A stretch of DNA of 64,000 nt, from contig JAJEKV010000130.1 in the NCBI GenBank assembly GCA_021234155.1, positions 1,097,962 to 1,161,961 of the forward strand. Direction: 5' to 3'. The translations under genes and the position numbers were made by a program. The stretch is from Isoetes taiwanensis. Its lineage: Eukaryota; Streptophyta; Lycopodiopsida; Isoetales; Isoetaceae. The stretch's first letter is position 1, and the number at the start of each line of letters is the position of its first letter. The notes under the pieces were generated by a model, which was given only the letters and a program-made list of their open reading frames with translations, was not told the origin of the DNA and did no database searches. Below, piece after piece: positions 1 through 64,000 of this stretch.

Positions 1-1295
1 TAGTCGCCGCACTCTTCATCCAGCATTTCCGGCGCCATGTATTCCACTGTGCCTCTTAGTGTAGTGTGCCCACTTTGTGCAGTCTGGAATTTCTTAGAAG
101 TGCCAAAATCTGTAACTTTGATCCGTAAATTGTTCTCCTTAACCAGCACATTTTGGGGCTTTAGATCTCTATGAATAATCCCATTGGTATGCAGGTGCTT
201 CAGTCCTTTTGCGAGCTGAAGCATTATATCCACGGATTCTGCCAGATCAAATGGAGGATGGGGTTCTCGTTTGATCTTCCTGGTGTCGATCAGAGTTTTG
301 AGATCAGTGTCCATGAGCTCTAAGACCAGGCAGCGTCTGCCATTTTCCTTTCTTACGTGGCCGAGGATCTGCACAATATGGGGAAAATCAGCTCTGAGAA
401 AACTATCAACCACTCCTTTTTCTTTCTCGAATTCAACTTCAGACTCAAATTCCTTAACTGCAACAGGTACTCCACACCACACTGCCTTTTGAACCATTCC
501 AAAAGTGCCTCTACCCAATAATGATAAACTCTTCACTTCGAGGTCCCCATAAGCGATATTGGCGTTACATGGCAGAGATTCACCGGATTCCGTCTGTTCT
601 TCTCCTTGTAACACTGCTACCAAGGCAGAAGCCACAGGCGACGGAATTTTTAGCAGGATCCTTGACCGAAAGCTATTATCCTCCAAAATCAATCTTAGCT
701 CTTGTAACATCACCTGTTTATCATGCTCACTAGCCCATCTCAGAGTCTCCTGCAGCATGCAACAATCCAACTCTGTTTTATTTCTCAGCCTTCTGATTAG
801 CGCTGCTTTAAAAGGCCCCTCCTCTTCGTCGAACTCTGCATCACTGATTAGAAAATTTATCATCTGTGAGTACCTTCTAACATTCTCGACTATCTCGCTA
901 AATTCGGCAGCTCCGCCGAAAATAACAGGGGCTAGTTTGGGCCATTCCTGCTTTACACAGAGCTCCACAAGCTGAAGGCCATGGTTTAGAACTCCAAATA
1001 ACTCTCTTCCAACGGCAACAGCATTGGCAGCTCTAGTTTCTTCACGAAACACTCCGTTCCACCATAGCTCCACAGTGTGTGCTGTTAAATCTGCTAGAGA
1101 TGATATTGCAAAGCACTGGTTGCCATGCAAAATGTTGCTGCTGCTGCTCGGGCGTAGAAGTTTGTGGAATTTTGGTGGAAGAGCAATTAAATCAGATGCC
1201 CAAGTAGCAATTACGCTGCCTTCTCCTTTCTCCATAGCTAGCTCTAGTGCTAAGACCAGGAGCTCTTTGGTCTCCTTTCTTATTTTATCTACCAT
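1..1295 (-). CDS. Protein kinase (TKL/MLK-like) with N-terminal helical domain, 3' end cut by window
   Basis: One uninterrupted minus-strand frame runs from ATG at 1295 to the window edge, 431 codons with no stop. Residues ~1-230 are mostly helical and Leu/Ala/Glu-rich with no signal peptide. Residues ~250-431 are a kinase domain: glycine loop GRGTFGMV (261-268), VAVK lysine 281, catalytic loop HRDLKPQN (375-382), DFG (396-398), and GTVEYMAPE (415-423). All catalytic residues are present, so it should be an active Ser/Thr kinase of the tyrosine-kinase-like group. A helical N-terminus before a TKL kinase recalls plant MLKL (HeLo/DUF1221) proteins, which act in cell death and immunity, but those usually have degenerate kinase motifs, so that link is only an inference. 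The rest of the C-lobe lies beyond base 1. A duplicate of the first exon region lies upstream at 3864-4056. Confidence 0.85.
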   Translation of the reverse strand, partial: MVDKIRKETKELLVLALELAMEKGEGSVIATWASDLIALPPKFHKLLRPSSSSNILHGNQCFAISSLADLTAHTVELWWNGVFREETRAANAVAVGRELFGVLNHGLQLVELCVKQEWPKLAPVIFGGAAEFSEIVENVRRYSQMINFLISDAEFDEEEGPFKAALIRRLRNKTELDCCMLQETLRWASEHDKQVMLQELRLILEDNSFRSRILLKIPSPVASALVAVLQGEEQTESGESLPCNANIAYGDLEVKSLSLLGRGTFGMVQKAVWCGVPVAVKEFESEVEFEKEKGVVDSFLRADFPHIVQILGHVRKENGRRCLVLELMDTDLKTLIDTRKIKREPHPPFDLAESVDIMLQLAKGLKHLHTNGIIHRDLKPQNVLVKENNLRIKVTDFGTSKKFQTAQSGHTTLRGTVEYMAPEMLDEECGD

Positions 1296-1632
1296 TATTA
1301 ATAGCAACTCACTGACCTTTAAAATGACTAAGATACTTACACGTCGTGAAAATGCAAAATTGGTCCAAGATTATTGTCCTTCAAAAAGAAATATCAGAAA
1401 TATTTTGATCATGCTATGTTTCCACAAAACCATATCTTATTGAGTCGTGAAAAGCATTGTTGCTCATATCCCAGCAGTGGAGGGCCGTTTTCCGTTGTAA
1501 AATATTTCCACTTGGATAAGTTATTAACAAGTTGACCTTCATGCAATTTTTCCATGCAATTTTTCACCTTCACCAAAAACCTTTAGAGATTAATAGTTAC
1601 AATGCCCAGCATTGCTGGGAATAAGTTGGGGG
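1124..1632. repeat. Segmental duplication, copy A (kinase 5' end and upstream region)
   Basis: About 510 bp starting at CATGCAAAATGTTGCTG is nearly identical to 3864-4379. It covers codons 1-57 of the kinase and ~330 bp upstream. Differences include a 27-bp in-frame segment present only in copy B, a 6-bp deletion in B and small indels. Homology stops on the right where a CACTA-type terminus begins in copy B. Confidence 0.9.
1592..1619 (-). mobile_element. Degenerate Helitron-like 3' end (copy A)
   Basis: Read on the minus strand, a hairpin (CCCAGCAATGCTGGGC, 1604-1619) is followed by ATTGTAAC and CTAT, where copy B has CTAG. It is the same end as at 4340-4367, carried along in the duplication. 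No matching 5' end is seen to its right before 4340. Confidence 0.4.
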
Positions 1633-3863
1633 GACCTGTAAGTTGGGTCTGTTGCCTTTCTTAGCATTGCCTTTTTTAGTTCATAATCGAAGAAAGTGGA
1701 AATAGAAATATTGAATTGTACACATGCCATTTACAATGTTGGGTAGATATTCTAACATTGCAATCACATATTGTAACATCTAAGTCACATTGATGTGTGT
1801 TAAATGAAACAGAAGAATTTAGATACTAAAAATTGGACAAATACGTTGGCTACAAACTTGACAAATTCGCTACGAACTTGACAAATTCACTAGCTAAGTT
1901 AAGCTTAGAAAGGCTACATTTACATATTACATAACCGAACAAATTTGTTGTCCAAGTTAAATATAGAAAGGTTGCACAATATCCAAACAAAGCATAAGTC
2001 ATCTTCTCCATTGTCTAAAACATATTTTAATAGCAAATTGTGACTTGAATGAAGGCTTTATTAAATTTATGACAAATTAATCGTAAAATGTCCTCCTTGC
2101 TTGAACCTTAACAAATTTTATAGATATCTTTTGCTCCCAAAACATAAGAGCCAAAGCTCAATTGTAGAACATGCTTGAATGCTCCATGCTGAATTAACTC
2201 AGGGTAAAAGCAATATTTTGTTCAATGTTTTGTATACTTGGATAATCCTCTGATAAAAAAATGAACTTGTACATTTGTTTTGTGTTCTTTTATAACTGCT
2301 ATGGTCCAGCTTCTGTAACTTGTAACTGACTGTTGCAAAATCTTTCACTATTCTTTCCATCAAACTTGCAACGTTTTAAGACTTTGAATGTTTGCATAAC
2401 CCTCAGAACTTTCACATTATTTTTTGTCCTAAGCGAAATCCATCTGGAATCTCCGCATAGTCCACTACTGTGCATAGTCCATTAAACCCATGGTAACATT
2501 AGTAACATAAAACAATCAAAAGAAGTTGAGGCGCTGGCAATTAGCAAAAGATAACTGTAGCATGTGCGCGGATGGTGAAGAAACATGCAGGAAGTTAGAT
2601 GGACCTCTACTCAGAGGGGAAACTGGATTGTGCGCCCAGGTGATTGCAAGCAATTCTTCATCATAAGAAAGCTCAAGAGGCCCAGAAGCTGCAGGGATAT
2701 CGCTGTCCTATACAGCAAGAAAATAACAGACTTAAGTATGGGTTGCGCTTTCTAGTAGTGTTGTTCATTATCAGACTGCATAAATCACCAAGACAAAAGC
2801 ATTAAGACAAAAGCATTAAGACAACATGTGAAGTGGAAAAAGAACCCCTGAACATTGTGGCAAGCAGTTGTAGCATGCATGCATCTAGTCATTTGTTATT
2901 CCGCTAGAAGAGCTTTATTAGAGAAGACATAGTGGATAATCCAAAGTGGATAATCTTGTGGTCTATGGATTTCTAATGGTGAGGATTCGTAAAAGGAACA
3001 GAGGCACATCATGATCCAGAACATATTGAGCTATGCCATTGCATTTACAAACATTTCAATATGCTTGAAAATATCCACAGAAAAGAAAATAGTGCATAGT
3101 GAAGCATGTCACCTTTTATAAAAAAGAGTGTCGCTAGGCCTTGTTCAAATCGCTTGCTGGCCTTCTTCAGCAAGTCATGACCACATGATTCAGTTCCTGC
3201 AAATAGCAAGAGAAAAGTGGATCAATTCTAAACCTCTGCCAACATCTGTAAAAAGACTTTCCAGACAGGCATTTGTTTAAAGCAAGAGGTTTTGTCTCAT
3301 TTGATTATAGCCATGTTCAACTAAGGCGGTAAACTTTGTATGTAGATGAGCTGAAAACCAATATATAGATTTCAGGACCCGCAAAAGCTTCTGTGAAGAT
3401 TCATTCCTCGTGCTATTTCTCTCCACCTTTTTACATAAAGAATATTAGCTAGCTCAATATCATTCTTAGTAAGAAATAAACAAATTACTTGAAGGTTAAA
3501 ACTCTAAATTGTCCTCACATCATGATAACATGTGAAGCCCAGAAATAAGAGAAGCTGCTTATCTCCCTGACATAATAGCTTGGTTTTGTGGAGACGACAA
3601 ATAGACAAATCTCATACATCAAAAAAATAAATGAACGTTGCTTATCGACTTATCCAGCACAATTGCATTATCCTCTGCTCCAGCTGCTATACCTTTGGGT
3701 TGGCATCAAATTTACCCCTGACAACTTTGAAGGCGTCAACTGCTGGCAATATTACCCCATGCAACCCATCCAAACTTTGTACTACTTGAATTATGCAGTT
3801 ATAAAGTACATGACAAACCATCCAATTGAAAGTTGATGAATAAAAAGGAATAGTAAAATAGTA
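1633..3863. other. AT-rich intergenic DNA, no gene seen
   Basis: About 2.2 kb between the two copies of the kinase 5' segment. I see no protein-like frame, RNA gene or long repeat. It may hold the kinase promoter, but no motif stands out. Confidence 0.5.
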
Positions 3864-4056
3864 CATGCAAAATGTTGCTGTTGCTGCTCGGGCGTAGAAG
3901 TTTGTGGAATTTAGGAGCAATTAAATCAGATGCCCAAGGAGCAATTACGCTACCTTCTCCTCTCTCCATAGCTAGCTCTAGTACTAAGACCAGGAGCTCT
4001 TTGGTCTCCTTTAAGCATTGCTCTTCCAGCTTTGTTGTTCTTATTTTATCTACCAT
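3864..4056 (-). pseudogene. Truncated duplicate of the kinase first exon
   Basis: The minus-strand frame from ATG 4056 reads like the kinase start, with an extra block (TTKLEEQCL) after residue 6 encoded by 27 bp that copy A lacks. It also lacks two residues in the WASDLIALPPKF region. Similarity ends after the ...SNILH residues at 3864; the frame then runs into unrelated sequence and stops at 3799. There is no kinase domain, so it is a gene-duplication remnant. The 27-bp difference shows either an insertion in B or a deletion in the intact gene A. Confidence 0.8.
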
Positions 4057-4339
4057 TAATAGCAACTCACTGACCTTTAAAATGACTAAGATACTTACAC
4101 GTCATGAGAATGCAAACTTGGTCCAAGATTTTCATTGTCCTTCAAAAAGAAATATCAGAAATATTTTGATCATGCTATGTTTCACAAAACCATATCTTAC
4201 TGAGCCATGAAAAGCATTGTTGCTCATATCTCAGCAGTGGAGGGCCGTTTTCCGTTGTAAAATATTTCCACTTGAATAAGTTATTAACAAGTAGACCTTC
4301 ATGCAATTTTTCAACTTCACCAAAAACCTTTAGAGATTA

Positions 4340-4367
4340 CTAGTTACAATGCCCAGCGTTGCTGGGC
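4340..4367 (-). mobile_element. Helitron-like 3' terminus
   Basis: On the minus strand a perfect 7-bp-stem hairpin (GCCCAGC-AAC-GCTGGGC, 4351-4367) is followed by ATTGTAA and CTAG (4340-4343), then T. This matches the Helitron rule of a hairpin just before CTRR and insertion before T. The same end recurs elsewhere in the window. The body would extend to the right. Confidence 0.55.
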
Positions 4368-4379
4368 ACAAGTTGGGGG

Positions 4380-4700
4380 CACTACAAGGGCTAATGGGGG
4401 TTTGTAACGGATTGAAATGTAACGCATATTAATTTGTAAAGCAATTTTAGATTTGTCACACGTGATAGAAAACATTGTATTTTGTAACGGGTGGCACACC
4501 ATGTATACTTGTAACGTGCTACTAAAATTTGTATAGACTTGTTTGTAACATGTGGCAAATAGTAAATTGTGTAACGAGTTACAACTTAAATCTGTAACGT
4601 GTGACAAGCATTAAAGTTTGTAGCACATTACAAGTCTCATTTGTAACGTGTGACAAATATTACTATTTTGTAACATGTTACAAAGATTTTTAGTAAATAT
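4380..4700 (+). mobile_element. CACTA-type transposon end with subterminal repeats
   Basis: The block starts CACTACAAGGG, the hallmark terminus of CACTA (En/Spm) elements. It is followed by at least seven short repeats of the type TTTGTAACGTGTGACAAAT in both orientations, one forming the palindrome TTTGTAACATGTTACAAA near 4670. Dense short subterminal repeats are typical of CACTA elements and bind their transposase. The opposite terminus (ending CTTGTAGTG) was not found, so the element is truncated or broken. Confidence 0.6.
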
Positions 4701-4790
4701 AGACGTTGGAAACTTGCTATTTGAGTTCTTCTAGGCACCCATTTGAGTTCTTCTAGGCGCTTGAGGCATTGAGCTTCCCTCTTAGGCGCC

Positions 4791-5114
4791 ATGGATGATT
4801 TATTTGCAGATTTGGCTGCAACCACTAGGAGAAGAAGATTGAAAGAGCTTGTTGACGCAGGTATGCTAGATTATAGTGCAATATCACGAGCTTCTAGAGG
4901 ACATTGTGCTGATGAGTTTGAAGTATGTTGATGTGCATCTTGTGTGGGCCAACATAATCGATTGCCTATGACGATTGAGAGACATCTTAAGTCATTTGGT
5001 ACCTATTGGAAAGCTTCTGAGAACTTTTGTAGTCGTTTTGGTATATCTTACAATTCGGCTCCACCAGAGGGACAGGTTAATAATCCCCCCTTATTTGGTT
5101 TATTGGCTAGTTAG
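4791..5114 (+). pseudogene. CACTA transposase-like N-terminal fragment with one in-frame stop
   Basis: From ATG 4791 one frame runs to TAG 5112-5114 with a single TGA at 4929. It begins MDDLFADLAATTRRRRLKEL and, after the stop, has a C-A-S-C pair followed by MTIERHLKSFGTYWK. A Cys pair followed by 'T-I-x-x-H-L-x-x-x-G' is a pattern seen before the catalytic region of TNP2-type proteins. Its position just inside a CACTA terminus supports this. The catalytic core is missing; the frame ends where the microsatellite starts. Confidence 0.45.
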
Positions 5115-5207
5115 TCTATCTATCTATCTATCCATCCATCCATCCATCCATCCATCCATCCATCCATCCATCCATCCATCCATCCATCTATCTATCTATC
5201 TATCTAT
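5115..5207 (+). repeat. Compound (TCTA)n(TCCA)n(TCTA)n microsatellite
   Basis: About 93 bp of tetranucleotide repeats: TCTA units, then a long TCCA run, then TCTA again. It interrupts the CACTA-associated coding remnant. Confidence 0.97.
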
Positions 5208-5310
5208 TATACATCAACCATTAGAATATGCACATTACTTCTTATTTGTATCATAAAATACATCTATTGGTATTCTAACAGACTTTAACAAAACAAGCTA
5301 CAATTAATTT

Positions 5311-5940
5311 TTCGAGGAGAGTTTGGAGGCACATAGAGGTTGATGATGAGATGGATTCTGCACAGAGTAGTTCTCGTTATAGGACCCACAAGAAGTTGCA
5401 TATGGATGTTATTAGTGGAAGTAGAAACTATGCTATAGGTTGTGATATACCCGATCTAGTTATGCCTCATGAGATTGAGAAATTAATAAGGCATGTTGAC
5501 CGCACAAAAGATTGGGTCTGTTTATTGGTCCATTACCGAGTTTAGGTGAGGAATTCAGTTATTGGGGTTGTCGATATATAATAAAACAGTCAACGATCCC
5601 AAGTGCATGAAGAGGGTTATTCATTGCCCAAGATGTTCAAGTTCGCTTTGGTACAGTTATTCCTTTGATGATCTATGGAGGCCCAGAATATAATGCATTA
5701 GAGTGGGAGGCCTTAACTTATTATTCTTTCCGCAAGATGGTTTATGGCTGCAATAGCAATGCATGCACCATGGTTGTACCATAGCGAGGATAAGAGAACC
5801 TTCATCGATGGTCGGGTTGAAGAACATGGCAATATAGCAGGGTTGATAAATAGTTGTGGTAGTAATAAAAATCAATCAATTCTATATTTGAGGAAAGAAG
5901 TAATGATCGTGAGGAGTTCATGGGGGCAAAAATGAGTGCT
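5311..5940 (+). pseudogene. SET-domain-like gene fragment, frameshifted
   Basis: Several frames join into one protein-like series. 5311-5545 reads VWRHIEVDDEMDSAQ to CDIPDLVMPHEIEKLIRHVD. After a frameshift, from ~5609, RGLFIAQDVQVRFGTVIPLM is followed by IYGG, which resembles the start of a SET domain (G-R-G-x-F-A-x-x-D-I-x-x-G-T-x-I). From ~5752 comes the frame with FIDGRVEEHGNIAGLINSC, resembling the GN-x-A-x-x-IN-x-(S)C motif of SET lysine methyltransferases. At least one stop and two frame changes make it non-functional. It lies inside the CACTA-like region, so it may be a captured host gene fragment. Confidence 0.5.
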
Positions 5941-6110
5941 TCTCTCTTGCACCTCGGGATCCTGCACGAACTCGTGGTTGAACCAGTTCTTGTTTATCTA
6001 GAATGACCAACAAAAAGATCATTAATTCAGCAGAAGAGATGCTAATCTAGAAGTCACCCAACCCTGATGGATGAGGCTTTGCTCGAAGCTATTCTTCCCC
6101 AAAGGATTTT

Positions 6111-6530
6111 GTGATTCCCCCCCAAGGACATGAGAGAACCATTCAAGCAATTGATAATCTTATAGTTTTAACAAGGGATAATCATTCTAGAATAGGCTTT
6201 TGTAGGGTAGATCTTGAATTTTTTAATAGGTATTTTCTTAGCATCCTCCGCTTCAACAGAATTGGCTCTCTCAGGGTCACTACGCACAACTTTCAACCTT
6301 ATTTGGCTCTAGGCAACAGTTTCGAGAGAAATCTTTTCCTCCTTGAAGTCTCAACAGAATTCGAGGTGGAACCGATTTATCACTGGGCAAGATTCTTCAA
6401 TCTTCAGCCAGCAGAAGTCTTCTCGGATCTTGGGATTGTTTTGGAGGTTTGGGGTGGTGAATTGATCTTGTCATCCTTGTCCTTCTTACTTCCTGTTTTT
6501 TCTAGTTTAACCATTTGGCTTCCTTCCTGA
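6111..6530 (+). other. Open frame in the LINE leader, unrecognised
   Basis: A 139-codon frame starting MIPPQGHERTIQAIDNLI. I do not recognise it. It sits in front of the LINE ORF1 region and is followed by a T/C-rich leader, so it may be 5' LINE or older DNA. Little supports a real protein. Confidence 0.2.
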
Positions 6531-6949
6531 TGATTGATGGGACCCTTCTCCCCTGTTAGATCTCTGCAGTCGGTTCAGGGGTACGGGCAGTCAGTCTTGA
6601 TTAGAATAGCAGCTTTTCCTCTTTTTTCTTCATGATTTCTTTTCCCCTATCTTTTTTTCCCTTTATAGAAAATTAAAAGTTAATCCGGACCCCTTTCGCC
6701 TTTCTTTCTTTCAATTTCCTTCGGTTCTTTGCTCCGTTTTCCTGTTTTTTCTAGTTCTCTCTATTGAATCCGTGACCCTTCCCTGTACCATGAAATCTAA
6801 GGGGACAACCAGCAAACTGGCAGTCGGAGGACCGTCGTCCTCCTCCAGAAGGGAACCTTATGAGTACAAAGACACCGACCCCCTCCTCGTCATTCAAAGC
6901 TGGGATCAAATCTTTGTTTTGGACGACAAAAGGACCCGGCCTGGATCAA

Positions 6950-8212
6950 GATGAAGGAGTTAAAGGCTGCTTTCGATATAATAAGGGAGCAGCAAGAGGC
7001 CGCTGCAAATTGCATGGGGGTGCAGAAGGAAGAACAGATCTTGGTGTGCAAATTGGAGATCCAAAGGATCGAGAACCAATATAAGGAGGAGAAAGCCAGT
7101 GACAGAGACCTGGTTTGGCAAATGCTATAGAAAATCCAAGAAATGGATATCCTTCTCTATCAGCTTTTAGGGTGAAAACCGGACACTCAAAGGAAGATTG
7201 CTGCAACCTCAAAAATCAGATATTTAGGAGGTCCATGATTGAAATGTTGCAGGCGGCTAAGACTTTAGCAGAGGAGCTTGAAGACCTCGGGTGGAAATCT
7301 AAAGCTTCCTTTCATCTGGTTAGAATTTGAGAGGAAGCAGATGATTATGTGATTGAAAATTTTCGGAAAGGCTTCAAAAATAGGCTTCCCCCTTTTGCCG
7401 TTGAGACCCTCAAGGAAGTAGAGATGGATTATAAAACTTACCAACTCCCTCTCGAAGCTCCTACTAAATGCAAAATCGATGACAGTAATGGTTACTTCCA
7501 TCCTACCGACTGCATGAATTGTGACTGCCAAAACTGTACCAGCATCAAAGAGAAGAACATGGACAAAAATAAAACAAAGGTTTCTAAGCAAGTACTCAAG
7601 TCTTCTGTTCCGATCATGGGCAAGTACGACAAGATCAATGGTAACTCTTACAAAAATGCCTTGCTCAATTCTTTGTGTTCTAATAATGCTGCCTCTGATT
7701 CTATGAAAACTGAAGTTAATAATGGAGGTGAAGCAGATTTTTTGGACCTCAGTGCTATTATAGATAATTCTGCTATTCTTAGAAATACTGATCATGGCAT
7801 TCTCGTTCATTTCCCTCAAAAGTGCCCCTCCTTAAGTGTTGTGAAGCATTGGGTGACCAAAACTCAGTTGATCCCCATCCTCTTCATCCTTAAGTTAGAT
7901 AGTAAAATTTTCCAGATCATTTGCAGAGAGGAAAGGAGCGTCCTTGTGATCTTAACCAAGAAAATATCCCTCATTTCGGGGCACCCTGTGTACATCATGC
8001 AATGGGACCCTTCTTACATTCCAAGTGACTTTTCTTCGATCTCTACTACCACCTGGATTTCTAGCTCCAATCTTCCTATGGGCTGCTGGACTGCTTCTCA
8101 TCTCAAAGCCATAGCCAGCAGTTTGGGTGAGATTATCCAAATTTCCATACCCCAAACTAAACTTCCCATTTGTCTGCATTCAAAAGAAAATTTTCTCCAC
8201 CTGGAAAGATAA
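6950..8212 (+). pseudogene. LINE ORF1 remnant with DUF4283-like region
   Basis: The frame from 7349 to 8212 (287 codons) is the longest piece. Its middle part resembles the DUF4283 domain of plant L1 and retroelement ORF1 proteins: SYKNALL, then ILVHFPQKCPSLSVVKHWV, a stretch with YIMQWDPSYIP, then TWISSSNLPMGCWTASHLKA ahead of the IASSLGEIIQI segment. A Cys-rich stretch (DCMNCDCQNC, near 7509-7540) lies before it. The part upstream of 7349 (6950-7330) is shifted in frame and has stops. The product would be a nucleic-acid-binding LINE protein; this copy is inactive. Confidence 0.65.
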
Positions 8213-8333
8213 AATCCCTTGCAAAATTCCTAATCGGGGCATTTTTAATCTTAACATCTCTTATTCCAAGCTTCCTTTGGCTAAAGCCCCGTCGGCTCCT
8301 CCCAAGAAAAACACATGAGGTAAGGAAGTACCA

Positions 8334-9590
8334 GTGCACAGGGATTTGGAGAAACAGCAGTGCAAACGAGTTTGGAGACCCAAGGCCAAATATTTGGAAG
8401 AAAACCATAAGATCAAGGCTGATTGCAGCACCAGCAATTTGGATCTCCCTAAAAAGTTTATTTCTGATGAAGGTATTATTTTCCAATTTCCTTCTAAAGT
8501 TGTTATCAAGATCGATCCCATCACTATGAGCATTTCCACTTTGGATCTTGGCATTTTAAATGATAATTTTGGTCTTTATGAGGAATCCAGGAAGGAAGAC
8601 TCGGAGGATGACCTTGACTTTCAGGTCAACTACAAGTCCTCCTCTATAGAGGAAGGGGCTTGGTCTACCATCAACAATAGAAGAAAAAGAAGGAAGAAAA
8701 TGATGAAAGACAATCTCCTGGAACCTCCAAGAAGATGCCCAAGAATAATCCTACCTTCTACCAATGAATATAGATGGAATATCCAAGGAATCAATTCGAA
8801 TTACAAAAGAGATAGATTGAAGGTTTGCCTTATCTCTATGAATCTTGATTTTATTTTTTTTCAAGAGCATAAAATTCATGATGATAATATACATAGCTTA
8901 ATTAATTAAAGAGGTTATGCCTGCCAATTTCTAGCATTGGTCTCTTAAGGCTAACAATACTTCTGCTGGTATTACTATTGCTTGGAATAATAGACTCAAT
9001 TTTGAAGATATTCAGATGATAAATGACAATAGTAGGAGATGGCAGATTATTCATGGAAGGATTGGAGATAAAAGACTTGCTTTTATAAATGTGTATGCTT
9101 ATCACCAGCCCTCTGAAAGAGCTAATCTCTGGAGTGTTATCAGCAGAAGTTTAGATAACATCCCTATGATGACTGCATTATAGCTGGTGAGTTTAATATA
9201 GTTACTCATAGCTACATGAAGAATATCAACTTTAAGTGCTTGAGTGGTAACGAGTTCTTGAGCTGGAGTTCCCTTTTATCTTCCCACCATCTCTCTTTAG
9301 CTAGAGTTGCCCTCATTCTTATAGTTGGAATGATCACAGAGATCAGCCTGTGTGCTGTCTCCATGATAGGTTTTACCTCAGTGAGACCCTTTGGAATAAT
9401 AGTTCTAGGGTTACTAATCTCACTAATTACACTATCTCTGATCATTTTCCTCAGCTTATCAATATTTATGGCAATAGTGTCCAAAGGAAGAGGAATTCTT
9501 ATTTTAAATTCAATACTAATCTTCTTGAGCACAGTGATTTTTTGCCTAACCTTGAGCTGGTTATTTCTCAAGAGGAGAAGCCTTTAGGTA
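8334..9590 (+). pseudogene. LINE ORF2 endonuclease remnant
   Basis: The frame 8334-8909 ends in the start of an apurinic-type endonuclease: WNIQGINSNYKRDRLKVCLI, then LDFIFFQEHK, matching 'WNIRGL...FLQETK'. After a stop the domain continues at 8940-9180 (WNNRLNFEDIQMINDNSRRW, FINVYAYHQPSERANLW), then IIAGEFN near 9181-9196, and later SDHFPQLINIYGN near 9440, equivalent to the conserved SDH motif. Several frame changes break it. Confidence 0.7.
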
Positions 9591-10384
9591 ATAGTGGCTG
9601 GATGGATTGGTGGGTCAGAGTCTCTAAAAAGATTAAGACATGGCTGAAAGTGTGGGGTAAAGAAATCCACAGGAAAGAAACTGCTCACCTCCAAGATCTG
9701 AGAACTCAGCTCAGTTTTGTCCAACGACAGCAAAAGGAAGACAATAAAGAAAGAGAGGAGGCTAGAATTGCCAGAGGATGGAAGATTAAGGCAAAGGTGA
9801 AAGAACTCAAGGAAGATGAAAGAAGTAACTCTAAATATTTTTTCATTAAGGCCAAAGGCAGAATTAAGAAGAATCACATTTACAGCATTCTATGGGAAGG
9901 TAACAGCATTGAAAATGACACCCAATTGAAATGTGCTGCTAGAGATCATTTTTCCAGAATTATGGGAACTGAACAAGACATTAGCAAGGCTGATATTGAA
10001 AATTTTGTGCATATCCAGCAGAAAGTTACCAATGGTATGAATGAGACTTTATCTAGATCCTTTACCTTTGCTGAAATGTTCAAGGTTTTCGAGGAAATAG
10101 AGAATGATAAAACTCCAGGCCCTGATGGCCTTCCACCCGAATTTTTTGAGGAGTCTTGGGAACTTCTTGGTAAGGACATTGTTTCCTTGGCTAATGAATT
10201 CTTGTCCCTCAAACAATTGGACTGTAGGAATCAACACCAATTTGATTGCTCTCATCCCCAAGATTGAGCTCCCAACCACTTTCTCGGATTATAGACCCAT
10301 ATCTTTGACTAATGTGACAGGTTTTATAGCTGCAAGGCTCAAGCCCATTCTCGAAGAGGTCATAAGTAATACTCAAAGTGCTTA
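9590..10384 (+). pseudogene. LINE reverse transcriptase, N-terminal part
   Basis: The frame 9350-10267 (305 codons) covers the linker after the endonuclease (Lys/Glu-rich: KTWLKVWGKEIHRKETAHLQ) and the first RT motifs: HIYSILWEGNSIENDTQLKC, FEEIENDKTPGPDGLPPEFF and WELLGKDIVSLANEFL. After a frameshift near 10210, INTNLIALIPKIELPTTFSD, YRPISLTNV and EEVISNTQSAY follow up to 10384. The sequence then stops abruptly at a Helitron-like 5' terminus. Confidence 0.8.
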
Positions 10385-13300
10385 TCCTATATTGTAATGT
10401 TTTACTGTGTTGCATCCAGCCCTAGATTCAATGGCCACGATTTGATTGACGTAGTTGGACGATGAGGATTCAATTAAAACTCCAACCAAACAAGTTTTGT
10501 TACCCTATCAAGCCGATATTCGATGCCTACTTAGACACGGAGGTGAATATGGCGATGGATGTTGGTGCAACCTTTTGGCCATTGACCTCTGCCACCACAC
10601 CGGATTGCCTCAAAACAACTTCCGGGGATCCACTTTCGGTGGTGCTTCTTGATGAATTTTGGAATGCTATATCCAAAGATCTTGAGTAACTATTCTTTTG
10701 TGCATCCGAGGTTCAATCCACTACCTTATGTATGATTTTCTCACTTTGGCAGGCTTTGGCTTCTTGGTGATCATACCTTTAAATTTTCAGCCATACTACA
10801 AGGCATCAACCCATTGAGAGCAAATGGTGCAAACTATAGGGACTAGCGATGTGTGTATTCTTCCCTGAAGGAGTATTCCAAAGCTCTAAAGCTATGCTTA
10901 ACGAAGATATGAGGCCCCAATATAAAGAGAAGATTGAAGATGAGAAGAAACCAAAGATACCTGTTCTCATAAAGCCTCATAAAGTCGCCTTTTACAGTTC
11001 TAGTTATGCATTCATTTTGCAAAAATGCGCAAGATCATTTGTAGAAATTCGTAATAGGGATTGTTGATGGCAATATTACAAAAGGTTGTAACAATGTTTG
11101 CGGATAGATGTGCTTATTTCTCAAAATTAACAATTAATTTTATTGAAATTCGAACTTTGTTGTGGCATCAAGATTTAAATTTTAATAAATCTAATCTATG
11201 TACCCCATATAAGCTATTGGACATGATAATTTGAATTTGTGCATGATTGTTGGTTATGAATGTAGGATTTTAATCCAAATTATATAAGGTGCCTTTTGGG
11301 ACATTTTTTGTTTTGGGAGTTCCAAAGGGATATTTTCTTTGAAAGATGATCTAAGTGTATCATTTTGTTTTTCCACAATATAGATATAACTCTAAGGGAT
11401 GCTCCCATCGAGTCATTGCAAAAAGATGTACTTCATTGGCACGGCAGCTCACTAGCTCTATAGTAATGCCTTATATTGAAAAGTCATAAGAGGTGCTCTG
11501 CGGTTGTTCTCGGGGGTACTTCTTTTGCGGATGGGATTTGCTTAAATTGAATTTAATTGAAACATTTTTTAGAGGGAGATGTATAGTCATTATCCCTTAT
11601 ATTGAAACATTTATTAAAGGGATGTCGTATAATGCCATTATCGGGCTAGATTTTATTTTTAATGGGTTCGAGGGGGATGCTAAGGTGTTAAGGTAATATT
11701 TTGATGTTTGATTTTTTAATAGGTACAAGGGACATAATAGCATGACTAAGAAATTGTAAAACTATTGGAGCAGTCTCTTTTTCTCTTCAGAAGTTGTAGA
11801 ATTATGTAATGGATTGAACAATTGAATATATATAAAAAGATGAGTGTGAAATTCTATTTTCTAAAGGTAAATCCTATTTGCTATTTGAGGCTTTTTATTT
11901 TTTTCATCTTTCGGTTTATTTATGTTATAGAATTTATAAATTATCTTTGAATGGAGCATCCTATAACCGAATGGATAGTTGAGGAGAATTTGCAATTGTC
12001 TCAAAGCATAGGAATAGAAATTTCCTTGATAAGTTATAAAACTATCCTCCATATATTGAACGTGTATGTATTTTCGATATTATGATCGCATTTAAAGGCA
12101 TTGGTTTGAAAAGATAACGCTTCCAAACAAGATGAGCCAATTGCATATAATGGAAACAAGGTTATTCAAGATTAAAAAAGCACTTGAAATTATGTATCTA
12201 CAATACTTGAAAGTGTTGAGATTATTTGGTTTCCATTTGAGGCATTAATGATTGAAGTTATACTCGAATGTCGAGATGCTTTGCATGAAGGGCAGAGTTG
12301 TAGACTACTTTTTTCTTCATAATGTAGACATTAATTTGATAAAAGAGTGATTCCCATTGACAAGAGGCTGTATGAAATTGTAAGGAGCTAGAATGCGATA
12401 AATCAATAAATGGTCATAAGGGAAGCAAAATATTGCAACATCAAGTTGTTTGGACCAAATCATTCACCAAATTAAAATGTAAGACACGCTACTAAAGCCA
12501 TTGATTCTTTGACCATAAGTTATATAAAGACAAATTCAAATACCACTATTTTGTTGCATTGCACAAGCACATTTATTTGTTGAACATTGATCGTCCCTAT
12601 CTAGAAAAAGTGTACAAACATTAGGTCTCTATTTGTAGAGTATGAGAATGCTCTAATTGTTTGATGTAATTGTTTGATGCAGAATATATGGATTTCTTGC
12701 TCAATAGATTATACAATTTCTTGCTCTTCTTGATTCCTTATTTACATCGAGGTGATGTGCTGAAAAGCGTGAGCATACTTCAAAAATTAACCTCTTCAAA
12801 TGATTTAGAATCAAGGGGTAGAGTTAAGGATTAAGAATTTACTGACTTTTTCAAAGAATATGATTGAGGTGATATGTATATTTTGCCCTAAGGCTCGAAA
12901 TTTTCCATAATCAAACTCAATGACTTGCCCATTCCCACACTTAAATACAATTTCGAATGAAGACACATCCACTAATTAAGTTGGGGGTTTGGTTACATAT
13001 CCAAAGAACTTAGATTTCAAAACCAATGAATTGTTCACAATTGCCGCTTTTGGATCCTAATTGTTTCGAACTTGCAAGATGGCCCATTCTCTATTTGTTA
13101 ATCTCACCCTAAGTATACAATGGTGCTCTCTTTATAAGTACAATACATAACAATGGTGATTGCCACCATTCTAAGATACAAGGGTGGTCTTTATTAGGAC
13201 CGTAAATCATAAAGCCACCACCCAAAGTCCAAAGTGCTCTTCTCTCTTGAGGCGACCGTCATATGTCCTTGAGTTTACAAGTCTAAGTTTACAAGGATGA

Positions 13301-13696
13301 ACTTGCATTTAATAGCATTGAGGAATAATAACACTATTTGACATCTTCCACTTTGAACCACTATTAAGGTAAAAAAGAAAAGGAAAAGGTGTAAAAAGGT
13401 AAAGGTTACACCTTCATGATACAAGTGGTCCGCAAACACCATGTCAAATACATATTCACGTGGAGTTTTTAAAAGGCCATACCTTTTTTCAAAAAATGTG
13501 CCTTCCACCTTTTTCAAACCTTTTTGCCATATTATAAAATAGGAAGAGACTTTCAAAGAACTTTTCATTTCACAAGGCAAATGAAAGGCAACATAATCCT
13601 TCACACTGTGTTTCAACTTCCTCCGGCATTACACCATGTTTTAGTCCTCCACATGATATCCGGATAATGTGGTCTGGTTCCTTAGGGCATTCCTAG
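10385..13696 (+). mobile_element. Helitron-like insertion inside the LINE RT domain
   Basis: LINE homology breaks at A10384 and resumes just after 13697. The insert begins TCCTATATTGTAATGTTTTA and shortly after has GCATCCAGCCCTAGATTCAA, matching the family 5' end at 32081. It ends GGGCATTCCTAG (CTAG 13693-13696) followed by T. Flanks are A on the left and T on the right, as expected for Helitrons, which insert between A and T without target duplication. The 3.3-kb body is AT-rich with only short frames; no Rep or helicase is seen. The end hairpin is poor. Confidence 0.55.
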
Positions 13697-13722
13697 TATT
13701 TAAAGTACTCCAACCAACTGAT

Positions 13723-14450
13723 TGGCCTCCTAAAGCTCGATATTACAAAGGCTTTTGAGGCGGATTTGGAAGCCCAAATGGTGTTGAAAAATTGGGATTC
13801 TCATATTTGTTTTCCCTTATTTTGCAAAGATTAAAGAATTCTACAGAGGGCATTCTTATTAATGGAGAATGCAGTCCATTCAAGGATATGAAAAGAGATG
13901 GATTATCCCCTGGGTTGCCTCTTGCTCGTTTTTTGTTTCTAATTGTTAAGGAAAACCATCAATAGTAATTTAAAAATGGCAAGGAATCTTAACCTAATCA
14001 AAGGCCTTAGTCCTCCCCCTCCCCAGCCCCACAAGGGAGAATGAGATCTTGAATGTTCATTTTCCAGACGATACCTTTCTCTTTGTGCATCTGGAGGAAC
14101 AATCCATTCAGAACACTCAAGCTATCCTGGAGGACTTTGGTAAATGCTCAGGGTGCAAAATCAACCCCATCAAGACTAAGCTTATATCAAGGCATCAAGA
14201 GGAGGGTGAACAAGTAGCTTTATCTTTAGGATGTATATATCTCTCCCCTAGCACTAAGACCAAAATTCTTGGCATTTCTTATGCTATTAGAGTCAATGCT
14301 TGTGACCTCTGGGAGGACCTCATTGACAAGTTTTACAGGAAGGTTGATTCTCTTAATTCTAAGTTTCTGTCCAAGAATGGAAGAGCCATCCTGGCAAATT
14401 CGGTCATCCTCCTCTCAGGTTTACCAATCTTCAATTATCATGGCTCCTAA
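13723..14450 (+). pseudogene. LINE reverse transcriptase, catalytic part
   Basis: The RT resumes with LLKLDITKAFEADLEAQMV (from ~13728), then after frameshifts EGILINGECSPFKDMKRDGL followed by SPGLPLA (~13848-13925), corresponding to the LINE 'LINGE...GLRQGDPLSP' motif. The catalytic box at 14061-14072 is FPDD instead of the usual F/Y-A-D-D. It is followed by TFLFVHLEEQ, CKINPIKTKLI and GRAILANSVILLSGLPIFNY. The altered box and stops indicate an inactive enzyme. Confidence 0.8.
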
Positions 14451-15540
14451 GAAAGTACTTACCAAGATGCAAAGCATTATTGGAAGGTTCATTGCAGGGG
14501 GATCAAGTCGAAGGTGTTGGATTCCAATCTCTATGGAGGAATGTTGCAAGCAAAAAAGTAAGGGAGGATTGGGGGTGATTAATATTGAGAAGCAGGCCAT
14601 TGCTTTGGCTGCAAAATATTTCTTTAGGGCCTGCAACAACCAAATTAATCACCTTGTAAGTGGTCTCATTAATTATTATATTGAGAAATGCCACCCCTTT
14701 GGATGGAGAAACCTCAAGCTGCAGCTCCCTATAGTATATATTTTGATTTCACTGTCCCCTCCTCCACACCCTTGATCATCAAGAAGTGGATCAGAGCTTG
14801 GGTTAAGATCAAAGGTATATATACATTCAGTATCAGCCAATTTTTTGGAGCCCCTCATTGATTCTAGATGATCCCAACATGTGCTTGGCTACTAACTTCC
14901 CTAAGTTAACCAAGCAATGGACTAATAGAGGCATAATCTACATTAGGGATCATCCATAATTTTAAATATCATGAGTCTGTTCTCAGGGATCTGGGTGATA
15001 ATTCCAAGCAGTTGTTCAATAGTATTTCCCTGAAATTGGCAGTTGGAGATTGGCATAACTCTGATGAATTTTGGCATATTAATGGTTTTTGTGGTTACAG
15101 GATCAACTTGGCTTACAGGTACCTTAGTAGGAATCAAAATATTTCCATTCATACCAAATGGAACATTGAGCGAGAGAGGGCTATCAGGAACTTAATTTTT
15201 ATGTGGCAGAGCCCCATCCATCCGAAAATCAAAGCTTTTATGTGGCAGTTCTGGCATAGAGCCCTTGCTACCAACAAGAAGAGATGGAGGTTAAATATGT
15301 CTAATTCTGATATTTGTATTAGGTGTGTGCAGGACTAGGAAAATGAAGAACATCTCTTGAAAAATTGTCTTTGGGCAGAATGGACACTGGAATTAGCTGA
15401 AACTGAGCTAAATATTCCTGATCTAGCCAATATGCAAGCCATTGACCTCTTTTTCCCAGCCAACCCAGTAGAATGGCGGAGGTACATTCTCCTATGGAGA
15501 ATTTGGAAGGGGAGAAATGCTTTAATCTTCAAGGACGCTA
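14440..15540 (+). pseudogene. LINE ORF2 C-terminal region (zf-RVT-like)
   Basis: Plus-strand pieces contain APKKVLTKMQSIIGRFIAGG, ISMEECCKQKSKGGLGVINI, WNIERERAIRNLIFMWQSPI, HPKIKAFMWQFWHRALATNK, then a C-x-x-C ... H-L-x-x-x-C pattern (ICIRCVQD, stop at 15336, EEHLLKNCLWAEW) and RIWKGRNALIFKD. This is the typical C-terminal zinc-binding-like region of plant L1 ORF2. It ends abruptly at ~15535 next to a Helitron-like 5' terminus. Confidence 0.8.
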
Positions 15541-15558
15541 TAACATTATAATATAAGA
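15533..15558 (-). mobile_element. Helitron-like 5' terminus abutting the LINE
   Basis: On the minus strand the sequence starts A|TCTTATATTATAATGTTATA and continues GCGT, 1 mismatch over ~24 bases to the 5' end of the element at 32081. The conserved subterminal AGCCCTAATTTG block is absent; LINE coding sequence follows at once. If real, the partner 3' end could be the minus-strand CTAG at 4340. Confidence 0.45.
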
Positions 15559-16900
15559 TAGGCAAACCAATTTTTGAATTGCTTCAATAATATAAAAGCA
15601 CTTTCCATAATTTCCTTACCACAAATAAACTAGAATTCTAGAGTACACTTTAAATCCTCTCTGAAAATATATGCCAGTATCGCATTAAGAAGAATGTAAA
15701 TAATTCTCCTATATAACCTGGAAACAAGTAGAAATTAAGTTAAGAGCTTAAATAAAACTTGGCTATATAACATAAAAAACATAAAGGACTGTGATGTTTT
15801 ATGGTTTACACTTAGATTTAGCCTCTGGCCTCTTTCTTTTCGAGAGGTCACAACTAGCTTGTGATATGTCTGTTCCAATTTATCCATGTTTATTTAATGG
15901 TTGATGGATGCTCTAGTGTATTCCCAGCCGCAGGATGCAAGAATATTCCCTCGGATATTCCCTCTAGGAGCAGTGCAGCCGTACACGTCCGAGATGGGGT
16001 CAAACGCTTAGTTGGCCCTATTCTTTAGGGCCCTTGACAACCATTGCACAAGCAATTAATATTGCATTGACCCCAGATTAGAAGAGGGCCTGAAATAGGC
16101 AGCAATCTGAAAATAGAAGAAAGGCTAAGATAAACTTTCTATGTTTGCTACCACAAACACGAGGCACACGCTTGCGCCTACCAAAAGGGCTGCACCAACC
16201 GAACTCCCTACCTTCTGCTGCATCCAGGCTGCTGCAACTACAAGTGAAATGAGGAAAATGATCGGGGATTCGAACCCCCAAGAAGCAATATAATGCATTC
16301 GCCTCTAAAGGGCAGGGGCTATTCCCATGCACATGCACATGCAATCACACGATGATTTTCCCTTTATTTTTTCAAATTTTCAGTTCTTTTTTTTTCCGCG
16401 ATCCAATCATATGAAGCCACAAAACACACCAAAATCTGGTTTTTCCAATCGTGAAACACTTTTTTTTCTCACCGCAATCCATTTCCACATCCCTTTTGAT
16501 TTTTTATTTCCTTTTCTGATGCATAACACCCGTAGCACACAAAGGACACACAGAAAGAAAGCAAAGCAAAGAATCATACAAGCATACCAGTATCTAGTAT
16601 GTTGTTCATAAAAGATTGTATGCCCCACGATAAGAAGAGCCAGAAGATTCATATCGCCCGATATGCCGGGCGCCATCTCTAGTGACCTCCACCTCTTCCC
16701 ACTCCATGTGGGAAACGACCCTCCTCCAATGCCGAAAACAAAGCGGCCAAGTCAAGCATCCTAAAAACAATGGACAGAGGCCGCCACCCAAGCAAGAGTA
16801 TTAATGTTAATAACAATGCTTGAGACCACTTCTAGAGCAACTCGACACGCCCCCGCTCGAGAGAATGCAACAGAGAGGGCATTGCATTATGAATTACGCC
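15559..16900. other. Intergenic, no gene recognised
   Basis: AT-rich with T-runs near 16360-16510. An isolated tRNA T-arm-like stretch (GGGGGTTCGAATCCCCG, minus strand, ~16263-16279) is present without a complete cloverleaf. Short overlapping frames show no protein-like series. Confidence 0.4.
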
Positions 16901-16904
16901 ATGG

Positions 16905-18220
16905 ATACTTGGTCGGGAGTAATAGGGCCCATGAGAGGGAAGATAGATGAGGCCTCTTCATCATTGTCAATGTTAATCACGCTATCCCCGACAGTTGGCC
17001 TCATCCCGACAACTCCAACAGCAATCTCCATCCCTACAGTCCCATTACCACGTTCCATCTCTAGTCCAGGCATAAAGAAATAACTGCAAACAAAGATGCA
17101 ACATCAAAACAAAGAGAAACATATGTACAAAACCTGCAGGCAGCCCCCCTACAACCACAGGTCAACCAACTGCCATTGTGTAATCCGTGGTGTCAAGAGG
17201 TATGAAATCAGTCCCAGGCATGTCCACGACAGCCTGAGGCCTGAAATCATCATCCTCCCCTTCCACGAAGTTCTCATCCATATCTCCAGGCGTGGCAGCC
17301 TCATCCCAATATTGTTTTCTACCCTTTCCAATCCGCTGAATGGGTTCCATCCTAGCCGAGATGCCATACGGCACACACCTCACATCACTTGGCAATGTGA
17401 CTTTGGGGTTTAGTGTCAGGTGCCAGGCGGCCTTCACCCTATGCTCAGATATAAATGCTATGTTAGAAGGAAGGATCCAGCTTACCAGTTCTAAGCATCC
17501 TAGTGACTGTGTACACAAGGCTAGAACTCAGCTGCCTTCCCCCATGATAGTTCACAAAATGAAGGGCTCTTCCCAAGAGGTTCCTGAAACTACCACATGC
17601 TTGATGCCCCCTGCACCATAGAGCAAGTACAGGTCCTTGCCCATCTCCAACTTGCGCTCAGACACATTCTTTGTGTGCAGCTTGAAGTGTGGCTTCCCCA
17701 TATCCTTCAAGCAATACCCTATTAGCCCCTCGAAACAATGGAGCTTGCTATTCTTTAACGCCTTACAAACAAGAACAATCCCCATAGGCTTCTTACCTCC
17801 CCACCCAAACCTCCGCTTCATGGCCAAATTCACAACTCTAGGGGACTTGAGTAAGCCTAAAAGACACACCGGTAATGCGGTGATCTAGTCTCCACGCCTC
17901 CTCTCACGCCCGAAAGACTAAACATAGTCCTTCCTCACGTAAATTAAGGAGCAAGTCACGTAACTCGGGGTGCATCCATGCCTACCACACCCGATTGTCA
18001 CCTCACGAGGAGCGCCGAGGTCCCGTGGCTTGCCAAGGAAGCAAGCGCCCGTGTACTCCGCAGTCGCCATGATCGGCCAGGTCCACCGCGACCTGCCTTG
18101 CTCTACCGCGACGTTCCATCCGGGCGTAACCGATCTCTCTTACCTCCAACAGGCCCTGAGCCGCCAAGGGCCCATTATTGCCAGGCGTAAGCCAAAAAGT
18201 GGAGCCGAGCATCACCCATA
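16905..18220 (-). pseudogene. HUH-type Rep (Replitron-like) pseudogene
   Basis: The minus strand carries a frameshifted but ordered series. At ~18075-18130 there is NVAVEQG followed by MATAEY, where a HUH Rep would have its HxH/HxQ core; the histidines are not seen. At 17552-17869 comes KPMGIVLVCKALKN, then EGLIGYCLKDMGKPHFKLHT (YCLK fits the YxxK nickase motif, Tyr at 17714-17716), then MGKDLYLLYGAGGIK. After two frame changes come ALHFVNYHGGRQL, VTRMLRTGKL, and RVKAAWHLTL with VTLPSDVRCV (to ~17345), then an acidic tail ending at 17162 and a further open stretch to 16905. I know this order from Replitron-type Rep proteins of green algae and some land plants. Family assignment is from memory. 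Confidence 0.45.
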
Positions 18221-18252
18221 TTAACCACTTTCAAAATAGACGATGTAATGCA

Positions 18253-18786
18253 TCAAGGGTACGCCATCAAGCGGCAAGAATCGGTTTTCCGCAGCAGAAT
18301 CCGATAGGGGACTAAAGGTTTCACCCAAGTGCCCGTGCCAAAAATGCCTTTTCCACTGCCCAAGTCATTCCGTGTCGCCAAAGAGACGGCCAGGGCCCCA
18401 AACCTCGACCCCCTGCGAAGGACATGCTCGACCGGCCCAAAACAGATGTGACTGATGGCCCCAATCATAGAGTCTTCACCGTGGACTTGTTTCAAGATAG
18501 GGGTTTTGGATGTTGCTCTAGATATAAAATCATATGGAAGGGGGTCAAATATTCCTATCATGAACTTGTATACTAGGGGTTTTTTCACTACCCTATACAC
18601 GCGGATAGCATGTGTTGTATAAAGAAGGTGTCTCCCTCGGGGTTCATTGCAAAAAGGAGGTGAGAAGAGGGTGGTGACATCGGTTGGACAGGGTAGAATA
18701 TGGCCCATGAAGCACCTCTTAGTACAGATTTCTATCGTCTTCAAGTTGCTCCGGTAGCTTGGAACAAGTTGGAGAGCGTTGCACAT
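18253..18786 (-). other. Open frame upstream of the Rep remnant, unrecognised
   Basis: A 177-codon minus-strand frame that begins MCNALQLVPSYRSNLKTIEI and ends in ...LRKTDSCRLMAYP. I recognise no domain. It lies directly upstream of and in the same orientation as the Rep remnant, so it could be its N-terminal part or element leader. Confidence 0.25.
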
Positions 18787-19890
18787 GACATTGGCATTAG
18801 GTTGTCCGTGTGTGAAGAGGGTGTAATCGTTGTGATAGCATGACCACTACATTGTAATGAACCCAATTATAAATGTGACTTCTTGATTTTTATTGGAGTC
18901 TGTGATTTCTTGTCTACGCATCCCAGAAGAAAGTTCGAAATGTCTTGTTAAAGAGATTCACCTCACACGAAAAAATTTGTATTTTCAATGACTTGACTCG
19001 CATTCGAGAAAAAAGGGGTGAAATGTCTTCGTGTAGGGACCAAACCTCATACGAAAAAACTCGTCTTTTCAATAATTAACTAGAGCAAGAAAGCTTCACC
19101 ACGTCCAAAAAAAAAAAAAAACAATAAAACCGGACATAACTAGCCTAGACAACAACCTTACTAGCAACTCCCATAACTAGCAATGCTGGGCATCAATTTT
19201 AGTTCTCGAATATGATGACCCTGAAGGGTTGGTGTCATCCATGCCTTTAAATGCTTCACCCACCCAAATTGATGAGCTAAGTTGATATTTGGAATCCCGA
19301 ATAATAGCCCCTCCTCTGCATATGCAATCATCCCCAATGCTTCAAATATCCCAAAAATTAATCTAACTTATAATAAATGTGGAAAAAACCCATAAACCCA
19401 TTTGAAGAAACCCTTGGCAAAAACTTCTCCCATCCTGCAGAATTGGGAGAGAAGTGCTTTCCATTTTCATAATTTTAAATTGGTGGCCATTTCAATTAGC
19501 AATCTATAAATTGCCATTGCCTTTCTATGTATTTTTTTTGTACACACTATTCCGTTTGGATTCTCCATTGGTGTTGCATTATGAGAATATGGCATTTGCA
19601 TATGAAGCTACACTAATAGGAAACCCTAGTTTTGGCTTTTGCAAAATTGAGAAATATTTGAGAAGAATTAATATTGGATTATGTATACATCAAATTAACA
19701 TCAGATTTGAAAGCAATTCACATTAAATTACTAGAATACTCTTCTTATTTAGAAATGGACACATTCAAATCAACAAAAACAAAACGGGTCGTCTGGACCA
19801 AGCATGACCTTCAAAATATAATGTGCAACACTGGAGGATGAAACACTACCTTCCCTTAAGAAAAACTAACGTTAATATTTAATATCATTT
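18787..19890. other. Intergenic with short direct repeats and an A-run
   Basis: CCTCACACGAAAAAATTTGT (~18961) is repeated in altered form as CCTCATACGAAAAAACTCGT (~19046). An A15 run lies at ~19107-19121. A Helitron-like end is listed separately. No gene is seen. Confidence 0.5.
19177..19202 (+). mobile_element. Helitron-like 3' terminus (TTAG variant)
   Basis: CTAGCAATGCTGGGCATCAA followed by TTTTAG and T aligns base for base with the minus-strand end at 4340 (CAGCAACGCTGGGCATTGTA, then ACTAG|T). The final four bases are TTAG rather than CTAG and the hairpin is partly degraded. No 5' end was matched upstream. Confidence 0.35.
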
Positions 19891-20448
19891 TCATTTATCT
19901 AAACATAATATAAGGCGACAAGAAATAGCAACAAACAAGGAGAACCCAAACAACACGATAGCGCTGGTCGTTAAAAAAGCATCCTTTGGAATTCTCATTC
20001 TCTTGTCTCGTGGACGTTTTTCTCGAATTTCATCTATATTGAACCCTTCACCCTGTTCTTCAAGTTTATCAAGAGCATCATGTATTGCCGTTATATTTGC
20101 CTTCTCATTGTAAATTCCTCGTTCTAAATCTTTCTTAACTTTTAGCTTGTACCACACCCCGACCATTGTTGTAAAAGATGAAACGAGAGATAGAATCATG
20201 GGAATCCAAAAAAACTTGCATTCTATCCTGGTAGTTTGAGCGATCGCAGTTGATGATTACCCTTGGAAAACAAAATACAACCCTAGTAGTTGGTAAATTT
20301 CATTCGTAGTGCCACCCAAGTTCTCTTCTTTATGCTCTATGCGTTGGGCAAGTAGTTTCTCTTCCTTCTTCCACCGATCATGTCGTAATTTTAGGCAAGC
20401 ATTTGTCTCAATTTCAAGCAAGACATCTCGCCCTTGATGAGTGGACAT
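19891..20448 (-). pseudogene. Uncharacterised plant membrane protein, one in-frame stop
   Basis: From ATG 20448 (preceded by CCAATAG, a possible splice acceptor) the frame reads MSTHQGRDVLLEIETNACLK, a charged coiled-coil-like stretch (KKEEKLLAQRIEHKEEN), then IYQLLGLYFVFQG and a TAA stop (20257-20259). The same frame continues AIAQTTRIECKFFWIPMILS into a membrane segment, a charged loop (KVKKDLERGIYNEKANITAI), then a second strong membrane segment (TTSAIVLFGFSLFVAISC) and a true stop at 19891. The preserved frame on both sides suggests one recent stop mutation in a 2-3-TM protein of ~185 residues. I recall similar unnamed plant proteins but no function. Confidence 0.5.
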
Positions 20449-20944
20449 CTATTGGATGAAACAAATAGATAATTTTAAGCCGAAGAAAGAAAAAAGCTTG
20501 GAAATCATATTCATGAATAAATCATGCTTACTAATTACTAAGCCTTATTGGCATAAGATGTTCCTGTTTTGTAGCCAGTTAAACTAAATGTGGAGTAATC
20601 ATGCAAAAAACTTATTTTTCTAATAGCTTTCGGGCCTTACGTTAAGCTACAGTTTTCTAGCCACACAAAAATTCTTCTGTTCAGTGCAATATCATAACTA
20701 CCTTGAAATAAGTCGTAAATACGTTGAGGATGCGCAGATCCTCTGCGACCTTCTCCTCCTGCTCTCTTCGGGCTTCCTTCCGTCTGCTCTTGGCCTTATG
20801 TAGAGTCCTCCATTATTTTATCTACGACGTGGTCAGCATTATTTTTACTAATACGACTTAGTCCAGATGAGCTGCCGTTGCTGTTTGTTTATTTGTTTAA
20901 ACAGGCCATGCTGAACATCTTTTATCTCATATGATAATGTTTTA

Positions 20945-21215
20945 GGGTCGTGGATCCAGCCCGACAAAATAATGTTTTACGACCAGCAAGCAGAGCGGAG
21001 CAGTGCAAGGCTGACAAAATACAGAGAAGAAAATGTAGAGAGATGCCTTAGCTCAAAATCTTCTATTATAAATTTTTAGTGTAAGTGTTGGACCCAGCCC
21101 GACAAAATAATGTTTTACGACCAGCAAGCAGAGCGGAGCAGTGTAGAGAGATGCCTTATAGCTCAAAATCTTCTATTATAAATTTTTAGTGTAAGTGTTG
21201 GACCCAGCCCTAAAT
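20945..21215 (+). repeat. Tandem duplication of Helitron-like 5' ends
   Basis: GACCCAGCCCGACAAAATAA and the following ~30 bp (GCAAGCAGAGCGGAGCAGTG) occur at ~20952-21005 and ~21091-21142. The block GCTCAAAATCTTCTATTATA with TTTTTAGTGTAAGTGTTGGA occurs at 21051 and 21161. Each block carries a TC-starting end (20925, 21059, 21169); only the last is followed by the full CCCTAAATTGGGCGGCTAGG subterminal motif. Confidence 0.8.
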
Positions 21216-22041
21216 TGGGCGGCTAGGATTCAGTCACGCCTAAATCGGATGGTGAGGATTTGATCTCCTTTCAATCATGCCACTAAACTAATCTAGGGTT
21301 CCGTTCAAAGTTTGTTCTTCAGTGCCGGAAGGTTTTTTATTTCTTCACTGTGCCGCTATTTCTTTAGCGGTGTTTCAGGTTTCCCAAAGCACTGTAAGCA
21401 GAGATTTGAAATGAATTTGAGATATCCTTGAGTTAAAATTATATATAGTATCCAGCACTCACCGACGCTCAACATGTGACTGTCCCTCCGTGATTTCCAT
21501 ACTTGCATTGGCCCTAAAGAGCTGGTGTATTGATCTTGAATCTGATGCAATGTCATAACAGCGTGGCTGTTTCTAGAGCTCCTGCAAAATGGAAAAAATA
21601 GTCGGATGGGCTCTACACAGGTCTGGCTCCTGCATCGCATCTCTATTTTTATGGGTTGGCTCATGCATTCATATCTTTATTTTGTGGATACAGATGTCAT
21701 TGCTCTGCCTTTCTTTCTATATACGTTACAGTATTGGTTTTTGGATTGTAGACCATGTTTCATGATCCGGATGCTGCAAGGAGAGCTTTTGTGGAATCGA
21801 TTCTGATAGATGGTTTCTGCAATAGAGCTCTGATCATTTTCGTAGTGGCCTTAGCAGGACCAGCCGATGTTAAGGAAAGGAATGGGCTTAACCGAGTTTT
21901 TCTGTTTTAGGGTATGGAAGCTCTCTAAACTCTTTACATAACGGTTTTTGCATGACAAATCCAGCATTAAAAGCTCTATCATGCCCAAAAGCTCGAATGT
22001 TTCAATCCAGTTCTTCCTGGCTCATGTATTTTTTGCTACAA

Positions 22042-22465
22042 AGGCCTATTCCATAATCCATTTCTGCTCTATAAATCATACATTGCTACGGAGCCAGAGA
22101 AGGCATAGATCTTGCTCTGTATGGCATTTTATAGACTTCCACATATCAGAGGAGTCTGGTGTCTTTCATGACTATATATAGATTACTGTAGTTCTTTGCA
22201 ATTACCATTGCAGAAAAATGGCCTTCAGCCCAGTGCATGCATTGGCAGTTTAGATTTATCTAGGCCTATTTCATAATCCATTTCTGCTCTATAAATCATA
22301 CTTTGTTATGGAGCCAGAGAAGGCATAGATCTTGCTCTGAAGGGCACTTTATAGGCTTCCACATATCAGAGTAGGCTGGTGTCCTTCATGATTATATCTA
22401 GATTGCTGTAGTTATTTGCAACTACCATTGCAGAAAAATGGCTTTCAGCCCAACGCGCAGTTTAG
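22042..22465 (+). repeat. Tandem duplication of ~215 bp
   Basis: CCATAATCCATTTCTGCTCT starts copy 1 at ~22049 and recurs in copy 2 at ~22270 (TCATAATCC...). Both continue through GAGCCAGAGAAGGCATAGAT and end with CATTGCAGAAAAATGG. The copies differ by scattered substitutions and a short insertion. Confidence 0.9.
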
Positions 22466-22812
22466 AGTTACCTAATGGTTAGACATATCAGCAACTTAGA
22501 TTATGAAGAAAAGCCACAAAAAACTAGAACATCCAATGATCATGTTACATGCAGCTAGAGGCCATTCTTGCAAAGAATTTTCAATTGGCAATAAACATCT
22601 TCCTCTGCTATAATATCTTTTTGTTCATACAAATTCCCTGTTTTACACATTTAAAACTTTTGGTATGGATTTCCAAACTGTAACATGCCCAGCGGATCCT
22701 GGGTGGTCTTGGAAGAGAAATCATAATGTAGATTAAACATTCACCTTTACCGATGGGATCCCTGATATGTACAATGCAGACTCATAATATTGTTTAATAA
22801 TTCTTTTCAAAA

Positions 22813-23667
22813 ATGATCCCTTGCAGTTGCAGGAGCTTAGCCTGGAGTACTGATGTTGTTTTGGGAGTTGGAAGATTTAGGAAAGAGCAACGTCTACCTG
22901 CAAATCCCCAAGAGAAGACTGTAGCATGGCCCAATGTTAACTTGGAAGTGGAAAGAATTGCTGCAAAATTGAAAGAATGTGCGAGCAGAAGGGCGCTTTC
23001 AGAAGGTAAATGCTTACATGATTACATCATTATGTATGGCTTGATGGGTGATAGGTTTTTAAGAAACCACCTTATAAACATGTATGGAAAATGTGGGGCT
23101 CTGCATGATGCTCGCAAGATGTTTGATCTGATAAAAAAAGGGACTTGGAACATCATGCTTTTTGCATATGTTCAGCATAGACAACTTGAAGACGTGCTGC
23201 ACCTATTTCAACAGATGCCTTCGCATAATGTGGTATCACGGGCTACAATCGTTGTGGGCATATTCTCAGCTTGGTTGCCTTGAGGATGCATGTCTATTTT
23301 TTGAATTAATGCCTAAGGGCAATGTAGTGATATGGAATAGCATGACTACAGGATATGGACAAAAGGGCCATCTAGAACAAGCATTGAGTCTATTTTACAA
23401 ATGCAACTGGAAGGCATGAAACCAGATAAATATACATTGGTGAACTTGCTTGAAATATGTGCTAAAAATGTAGCCCTTATAGAAGGCCAGAGATTGAGCA
23501 GATATATTAGCAATAGTGGCATGGAGTTTGATGTGGTTGTGTGGAGTTCTCTTTCTAACATGTATGCCAAATGCGGGCAGCTTGAGTATGCAGCATTTGT
23601 TCATTATGGACATGGCAGAAAAGCATTGCAAAATTTTCAGCAACTGCAGCTGAATGGTTCGCTATGA
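22813..23667 (+). pseudogene. PPR protein pseudogene (PLS-like)
   Basis: Three successive frames, joined by single-base shifts at ~23245 and ~23405, give an ordered PPR array: HDYIIMYGLMGDRFLRNHLI with NMYGKCGALHDARKMFD, then AYVQHRQLEDVLHLFQQMP, then AYSQLGCLEDACLFFELMPK with NVVIWNSMTTGYGQKGHLEQ, then MQLEGMKPDKYTLVNLLEIC and NMYAKCGQLEYA. After that a repeat is partly missing, jumping to HYGHGRKALQNFQQLQLNG. Complete PPRs are ~35 residues; the spacing here fits P, L and S units. Intact members are organelle RNA-processing factors. The frameshifts, internal deletion and absence of a C-terminal E/DYW domain show it is inactive. Confidence 0.85.
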
Positions 23668-24254
23668 AAAATGCTATAGGCACCGGATCTCTGATCTACT
23701 TGCCCTAGATCGGGATGTGGTGGGTTCTTCTCGATGCATACGGACTCCCGCTCTTCCTTTGCTATGGTCTACTTCTGTGTGCTCTAAGGTAATCTCTTTT
23801 GGATTCAGAAATGCCAGCAATGCAACATATGTAACCCATGATAGCAACGGGCTTGCTGAATCAGTTGGCTTAGCACACTGGAATGCTTTTGCTTCTTTTT
23901 ATTCAGGTTCACGAGCTTCAGATTTCGTAACAATCCCTATTTGTCACTGCTATGATACACAGCAAAGCAGGAGCGACTGAAGTGGGCAGATGGGCAGAGA
24001 TGACAGCTTTTAGTTAAGTATATGCCTTCTCCTTTAAAAACAAATACTCTTAAAGCTGCAATGGAGCTGAAGCTTCTAAAAGATGCATAAATTCGTATTG
24101 CAGAATTATGGAATGCTGGCTTTGCCGGCTCCCTTAAAATAATTCAAATAGTACCTTGCAGAATTTGTAACATAGTTCTAGCTCGAGAATTAAGTCAGGT
24201 TTGCATCAAACAAATGTAATTGTCAAAACCATTGCATGCGGCAGTTTTGGCAGT

Positions 24255-25068
24255 TAGGTTTTCCTACGCCTTTTTATACCCTGCCTTCTCTCTCCATCCC
24301 CATCAGCTCATCTGCATCTCCTTCCGTTTAGCGGCCAGTCTTCCCCGCAGCCTTTCAGAGTTCCGTCTGAGTGTTTTTTTTTCTTGCTTACCTTGCCATT
24401 CTCGCCCACCTCGTCTATCCTTTTGCCTATTTTTTGTGTTGCCAGTTGGTCTTCTCTTACTCCAATCGGTTTTTCCCTTATTCGGCTTGCTCTGTTTTGA
24501 TTTCACCGTTCCGGCCTTGCCTCCTCCACCAGTGCGCTTGCTAGCTTTCCGACATCCTTGGGCTTTTTGGTTTTCCTGCTGCTGATTGTCAGGTTTTTGT
24601 GGCACGAAGTTGGGTATCGGGAACCCTAAGACGAGCTCTGCTGTGGTATGATCTTGGCGGTTGAATCCGGCCAGCAAAGCACCGCCGTTTGCCCTTTCTC
24701 TGATTATCCCACTTGTGTTTATTTTCGCTTTCTTCGGGTTTGTGGCTGCTCCATGGTTGGCGGGCGTTTTTCTGCATTGTTCTCTTGGATGCCAGCAATA
24801 GGAGAGCGCCTGGGTTTTTTTAGAAGGCAAATCGCAGACAAGACTCGTTGTCATGGTTTTCATAGTCCGGCAGTAGCATTTTAAGTGCAGACCGTCTTGT
24901 TCAAGGACCCTTATTTCTGTAAGGCACATCTGTTTCCCAGCCTGTTTGAATTCGCTGATTTCTGTAAGGCGGACCTGCTTCTCAGCCTTAAGGCAGGAGC
25001 AACCTCAGGAGTACAGGCCATTTAGTTTCTTTGCAGACCTGGTTTTTAGACTTTTTGTGATCTGTACA
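24255..25068 (+). promoter_or_regulatory. Possible promoter and leader of the gag-like frame
   Basis: TTTTTATACCC at ~24270 resembles a TATA box. It is followed by a pyrimidine-rich, comparatively GC-rich leader with CTCTCTCCATCCCCATCAG. This is composition plus one motif only. The long minus-strand frame over it (24303-24929) looks like a shadow. Confidence 0.25.
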
Positions 25069-25493
25069 ATGCCCAGATTGCCGAAGGGTATGTCCAAGGC
25101 TGAGGCCATTAGGCTGGGTAAACGCCCTCTAGGGGAGACCTCTGATCTACTGCAGGATGCTTTAGCGGACTCTGATGATCAGTCCCGGGCTCCAGCTTGG
25201 GCCAAAGGGATGGAACAGCGGCTGGCCTCCAATAGGGATGATCGTTTGGGTGAGTTGGATGCGAAGATAACAGCGTTGCAGCAAGAGATTGAGAGGAAAA
25301 GCAAGAAGTCCAGAACTCCAGCGCTGAAGTTTGAGAGCAATATGAGATATTTTGATTTCCTTAATGAAGTTGAGGATGTCTTTGCAGATATTGAGAGCAA
25401 ATTGAGGATCGAGAAGCACTTATCACCTTCTGTGCAACAGAGCATTGATAAAGGTAACAGTTTGATTGATAACCGGAAGCAATTGGTAATCAT
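25069..25493 (+). CDS. Gag-like fragment of DIRS-type element, truncated
   Basis: ATG 25069 (in a frame open since 24946) gives MPRLPKGMSKAEAIRLGKRP, an acidic stretch, WAKGMEQRLASNRDDRL, a coiled-coil (LDAKITALQQEIERKSKK), then TPALKFESNMRYFDFLNEVE and SIDKGNSLIDNRKQLVII. The last part follows a pattern I associate with gag-like proteins of DIRS and related elements ('ALKFKS-N-x-x-x-x-FN ... G-x-x-L-I-x-x-R-x-K-L-I-x-I-A-D'). The match ends at LVII just before the expected IADRSP; GGTAATC there could be a splice donor. The frame runs on to 25617 with unrelated hydrophobic sequence. Either a truncated element or a captured exon. Confidence 0.4.
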
Positions 25494-26017
25494 AATATCT
25501 CTTGTTGTTGTTAGTGGAGATGCCCAGATGTGGCTTTCTTTCTCTTGTGCTTTCTTCTACCCTTTACCTCTTCTAGTTAGCTTGCTGGTTTTGACAATTG
25601 AATTTATCTTCGTATAACGATAAGAAGATAATGATAAATTTAGATGACTCGAAGTAAGGTACGTGCTCATGTGTACATATGTTCTCTAGCTTCTAGAGAT
25701 TTTCCATACTCAGTTTACATTATCAAAATATTATATGTTTTGCATCGACATTGCATCGACAACTTGAACTATGTTTTGTCATAAGGACTCAACTTCCATG
25801 GTTATATGAATGACTGCTGTTTTCATAAAAGGAACTTAAAACTATGTCATGCATTAATATTGCAATGGTTAGATATATAAGTATGATTGTGCAGCATCGT
25901 CTTGAACCATTGTGGCTAAATACATTCCATATTGTGGCTACATACATTCCATATTACATACATAAATTGTTGTATCTACATGAAAGTTTGAGATGAAACC
26001 TAAGAGATTGTCCCTTT

Positions 26018-26117
26018 GTTGTCACAAAAATTTTCGTAAAAAACATAACAAACTCGGGAAATGTATATTGTCACAAAATTTTTGTAAAAAACACAACAAA
26101 CTTCGAAATGTATATTG
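26018..26117 (+). repeat. Two-unit ~49-bp tandem repeat
   Basis: TTGTCACAAAAATTTTCGTA continuing to CGGGAAATGTATA is followed directly by TTGTCACAAAATTTTTGTAA continuing to TTCGAAATGTATA. There are only a few substitutions between units. Confidence 0.9.
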
Positions 26118-26388
26118 TTGAATTATATATTGTTGCATCAACCATATAATAACCATAGGGGCCTTACTATATTTTTCATAAAAACTCAACAATGGTTCAT
26201 ATTTTTTTTTCTTTCTCTAGCTTGGGCGCTATAACTATAGAATAAAATAGAATAGAATAGAAAGAGTGATAATAACAACATCAACAACTCTACTTACTAT
26301 CTACAGGGTTCCCAAAATGAGTTACTCTAAGCAAATGCCAATATAAGTTCCCAAACTATGCCAAAGAACTGGCTGGCCACCGGTCTAG

Positions 26389-28380
26389 TAGATTATTGTT
26401 TATTTATATCTACCGTTCTTTATGTAGATCGGACGATTTAAATGCCGGAGCTTTTTAAGGTTTTTTCCCAAATGACTTTGCCATGTGCTAGGGAACCCAC
26501 TTAGGAGCGAGGTTTCGATTGGGGAATTGGCGGGGCCTGCGGTTTCCCGAGGAAAACCCCGGCTCACGGCTTGTTCTTCGCATGGCCCAATGGATAGGTG
26601 GAAATTTCAGAACATGCAACAGCCGGCAAGATGGGAAAAGGGCGAAGACTTGCCATAGCGATGCAAGATCAGAAGTCTAATAACTGCGATAGCCTGCTTA
26701 ATCTTGCGATTGAAGAAAATGAGTACTCCGCAAAGGAGAATATCAGAGAAATCTAAGTGTGAAATTAGCTTCGACCTTTGGAGATGGAGGTTTTATGGGC
26801 AAGAAATTGCTCCGTTCATGAATCAAAGTGCTCGCCATAGCCGATTCGTGCAAGAATTTCCGCCATAGCCAATATAGATCCTATCCATTTTCCTTATGGC
26901 AAAGGAGATCAGTGAAAAGAAGAGTGAGAAACTAAGGATTACATCAGATCTGTATTCGGTGAGAAAAATATAAACAAGTTTCTATAGAAAATATGAACTA
27001 GCTCGAGGTGGAAGGGTCGAAGAAAAGAATCAAACAACTCCAACAATGGCGCCTTAAATATCATCCACTCTCCTCTTCTTCTTCGCCACGGAAGGAATGA
27101 AACTTCCAAAACTTTTTGGAAGTTTCTTAGAGCTGAAGTGGCACCGCCGAGCCTTTAAACTAGACACCTAAAAAAAAATAGACACCGTGAATCCATTGAG
27201 AAATTTCCACCTAGCGATTGGGTTCACGACAATATTCGACCTTGAGAACTTGGGTGTTTTCGAGGTGTAAGCAATCATTCATTTCTTTTTGTGTATTCAC
27301 TATGATTTTATTTCTTAAGCATTGAGAATAGGGAAAGGCCCACAGGCTTCTTTCAGGAAGGGAAAAGCGGCCCGTCTCTGTGGCGGAGAGCTTTGACCTT
27401 CTCGGAAGAATCGGGCCTTTGCTCCTGGAAAGGATCATTTGGGCTTTGTTCTGCCCGGTGAATGCGAGGGGTAAAATTTCGAATGCGGCGTAAAAACTCT
27501 AAATGAAGGGTAAAAAATGTCCGAATGGGGGTAGATCGTTGAGGCGATCGGTGGGCATAAGCTCTGTTCTTCTTCGTTCTTGGTCTCTTTTAGAGGCAAA
27601 GAAAAATTGCCATGTGGCATGCTTTGATTGGAGGGGACGAGGCGAGAGCGAAGCCCAATGATCCTTTAGGTATGTCGCAGGCACCAGTTGTTTGGAACCT
27701 CCTATGTTCTAACGGATCCATTTCCACATGCATTGTCCACTACTGTTTATTCAAAATGATTAAGGAAGTTTTATCATTATCTTTGTCTCTTGCTGCAGAG
27801 GACTGACAAGACAAGGTGCTGTCGCATACCGGGGGTTGCCCTTAAGGTGTTGTTACTTTGTCATCGAGCGAAAAGAATACATAGAAGTTGCTAAGATTGA
27901 GAAAAGATGACCGTGAAGCATTATGCGCTTTTGTGCCCCCACTTGTAGGTCAGCCTGGGATTGGGCGGGGTGGCCTGCATTTGAGGTGAGATTGACTAGC
28001 CAACGATTCTTTCGCTTCATGTGTATCCTCGGTGCTTGGCCGCTCTTGCGGGCAAGAAGCCTTGCATCTGGCGTGGCTTGGTTGGTGTGGTTGATTTGGC
28101 GGCGGTTGTGGATCTTCGGGGATTCCTGGGCTGACCTTCCGGTCCTCGACTTCGGGTACAAGCTATTTCAAAGCTTTTTGGTGTTCGGGGATTAGTGGAG
28201 GCGGAAGGTTGCCATTTGGCCGGACTTTTGGGTGTTGTAGATGGCGATGGTCGGGTTTATACGGTAGAGTTGCGCTTTTTTGTGAGTTTGTTGTGGAGTG
28301 TCGAGGTATCATTGTCTCTTTGGGGCGAGTTCTCCTTCCTCCTCACTTGCTTTGTAACATTACCATTCTTTTAATATATT
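26389..28380. other. Intergenic with probable 5'-truncated retroelement tail
   Basis: No recognisable protein. 27.9-28.38 kb is G/T-rich without a convincing frame and leads to an A-run, as in a truncated LINE 3' untranslated region. Confidence 0.4.
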
Positions 28381-28408
28381 GATGACGGTTCTTCAAAAAA
28401 AAAAAAAA
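28320..28408 (+). mobile_element. LINE-like 3' tail with poly(A)
   Basis: TTTGTAACATTACCATTCTT, then TTTAATATATTGATGACGGT and TCTTC precede an A14 run at 28395-28408. This is the usual layout of a plant L1 3' end. No target-site duplication was identified. Confidence 0.4.
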
Positions 28409-28942
28409 GAGATTGAAAAGGATGCAATCCTTTAGTGAAGCATCTAACAATGCATGAAAACAAAGTCAATACAAGAGAATGAGGGTTCTCGCGTCGTAAA
28501 AAATCATCACATGGCCTTCACAAACACATAAGCGCCCGGACCTTCTTGTCGACGTTTTACTCGACGTTTATTTTTCGGACGATCTTTCGCATAAGAAATC
28601 GCCGAAAAATCGCCAATTTTTGACAATTAAGCATCAAGAAAATCGTCCGTAAAAAATGTTAAGGGTTCGATAAAAAATATTGTCGAGAAAAACGTCGAAG
28701 AACGCGTCAAAAAACTTGAAAACTCGTGATAAAAAAATCATCAGAGTTTTCATCAAACAATTCATCACAAATTTTGTTAAAAAAAATCGTCATAATAATT
28801 TTCACCAAATTATTCAAGCTGTTCGTCTATTTATAATTTATTTGGATTTGCATTTTGTCTACAATTTGAATCTTGTATCAATTTGCAGTATGTCTGTATT
28901 TTCAATTACACAACTTGTAATGATGCTTAAGTTTAATATGAA

Positions 28943-28970
28943 CTAGTTATGGTGCCAGGCGTTGCCGCGC
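28943..28970 (-). mobile_element. Helitron-like 3' terminus
   Basis: Minus strand: GCGCGGCAACGCCTGGC, ACCATAA, then CTAG (28943-28946) and T. It is the same design and spacing as at 4340, with two mismatches in the stem. The element body would extend to the right; a weak matching 5' end is at 35813. Confidence 0.45.
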
Positions 28971-29174
28971 TTTAATAGTAATTTGTTGGGGGTTGATTTT
29001 GTAGTTGCATCTTTATGTGGTATTTGTATCATGTAATGTCAAAGGAGCAATATTCTTATAGTTAGAGATTGATGGCCTTGGCAACAACTTTTATGAATCC
29101 AAATAGAATGGAATCTTTTGATATTACATGATGTCTAAAAAGGAAGATAAGTTTTAATATGGAGTGGGACTCGG

Positions 29175-30345
29175 TTGAATTCTAGTATTGTTATGCTGTA
29201 TAGTCTTTCCATGGCAGAAGGGGGACAGTCTCAATTCCATCGCCATGGACATGGACCTTATCTTCCTCATGGAAACATGGGAACATGTCTGGTCGCGAGC
29301 TACCGATTTGCCGGGGATACCCGGCTACTCGCCTCTTCAATGAGTGCGGGAAACGAGGACGCGGAGGAATTGCGTGTTACTACTAGATTGATTTTGGCCC
29401 AATCGGTCTCCTGCGTGCAAAGGCGAGCGGGGCAAAAATATGCACGTGGGTGCAGTGCGAAACGTGCGATGGCGACCCTCTCTTTGTGGCGGCTTGCTAC
29501 TTCCCACATCTTGCCGAACAACTTTACCCACGCACTTGGATGTGGGCGGGCATGAGCCCTATGTCAATCTATATGATGACATACGGCAGCATGAACAATT
29601 GGGCAAGGTCATGTTGCTTGGAGATTTCAATGCGCGACGCGAAGCGAACGGATCCCAAAATTCGCACCTCTAGGCGAGGATGTGTTGCAAATGGACCCCG
29701 AGAGATGGTTTTGGCCAAAGGGCGTCGGATGGCAACCGGTGACCGCAGTATGGCAGCCATTTGCTTGTTGGCGGGCGATATCTTTCACCGATCATTTGCA
29801 ATGGGTCGGCGGTGCCGTAGTCCCTCGGCCGCTTCACTTGTGAGAGGAGTGGGGCTGCACCCGGTGGTGGATTACGCGTGCTAAAGGGCGCAGCAATGCC
29901 TACACTTGATCACCGCTTCGGTGTGGGGCGGGTGGCGGGGGCGAAGTAGACTTCGACCTCGGCCCTGTTCTTCGGCAGATAGATGGCGAGCCAGCAGAGG
30001 CACCCATTGCCCCAACACCCCATGTACCACGGTTTGCGCCCGGACTATGATCATCGGGCGGTCCTATGCGAGGATGCTTGAGCATGAGTTGCGGAGTGCC
30101 GCAACTCCCACATCTTCAACGTGAGCAGCCCGGTGAACCAGCTCCCTTGAGGGTGGGGGGGGATGCTTTGGGAGGGCAGCTCCCCGGCGATCCACGGGGC
30201 TGCAACCACCTTCCCCCATAATCACCGGGTTCGATGGCGAATGTCGAGAGCTGGAAGCGATGGCTCATGGACCCCTTTGGACCCACCATTAGCCCTTGTG
30301 AGGTCCAGTCAACCGGCTCCTTCCTTAAGACCAAGAAAGCCGGGT
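29175..30345 (+). pseudogene. Non-LTR retrotransposon endonuclease remnant, GC-rich
   Basis: Around 29440-29675 the plus strand reads, across two frames, VAACYFPHLAEQLYP and YVNLYDDIRQHEQLGKVMLL followed by GDFNARREANGSQN. 'LLGDFNAR' is the conserved endonuclease/exonuclease/phosphatase motif of non-LTR retrotransposons. Flanking sequence (29175-29430 and 29680-30345) is frame-broken; no reverse transcriptase was found. The stretch is clearly more GC-rich than its neighbours and differs from the L1 at 6-15 kb. Confidence 0.5.
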
Positions 30346-31010
30346 ACCTTCGCGAACTCGCTAGCAGATGTTTGGTCTTCTAGACCCGCCACCCTAGGGC
30401 CTTACGGGAGAAAGGTCTTGAGTAAGCACCCCGCGACCCGAGGGACAGGTCAAAAGCGGCCCATTACAAGGAGCACATCAACCCGTGTTAGCCCGGGCCC
30501 TTGACTCATTGCGTTCCCGGCTGCCAAAGCGGAACTCTCATTGCCTCCATTCGACAGGTGCCCACCATCTTCGCATCGAGGCAGGCGGTGGATTGGGGAG
30601 CCCCGCCGGGGCGGGCTCTGTCGATCTTTGTCAAGCGGTGCCATTGAGGATGAGTCTCACACTTTCCGAGTTGCCCGGCGATGATTCGGATCCGGACCGG
30701 TCACGGCTCCGGAAATGCGGCGGACTTGCCCCTACATTTTGGCGATGAACACTGCCCGTCGATGCGTGCTCACGGAGTCGCACATTCGGGAGGTACTTGG
30801 ATCCGCGAGCTCACCTTTGCCCCACGCACCGCCAGGTCGGTCGGGCACAGATCACTACGGTGCATGAGTGTATATATTTGTGTTTTTGCATTTTGTATAT
30901 TGGAACGGTTTGTCGGCAGGCTGATTGTTGCCGCCCCGGTTTTTTGAAAACCCCTTCGGGGGCGGGGTTTTAATCCGGGTAGTAATCCGCTTGCTAGGCT
31001 TTTGTATTGG
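30346..31010 (+). other. GC-rich tail of the retroelement remnant
   Basis: The GC-rich composition continues to ~30845. Near 30955 lies an inverted repeat, AAAACCCCTTCGGGGGCGGGG with TTTT, able to form a stem, followed by GGTAGTAATCCGCTTGCTAG. No clear protein motif is visible. Confidence 0.3.
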
Positions 31011-31483
31011 GTCCCATAGATCGATTGGTCTCCGCGGACGATAAAAATACCTTCCTTCCTTCCTATGACCCCTAATATACATATGGAAAAAGGTCAAAAA
31101 CCTCCCCCTCCCGTTCATGCATGTGGTTTCGATAGGTTCCATAGGCTGAAGCCCCCTTGCAATGAACAGGTGTATTCAATCCTCACAAACATGTAATATC
31201 TAGTCGGGATAAGGAATGCAAAAAACAGTGGGAGTTAGTCGAGTGATGCTACATACAAGACAAATAAATGGGCGGATGTGCCTAAGAGGCAAAAGAAGTT
31301 TTTTTGGGAATTTATGGTGAATTTCAGTCAAGTTTAACACATTGAATTAAGGCAGTTAAATTTGCTATGCATTTAAATCTTTCCACTTCCTAACAACTAA
31401 CACATTGAAGATCCATATAATTATTGGACACAAGGCCCAAATGTTGGTCTAAGTGTAGCCGAATATTTTATCATGACATCAGG

Positions 31484-31670
31484 AAAAAGTTGCAGAATAC
31501 CCTTATGTTTTGCTAAAATTGTCAAAATGCCCTTGGTTAGAAATGATGATCCAAATGAAAATTTTAGCAATTTGGAGGTATAAAAATCATATTGGTCATT
31601 TCAATAAAAATACCTCAAAATCAAGGGCATTTTGTAATTTAGCAAAATATAAGGGTATTTTGGAGTTTTT
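31484..31670. mobile_element. Foldback/MITE-like inverted-repeat element
   Basis: The left arm AATACCCTTATGTTTTGCTA, running to CAAAATGCCCTTGGTT (31496-31538), pairs with the right arm (31619-31659, reverse complement AATACCCTTATATTTTGCTA). The arms are ~42 bp with few mismatches and a weaker extension outwards; the central loop is ~80 bp. No coding sequence is present. Confidence 0.75.
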
Positions 31671-32080
31671 TGCATAAAGAAAAAGGCAAAACTTCAACAT
31701 GATGATATTTTAGGTTGCGATTCTGAGCCATGGGACGTTTCCAAATAAGCATGAACAACTAATTTTCAGAGCCGTAGGTATGGTCGCTATCACCGTGGAT
31801 CGTACCTTGAGGCACGCGTCCGCTCTCTTTCCCCCCTCGAATGGTGACACCATCTGCAATCATGGCACATGTGCCCCTCGACCATCTGTGTAGGCCAGGT
31901 GTCCTCGATGGGACCCCGGCTTCCAGCAACCATCAGCGTTATATCTCTGGCGTGATCTCAGGTGCCAGACATCGCGGGCAATCGCGGATCTTGACTTGAT
32001 GACCAAGAATAGAGTTCTAAAGAGAAAAGCTGCATATTTGCATCATCATGGCAAAAAAGAGGTGTTAATTTGAAGAAAAA

Positions 32081-33635
32081 TCTTATATTATAATGTTTTA
32101 GCGTGTTGTATGAAGCCCTAATTTGAATGGCTAAGATCATTTAAGTGCATCCAAAGGCCCAGATTTATCGCACAAATTCCCATACCTGTGAATGGTCAAG
32201 CTTTAATATCTTATGGGGAAAGGGGAAAAGAAAAGGAGGAAAAGAAAATGGAGAATGTGAAGGCTAAAAAGGCAAGGGAAAAAAGGAAAAAACAGAAAAG
32301 GGAAAAGGGAAGGGGAAAAAGGGCATGGAAAAAGGAATGAGGGAAAAGATGAAAAAGGAAAAAATAAAGGGGAAAAAACTAAGATGAAAAAATGGAAAGG
32401 AAAAAAAAAAAAAAAAGGGCGGGAAATGGGAAGGGAAAAAGGGCATGGGGAAAAGGCTTAAGAGGAAAAGGTGGGCAAAGGAGGAAAAGAGAATAGAAGA
32501 AGGGAATAGTAAAGGGGTGGGGAGAAGAGAAGCCAAAAAAGCCGCATGGAAAAAGGAAAAGAAAAAAAAAGATAAGGGACGAGGAAAGGGGGAAAGGAAC
32601 TTGGGGAAAAGGGCATCAAAGGAGGGGGAAGAAAAAAAGGTGAAGAAGGGAAAAAAAGGAAGAAAAAAAAAAGCATGAGAAAAGGGAGAGAAAAAAGGGC
32701 ATGTGAAAAGGAGAAGAGGGAAAGGGTAAGGAAAGGGGAAAAGACATGGGAAATGAAAAAGGAAAAAGGAAAAAGTAAAGGAAAAAAGTTAGGGGGAAGG
32801 AAGGAAATGGGCACTGGAAAAGGGAAGAGAAAAGGATGGGATGGAGAGGAGAAAAAGGGAAGGGAAGAAGGGGAACATGGAAAGAATAAGGAGAAAAAAG
32901 GAAGGGAAAAATGGGAATAAGAAAAGGACTGACGGAGAGAAGGCAAGGAAAAATAGCATGGGAAAAAAGGATAGGGAAAGGCAAAAGAAAAAAAGGAGAG
33001 ACGAGAAGGGTGGAAGGGAATCTAGGAAAAAAGGGGATGAGGAAACAGAGAAGGGAAGGGAGAAAGGGCACGGGAAGAGGGAATCTAAAAAGGAAGGGGA
33101 AAGGGCAGAAAAAAGGGGGGAAGAGAAAAGATAAAGAAAAAGGGAAGCAAAAAAGAGAATATTAAAAGGAAAGGGAAAAACTGGGAAGGAGAAGGGTGTA
33201 AAAAGACCTAAAAGGGTACAGTGGAAAAAGGGAAGAGGAAGAATGTGTTGAAAAGGGCATGGGAAAGGGAAAAGTCAAAAAAAAAAAATGAAGGGAAAAG
33301 GGGGGAAGAAAGGGGAAAAGGGTGGGAAAAGGAAAAGGAAAAAGTTCATTGAGAAAAATGAAGGTGAAAAAAAAAAAAAAAAAAAGAGAAAGAAGAAAAG
33401 GAAATGTTTAAGAAAAATAAGAAAAAAGGAAAAGGAAAATATGGAAAAGGAGGAAAAGGAGGAAGAAACAAAGGGTGAAAGTGGGGTAGAGAAAATGGCA
33501 GAGGGAAAGAGAAATGGCGTCAAATACTTTAACAATGGAGTACTTTTGGATTATTCATAATACATTTCTCTCATTACCACAAGCAGTATCATTTATGTGT
33601 TCTCAACGACCAAAGAACGCTGGTACCATTCCTAG
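32081..33635 (+). mobile_element. Purine-core non-autonomous Helitron 1
   Basis: It starts A|TCTTATATTATAATGTTTTA, followed by GAAGCCCTAATTTGAATGGC and GTGAATGGTCAAGCTTT. The body 32216-33515 is almost only A and G on the plus strand. It ends CCAAAGAACGCTGGTACCAT, then TCCTAG (CTAG 33632-33635) and T. Start, end and A/T flanks obey Helitron rules. Long apparent reading frames on either strand are low-complexity artefacts. Confidence 0.65.
32216..33515 (+). repeat. Polypurine tract with GGGCATGG-type words
   Basis: AAAAGG/GGGAAAA-type sequence, interrupted by variants of GGGCATGGGAAAAGG at irregular spacing (e.g. 32321, 32441, 33254). It is a candidate triplex- or H-DNA-forming tract. Confidence 0.9.
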
Positions 33636-33970
33636 TATTGATTATGGTGATATTTTGTGCTCTGCTCATGGTGAGATTTATTGAAATATTTTTGGAAAAA
33701 TTCCAAATATACCCTTGAATTTGTTCAAATTTCTAATTTTGCTCTTCAAGTTTCCTTAATTCCAAAAATGCCCTCAATTAACCAAACCCAACCAGCCGAA
33801 AGAATAGTCGTTAATGTGACGGATAGGTTCATGACAGTTAAAGGAAAAAGGCGCAAAGGTAGAATTTCGTCGGTGAAGAATTCTGAGAGAGAATTTTGTC
33901 TGAAAATCTTGGAAGCTATTGACCGATCCAACCTATTGGCCTTTGCATGATATAAGGTAAGATTTTCTCT

Positions 33971-34734
33971 TCATTTCATTTCGTTGAAAAACTTTAGGTA
34001 GCTCTGAAGAATCGACAAACGCAGCGTGGTGGAAAAAATGTGGACCTTGATTTGAGGTTGAGCGTGGCCATTGAGGATAGCCAATGCCTCGAATTCTTCC
34101 ATGTGAGCTTGGGCACTTTGATCAAGAGGCTTTCCTTTGGTATTCCCAAAAGTGGGATACGTCATCTTAAGATTTTGAACAGGAGATGGAGGCGGACCTT
34201 GCGTGTAGATAGGTGGAGCATAAGCTGGAATATAGCTTTGTGGTACAGCCATGGGCTAGGAACAAGGCGTATAGAGACGTAAAACCCGGGCGAGAGAGGA
34301 ACGGCCCCGCTGGCTTAAGGATCGGGGAGCCTCATTTAACTTGAGATCGCTGAGATCAGAGATTTGACCGTGATGCTGAAAGGATGGGGAGGACTGATAT
34401 TCATGGACATGGGGAGGACCGAAAAAGACACGAGGATAGCCCATCCCCGCAGGAGGAGAAGAAGGTTACGAAGGCAAGGGAGTGTGACCCGAAGGGATAT
34501 GAATGTAAGTGGCGATTGGGGTTGAGAGCAATGCTTGCAAACAGGGGGAGGCCCTGGGCAAGAATGGACACGAGGGGTAGGTGGTGCCGACTGAGCTCTT
34601 GAGCGGACACGGCCCCCCTCAATATCAGAGTTAGGATCGTACATGTCGCGAGCAGCTTCTCGATGATGATGGCGCTCCAATCGTGCCGCCATTTGGCAAA
34701 GGAGTTCTTCAGGAGTGAAAGCACGAGCAGACAT
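33971..34734 (-). pseudogene. Ty3/gypsy-like gag remnant
   Basis: Minus-strand ATG 34734 opens MSARAFTPEELLCQMAARLE, then RHHHREAARDMYDPNSDIEG and a Pro/Ser/Cys-rich stretch. A frame change leads to IPAYAPPIYTQGPPPSPVQN, TYPTFGNTKGKPLDQSAQAH and MEEFEALAILNGHAQPQIKV. A Pro-rich linker followed by 'PxFxGxxxxxxxxHxxxFxxxxxLNG' suits the start of a retrotransposon capsid domain. The frame stops at 33971. No protease, RT, primer site or LTR pair was recognised, so it is a fragment. Confidence 0.45.
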
Positions 34735-35222
34735 ATTGAGAAGAGAGAAAAGAGAATGAGACCCAGCAGCGGCGACAGTGTTTAGGGTCTGGGTTCGGGA
34801 TCTCCTGCAAGACAGCCCTCTATGAGGACCCTTGGATAAAATAAGGGAATCCTGGCTGAGTGTCACGCCGGATTTTGCAAGCGAACAGAAAGAAAAGATA
34901 AGACTGAATCAACACACAACAATGAAGATAAATCTGGCTTCCTTGATATCAATGTGCATACAAAAGCTCTGTCTAATAACAGATACATTGTTGTCTAAAG
35001 ATCAGAGGGGATATTAATTGCGTCTGTCTACTTAATGTCTATCTAGCAACAAAGGATCCGAAGGAATATCGGTTTTAGTAATAACAGATTCATGGTTCTC
35101 CAAACATCAGATGGCATATAAATTTTGTATGTCAGTCAAGAAAAGAGAGATTGTTTCTGCAAATAAAAGAAACAAATGCCTATGATTAAGGTCATTGGTT
35201 CAGGCCCAAGTTAAAGTGCTTA

Positions 35223-35660
35223 CCTAAACAATCTAGGTGCAGGAAATTCTTCAAGCAGCCTCCCCATTTTCCTTAAGTCTAACGGATGCCCTGCATCCGA
35301 CAAAGCCCCTGCCAAGCTGTGTGCGAATGGATCTAATGTAAGGTATGCAATGGAGTAACCAGCTATAGTTTATGGCAGGGGACGATACCTGTAGGTTCCC
35401 CCAGTTGTAATAGCCAGTAAAACAATAGCCCACTGAGTCCTTAGCAAACAGAGCAACACTTCCCTTCTGGTTGAACTCAAGGTAATAAGGGTACGCCGCC
35501 CAGACTTGAAGTTTATAAAAGGGATGCAAAGTGGCATTGTGGAGCAGAGTAAAGAAGACCATGTTCCGCCAAGCATCCGGGCTACCGCCATAGTCGAAAA
35601 GCTTTAGAATCTACGCTTCCTCCAAAGCCTACATCCGCCACCGCCATACCAACAATTTAG
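35223..35660 (-). pseudogene. Unknown gene exon remnant ending at a good splice donor
   Basis: On the minus strand ATG at ~35655 gives MAVADVGFGGSVDSKAF. After frame changes follow FDYGGSPDAWRNMVFFTLLH, HPFYKLQVWAAYPYYLEFNQ and GSVALFAKDSVGYCFTGYYN, then LTLDPFAHSLAGALSDAGHP and RKMGRLLEEFPAPRLFR. It stops exactly at AG|GTAAGC (35223), a consensus plant splice donor. The protein-like wording across three frames suggests a real host exon that has decayed. I do not recognise the family. Confidence 0.4.
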
Positions 35661-35759
35661 CATCTAGAGCGCCTGGAAGCCGATGACGCCGCTTTGAGGG
35701 CTGAATTTTTTTTCCCAAGCGGAGTCTCGCCTTAGATATAAACCATCCAATTAATCTAG

Positions 35760-35813
35760 CCTTAGATCTAAGCCATCCGATCTAGGGCTGGATCCTTCTC
35801 TAGGACTTACAGA
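35760..35813 (-). mobile_element. Degenerate Helitron-like 5' terminus
   Basis: On the minus strand A|TCTGTAAGTCCTAGAGAAGG is followed by ATCCAGCCCTAGATCGGATG and GCTTAGATC. The subterminal block matches the family; the outermost ~25 bases do not match well. It is the best partner for the 3' end at 28943. Confidence 0.3.
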
Positions 35814-38800
35814 TAAGCTGGTTTTCTGCTGCCGGAACCATCTCCACTGGATCACCGAGCCTAAAATGATGCCTTCCTCTGCAAGCGGAATCCTAAGCAG
35901 TCCTAAATTGATTTTCCACATCCACGACCTTCCTTTATTGGCTCCCTAAATTGACTGAAGAGGATCTACCTGGAGGATTCATGACTCGCCAATCCTCATG
36001 ATCTACACGCTTTAACCTCGCTTAAAGGATTCACCAAGGAAATCCTCCTAGTGGCAGTGTGTCGGGCTTTATAGGCCCGCCGCATGCTTTGATTGCACTT
36101 TATGGGCCCCATTGTGTTTTGCGTAACTTCCTTGTATCGAAGAATCTACTGGGTGAACTTCCCGGCCGCTCCTCAGTCAGCCAGAGCTGAGAGAAGGCCA
36201 CTCACATCGGGACCGCTTAGGTCTCAATTAGATTTTAATAACCAAAGCAAATGCCATCCGCCATTTATGCTACCGCATTTTAGAGAAAATACGGCCGCTA
36301 ACTGCATCGTGAGCCAGTACTATTTTGGAATTTTGACTAGAAATTTGGTTTACGCTTACTTTAGTAAATTGGATATTTCCCAACTTGACTGAATATCGTG
36401 AGCGCGAACCCCCTGCATGGGCCACCTCCTCTACTAACGCCTCTACAAAGCTGATTTATAGAATTTATGAATGAAAATGACATCTTAACGTTTCAGCGGC
36501 TATACGAGCATTCTGCTGAAAATGCGTAGTATTTAGTTACACAATTCCTTGTATGCTCATATATTTTAATAAATATGTCAAATAATGGTAATACACCTTC
36601 TTCTTGGCTATTTAGACTTCTAATATACGCCCGTACAACGCCAAGTACCTTTTATTGTGGGTCTTTTAATAAATCATCAAAACCACTTCAATCCTTCTAA
36701 GTATAAATAAATCTGAAGGTGTACCGCTTAAATTCCATTTTCAAATTTAGTATATTAAAATGCCCATGTTGTCTTGCGGAACCTAATTGATACTTCAAAA
36801 GCCTCAGTAAAACAACAAGAATTTATTATTAGTCAAATACCGCGTTAAACACGCCGCCACAAATACACTGCGCATGATCATCTTTTTGTTATTTTTATCC
36901 ATATTAAGGTCGATCACAAGCCATGGTAATTTCATGGCTGCAAATCCAAATCCTCTATAAGTGATGTTTTAAGACGAGTATTGACATTACTGGGCAAGCC
37001 AATCATGGGCTGGGGTGCAATGCTGCTGAAGGAAAGTGTTCACATCAGGCTAAGACTAATTGATATAGAGTCATTTGGAGTGAATTCAGTAATTTCCAGC
37101 GCTTTTTCTAAAAACACATCTCGTGATTCTATCTCTCAGTGCTTGGCTGTGAGGGGACCTTGGTTTAAATAAGCAAAACACTTGTTTCTGCTTGGTTGCT
37201 CCTGCCGCCTCTCTGCATTTTTGGCGACCTTTGCTTAAGCAGTATGGCCTCATCTCCATAACCCGATCTCTATGGATCCTGGTCTTTTCCCACGCAAGAG
37301 AGAGAAGTCGACTCATATTTTAGGGAATATGAAGTTGAATGGTACTCGGCTTTTGTGGCCAATATTTATTAGGTGAACTTTCTTTGCATTCGCCATTCGC
37401 CAACAAAACCATTTCGATATAATTAGTAGATAATTGTTTTGAGTTATAGAAGTAGCCACTGCGAGAAGTCGTGATGTCTTTAGCCCACCATTGTACAAAA
37501 CCATGACGCTCACCTGCCATTTTGTGACGGTTTTATTTACATGTCTCGGTATACTTTCACATCCAAGAATACAAAAATATGATTTGTATCAAATGTGCTG
37601 AGGGTGGCCCGAGGCAAGGTAGAGCTTGAGAATATGATTCTATGGATCCTGCTCATATTCTACTCTATTTTTCTTTTTATATATGAAAGTTTAACTGGTC
37701 TTATATTTTACTTCGCATTTAACCCAACATCTTGCACTTTGTCACAAATCGCCTAATGAACTCATTTCCGAATCTTGGCGGGGATCTAACATATCCCAAT
37801 AAAGTAACCTTGAAACTAGATATACTTTCACCAGGAATTAACCAGTTATGGTTGTGTTATAGATTTTATACTCAGTGCTATATGGTATTTTAGTTATTGA
37901 TTGCGTGATGTATTTAGTCAGAACCTAACATTCCATATTATTAAATGAATAAGAAAATCACGCACCTCCTATGGCCTTGCTTAAATCCCGCCATTAAAGT
38001 ATGCAACTTCACTGCTCTTTGCAAGTTATTTTTCTTATGTGGCCCAAATTTTTTTCTCTAATATGTTGCAAGACTAGTGAAGATGGGTACTGTATGCAAC
38101 ATCATTGAAACTGTTCAATTTTATGGTTTCTGTTGAATTGATCTTTAGCTTAAAAGCGATTTTCATTCATAGCTGGGTGACTCGCGACTTTTTTTGGGAT
38201 AGCTTTTGTTATATCTATATTTTGAGTTCATATCGCTCTGGTCGTATTTCCTGATTTTTATGCACCTTCCTCGCCAGTGTGGCCTCTCATCTCTTCATGC
38301 AACCTGTTTCTTTTGGTGGATCCTTGGCCCTTCCAGCCCTTATAGGCTCCATCTATATTTCTTTAGTCATGTGTTTTGACTTGGTACTTTTTATTTATAT
38401 TTTCATATCGTTACCACTAACAAATAAAACCACGACCAGACAATTACTCGAAATACAGCCAGTCACTCAGAGAAGGAACGAGTCTTATTGCACTAGCTTC
38501 CTAAGGTCACTTACTTAATCTTTACTTTTGTGACTTGGTTTTATTTATATTTCGTTCTTTAGATAACCGCCACATCCGAGCTCCATTATCTCCACCGTAC
38601 GCTGCACTCACTGCGTAGTTTGGTACCAACCTACCACAATGAGGGTTTAGATTCCAATTTCAAGAAAGTAATTGGGTGCCACTGAGACAAATCGGATCGC
38701 ATGCATCAAAATTTCTCTCGAAGTCAAGAGGAGAGAGAGAGACGGCCCAATGTAGACTCCTCTCGATCTAATCCAAAAGCTAGTAGCCTATTTATGCTTC

Positions 38801-39690
38801 TTGTTTATCAAAATTTTCCAACTCTATTTTGTATATATGGTTCAGTCCTATTTATAATGAGAATTTGATATTTAAAACATGTTTATGAATACTCTTGCAA
38901 GATCACACCAAAAGGCTCCCTGGAAAAATATTACTTTTACCCCAACTTCATTCTTTTCCAAGTATTAGCTTCATTATGACAAAATACCTCTGCTTACAAC
39001 TTATGTGAAACAAAAGCAATGACCTTGTAACATATCAACTCAGAACAGCAGCATTTGGGATAGCATAAAGAGGAAGCATATGCTCTTTGTAATTCTCAAC
39101 CAGTACTGCGTACATCTAACATTATTCCAGGTTATTGTTGCTAAAATATATCCTAAGTAAAAAGCAAATATTGTGGAAGGAAGAAAATGAAAGAGAGCGA
39201 TACTTATAACTAAATAAGATAACAGGTTCATTCTTCTCTGAAAATCTCAAAGATTACCTTCAAATTGTAATTTAACCAACTTATAGACCGCTTATACAAT
39301 GTAACCGCCAAAGTACTGCACTGCTGAATTGGCCGTTGTGAAAGTTATTATTCTTACCTTAGGAGCTGAATCACTGATGTAACCGCTCATTGTCATCTTC
39401 GCCGCTTGCAAGCGGGCTTCCATGGGGTTTTAATTTGGTCTATTCCATTTCATAGACCAGATGAAGCTTCTCTTGTCACTTTAGTCTCCTAATGTCTGCC
39501 GCTTGATTTTACCTCCCCGACACCGCTTGGCTCGTGATTCTATTGTTGTATTGTAGGGAAATGGCCATATTGTATAAGTTGGAATTTATATGGACGAAAC
39601 TCATTCAGCCAGACTTTTTCGCTAAATCTAATACGATAGAAACCAAGCCCAAAGATTACTTGATTCTAAGAGGCTTCTAAAAAGCGCATC
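35814..39690. other. AT-rich intergenic, no gene seen
   Basis: No protein-like series. A perfect 14-bp palindrome CCGCTTGCAAGCGG lies at 39402-39415, and a weak Helitron-5'-like string (TCCTCTATAAGTGATGTTTT) at 36951. Confidence 0.5.
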
Positions 39691-39699
39691 GCATACCCT

Positions 39700-40180
39700 T
39701 CCTCCATTTCCTTTTGGTTTTTGTCATATTCCACATTTTTCCCCATTTCCCCATTACCACTTTCTTTTTTTCCTTTCCCATTTTTTTCTATTTTTTCCTA
39801 CACATCTTCTTCTTCCTTTTAACCCTCCACTTTCCTTCCTTTTCTTTTCTCATTTGATTTTTTTTCTCTTTTCCTTTTTATCCTTTTTCCCGCTTTTGCT
39901 TTATTTTTTTCCCTTTTTTCCTTCTTTCCTCTGAATTTTCCTTCTCTTTTACTTTTCCTCTATCCCCTTTTTTTTTGCCTTTTTTTTCCCACCTTTCTAT
40001 GTGCCTTCTTTCCCATCCTTTCCTCTTATCCTCAAATTTTTCTCGCTTCTTTCCATTTCCTCCCTTTCTTTTGTGCCTATTTTCCTTACCTTTCCCCTTT
40101 CCCGCCTCTACTTTCCTCATCTTTTTCTCTGCACCTCTTTCTGCTTTCCCCATGCCCTTTTTTCCTTCTCCTCCAAGGTT
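39700..40180. repeat. Orphan polypyrimidine tract
   Basis: T/C-rich on the plus strand, with CATGCCCTTTTTTCC at ~40150 (reverse of the GGGCATGG word). It is the same kind of sequence as the Helitron cores but without recognisable Helitron ends. Confidence 0.85.
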
Positions 40181-43100
40181 CTATGGGTAAAACTCTTTGT
40201 TTATGGGTATATTCCGTGTGCATATGCCGCCCAGCATATGCTAGTGGCTAAGTAAACGCCATGACGCCTGTAAATGTCGTGTCATCCAACTCATCTTAAA
40301 AGTATGAATGTAATCTGCTTAGTCTCAGGAAATTGCCATCGGTATTAAAGTAAGGGCTGAGCGATTTATCGGATTATATTCTTTCCGGGCTCTTGCCAAC
40401 CTTGATCTTGTTCAACAAAGGTTCTTTGATAGACAATAGAAGCTGTATTTGCCTGGCCGGATGGTAATATAATCGTACTTTACCATTGTTAGTAATTTTT
40501 AATTGGGTCAGAATGATTTTTCGTTTCTGAAAATGGAGAGACCAAAATCCTCACCATTACCTGATAAACACTAATGGGTAAATCTTACCATGTATGTTTG
40601 ATACAGACATACTACAAATGCATCTCCTGATTGGTAGGGAATACGCTGTATTTGTGGCCGCTACAGCAATGTAGCAGGGTTTATTTGGGTATTTTTTTCT
40701 TGTTTGTATTTGCGGTGTGCGAGGCTCGTTTTTCTTTTTATTTTTTCCTCAATGTACCAGTGCCGAGAGAAATATTATCCATTTAGCAGATCAGTTGAAT
40801 ATGAAATGAATTACTTTGTTGTCATTGTCAGATAAGCTATCGCAAATGGTCTATCTCGGATGGCATCTTTGCTGATTCAGTGTCCAGGCTATTATCTTGC
40901 TACAATGTTGATTTGATTCATTGCAAAAACCCCATGGAGTTGACCTTCAAGAGTTCGCTGAAGACAGAGGAAGCCGCTACAACTGCTTTCCGCAGACGGT
41001 GTACCTTTTACCTGCTCAAATTCCTGCCCCGAGCATAATAAAGAAGTAAATTTTAAGCGTTAGAGACCGGTGGCAAGTGCGTTCGATGAAGAAGCGGCAT
41101 CTAAACAAAGAGGTCTCTTCAGATTGATTAGGCTCACTACGCCGCATCTCTTTAAGCACCGGATCATATACCTAGTTCAACGGTCCAAAATATGTAACTG
41201 GAGATCAGATAGGAGATGCACTTCCCATTTTATTAATTCTTGATCTGCGCCGTTACGCAAACATTAAAAGCTTGTAGCTTGGAAACATTTCACCACGATG
41301 CGTATTTTGGTGCAAATGCCAAAACTCATTGTTTCAACTTACACCGCCTCATTTGGGCAATACAAGTGACGTAAACGAAAAGGTATGTGTAAAATATCTC
41401 TGGTAGCCGAAACAAATGAATAAATAGATGCTTTCTCATTGATTTTTCTAACTTAAATCTAGTTTCATCATATAAAGCCGGTGCTGAGAGTACGGTCTCA
41501 ATGATTGCTTGATGTACCTGTGTCGTGTTTCTTTAATTTTCCAAAGATGCATCAAGCTCGCTTGCAAACCGATAGCATTACTTACAAAGATTTTGGTATA
41601 ATGCTTATATGTCATCTAGAAATTACGTGGACGAGAAAAGATTATAGCGATATGAGGAAGATGGTACGTTTTAAGTGAGGCACTTCCGGCTTTTGCGACG
41701 CTGACCGGCTGTTAAAGAGGTCCTAAAGAGGAATGCCACAGCTGGCCGTCTCCGCGTCTGCGGAAACTGGCTTAATCCTTCTGGGCTTAAGTGCTCGGCT
41801 GGCGCAGGCCATGGCGTATGAGTATCAAATTATGGAATGTAGTATACGGGAATATATTTGATAAGCAACTGTGAATTTGTTTCGAGTAAACTTGACCTTC
41901 GCAACCAAACTATGCAAATGCGACTGCGCTTACCGTGGCACAATTCGTGGCGATGCAGTTAGGATGATTCGTTTTGATGCTGATGTCATGCCGCAGGTGA
42001 ACCCAATTTCGCAATGATGCAACGTCACAGCTGGATTCCTGTGCCTGTAACCTGGCCTGACATTACACATAAATGCTGTTATTTTGAAACTCGATAACCG
42101 AAAATCAGACTTGAAAACCGTGACTTATCGGAAAAAGCCAGCTCCACGGCTACCCAAGATTATTAAAGAAGAAAATATTGAAGCTTTGATGTTAATGCCT
42201 ATTAATGCTTGACAGGCCAGAGCATCTGAAAATTTAATTTCAATGCAAACCTAAACATCTTCAAGACCATTTGATCGCGACGGTGATGGATTTGTGTAAC
42301 TAACTTTTTCATATATTCTTGTCCGGCCAATAAGCAGATGAAGCCTCGCGATTCTAACAGGCAATGAGCAGTATCATGGTTTTAGAGGCATATAGCAAAC
42401 CATGTGCCGCCAGCGCCATTTGGGTACGTGCCAAAAGCGCCACCTATTTTGCAATATTTGATAAACGCTTCAATTATAGGGAATCTGATTTCAAGCAAAA
42501 TCATTGTTATTGTTCTAAATATGCAAATTCTCGGCTGCTTATTATTTAGCTGCCTTCGCCTTCAATATCAAAGATATGAATTTCCTCAATGAACATCCAC
42601 TAGAGTACGTACCACCATGCTAAATTCGTGGCTGCGTAACGCCCTATAGCACTCTTACGACCTTGAGTCCGTAGATTACATTCATCTTCCACATTTGTTA
42701 CCAACCCATCCAAAGCGATGCACGCTCATATTACCTAACCTTCTAACCGATGTAAGAGGGGATGAGATAATGCCAGCGCTTTGTCATGAAAATACCGCGC
42801 GATGAGCTTATAGGTTAACGATGACACTCAAAGCCGCAGGAGCCACAACCCGTAATGGTTCATAAATTGATGCAATCTTCAAAATTTTGACGCATTTTCA
42901 CCAAACGCGCTGAATGCAAATTGGGTTTGCGTCACGATTGAATATACGTTCATGTACATCCACAATCTACTAGTAAGCATCTTCAAAATCAGCCGCTATT
43001 TGGTTTTAAATCTTGGACAGACGGTGCCTTTCAATCATGGCTGGGATGCTGTTATGATGCAAAGGCAATTCCAGGATTCGTTTGACTGCGCAACTTCGTG

Positions 43101-46100
43101 CATTCTTTGCCTGCCCACCAACGTGCGCGTTCCTTTCGTGCTTGCCGTTTTCTGTTGGGACTTCAGATATTGCTGTAAATAGGAGCTACCGCCAATTTGT
43201 TAGGTGCAGCTTAAAAGTATGTAGCTAAGATTCATTCCCGCTCTCCACTACGCGGCGGAACATTATATCTGCATATGTATTTAAAATTTTTCCTGCGACA
43301 TGCTATTTACGGTTTTACCACGGAACTCTCCAACAAAACCCTACATCTCCAGATCCAATTATTATCGCCACCACGATCGCCGCCCACAATTTCGGATCAT
43401 GGCAACAAACGTATCTCTTTGTGATGGTTTCTTTCTGGTGATTAACCTAGGGATGGGTGGGGCCAGTGCCCTCTGTATATGAGGCATGTCTTGAGGCTAT
43501 CGCCAGCGAGATTGGTACTGTGTATCGATGTGATTGCCGTACTACTTATCTACTCAATACGGTAGTGCCTGCACCCGCTGCTGTTGTTATGGAGTAATCA
43601 TTAGTTTTGTTGAATGCCCGCGGCTTTTCCATTTCGCGGCGGCCGCCCCGCTCGGAGATGCCGGCTGGCCTGCGTACTGGAGAACTCTCATGATACTAAG
43701 GGGCTAAATGTGCATTGAGAAAGCCAAGCAGCGCCTTTGAATTCATTTACTAATCAAGATGGAAGCTTTGTTTCTTTTGACTCGTGCCCTCTCATACTGT
43801 TTGGCTATGTTTTGCGTAGCGGTACGCTGTGAGAACGTAAGTAAATCTAATTTAATAGCTTGAAAATGCGCTGCTTATTTTGCCTTTCATATAGATGTGT
43901 TTAATCCAAAACTTCCAGATGCAAGAACGTGTTGCCTTTGAAAACGTGATACTACAAAAACCAAGTGCTATGCCTGCTGGCCCTCGGCACCAGTCTCTGT
44001 GCTGCTATTTGAATCGTGATTATATTTTTACAAAAAACCACAAACTAGAAAGAGGCTTTTTTGTTTTATTCTTTGGCAGCAATCTTCCTGCCTCAGCTTG
44101 GACAGACACTTGCCAAATTTGAGGAGTTTTACATTACGTTATGCACTTATCAATGTTGGGCCATTCATTGGTTCTACCTATGAGGAGCTTATATTTAGCA
44201 CCTACTATCGACCGAGGTATCATCCATCCATGAGTCACAAGCCTCTAGAGATATTGCGCAAAAAGAAAACTAAACGGCGAAATCCAAAGAAACTTTGTCT
44301 CGCCACCGCCCGCAAAGCGATGCTCTACTCGCTTTCTTTAAAAGATCATGAGCGTTTTCCTTTCACGCCCGCTTCTTCAACAGAAACTACCAACTGTGAT
44401 GTTATAATCAGGCATCTATATTGATAAATACTATAAGCTACTGCGTGCGAGTGCGCCGTGCCAGTCGATTAAGAGCGGTTTGATTATAACCGATACAAAA
44501 CGGACCTTATCGGGATATGCTTACGCCACACGCTTTTGAAAAACGGTACGGCTCAACACGCCCATACCCAGATTTATCGTTAGAAGGCAGTATCTGCGAG
44601 TTAGCTTCCACACTAGGGAACTCAGGCCGCATGCAAGATGTTTCAGCTCGCAGATGAAATGGTACCGATTGCTGACTTTTAATTTTTCCCAACAAAGATG
44701 ATATAATGACAGTTACAACATCCCACGGCCTACCTACATGGAATTGTGTTCAGTGTCATCCGTGCATGATCAAAGGCCAAAAACTATGTACTATAGCACG
44801 GAGGCATATTCGCTAATGATGGCATTCTGTCGCACCGCCTAACAATCAAGGCGTTTCATCATTTGTGAAATTTTCAAGTTGGAAAGTCATGGTAGGAACC
44901 CGCATGATGCTAAGAGGAAAGAAAATGCCTCAGAAAGTATTAGTTACACTGACAAACTCTTTTAGTAAGATAGTCACCTTGAGGGTAAGGTGAACCTAGA
45001 GGGCAAAAGTCCGAGGCAACTGGTTGTAAGATTGCAAAGGAGCCATATCAAAGAAATGTTTAGAAAGACTCCGGCAAGCAGGTGGAATTCCCTCAAACGC
45101 CTGCTGTGGACCTCGCTTATGCATTCTCGTGAATCAAAGATGCAGCATTCTCAGCAGTTCCTATAATTAGCTAGCAAGTAAGCCCTTGAGTATGTTCTGC
45201 AACAAGATAAGACACTATTGTTTCAGGAAATCTTTTTTAGAAAATTCACGTTTTACAAACTATCTCGGTACCTTTTGATGCAAAGGCATGCCGTAGCTAC
45301 GGTACTTAATGTGTTTTCACCAATCATAGCAATACGTGTATTATGCCATGACTTACAACTTTATGCCTGTGTGAATGCTCCTGAGCTACTTACCTGTGGT
45401 CAAGACTTCTACACATTGAAATGTCAACTGGACAAAGATTCTTCCCTTTTACTCTATGCTCTAAGATTTTCTCACTACACATTTCTCCCATTTCAAAAGG
45501 TTACTTGACATTGAGTAGCCATCCTAATTTGGACACAGAAGGAGATTAACTTCCCAGCTCGATATATACATCTCCCATCAATTTTAAGTAGCCTTTGCCA
45601 ACTTCTCACTTTTCTTTCTGCACATCGTGGGATGGCTGGCACCGCATGAGCTCTCAACTAGCTTATGAAGAGCTTCCTATTGGCCAAGGACAAGCCACCA
45701 GAGAAGTGGCCCAATTGTAAGGACGATATTTCTAACTTGAGATTTCTATGGTTATGTATAGGTATTGTACAAAACAATCGAGAAGTATTCAAATAAATAA
45801 ATCAAGATAGTAAGCATTTAGATTTGCGAGTGTGGAGCATTGGCCTGCTATGTGCGCTGCATGACAAAATACGCAGAAACGGACAGATCGCTTTTAGTGA
45901 AAGGAGGGCCATAAACATAATGTGAATGCAATCCATAAAGAGGAGTTGAGCGCGTACAAAAACGTTCTCTCAAACCAGCTAACCCAGAATAATTAATGTG
46001 GTTTAGTACAAGTATGATTTGAATTCAAGTGCAGTTAGTTTAACTCTTCTTCAAACAAACTACCAGGCGAAGATGTGCTCCAAAGTGTGGTGCGTCTTTA

Positions 46101-46887
46101 AAACAAGACGATAGGATATAGCTTGCATTTCTTTCCGCTGGTTTCCAGGGTGCGCATTTTAGAAAAGCCTTGTAGCTAAGTGTTTATTAGTTATATCATA
46201 GAATATACAGCAAATCAATACTCCCAGGCACAACGATTACCTACCTCGTACATATGATTGTCTAAATCCCATATATTCAAGATCACTTCAAAATTGAGAT
46301 ATACCACCGCTAAAAATGTCGAACATTAATAATGGATTCAACCTTTGTAGTTTTTAGAACCAAACAAATGCCCCACACCAGTGTTCATTTTTATGTCCTT
46401 TATCCCCTAATTTAGTACTAAATCAATAGCGTGGTTGGGAAAATCCTGGGAGGCAAATTATTTCAAAATTTAGAAACAAAGGCCGAAAGTAAAATCAATT
46501 CTTTGAATCTTGGAGAACTGCCAAGTAAGTGCGTATGCTCCTGAGCCCCGACAGCCGAAAATCACCAAAAACAGTAAATCTAAATTAATGGTCTTGTTTC
46601 GCCTTTCGGAAATATGTTCCAAAGTTTGAATGGAACCAATGATTGTGTTTTTTCCATTGTGTCATTCAATTTTGCGGGGAGTTGTTTACGATGGAATAAG
46701 CTCCGCCTATGAATTATGAATTGGGTATGAAAACAGCATTCCACCGCCGCTGCCTATCTCATTATTTTAAGGTTCTTTATGGGATAAGGAAAACCTCATC
46801 CAGCGGGTTTGTGGTATATTCCAAGTATATGTCGCGATATGCCCTAAAACATGACTCTAGCGTGACGAAGCCATTTCATTTCGGTCA
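40181..46887. other. AT-rich intergenic, no gene seen
   Basis: About 6.7 kb with only short, unconvincing frames (the longest ~108 codons at 44098-44424). No RNA gene or clear transposon end was recognised. Confidence 0.5.
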
Positions 46888-48121
46888 CTAGAGGGCAACC
46901 TTCCGCGTATGAGCGCACTCCTGAGCTTTTTTCTTTTTCATGGCTTTTCTTTATTCTTTTTCTACCTTTTATGGGTTCCATTTTTCCTCTCTTTTTCCTA
47001 ATTCTCTTTCTTTTTCCACTTTTCTCCGCCTTTCCCTCACTCTCTTCCCTTTTCCTATGTCCTTTCTCCCCTTCCTCCTCTTTCACCCTTTGCTCACCTC
47101 TTTCTCCTTTTTCTTTTCTTCGTCAAGCTCTCTCTTTAGTGATGGACTTTTTCCTTTCCGCTTTCCATTCCTCGAATTTTTTCCTCTTTTCTATTACCTG
47201 CAAATTTTTATCTTTCCTTCACTTCATTTTTTCCTTCCTTCCTTCCTGGCTTCCTAATATTTTTTTCTTTTTTTCTTTTTTTTTTTATGTGTCTATTTAT
47301 TTTCCACCCTTTCCCCTTCCCCTTCTTTCCATGTCTCGCCTTTTTTTCTCTTTTTCACTTTTCCTTCTCTCTGTTTTTCCTTCCCTTTCTATTTCCTTCC
47401 TTTTGTCTAATGCCTTTTTTCTTTAGGTTCTATTTCTCCCTTTTGGTTCTCCATTTTTCGCTTTCACATTCCCCTTTTCACGCATGCCTCCTTTTTCTCT
47501 TCCTTCTTTTTGTTCTTCCTTTCCATTTTTTTTCTCTATTTCCTCTTCCTAACTTTTTCACTTTTTTCCTTTTTCTGCGCCCTTCCTCTCTCTATTTCCC
47601 TCTTTTTCTCTTTTTCCTATGCTATTTTCCTTCCCTTTTTCGCCTTTTTCCTCTCTTTTTTTTCTCTTTTTTCCACAGTTCTTTCCCTTCCTCATGCTCT
47701 TTTTTCTCCTTCTTTCCTTTCTTTTTGACCTTTCTTTCTCCCACTTCTCTCCCCTTTTCTTTCATGCCATTTCCTCCCCTCACTTCCCCTCGTATTCTTT
47801 CTCGGTGCTCTCCTTTCTCCCTCCTTTGAATTTTTCTTTTTCTCTTTTTCCTTCTTTTCCTACATTTGTCTCTTTCTGATCCTTTTCTCCTTTTCCTCTC
47901 TTTTCCCCTGGGCTTCTTTTGCCCTTTTTATACTGCCTCTTCCTTTTTCCTTTTCCTCTCTTTTTTCTTTTTACTCCTTTTCTCAGAGATCAAAATATGA
48001 CCAATCACGCAGTGAGTAAAGCAAAGAAAATCTCGCCTTGATGCATCTTAGATGATTCTCATGATCCAAATTAGGCCTAGCTGCATTCATAGACTTATGG
48101 CATAACATTATAATATAAAGA
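46888..48121 (-). mobile_element. Purine-core non-autonomous Helitron 2
   Basis: Minus strand: A|TCTTTATATTATAATGTTAT, then GGCCTAATTTGGATCATGAG, ATCATCTAAGATGCATCAAG and GTGATTGGTCATATTTTGAT, aligning with elements 1 and 3. The core (47985-46925) is purine-rich on this strand. The 3' end reads GCGCTCATACGCGGAAGGTT, then GCCCTCTAG (CTAG 46888-46891) and T. The A and T flanks fit Helitron insertion. The end hairpin is only a GCG/CGC stem, weaker than in other copies. Confidence 0.6.
46925..47985. repeat. Polypyrimidine tract (core of Helitron 2)
   Basis: More than 1 kb of T/C-rich sequence on the plus strand, with reversed words such as CATGTCTCGCC, CATGCTC and CATGCCATTTCC. Overlapping Phe/Ser/Leu/Pro-rich frames are low-complexity artefacts. 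Confidence 0.9.
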
Positions 48122-51100
48122 TGGAGTTCCAAATTCTGTTTCTTCACCTATGAACTATCAAAATGCTTGATGAGGCGTAAAACAAGACAAGCGAAAGTAA
48201 ATAATTCAGGTATCCATCCAAATTTTAGTATCATTAAGTGCCTAATAGTACTCCGCCAAACCTGATTTCCGCCATCCGCCACGTCCTAATGCGCCCATCT
48301 TTAGTGCCTCGCGACCCGACGCAGTTCCGTGAATAATGTTGTCTACTCGCTCTTTAAACAGTAGTCATCCGCCGCCCGCGTATTTATAAGTAGATCTCTC
48401 GATTTAGACAATAACATCATACGTCAAATCTATACCTCCTTCCTACTCTGCCTCAGTTCGCATGAAGCCTAATCAATCGCAATGCTGCCATCATCCAACA
48501 TCATAATCCCAAGCGCAATATCGGCGAAATAATAAAACTTTGAGTGAAAAACCTTTTTCTTGGTTTATAGCTATAATCCCGTATTTTCATGTGATAATGA
48601 TTTGTAAGAGATTACGTTAATAAATACCAAATAATACGCGATTCTTTATGCAATCAAAGCTCTTTGCCAAAAATCTCTATCGGTTATTTATTACTTTATA
48701 CTTACGCCGTAAAATTTCTAACCTCTGCACGGCTTCGTGGTATCTAAAGGTCAAAAGAGGTTACAATACCTATATATATCCGTAATTTCTTTTTTGATGG
48801 TGTTTCATTTGCTAATTTTGTATAAAGTTATGCACCTTCTCTTTCTAACTGGGAATAGCGAATGTATAAGTGAAAGATCCCAAGATTGCATAAGAATGGG
48901 CCATGGTGCTATGTTTATGAATGAAATGGCTAAATAATTCCAAATCTTCATCTCGAATATCGGTGCTCTCTATAAATGATGATATATCATAACCCAAAGA
49001 TGAGAATTCTCAAAAGACCTTCCAATGAAAGAGTCAATCAAAATGCACATATCCTAACACGAGAAATATAGATAGTACTCTCTCGGCGGCTAATTCTTCT
49101 AGGAAATGGCGCGGCGTAGACAAAGAATGATTGCGCTGAACCTTACATCGTCGCGATTATAAAACCTCTGGTATCTGTGAATAAATGATATCTGCAAGTT
49201 AACTATATCTACACAATTCTATGGAGCAAACAATCTCGCAGAAGAGATGAGCATGGTAGACCATACACCAAAACAACAACTATGCGTATTGTATGGTATG
49301 TCACTATTTCAGCAGCGATTGATTTGCACCAGAGCGAAGAGTTTCCGCTGTTTGTTTAGTACACAACTGGCTGTTAGCGAGCCTAGTGATGGGGGAAATG
49401 ATCGCCGTACTGGATGCTGATGAGACTTCAAAGGCTGGGAGGTTATGATGGGCAGCGTATCACGCATAAGATAAGTAATTGTAGTGAATGACAGTCAAAA
49501 AGTCAAGGTGAGAGGCAGAGAGAAAGAAGAGTGGAAATGTTTGGGTGACTTAATGCCAGCTTGCTGCTACTGTCACCGGAGGAAGGTGGCATTTGCAAGT
49601 ATAATCTAGTGTTAGTTTATAAATTCATAGGTTAGAAATTGCTGCGATTCTATTTTATCCAAAATTTCTAAATAAAGGTATACATGGATTTGGGGTAGCA
49701 ATAGCTTCGAATAATTCATTAATTCAATGCCTAAACGATGAAGGAGAAGCTGCCAAAAGTTGGTAGACATGCACGTCAGAGTTCCTGATGCATCGCTTTT
49801 CACTATCATGCCCCTCGAGTCAGCTATCTTCTCATTGTCTAGCATCATCACGCACGCAGCTGTTTTCCCTGGTAAATCTTCTATGCTGTAGTTTTACCCC
49901 GTAGAATGACAACAGCTCTATTTACGGTCCTATGACTTGGTCTGTGACGCTAAAAAATCTATTCTATTCTATCTCATTTGTTAAACCATGTGGATCGGCG
50001 GCAGAGCATGATGAGAGGCTCGTGATGTACATCGGGCCAGGATGCATAATTATTTAACTATAGGTTTGTTAATCACTAGGTTCTGTTGAGGCAGCCACCA
50101 TTTCACCCTTGATTTCCTGAGCGCATCAATACCGGATAAGGAATTCATAAATCCAAATGATGACGTTCACCCAATAAATCGGACATTGACTGTTTAAATA
50201 GGCCGCGGCCGGATAAAACTTTACTTATCCCATGAGGAGGATTCAATTTACGCTTCCGGAACAAGTAATACTAAATAACTTAGTCTTTAAACCATCTGAT
50301 TTCGTGACCTCTTTCCTTTAAAGGACCCACAAAGTTTTGTGAAGTATCGAGATATATAGCTGGTCACAATTATTAATCTCTAAATCTATGTATATCGCTG
50401 GCTCACTGCGGACCTTGCCCTAACTGGGCAGCACATCCGTAGTGTTTCTCTGTTTATTTCGACTCGTTTTGGGAGCGGTCCTAAATAGGAACGCCACCTA
50501 CTGTACTTATTGCTAGTTGATGCCGCCAGCCGCATTGTGATGACAAGAAAAGAGAACCGGCATTCTGGGATGCATGCCTTCATTTTCATCAACCATCAAT
50601 TTTGAGTTCCTTTCTATTCTATCGACCACCCAGTAAGTTACTAATCTGATCCTAATGGGGCTGAGCGCATCCGTGTAATGCCTCTTTTATGTAGATTCAC
50701 CGAGGTTTATTATTTCAACTTCGCATCAACCGCGTTTTTCAATCAGCGTCTATAATCGATTTCCTTTCGCCAGATTTTGCCTGAGAAACCTCTTCATGTT
50801 TCCTCTTTCATTGATCAAAATTCACCTCTATAGATAGATCCAATCCCGCATACACAAAGTCTCCAAGCTATCGCCTATTTTGTTTTTCTTCAGCATGCCC
50901 TTCTAAAAGTATAAGTTCTTAGCTTTGATGCGCTAAAACTGATGTGAGCTAAGAGGCCACAGGAACCTTCGTGAAAGTGAGAGGTTTTAGGTTTCTTCCC
51001 CACTATAGAGGTCATATCTCTTTACCTAACCCATACTTACAAACAAAGTCCAAAATTCTCCGATACACCGCTTGCAACCAAGGAATAGGTATAGGAGGTG

Positions 51101-54100
51101 CCCTTCTACCTCCAATTCCTTCCAACGCCTCTATTGCAGGTTAACACGTACTTTACCCTGATAGTTTCAATTTGCCCTCTTTAATTAGGCTCCACTCTGC
51201 CTTGACAACGCACCCAAGAACTCTGTAAAGTTATTTCAAAATGCATACCACCATAAGTACATTCTAGTCCAAATTAATGCCACCAGAGGACATGGTCCAT
51301 TAGAGTGGCTTTTTGTGGTCTACTGAATGGTCGGGGTCTATTATGGCCAAAATTCATCATTAACTTAAAAATCTTATAGTAACTCTTCCCATCGGTCACC
51401 GTAAAACGACTCTGTGGGCGTAGCATCAACCGTAGCCAAACTTTAAAATTTGGCACGTTATTCTAAAATAGATTGTGTTGAAATTATTGTATTTCTTGAG
51501 TTTAGATTACTAAAATGCCCTTATGGAGTTTCAACATATGCACTGGTAATACACAAACCTCAGGCATTTAGTTTTCCTGTGCCACAGACCCATCCAATAA
51601 AAGTTTTAAAGTTTAATTTGTGGTCAAGTGCTACCCCAGATATTTCCTCGGCTTAGCCGCGGGACGGTCCGTGAGACTTCGCCGCACTTTTTGAGTTCTT
51701 AGTGTTTTAATCGTGCCGGGGTCCTTTCTGATAATATTTTATTTTTTTCTATTCTTTCTTACGATTTGTGTAGATCCTATGTCCAAAGCACCGGCCTGAG
51801 GAATTTTTTCTATTCCCAGCCATGTGCTGACCCAGAGGTGACTTCCATTGCGTGTATGAAGCATGACGCTGGCGATTTCTCATGATCCTGTTTACCTCCC
51901 TTTGATAAAGATCGTACCGTCTACCATATCCAAACTGTACCAGCAGCTTCGTCGTAGACGTTTTCCTACCTGTGTAAATATATTAGTCGCCTAGGTCATA
52001 TATCCGCTAGTTGAAATCCCCCCATCCAAACTCTTTTTATTTATAAGCCTCCAATGATCCGCTCTAATACATCTAAGTATCCCCAGAAAGTGAAGAGGCA
52101 ATGCATAGTGTCTTGCCGCCTCTTTCTCCTATGGGCTCCTAACGGAAGGCAATAATGTTAGAATACCAACAACAAATACATCTAACTACTACATGGCAGT
52201 ACACCTGTATATCCATAGATACAGTCATGATGCCAAATTATGCTATAAAACACATGGGAGTCTATAATGCTCAAACTTTATATGTAGTGACTGAGTGGTT
52301 GGGCCATAAGATAGAGTAGACTGTGAGATTAAATAAATTAAGGGCTAAGCAGGTATTAAATGGCTAGGTTGACTTACCTCCATCCGCCTTCTCGGTATAC
52401 TCTTTGCAAAGTGACGGGCTGGAATCTGCTCCCGCGGATCTATAGTCCGCTTTCGCAGGACGTAATCCTATGGCGCATCACCTTATTGGGACTACTAAAG
52501 CCAAAATTCCTCGCCTGATGAGCGAAGGCCAGTTCCCCTTCCCGAAACGCAGTAGCCCTACGTGGGCTGCTTAAAGACCGCGCGCCATACATGATCCATA
52601 TGATATGTCGGCGGCCCTGCACGGGAGCCCAACATTTATTGATAACATTGCATTACATGACTGCTAAGTGTCATCCAGTATGTTCCAAGCCTTGGCGCAT
52701 ATCAAAGAGAGTTTCAAAATAAACCTTGATCTTTATCTGCAGTGCCGCGCCGTTACCTACAAACAGAAGGACAACCCTGAGACGTGAGCACCTCCGCCAC
52801 CACAACCCAGGAAAATCGCTTTATCCACTTTTTCGGGAAAGCCCGAAGTCTTCCAGATTATATCACTGATGACCTTATTTGGCGTTATGCCCAGAAAGCA
52901 TAGAGTCTAAGTTGATCCACAACGGATCCGCCTTGCTGATGATGTTCTATTCTTATTCTTCCGGCGTATCAATCTCATGTCTCAACTGTCTTGCCAATAG
53001 CATTCATATCGATTTTGATAGAAGGATAAATCTAAGATTCGCAACCTGCATCTCACCATACTGATCAAATGTCCGGGCATTGTGAGAATGTGGAACTCCA
53101 AAGTAGCGCCAGAGAAAGGACAGAGTATATGTGCAAACAATGGTAAACTTATGATTGTGCTTATTAAAATAGCTTCCATAAATGGCATCCAGCCACACAT
53201 CAAATAATGAATAAGACTTATTTACTTACTAATAAAGTTACCGCTAGCCAAAAGTTGTTAGGATTTTCACCCAAACGCAAGGATATGTGTATTGAAGCCG
53301 CCACAAAGATACCTTGCAGAGAATAGGCAAGATGAAAAATAGGCTCTCCGTCTCTTCATGGTCCGAGCAGGATTCTAACTCCTGAGATTTCTAGGCTGAA
53401 TCTCCACGCAGGAACCGCATACAACCTTGTCTTCTAAATACATTTAACATCAAGAACATTACTGCATCTAACACATGCAATCTACGTCTCGTAAAACATC
53501 ACGCAAATTTTAAGGCAATGAACAACATCGTAGCCATTTCAAAAGACGGACTACAAAGAGATAGTTATTGGGTTGATTTATAAATAAACAAAACATGTAT
53601 CAGTAGAAAGAACAAGATAATAAACGAATAATCCATAATATCTTGGCCATGTCCCCAAAGTAATATCACATATCAAAGTAAATATTATGAGCTTCTAAAA
53701 GTTCTAAGCAATGCTTACTTTATCCAACATCAGCTTTAAGCTTGGCAATAATCTCAAATCCCATCTAGTTTTACTTCTTTTCCTACTACTCTTTAAGTAA
53801 AATCAAGTGATCTATAATTCCTTCAAAATATATGATGTAGAATATATCTCAATCACTTAAGCGAATTTTACGTACGATTATTTGATGATAAGAACTTAGA
53901 AGATGAATATCCTTGCAGCTTGTGGGCCCATCGAAACCTCAAGCACGTATATGTATATAAAATGCCGCCACAGCTTGGCAGATTCTTCTAATTCAAAAAA
54001 TAAAAACATTGAGGTTCATCCAAACTATCTTGAGGGCTAGTGTAAAACAATTTGGCTTCCAAATTCTACCTCGCATTGTACATCCGGCACGATCTTATTT

Positions 54101-55585
54101 GTTTAAATTCGTCCAGTTGGTCTTCCTCGGCTTTTACCCATACTAATTCCATCTCTCTGGAGCATGTACCCAGACTTAATGAATCCAAATTCGCCCTACC
54201 GCGAAGCACTACCGCAGACGTGTCCCATTTGAACGCTCGGCATTAAGCAATTAATTTAAAAACAGACCAAAATGCCACTACTTAAAAACAGAGGATCAAA
54301 AGCTCCTTTACATCCTCGCTTTAAAAAGATCATGAAAGCAATGCAAAAGAGGAAAACATCTGGTGAGATTTCCTACGGTTGGTATCATGGATCTTGCGAG
54401 CATGCTACAAAATATTAAATATTGTACAGAGCAGCCACTCTAGAAGTTTTGGATATTAGGTAATTATCTCCCATTGTCTAAGACTGCCCAATTACCGCAG
54501 ATCTTTACGATATTTACGCATCGGGCAGACTTCCATTCTGTGCTGCACGAACGAAGCGCTTTTGCAGAATGTATTATACAGTTAGTTTTTGATATCGTGG
54601 CCCTCTCCGCTGCTGAGATTGAGTGGCTAGCCGGTGCCTCCCACGAGGTCGTGATAAATACTCCAAGGTCCCGCTGGTTCGCTTCCAAATTCAGGGTTGC
54701 TACCGTAAAACTACCAGCCAGAGGTTGTTTGTTTGTAAAGAATTTTCAGATGTATGCAGTTAAGAAAAATTGATCACGTACAACGAATGAGAGAATGTGT
54801 CCTCAATAGACAATACCTCATGGCTATAGCTATGCTATTGGTGTTCGAAAGAAACCGAGGAGGTAGCCGCTTCAATAAAAATCTCTACTCAAACAGCATA
54901 CGCAAAGATGATCAAACTGGATATCAGAGACACCCAGTTTTCCTCCATTCGACCCTTTGTTCAAATCTAAGAGCATTGTGAAAGGATCTCGGTACCCAAA
55001 CGCCATTATTACAAATTAGATTTTATCAAACGAAGCTAGCCGTATCCATAAGATTGTTGTTGTAAATAACGCCTCCACTTCTCCATTCGCGAAGATCTGC
55101 ACCGGTGAAAGTGTGATGATAGTGCCGAGCAGTTATGTACCCGTGATTTTTCCTGGTTAAAAATCTTTTAATTCCAAATGACGCAAAAACTGAGCGACAT
55201 AGATAGAATATCCACTTGCCAGTAAGAAAGGCAGTTATCTTTCTATAACCGCCGTAATTCTTTGCTGGCGCGCAGAAACCGTCGCAGAAATCGGCAAACC
55301 ACTACAACAAAAGAAGATCAAAAGCACAAGAAAATATTAGAAAAAAAATGGACTAAAACGCACGACCTCCAAAACACAATCCATTATCTAAAATAGTCCC
55401 CGCGAGGAAGAGGTACCGATGCCCGCGGGCGCTCCGTAATAAAGTCCAAAGCCTACCATTTTGGGTAAGAAGAGGAAAGGTCTCATTGAAAGTGGCTTAG
55501 TAGAGTTTCGGCATGAAATGTACATTAGCATTTATTATGTTCCTCATTATAATGAGGTTGCGATTCTAATGCAAATGAAGATAAT
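48122..55585. other. AT-rich intergenic, no gene seen
   Basis: About 7.5 kb without a recognisable gene. The frames are short and of random-looking composition. Confidence 0.5.
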
Positions 55586-57421
55586 TCATAATATAAATGT
55601 TACAGGCTGTAAGCGCAGTTTCAGTGAATGAAACCTTAATTTGAATGGGTCGGCATCATCTGATTCATCCGTAGCGTTTGATTGACAGTAGACGCACTAC
55701 CAACAATCGCGATTGGTCACGCTCTCATCTCTGCTGGAAAGCGCAAATGAAAAGGAGAAAGTGCCGAAGCGTGGTGAGAGAAATTTAGCGCACAGAAAAG
55801 GAAAAGGAAAGCATGGAATCATCCATATGTAGGCAGTAAATGGCAAAGCAAACAGAAAAGGGGTTTAAGAGAGAATCGAAGGGGCAAAAAGGCATGGGGA
55901 AAAGGTGGAAAAGTAAAATAGTAAGGAAAAGGGTGGGGATAAGATGAACAGTAAAGGTACAAAACAAAAGGCAGTGAACCCGGGGAAGTAAGGGTACAGG
56001 AAGGAGTGAAGAGATATGGAAAAGGTAAAATGGAAAGGGCATGAAAAGTAAGGAAAGATAGTATAAGAAAAGGAGGAAAATGAAGTGAGAAAAAGCACGG
56101 CGCGGAGGAGAAAAGCATGGCGCTGAAGCGATAATGCAGCATGTACAGTGCCATTTCATATGGCATGAAGGACAAATGCAGACAGGAAGGGAGAAAAGAT
56201 AGCGTAAGGGAAACGATCAAGGAAAACGCAGCGCCGGCACCGGAGGAAAGCAGCGACGCTATTGGGGAGGGGAAAAGTTAGTAAGGCAAAATAGTAAGGG
56301 AAAGGTAGAGAAGAAAGAAAAAGAAGGGGAAAGGGGAAGGTGGAACCCAGGTAAAGGTCAAGAAAGAGTAAAACCAGAAAAGAAGGAAGGGCATGAGCAG
56401 TGCCGAAGAGGAAAAACGTAAGAAAAGCAAGGGAAAAGTAGTAAGGGGCAAGAGAGAAAGGGTGGGGAAATGAGGAAAATGGGTAGACAGGAATTAAGAG
56501 AATAAAACAAATGCGCAAAAAGGCGCATGGAAAAGGGAAAAGGAAAAGGAAAGGAAGGGAGGCGTGAACAGGAAAGGATCGGCAGTACGATAAAACGGGA
56601 AAGAAAAAATCTATCAAGAAGTAAAGGAAACGTGGAAAGGCGTGGAAAGGGAAAAGGGAAGCAGGGATGGATGGAGGGAGAAGGTGCCATTACGAGGAAA
56701 GGAAAAGAGAAAAGAAAAGGAAGGGCTGGTGCCAGCGAAAATTGCACGAAGAGTGGTGTATAGGGAAGTAAGGAGGTACGAATTTAGAAAGGTTAGGAAA
56801 GAATAGTGGGAAGGCATGTGGAAAGGGAAGAAAAGAAAAATGGAAAGAGGGTATGAGAGAGAGAATGGAAAAAGAAATGAGGAAAAAGAGAAAGGGAAGG
56901 AGAAAGGGAATACGGAAAGGGAAAGAGGGAAAGGACGAGGAGATGGAAAAGAGAAGGTAAAAAGGCATGGAAAACGGGAGGAGAAAAGAAATGGAAGGGC
57001 AAGGCACACAAAAAGGAGGAACAGAGGGAAATAGAGGGCGGCGCATGTGGGAAGAGATATGGAAAGCCGCTGCTGAAAAGAGTAAAAGGTTGAAAATATT
57101 ACGGAAAAGGTGGGGAAAAGAGGAAGGTATAAAAGAGAAAGGGAAGGGAAGGCTGGCAAAGAAAAAAGAGAAGAGGGTAAGGCGTGAGAAGGAGCAGTGC
57201 AAGGGAAGGGAAAAGGGGTTATTTGAACAGTGGAAGGGGGAAATGGTGCCGACAAGCACGCTGTCACGCATATATTTGCGCAGCAGCGCAGAGAAAATAA
57301 GGAAAATGAACACGGGATAGAGCGTGGAAAAGTGGAAATGGGATGTGGGGTTTTCCACCGCAGCATCCCAGCATTGCCGTGCTCAATCCGGCGCCCGCCA
57401 ACGTTGGCACCACATTACTAG
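55586..57421 (+). mobile_element. Purine-core non-autonomous Helitron 3
   Basis: The 5' end TCATAATATAAATGTTACAG is followed by GAAACCTTAATTTGAATGGG, ATCATCTGATTCATCCG and GCGATTGGTCACGCTCTCAT, parallel to elements 1 and 2. The core 55745-57335 is purine-rich on the plus strand. The 3' end has a perfect GCCAACGTTGGC palindrome (57397-57408), ACCACATTA, then CTAG (57418-57421). The left flank is T and the right flank C instead of A and T, and the core has more non-purine bases, so this copy looks older. Confidence 0.6.
55745..57335 (+). repeat. Polypurine tract (core of Helitron 3)
   Basis: GGAAAAGG-type sequence with words such as GGCATGGGGAAAAGG (~55891), GGGCATGAAAAG (~56038), CGCATGGAAAAGGG (~56524) and GGCATGGAAAACGG (~56965). 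Minus-strand frames up to 250 codons over it are artefacts. Confidence 0.9.
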
Positions 57422-60340
57422 CAGGCAATAATGTCATTTGAATGAGTCTGGCGATAGTCCCATCAAAATGACCAACCACGATACTAAAGTATATTTAAAT
57501 AGATATTATGTTCATCAATTGACTGTGCTTGTAAAGTAGGTTATATTTAGAAGCACTTTTCGCAGCGCAAAGAATAGACATTCGGTACTACCCCCAGCTT
57601 CCATTGTAGTCCGTGAGCACCCTGAATAAGCTTTGATCGTGGAGTAATTTAATGCGGTAAGTATATTATCTTGAGCACATGTATGTGCCTGAATATAGAT
57701 CTAATGCCACCGGCATGAGCCTCGCAAGAAGAGACCCATTTTCATTTTCTTTTGCATCTTTGCCATTATGTGTATTTCAAGTTACTCATATGCATGCTGC
57801 AAAGGTTTGTATAGATGTTCACCTATTCGCTTTAATATTAATATTTCATCCGCCTAACAAGAATTGAGGTATGTCGCCGGTATGTCTCCAAACGTGAGGC
57901 AAATTTAAATGTTTGACTTTCATTTTTCCTTCTTGTTGTGCGCACGCGAAAAGCCATTTGTTCCTTTTATAAAATAGATACGCCATCTGTGAATTATGGG
58001 CATTTATGTGAGGTTTTTGTGATTTATACGCATGGTTTATATAGATTTCATAATGATAATGAGTAAGTATACTAATCAAAGAGACGCAGGAGTGCACTAA
58101 ATTTTTTGCACATGCAATTGTAAATTGTTTCATGCTTAATGAGTTATGACCGGTGGCTTGCAAGAAAGCCCTGAATCCAAAAAGATCCGGCAAGCAGCCC
58201 TTTTTCTCATGAATTTGAAGACAAAATTTACCTGGGCAAGAATGGTAGAATCAGATTTATGGCTCCATAACCCGCTCCCTGCTATAACTTTAGCCCCCTT
58301 GCATGAGCCTCTTTCGCGGCTATGGCAATCGATATTGTTATTGTAAGAGTTTCTATTGAACTCGCTTCTTGGGAGAGGATAAAATGCCATTTCATCATCT
58401 TCGCCGCATCGAGTATAATGCATGAAGAATCCTCTTTAACCGGACGATTTCAAAGCAAAACAGCCCACAAAGATTTTTGCGCTTCAGCGCAGACAAGTGA
58501 GCGGAGAGCAGCAGTAGACGCAGAGGATTTCATAATAAATAGTTTGCGGTTTCTTGAAAAGCATCTTAAGGAAACTTTATCATATTGCAAGTTTAATTGA
58601 TCGAGGATGAGACAGTATCTAGATTTATTCCGAATCAGATTCGTTTGCCAGGCTCTCTCCCCAGCTGCAGGACGTAATGTGAGGTCTATCCAACGATGCA
58701 TATGGCAAAAATATTAGGGCCAATGTCCTCTTTTTTCTGGCTTATAGAGTCGAGCTGACATGCATTTAAAACAGATATGGTGTCTACTGTCATGATCTTA
58801 AGACAGCCAAAATAGTTATTAGAGACGATTTACTATGCAAATTTCATGTAAAGAAAGATACGGTGCTCTGGATAATTTTGGCAAAACAAGGCGAATGATT
58901 TGATTCGATCCTCGAGACGATACATGACCTGAGTATAAGAAAACTTGCCAGGCCTCGACCTTCCATGGTATCAGTTGTCTGTTTTACTGTGAATGAGGAT
59001 TTCCTATAATAAAACAAATATAGTTTTTGAAAAGATCTAAGGAAATCCTATTATATAGCCCCCTGTGGACTACTATTGGGTAAGTTCTGACTTGACTGGC
59101 TGATGAGATGTATAAGTATTTATTTAGAGCAAAATGTTGAATTCCGCTGAAGTCCTTAACAGCTTATTTCTTCTTTTGGGGCCTAATTTTCTTTCCAGAT
59201 TTATTTACAAAATATATACTGCTGTGAAAGAAACCGTAAGTGACAGAGCAAGCCTCAAAAGACTATGAGAAGATCCCAAACACTAGGGCTTCGATACGCG
59301 ATCTGCACGCTTCTATCATATGGCAGTAGATCCTTTTTATTTTTCTCCTTTCCGATTATCCGCTTAAAGCTTTAATCTATCCATGAAAGCCACCTTCCAT
59401 CCGCCATGCTATGTCGCTATTCACATCTGGAGGCTACCATCATTTTATCATATGACCTCGCTGTAAATATATCAACAGATCTAGGTGCGATGAGACAAAT
59501 TTATCCTCAGATTAACAAGAAATTCCTTGATGCCAAACGTACGGTTTAAAATTCCCCAAATAAATGCTTCTTTATAAAAGCACATAATTATATTACATTA
59601 TACCTATGTTTTATTCTTATATACCCTTTTTTCTTAATGCTGGTTACTACATAAATACATATTGCTACATGTTTTAAATTGTCTTTTTATATTCTCACGC
59701 TCTGTTTTGTTTTAGTCCAAGGGCCAAAGTGTTTTAGTATAATAACGCCAACATATTCACTACTGATAATAAATATAAACTTACTGGATCCAAATACATT
59801 TAAATTAGTGCAATCCTCTTAAACTCCCTTTTGGTTCTGGGCGTATATTCTACATCGGGTAAGGGGATGAGGGTTACCGTAGAGCTCCTCTATAATTCAG
59901 GGCTTCCCTGCACGCACGCAAATCAACACCCATACAGTATTCCGCCGAAACTATATATATTTTAATCATTATACAAGATAGCAAATCTTGCACCTGCACA
60001 CCCACAAACGAGAACTTTACGCACGCGTGTAGTGATTTCCGAAAAGAACAAGCGCCAATACGCCAACCTGCACCGCATGCCCCAGAGTCACCGCAAGTAA
60101 TATGCAATCTAAACCAAAGGGGTTTAAGCGGGATTTAACTTAAATGTGTTGATCCAATGGTTATATTTATTAATGTCAATGGTAGTGTTTGTGTGTTATG
60201 GGTTTTATAAGGGGATTTGGTGGCCGATTTTGTATGCTGTTACCGCGCATCTAGAGCGCGACTGGGGAGTTTACTTCCTAATTTCTATATTTGTGGCTGG
60301 TTTAGGACTTGCGTTTGCGCTTATCAGTATATAAGTATTT
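57422..60340. other. AT-rich intergenic, no gene seen
   Basis: No recognisable gene. A 62-codon hydrophobic frame at 60146-60334 (two possible membrane spans) is within chance expectation. Confidence 0.45.
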
Positions 60341-60870
60341 GATGGCCGTGAGTCCACCGATGGGCCTTCCACAACAAACACCCTATTTGCCAGCCCATGC
60401 ACTGCTTCTTTGCACCGTGCCAACATGCATGCAGGACGAGTCAGACTTAGGAGCCATTCTTTTGCTCTTCCAGTTGGTTACCTGCACTCGCCAACATAGT
60501 ATAACAGCCCCTGCTTTACCGCTAAGTGTGAAACAGCCGCTTGTGGTCTGGTTCTCGTGACAAACCAGAGTGGGCCTCTTTTCTTTTTTTGTTGTTTGGT
60601 CGGTAGGTAAAAGCGCACAAAGAGGCTTCTCTTGCTGGGTCTTCCGTGCTCTTCCAAAAAGCCAAGCGTTTCGGAAGGCTACGCTACTACTCGCTCGAGT
60701 AGGCGTTCAAGTCTTGTTGCACTTTCTTTCGTAGTTCTAAAGAAATATTACCAGCCCATTTGCATCGTAGGTCGGATCTGGGAGTATCTCCTGGCTTTGG
60801 CTGCGAAGCCCTCCTTTTTCTTTGCAATACTGAAATACCAGCCGAGAAATTCTATACCCAGCCCACATGA
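60340..60870. other. Possible organelle-derived (mitochondrial-like) segment
   Basis: This stretch is visibly richer in GC than its surroundings. It contains GCTACTACTCGCTCGAGTAG, GCGTTCAAGTCTTGTTGCAC and TTTCTTTCGTAGTTCTAAAG, wording reminiscent of plant mitochondrial intergenic DNA. No organelle gene was recognised, so this is an impression only. Confidence 0.2.
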
Positions 60871-63800
60871 ACTCTGAACCCGAGCCATCCCAATACGTTT
60901 TCATTTTCAATGCAAGATCGCTTTATTTCAAGATGTAGGGTATTTATTATTGCCAGAATTCTGGTATGAGGAGCATACGTTGATATTGCAGGTAAATCTC
61001 ACTGCCAAAAGCTTGCGCTTATAATTCAATGAATCTACACAGAGAAAATCCTAATAAGTAGATATTATGGTTTCAAATTTCCGCCGCCAGACAACCTCGT
61101 GAAGTCCTTAGCCAGCCTTTGTTCGACTTCGCTTTCCGCCAGTAACACTTGTGCAATGCAGCATGTCTGATATTAAAAACTGGATGAATTATTCTGCGCA
61201 ACGGAGCGCCGCCCCTTTTTCCTGCCTTTACCTCTATAAAATTGCCATTTTGGGTAAAATTGCAGGTAGACGGGCTTCCTACCGCTTTGATTTATTATCG
61301 GGTACCAATTTCTACGCCTAAACTCCTACAGCCCTAATTTCCAGAGTGCGTCTTATGGCACTTTCCAGCCTTGCGATGGGTTGAACTGAGAGTAAAGGTA
61401 AACCTGTGATGGAAAGAGGCTAGATTTGCGTACTCAGCGCCAAAATGAGAAGGCTGCTTTTACATAAGTAGAAAAACTCTCATTTTCTTGCTTCTAAGCA
61501 GACGGACGATTGCTGTTGGGCTTTGCAGATATCTAATGCAAATACCATATTGCTGAGGCCGCGCATTCTAGAAGTCTGGCCAGATCTATGGGTTATGTTA
61601 GATATTGGGCGACCGTGAAGTGCTAATTTGTCGTATTGAGTTTTATTTTCACCATGCATACACTCTTTGGTCACCGCAAGATGCCCTGGCTCAGTGTTCC
61701 TTGTCATACCCCGCGTTTTCCATCTCTTCAGCGTGCAGCCTTACATTAAAAGCTTTTTGTTTCTAGAAAATGAAAAGAATACTTAATTTCTAACTTAATC
61801 CCATGATGCAGCATAAAGGTGCCGAGGAGGAAGTATGGCGCAAGTTTATAAGGAGGAAGAAAGAAAGTTTATATCGCCCTTGTTAGAAATCCCAATTCAC
61901 TGTCAAGGTTGTGGCCATGAAATGACTTTTGCCAGGGTTGAAGGCCAATGCGCCCAACTCTCATCTTTTAAAAACCCGTGCCAGCTCGGCGTTGAGTTTT
62001 AAGATCCTATGCTAGTTTGTTAGTTGGACCGCATAGAAGAGAGAACCCATATGAATCCCTGCCTAAAAATAGAAACGCATTTCTAGCAATTAAATCCAGC
62101 GGCGTGAAAGTGATAGTTGCGTCCTTTTATCCGGTGATAAAGCATGTTCTTTTTATCAAGAATGTTAGATATTCCTTCACATTTCCAAAAGGCTGCGCAT
62201 GACCTACAAAACAGAACCCAAGTCCACACCAAACACTTTTGTGGTGCCATAGAATGTGGATTATAGAATTTATTCTTTTCATTGCAAAATATCTGCCACG
62301 ACCACATACAAACACATTTCCATAAATATATGCCTAAATGTGCGTCATGTGTGGCTATCCGAAGCCGATTCATTTTAGGATATGGTCCAACCACCATCTT
62401 CTTTTTGCGAATAGAAAACCTTAACACTAGAGTCGCAGACAGATGAACGCAACCAGAAAAGGTATCGGTACCTGTTTGCTTCTTAAATTCATATAAATCA
62501 AAGGTTCAATTAACTACCAAACCCTTCTTTATATGTTATTATGTGCTAAATTAAGCATTGGTAATGTGGGAAAAATACCTAAAAACTATTGGTCCCCATT
62601 CATATGAGCCATTACATCTTCTAGGTAGAAACCCGTATGCGCTTCTGTGTCCGCCGTCGCTAGTTATTGTTTAGATAAAGCAAAACCCGGTAAAGACACC
62701 TTTATATTTTTTCTGGTCATTTTGCATTTTCACACCCAGCTGGTGGAGAGGGCAATATTTAAAACCGCGACCTTCAATCCGGGAGGTCCCGTAGAAGGGA
62801 GATAGGGCTGCTCTGAATATGACAGTGGTCAAACTGCTGTTTTGTCTTCAGGAAATCAATGGTCTGGCTCGCTCCCAAACCCAAATCTCAACCTCTTTTA
62901 GCAGGAAACGAATTCCGACCCGTGTACCCTGAATATAAGTATTAGGACAACTTGCTTTTTATCTAAGAAATGTCCATTAGCCTTAGACACAGAGGCTAGT
63001 TCTTGATTTTAGTTTTTCTACCTGGCGCTGAATGATGTAACTGCGGTCTATAGAGCAAAAACGATCCAAAAGTCATCCTCAAAAATCATATTATGAAAGG
63101 CTACCATGATAAGGAATCACCCCAAAACAAACACTTAAAAAGTACATGCTGGTTTTCAAGAAATCAAGAAAGGTTCAGATACCTCGAGACCATTACCGTC
63201 CACCTTTCTTTTTAAAATTAAGAACTCTCATTGCACTTTCACTCTACTTAATTATGATATATACTCACAGATACCTTATTCACAAAAAATAATCAATGCC
63301 CCTCATCTTGAGGTTTGGTGTTACTAAACTATCATTCGTTATTCCGCGCGAGGTAAATGCTCCATGGATTATAACCTACGTATCGTAGGAAATCCTAAAC
63401 TTTGTATTTTATCTCTCGTTATGGGAAGCAATGTGAATAAAACAAATATAAAAGCCAGAACTATGAAAAATAAAGATAGATCATGAGGTTCTTCTATAAC
63501 CCATTTTGGGGTTCCTCGCGGACGCCAAAAATTTCTTCCTTCCTGAGATTGCTGGTCCATATGGTTTATGATTATTCAAGCAGTTTAACATCCTCTCTAT
63601 CTAATCAGCCGTCGCTGTAGAATTGCATTTTTATTTAATGGTAAAGTTAGCTATTGCCAACCGTAACCTATATGAATCTCCAGCCACCCTTCCTAAAAAT
63701 CTTTCATATATATGCGAAAATCGTTTGTTATCATTGTATAAGTGACACAAATGAATAATAAATGGCACTGGTAATCATAATTTTATGATTTCGAATCGGC

Positions 63801-64000
63801 ACTAATTGTTAATTGTGAACTGAAGCAATGGTCCACGCCCACTATATATTCAAATCTTGCTACATAGCAGTATTGCTATTTTTAAATAATCAGCCTGAGA
63901 TCTATGTTGCTAATGAAGCTTGAACCTTATAAAAAATTACAGTTCATCATGAAAGACAAGCTAAATTAGTAATACGTAACTGAACGGGGCGTACATTGAT
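60871..64000. other. AT-rich intergenic, no gene seen
   Basis: Only short frames, including a 63-codon one with a membrane-like stretch at 63369-63560 (minus). There is no supporting context. Confidence 0.45.

What the first reader, a model, noticed from the sequence alone, without database searches (positions are those of the whole stretch)
32081..57421. A Helitron family whose cargo is a strand-specific polypurine core
Elements 32081-33635 (+), 46888-48121 (-) and 55586-57421 (+) share a TC-start near TCTTATATTATAATG, a subterminal CTAATTTGAATGGCTAAGATC-like block, a TGRTTGGTCA-like block, then >1 kb of nearly pure purine, then a CTAG end, usually after a hairpin. The purine strand is the element's own plus strand in all three, despite opposite chromosomal orientation. 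I know of no described Helitron group defined by such a core. A fixed purine strand could relate to rolling-circle replication or R-loop/triplex behaviour.
Basis: partly seen in the sequence, partly recalled or inferred. Interest (0 to 1): 0.8.

Follow-up and report, generated by a model that had tools for sequence, protein, structure and literature searches.

The report
Jumping genes with purine-rich cores
A plant genome, apparently a quillwort's, carries hundreds of copies of a rolling-circle jumping gene whose interior is a 1-2 kb stretch that is about 90% A and G, nearly always on the same strand of the element, most likely because the copies descend from one ancestor.

Summary
Window 32081-33635 is a complete non-autonomous Helitron. 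The copy at 55586-57421 is old and decayed. The copy at 46888-48121 has a genuine 5' end and core, but its claimed 3' end is not a terminus. An unlisted core fragment lies at about 39555-40171 (-). In the source genome (1.66 Gb; statistics match Isoetes taiwanensis) the 5' tip pattern occurs 892 times and the hairpin 3' end 2,783 times. Joined flanks of 4 of 12 copies match empty sites, junction A^T. A RepHel element with the same type of ends, without the core, is the likely helper. The core marks one lineage of a larger Helitron group: 29 of 40 sampled 5' tips and 7 of 20 sampled 3' ends have it. Purine follows the lineage's 5' block at 813 sites, pyrimidine at 4. Common descent suffices to explain the fixed strand. 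Cores appear to evolve by purine-repeat growth and slippage: sequence largely scrambles between subtypes while composition stays near 90% purine. No extra constraint on purine identity was detected. A function (hairpin-free transposed strand) is possible but unproven.

The parts
32081..33635 (+). complete non-autonomous Helitron (family 1, 1555 bp), A|TC...CTAG|T
   Evidence: (as L001); one search finds it at 100% and a 99% 5'-end copy at C933
32081..32218 (+). 5' terminal block
   Evidence: 41 matches listed, 1490 candidates of which 40 scored
32219..33525 (+). polypurine core, about 89% A+G on element + strand
33527..33635 (+). 3' terminal block ending CTAG; hairpin degenerate in this copy
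   Evidence: 82% to the L004 3' end, E 1e-24
46930..48121 (-). 5' end (A|TC at 48121) and core of a second copy; its 3' end is not at 46888
   Evidence: (40 matches: itself and 39 at 74-81%)
46814..46904 (-). repeat spanning the claimed 46888 CTAG end; a related piece also follows the core of L002
   Evidence: 81% over 100 columns to L084, E 3e-18; further block 46746-46555 at 73%; L002 to L084 86% over 36
39555..40171 (-). 3' half of a purine-core element (core about 40171-39690, degraded type-B 3' end to about 39555); possibly the missing 3' part of the copy at 48121-46930
   Evidence: 73% over 99 columns to type-B 3' ends, E 4e-11
55586..57421 (+). old, diverged copy, T|TC...CTAG|C, core about 81% purine
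   Evidence: (2 matches: itself and L018 at 75%)

Best explanation
This is a lineage of non-autonomous Helitrons moved in trans by RepHel elements that carry the same type of ends. The ends, empty sites and a RepHel relative are shown; movement in trans is inferred. One ancestor gained a purine-rich micro/minisatellite just inside its 5' block. The core then grew and scrambled by slippage and tandem duplication of purine units, while each copy kept the ancestral strand (inferred from the tree, register and repeat results). The purine strand is therefore fixed by descent, and composition persists because new units are copied from purine units. Whether the core helps transposition is open.
For: Ends: CTAG|T in 19 and CTAA|T in 2 of the 21 family-1 copies with a readable 3' end; A|TC in 17 of 23 rows (tallied by eye). 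Hairpin with 8-bp stem, 10 nt before the end. Empty sites for 4 of 12 copies tested. RepHel with PF14214 and PIF1 downstream of a related 5' end, followed by the family hairpin/CTAG end. Core purine 89-91% in the 22 rows that yield a figure (L003 cut short). One group holds 31 of 32 purine rows. Strand 813 to 4. Slippage: core gap cells 57,664 against 254,588 aligned; ends 60 against 30,450 and 220 against 23,380. Recognisable arrays: 48 bp x 11 (81% matches) in L056 and 6 bp x 83 (79%) in L057. Register largely lost between subtypes beyond ~100 bp.
Against: A single origin is not proven: the tree needs 2 changes, 0% of 200 bootstrap trees need only 1, support for the 31-row group is 84/96 and drawn open; L056 falls outside, probably through a swapped 5' end. 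Composition near 90% across subtypes whose sequence is mostly out of register could also mean selection. The 4 wrong-strand sites were not examined. In none of the 8 RepHel upstream regions fetched was the purine lineage's full 5' block found. All data are from one genome.
Confidence: 0.7

Rival explanations
1. The core is selected because an A/G-rich plus strand cannot fold. In Helraiser only the plus strand is transposed and a 3' hairpin is the terminator. A core free of hairpins would let the transferred strand run to the true terminator without early stops and ease helicase passage.
For: Predicted ssDNA folding energy of one 851-nt core stretch is -4.7 kcal/mol against -90.7 for one equally long stretch of the RepHel element's 3' part. 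Plus-strand transposition and the hairpin terminator are in PMC5876387 and PMC4778049 (passages). The lineage is numerous: 813 exact pattern matches. Composition is kept while sequence scrambles.
Against: Transversions per site are no rarer in the core (0.039) than in the ends (0.028 and 0.036). 13 of 20 sampled 3' ends show no purine core in the 675 bp upstream that were read. A pyrimidine strand would be equally unfolded. The core folds no differently from its own shuffles (z -0.02).
Confidence: 0.17
2. The purine strand acts through RNA or non-B DNA: a purine-rich transcript read from the 5' end forms R-loops, or the G runs form quadruplexes on the plus strand.
For: 91 G4-type motifs on the plus strand of 27 distinct cores against about 57 from dinucleotide shuffles, 0 on the other strand (after dropping its E32 row, which repeats L001; the call itself prints 95 and 59 for 28 rows). 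R-loop preference for purine RNA is recalled.
Against: The excess is modest, the cores are related so counts are not independent, and shuffles already give many. The three diverged window cores E46, E55 and E40 have none. No transcript evidence was available.
Confidence: 0.06
3. The tracts are ordinary simple-sequence DNA and the Helitron ends nearby are coincidental.
For: Cores contain short purine repeats.
Against: The 5' block is followed by purine at 813 sites genome-wide against 4 for pyrimidine. 21 copies have the core between the same two ends. Empty sites lack it.
Confidence: 0.02

Closest known systems
Plant and animal Helitrons (TC...CTRR, RepHel helicase), e.g. Helraiser/Helibat
   Same: TC start, CTAG end, 3' hairpin about 10-11 nt from the end, A^T target without duplication, RepHel partner
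   Different: interior is a 1-2 kb degenerate purine satellite on the plus strand rather than captured genes or unique DNA
Tandem-repeat-bearing non-autonomous Helitron-like elements (DINE-1/HINE, pearl; recalled, not fetched)
   Same: non-autonomous rolling-circle element with a repeat array inside
   Different: no terminal inverted repeat found, AT rather than TT target (as recalled for those groups), and the array is about 90% purine and mostly decayed
Polypurine tract of LTR retrotransposons (recalled)
   Same: purine-rich and strand-specific
   Different: those are short primers for DNA synthesis; here more than 1 kb, in an element with Helitron ends

Membership tests
Helitron | 5' TC and 3' CTRR termini | tested here: met
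   CTAR|T 21 of 21 with readable 3' end; A|TC 17 of 23; of the other six, three abut another Helitron's CTAG, one has T before TC, two have altered tips (by eye)
Helitron | short hairpin 10-12 nt before the 3' end | tested here: met
   L068: 8-bp stem, 3-nt loop, 10 nt; pattern 2,783 sites, control 0; degenerate in E32
Helitron | insertion between A and T, no target duplication | tested here: met
   empty sites for 4 of 12 copies: 100% for L004, L076, L078, 99% for L068; 8 of 12 gave none among the 40 scored of 4597 candidates
Helitron | no terminal inverted repeats | tested here: met
   one copy, L068: 4 of 30 bases match; best local 6 bp, E 2.7
Helitron | RepHel element with matching ends | tested here: met
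   C1036:8558004-8550183 (-), PF14214 E 1e-59 and PIF1 E 9e-59. Its 5' end is related only in about the first 60 bp, and an earlier degenerate hairpin near 8550310 makes its exact 3' end uncertain
Helitron | transposition by this RepHel in trans | not testable with these tools
   needs an assay
Helentron / DINE-1 | insertion between T and T with short inverted repeat at ends | tested here: not met
   A|T junctions and no TIR; the defining feature itself is recalled

The most novel reading that the evidence does not exclude
The polypurine core is a working part: a self-renewing, hairpin-free filler on the transposed plus strand that keeps rolling-circle transfer running to the single terminator hairpin, so composition and strand are selected while sequence is free to scramble.
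Probability: 0.17. Interest if true: 0.75.

Novelty: new variant of a known kind. Interest (0 to 1): 0.5.

Why it matters
It is a large Helitron lineage, in what appears to be a lycophyte, in which composition and strand persist while sequence largely does not. That makes it a natural test bed for whether secondary structure of the transposed strand matters in Helitron movement. It also shows a route by which hundreds of strand-biased purine tracts, potential replication and transcription obstacles, are spread through a genome.

Tried and rejected
E46 plus the 39.6-40.2 kb fragment as one element split by an LTR element: no direct repeat was found between the two inner edges, and the open frames between them gave no obvious retroelement by eye. 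It stays a possibility only.

The repeat after E46's core: a piece related to it also follows the core of L002 (36 bases at 86% to L084), so it may be an alternative 3' module rather than an unrelated insertion. Not resolved.

Captured coding sequence as the core: no open frame of 250 aa or more on the purine strand in the window. One of 250 aa lies antisense to E55's core, and shorter purine-strand frames exist.

'Short' cores followed by gene-like DNA: in L012, L013 and L015 the purine core resumes further down; L013's insert reads as a LINE by eye. L012 and L015 reach the family 3' end; L013's was not reached in the stretch read. L014 continues to the family 3' end. L016 and L023, also fetched, showed no resumption or forward family end within the 5.0 and 4.5 kb read; they are unresolved.

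Second independent origin (L056): held unlikely because its 3' end resembles lineage type B by eye.

RepHel elements with GA tracts (L065, L066): different upstream sequence; not followed.

Purifying selection on purine identity: tested by transversion rate, not supported. Majority-polarised changes in the core show more Y-to-R (about 5%) than R-to-Y (about 2%) per site; this may reflect misalignment and I do not lean on it.

Literature: open-library searches for Helitron with polypurine (35 papers, 20 listed), purine-rich (4), polypyrimidine (8), tandem repeat/nonautonomous/minisatellite (8), low complexity with GA-rich (0), and Isoetes terms showed no title or abstract start describing such a core. 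Only listings were seen for these. Subscription papers are not covered.
Full report
1. What was checked. The three elements are in the window as described in most respects. Purine tracts on the element + strand are 87% (32161-33560), 85% (46881-48020, minus strand) and 81% (55821-57260). E32 is flanked A|TC...CTAG|T, E55 T|TC...CTAG|C, and E46 begins A|TC at 48121. The CTAG at 46888 is not a terminus: the sequence on both sides of it matches locus L084, which has no purine core upstream, at 81% over 100 columns and again further down at 73%. A piece related to this repeat also follows the core of L002 (36 bases at 86% to L084), so it may be an alternative 3' module; its nature is unresolved. 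A fourth tract at about 39690-40171 on the minus strand is followed by a degraded 3' end of the type-B copies described below (73% over 99 columns, E 4e-11).

2. The genome. The window lies in a 1,658,258,908-base assembly of 1,110 contigs. The Isoetes taiwanensis paper gives 1,658.30 Mb in 204 scaffolds and 909 unplaced contigs (PMC8566536, passages). I infer that this is the source; no call names it. The word Helitron does not occur in that paper's main text.

3. Copies and ends. The family-1 5' end gives 41 listed matches (1,490 candidates, 40 scored), the 3' end 41 (940 candidates, 40 scored). Twenty-three oriented copies, the window element among them as L001, were examined. The 3' end reads CTAG|T in 19 and CTAA|T in 2 of the 21 that have one in reach; the 5' end reads A|TC in 17 of 23. 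Of the rest, L006, L070 and L077 sit directly after another Helitron's CTAG, L072 has a T before TC, and L074 and L075 have altered tips. These tallies were made by eye from the printout. Core purine content is 89-91% in the 22 rows for which one search gives a figure (L003 is cut short).

4. Empty sites. Joined flanks of 12 copies were searched. All 40 scored hits are single alignments that cover the junction at 98-100%: 31 for L004 (four of them at 100%), 6 for L078 (five at 100%), 2 for L076 (both 100%), 1 for L068 (99%). Some of the 98-99% rows hold a one-base indel whose place is not given. So 4 of 12 copies have empty counterparts; the 100% rows, for three copies, show a clean A^T junction with nothing duplicated or lost. 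The other 8 had no hit among the 40 scored of 4,597 candidates, which is not evidence of absence.

5. Helper. Of 8 RepHel upstream regions fetched (out of 150 scored Helitron_like_N hits, 1,813 candidates), one (C1036, minus strand) has a related 5' end: TCCTATATTATAATGTT with the CCTAATTTGAATGG block, about 4.3 kb upstream of its Rep domain, with no purine tract there. Its protein piece has PF14214 and PIF1, and the family hairpin plus CTAG|T lies downstream at 8550183. A degenerate hairpin lies about 100 bp earlier, so its exact 3' end is uncertain. Trans-mobilisation is inferred.

6. Is the core part of the family definition? The pattern ATCTTATATTATAATGTTNTRSCRTR has 892 exact sites (437 and 455 by strand; control 0). 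I fetched 40 of the roughly 100 places listed, deliberately including rare subtypes, so the fraction is not a genome estimate. 28 of 40 pass 75% purine at +150 to +300 (L040 among them loses purine by about +225), and L043, which carries two 5' tips, makes 29 when read from its second tip. Of the 11 without, L022 is cut at about +50 by another Helitron's 3' end and is uninformative (by eye). Only about 600 bp inside each tip were read. The TGATTGGTCA block (up to 2 mismatches) is in 25 of 29 purine rows and 0 of 12 non-purine rows, the RepHel element included. The 3' pattern has 2,783 sites (1,373 and 1,410; control 0). Of 20 taken from the roughly 100 listed, 7 have purine upstream (L094 only about 200 bp of it), all 7 on the element + strand, with three different 3' subterminal sequences; 13 show none in the 675 bp read. 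So the outer ends belong to a larger Helitron group and the core to one lineage within it.

7. Strand. After the lineage's TTYGATCTCTTA block, ten purines follow at 813 sites (401 and 412; control 0) and ten pyrimidines at 4 (control 2); three of those 4 are identical strings on one contig, and none was examined. On a tree of 5' ends (44 rows) the purine rows need 2 changes (0% of 200 bootstrap trees need 1; shuffled mean 10.7), and 31 of 32 form one group with support 84/96. The exception, L056, has a different 5' end but a 3' end that resembles type B by eye, which suggests 5'-end exchange. Common descent is therefore sufficient for the fixed strand, though a single origin is not proven.

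8. How the core evolves. Among 21 aligned family-1 copies, transversions per site are 0.039 in the core and 0.028 and 0.036 in the ends, so there is no sign of extra constraint on purine identity; gaps are far more common in the core. The majority consensus core is 90.7% purine against a mean of 89.8% in copies. Between subtypes (220 pairs of 25 cores; L056, L057 and two short or low-purine cores left out), alignment score per base is 0.391 against 0.333 for reversed controls in the first 100 bp, and 0.295 against 0.284 and 0.279 in the next two stretches, where the real order still wins in 59% and 64% of pairs; within subtypes (80 pairs) it is 0.615, 0.462 and 0.374 against 0.37, 0.284 and 0.28. 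So a faint register remains between subtypes. Some cores are recognisable arrays: a 48-bp unit about 11 times in L056 (81% matches) and a hexamer about 83 times in L057 (79%). This fits growth and scrambling by slippage of purine units.

9. Function. In Helraiser only the plus strand is transposed and the 3' hairpin is the terminator (PMC5876387 and PMC4778049, passages). The purine strand here is that strand. One 851-nt core stretch is predicted to be almost unfolded as ssDNA (-4.7 kcal/mol) while one RepHel-element stretch of equal length gives -90.7. That makes a hairpin-free transferred strand a reasonable hypothesis. Against it: 13 of 20 sampled 3' ends show no purine core, and the core folds no differently from its own shuffles (z -0.02). 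G4-type motifs exceed shuffles modestly (91 against about 57 in 27 distinct, related cores; one search prints 95 and 59 with the window element counted twice).

10. Verdict. A real, sizeable lineage of non-autonomous Helitrons, not described in the listings I searched; new variant of a known kind. The fixed strand is explained by descent; function remains open. On checking, confidence in the best explanation was lowered from 0.72 to 0.70 because the tree does not give a single change.

Noticed in passing
L006, L053, L069, L070, L077, L110 5' or 3' flanks; L067 near 8550183: Helitrons of this group often sit head-to-tail, one copy's TC end at or a few bases after another's CTAG end.
   Followed up: partly
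L065 and L066 (C1107:149300-154400, C224:464600-469650): Another type of RepHel locus carries GA-rich tracts and TAGAAAGTTT-type repeats upstream of the Rep domain, also purine on the coding strand.
   Followed up: no
whole genome G000: Apparently Helitron-rich: 1,813 first-look candidates for Helitron_like_N, of which the 150 scored are all over the cut-off.
   Followed up: no
window 10385-10436, 15535-15558, 20925-20962, 21059-21215: Further short matches to this group's 5' tips, two of them about 110 bp apart at 21059 and 21169.
   Followed up: no
L019 against L041/L044 5' ends: Purine and non-purine elements share nearly the same first ~45 bp but differ after it, suggesting exchange of 5' tips between lineages (by eye).
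   Followed up: no
window 9350-10267 and 7349-8212: Long open frames that read by eye as a non-LTR reverse transcriptase and a possible gag-like zinc-knuckle protein.
   Followed up: no
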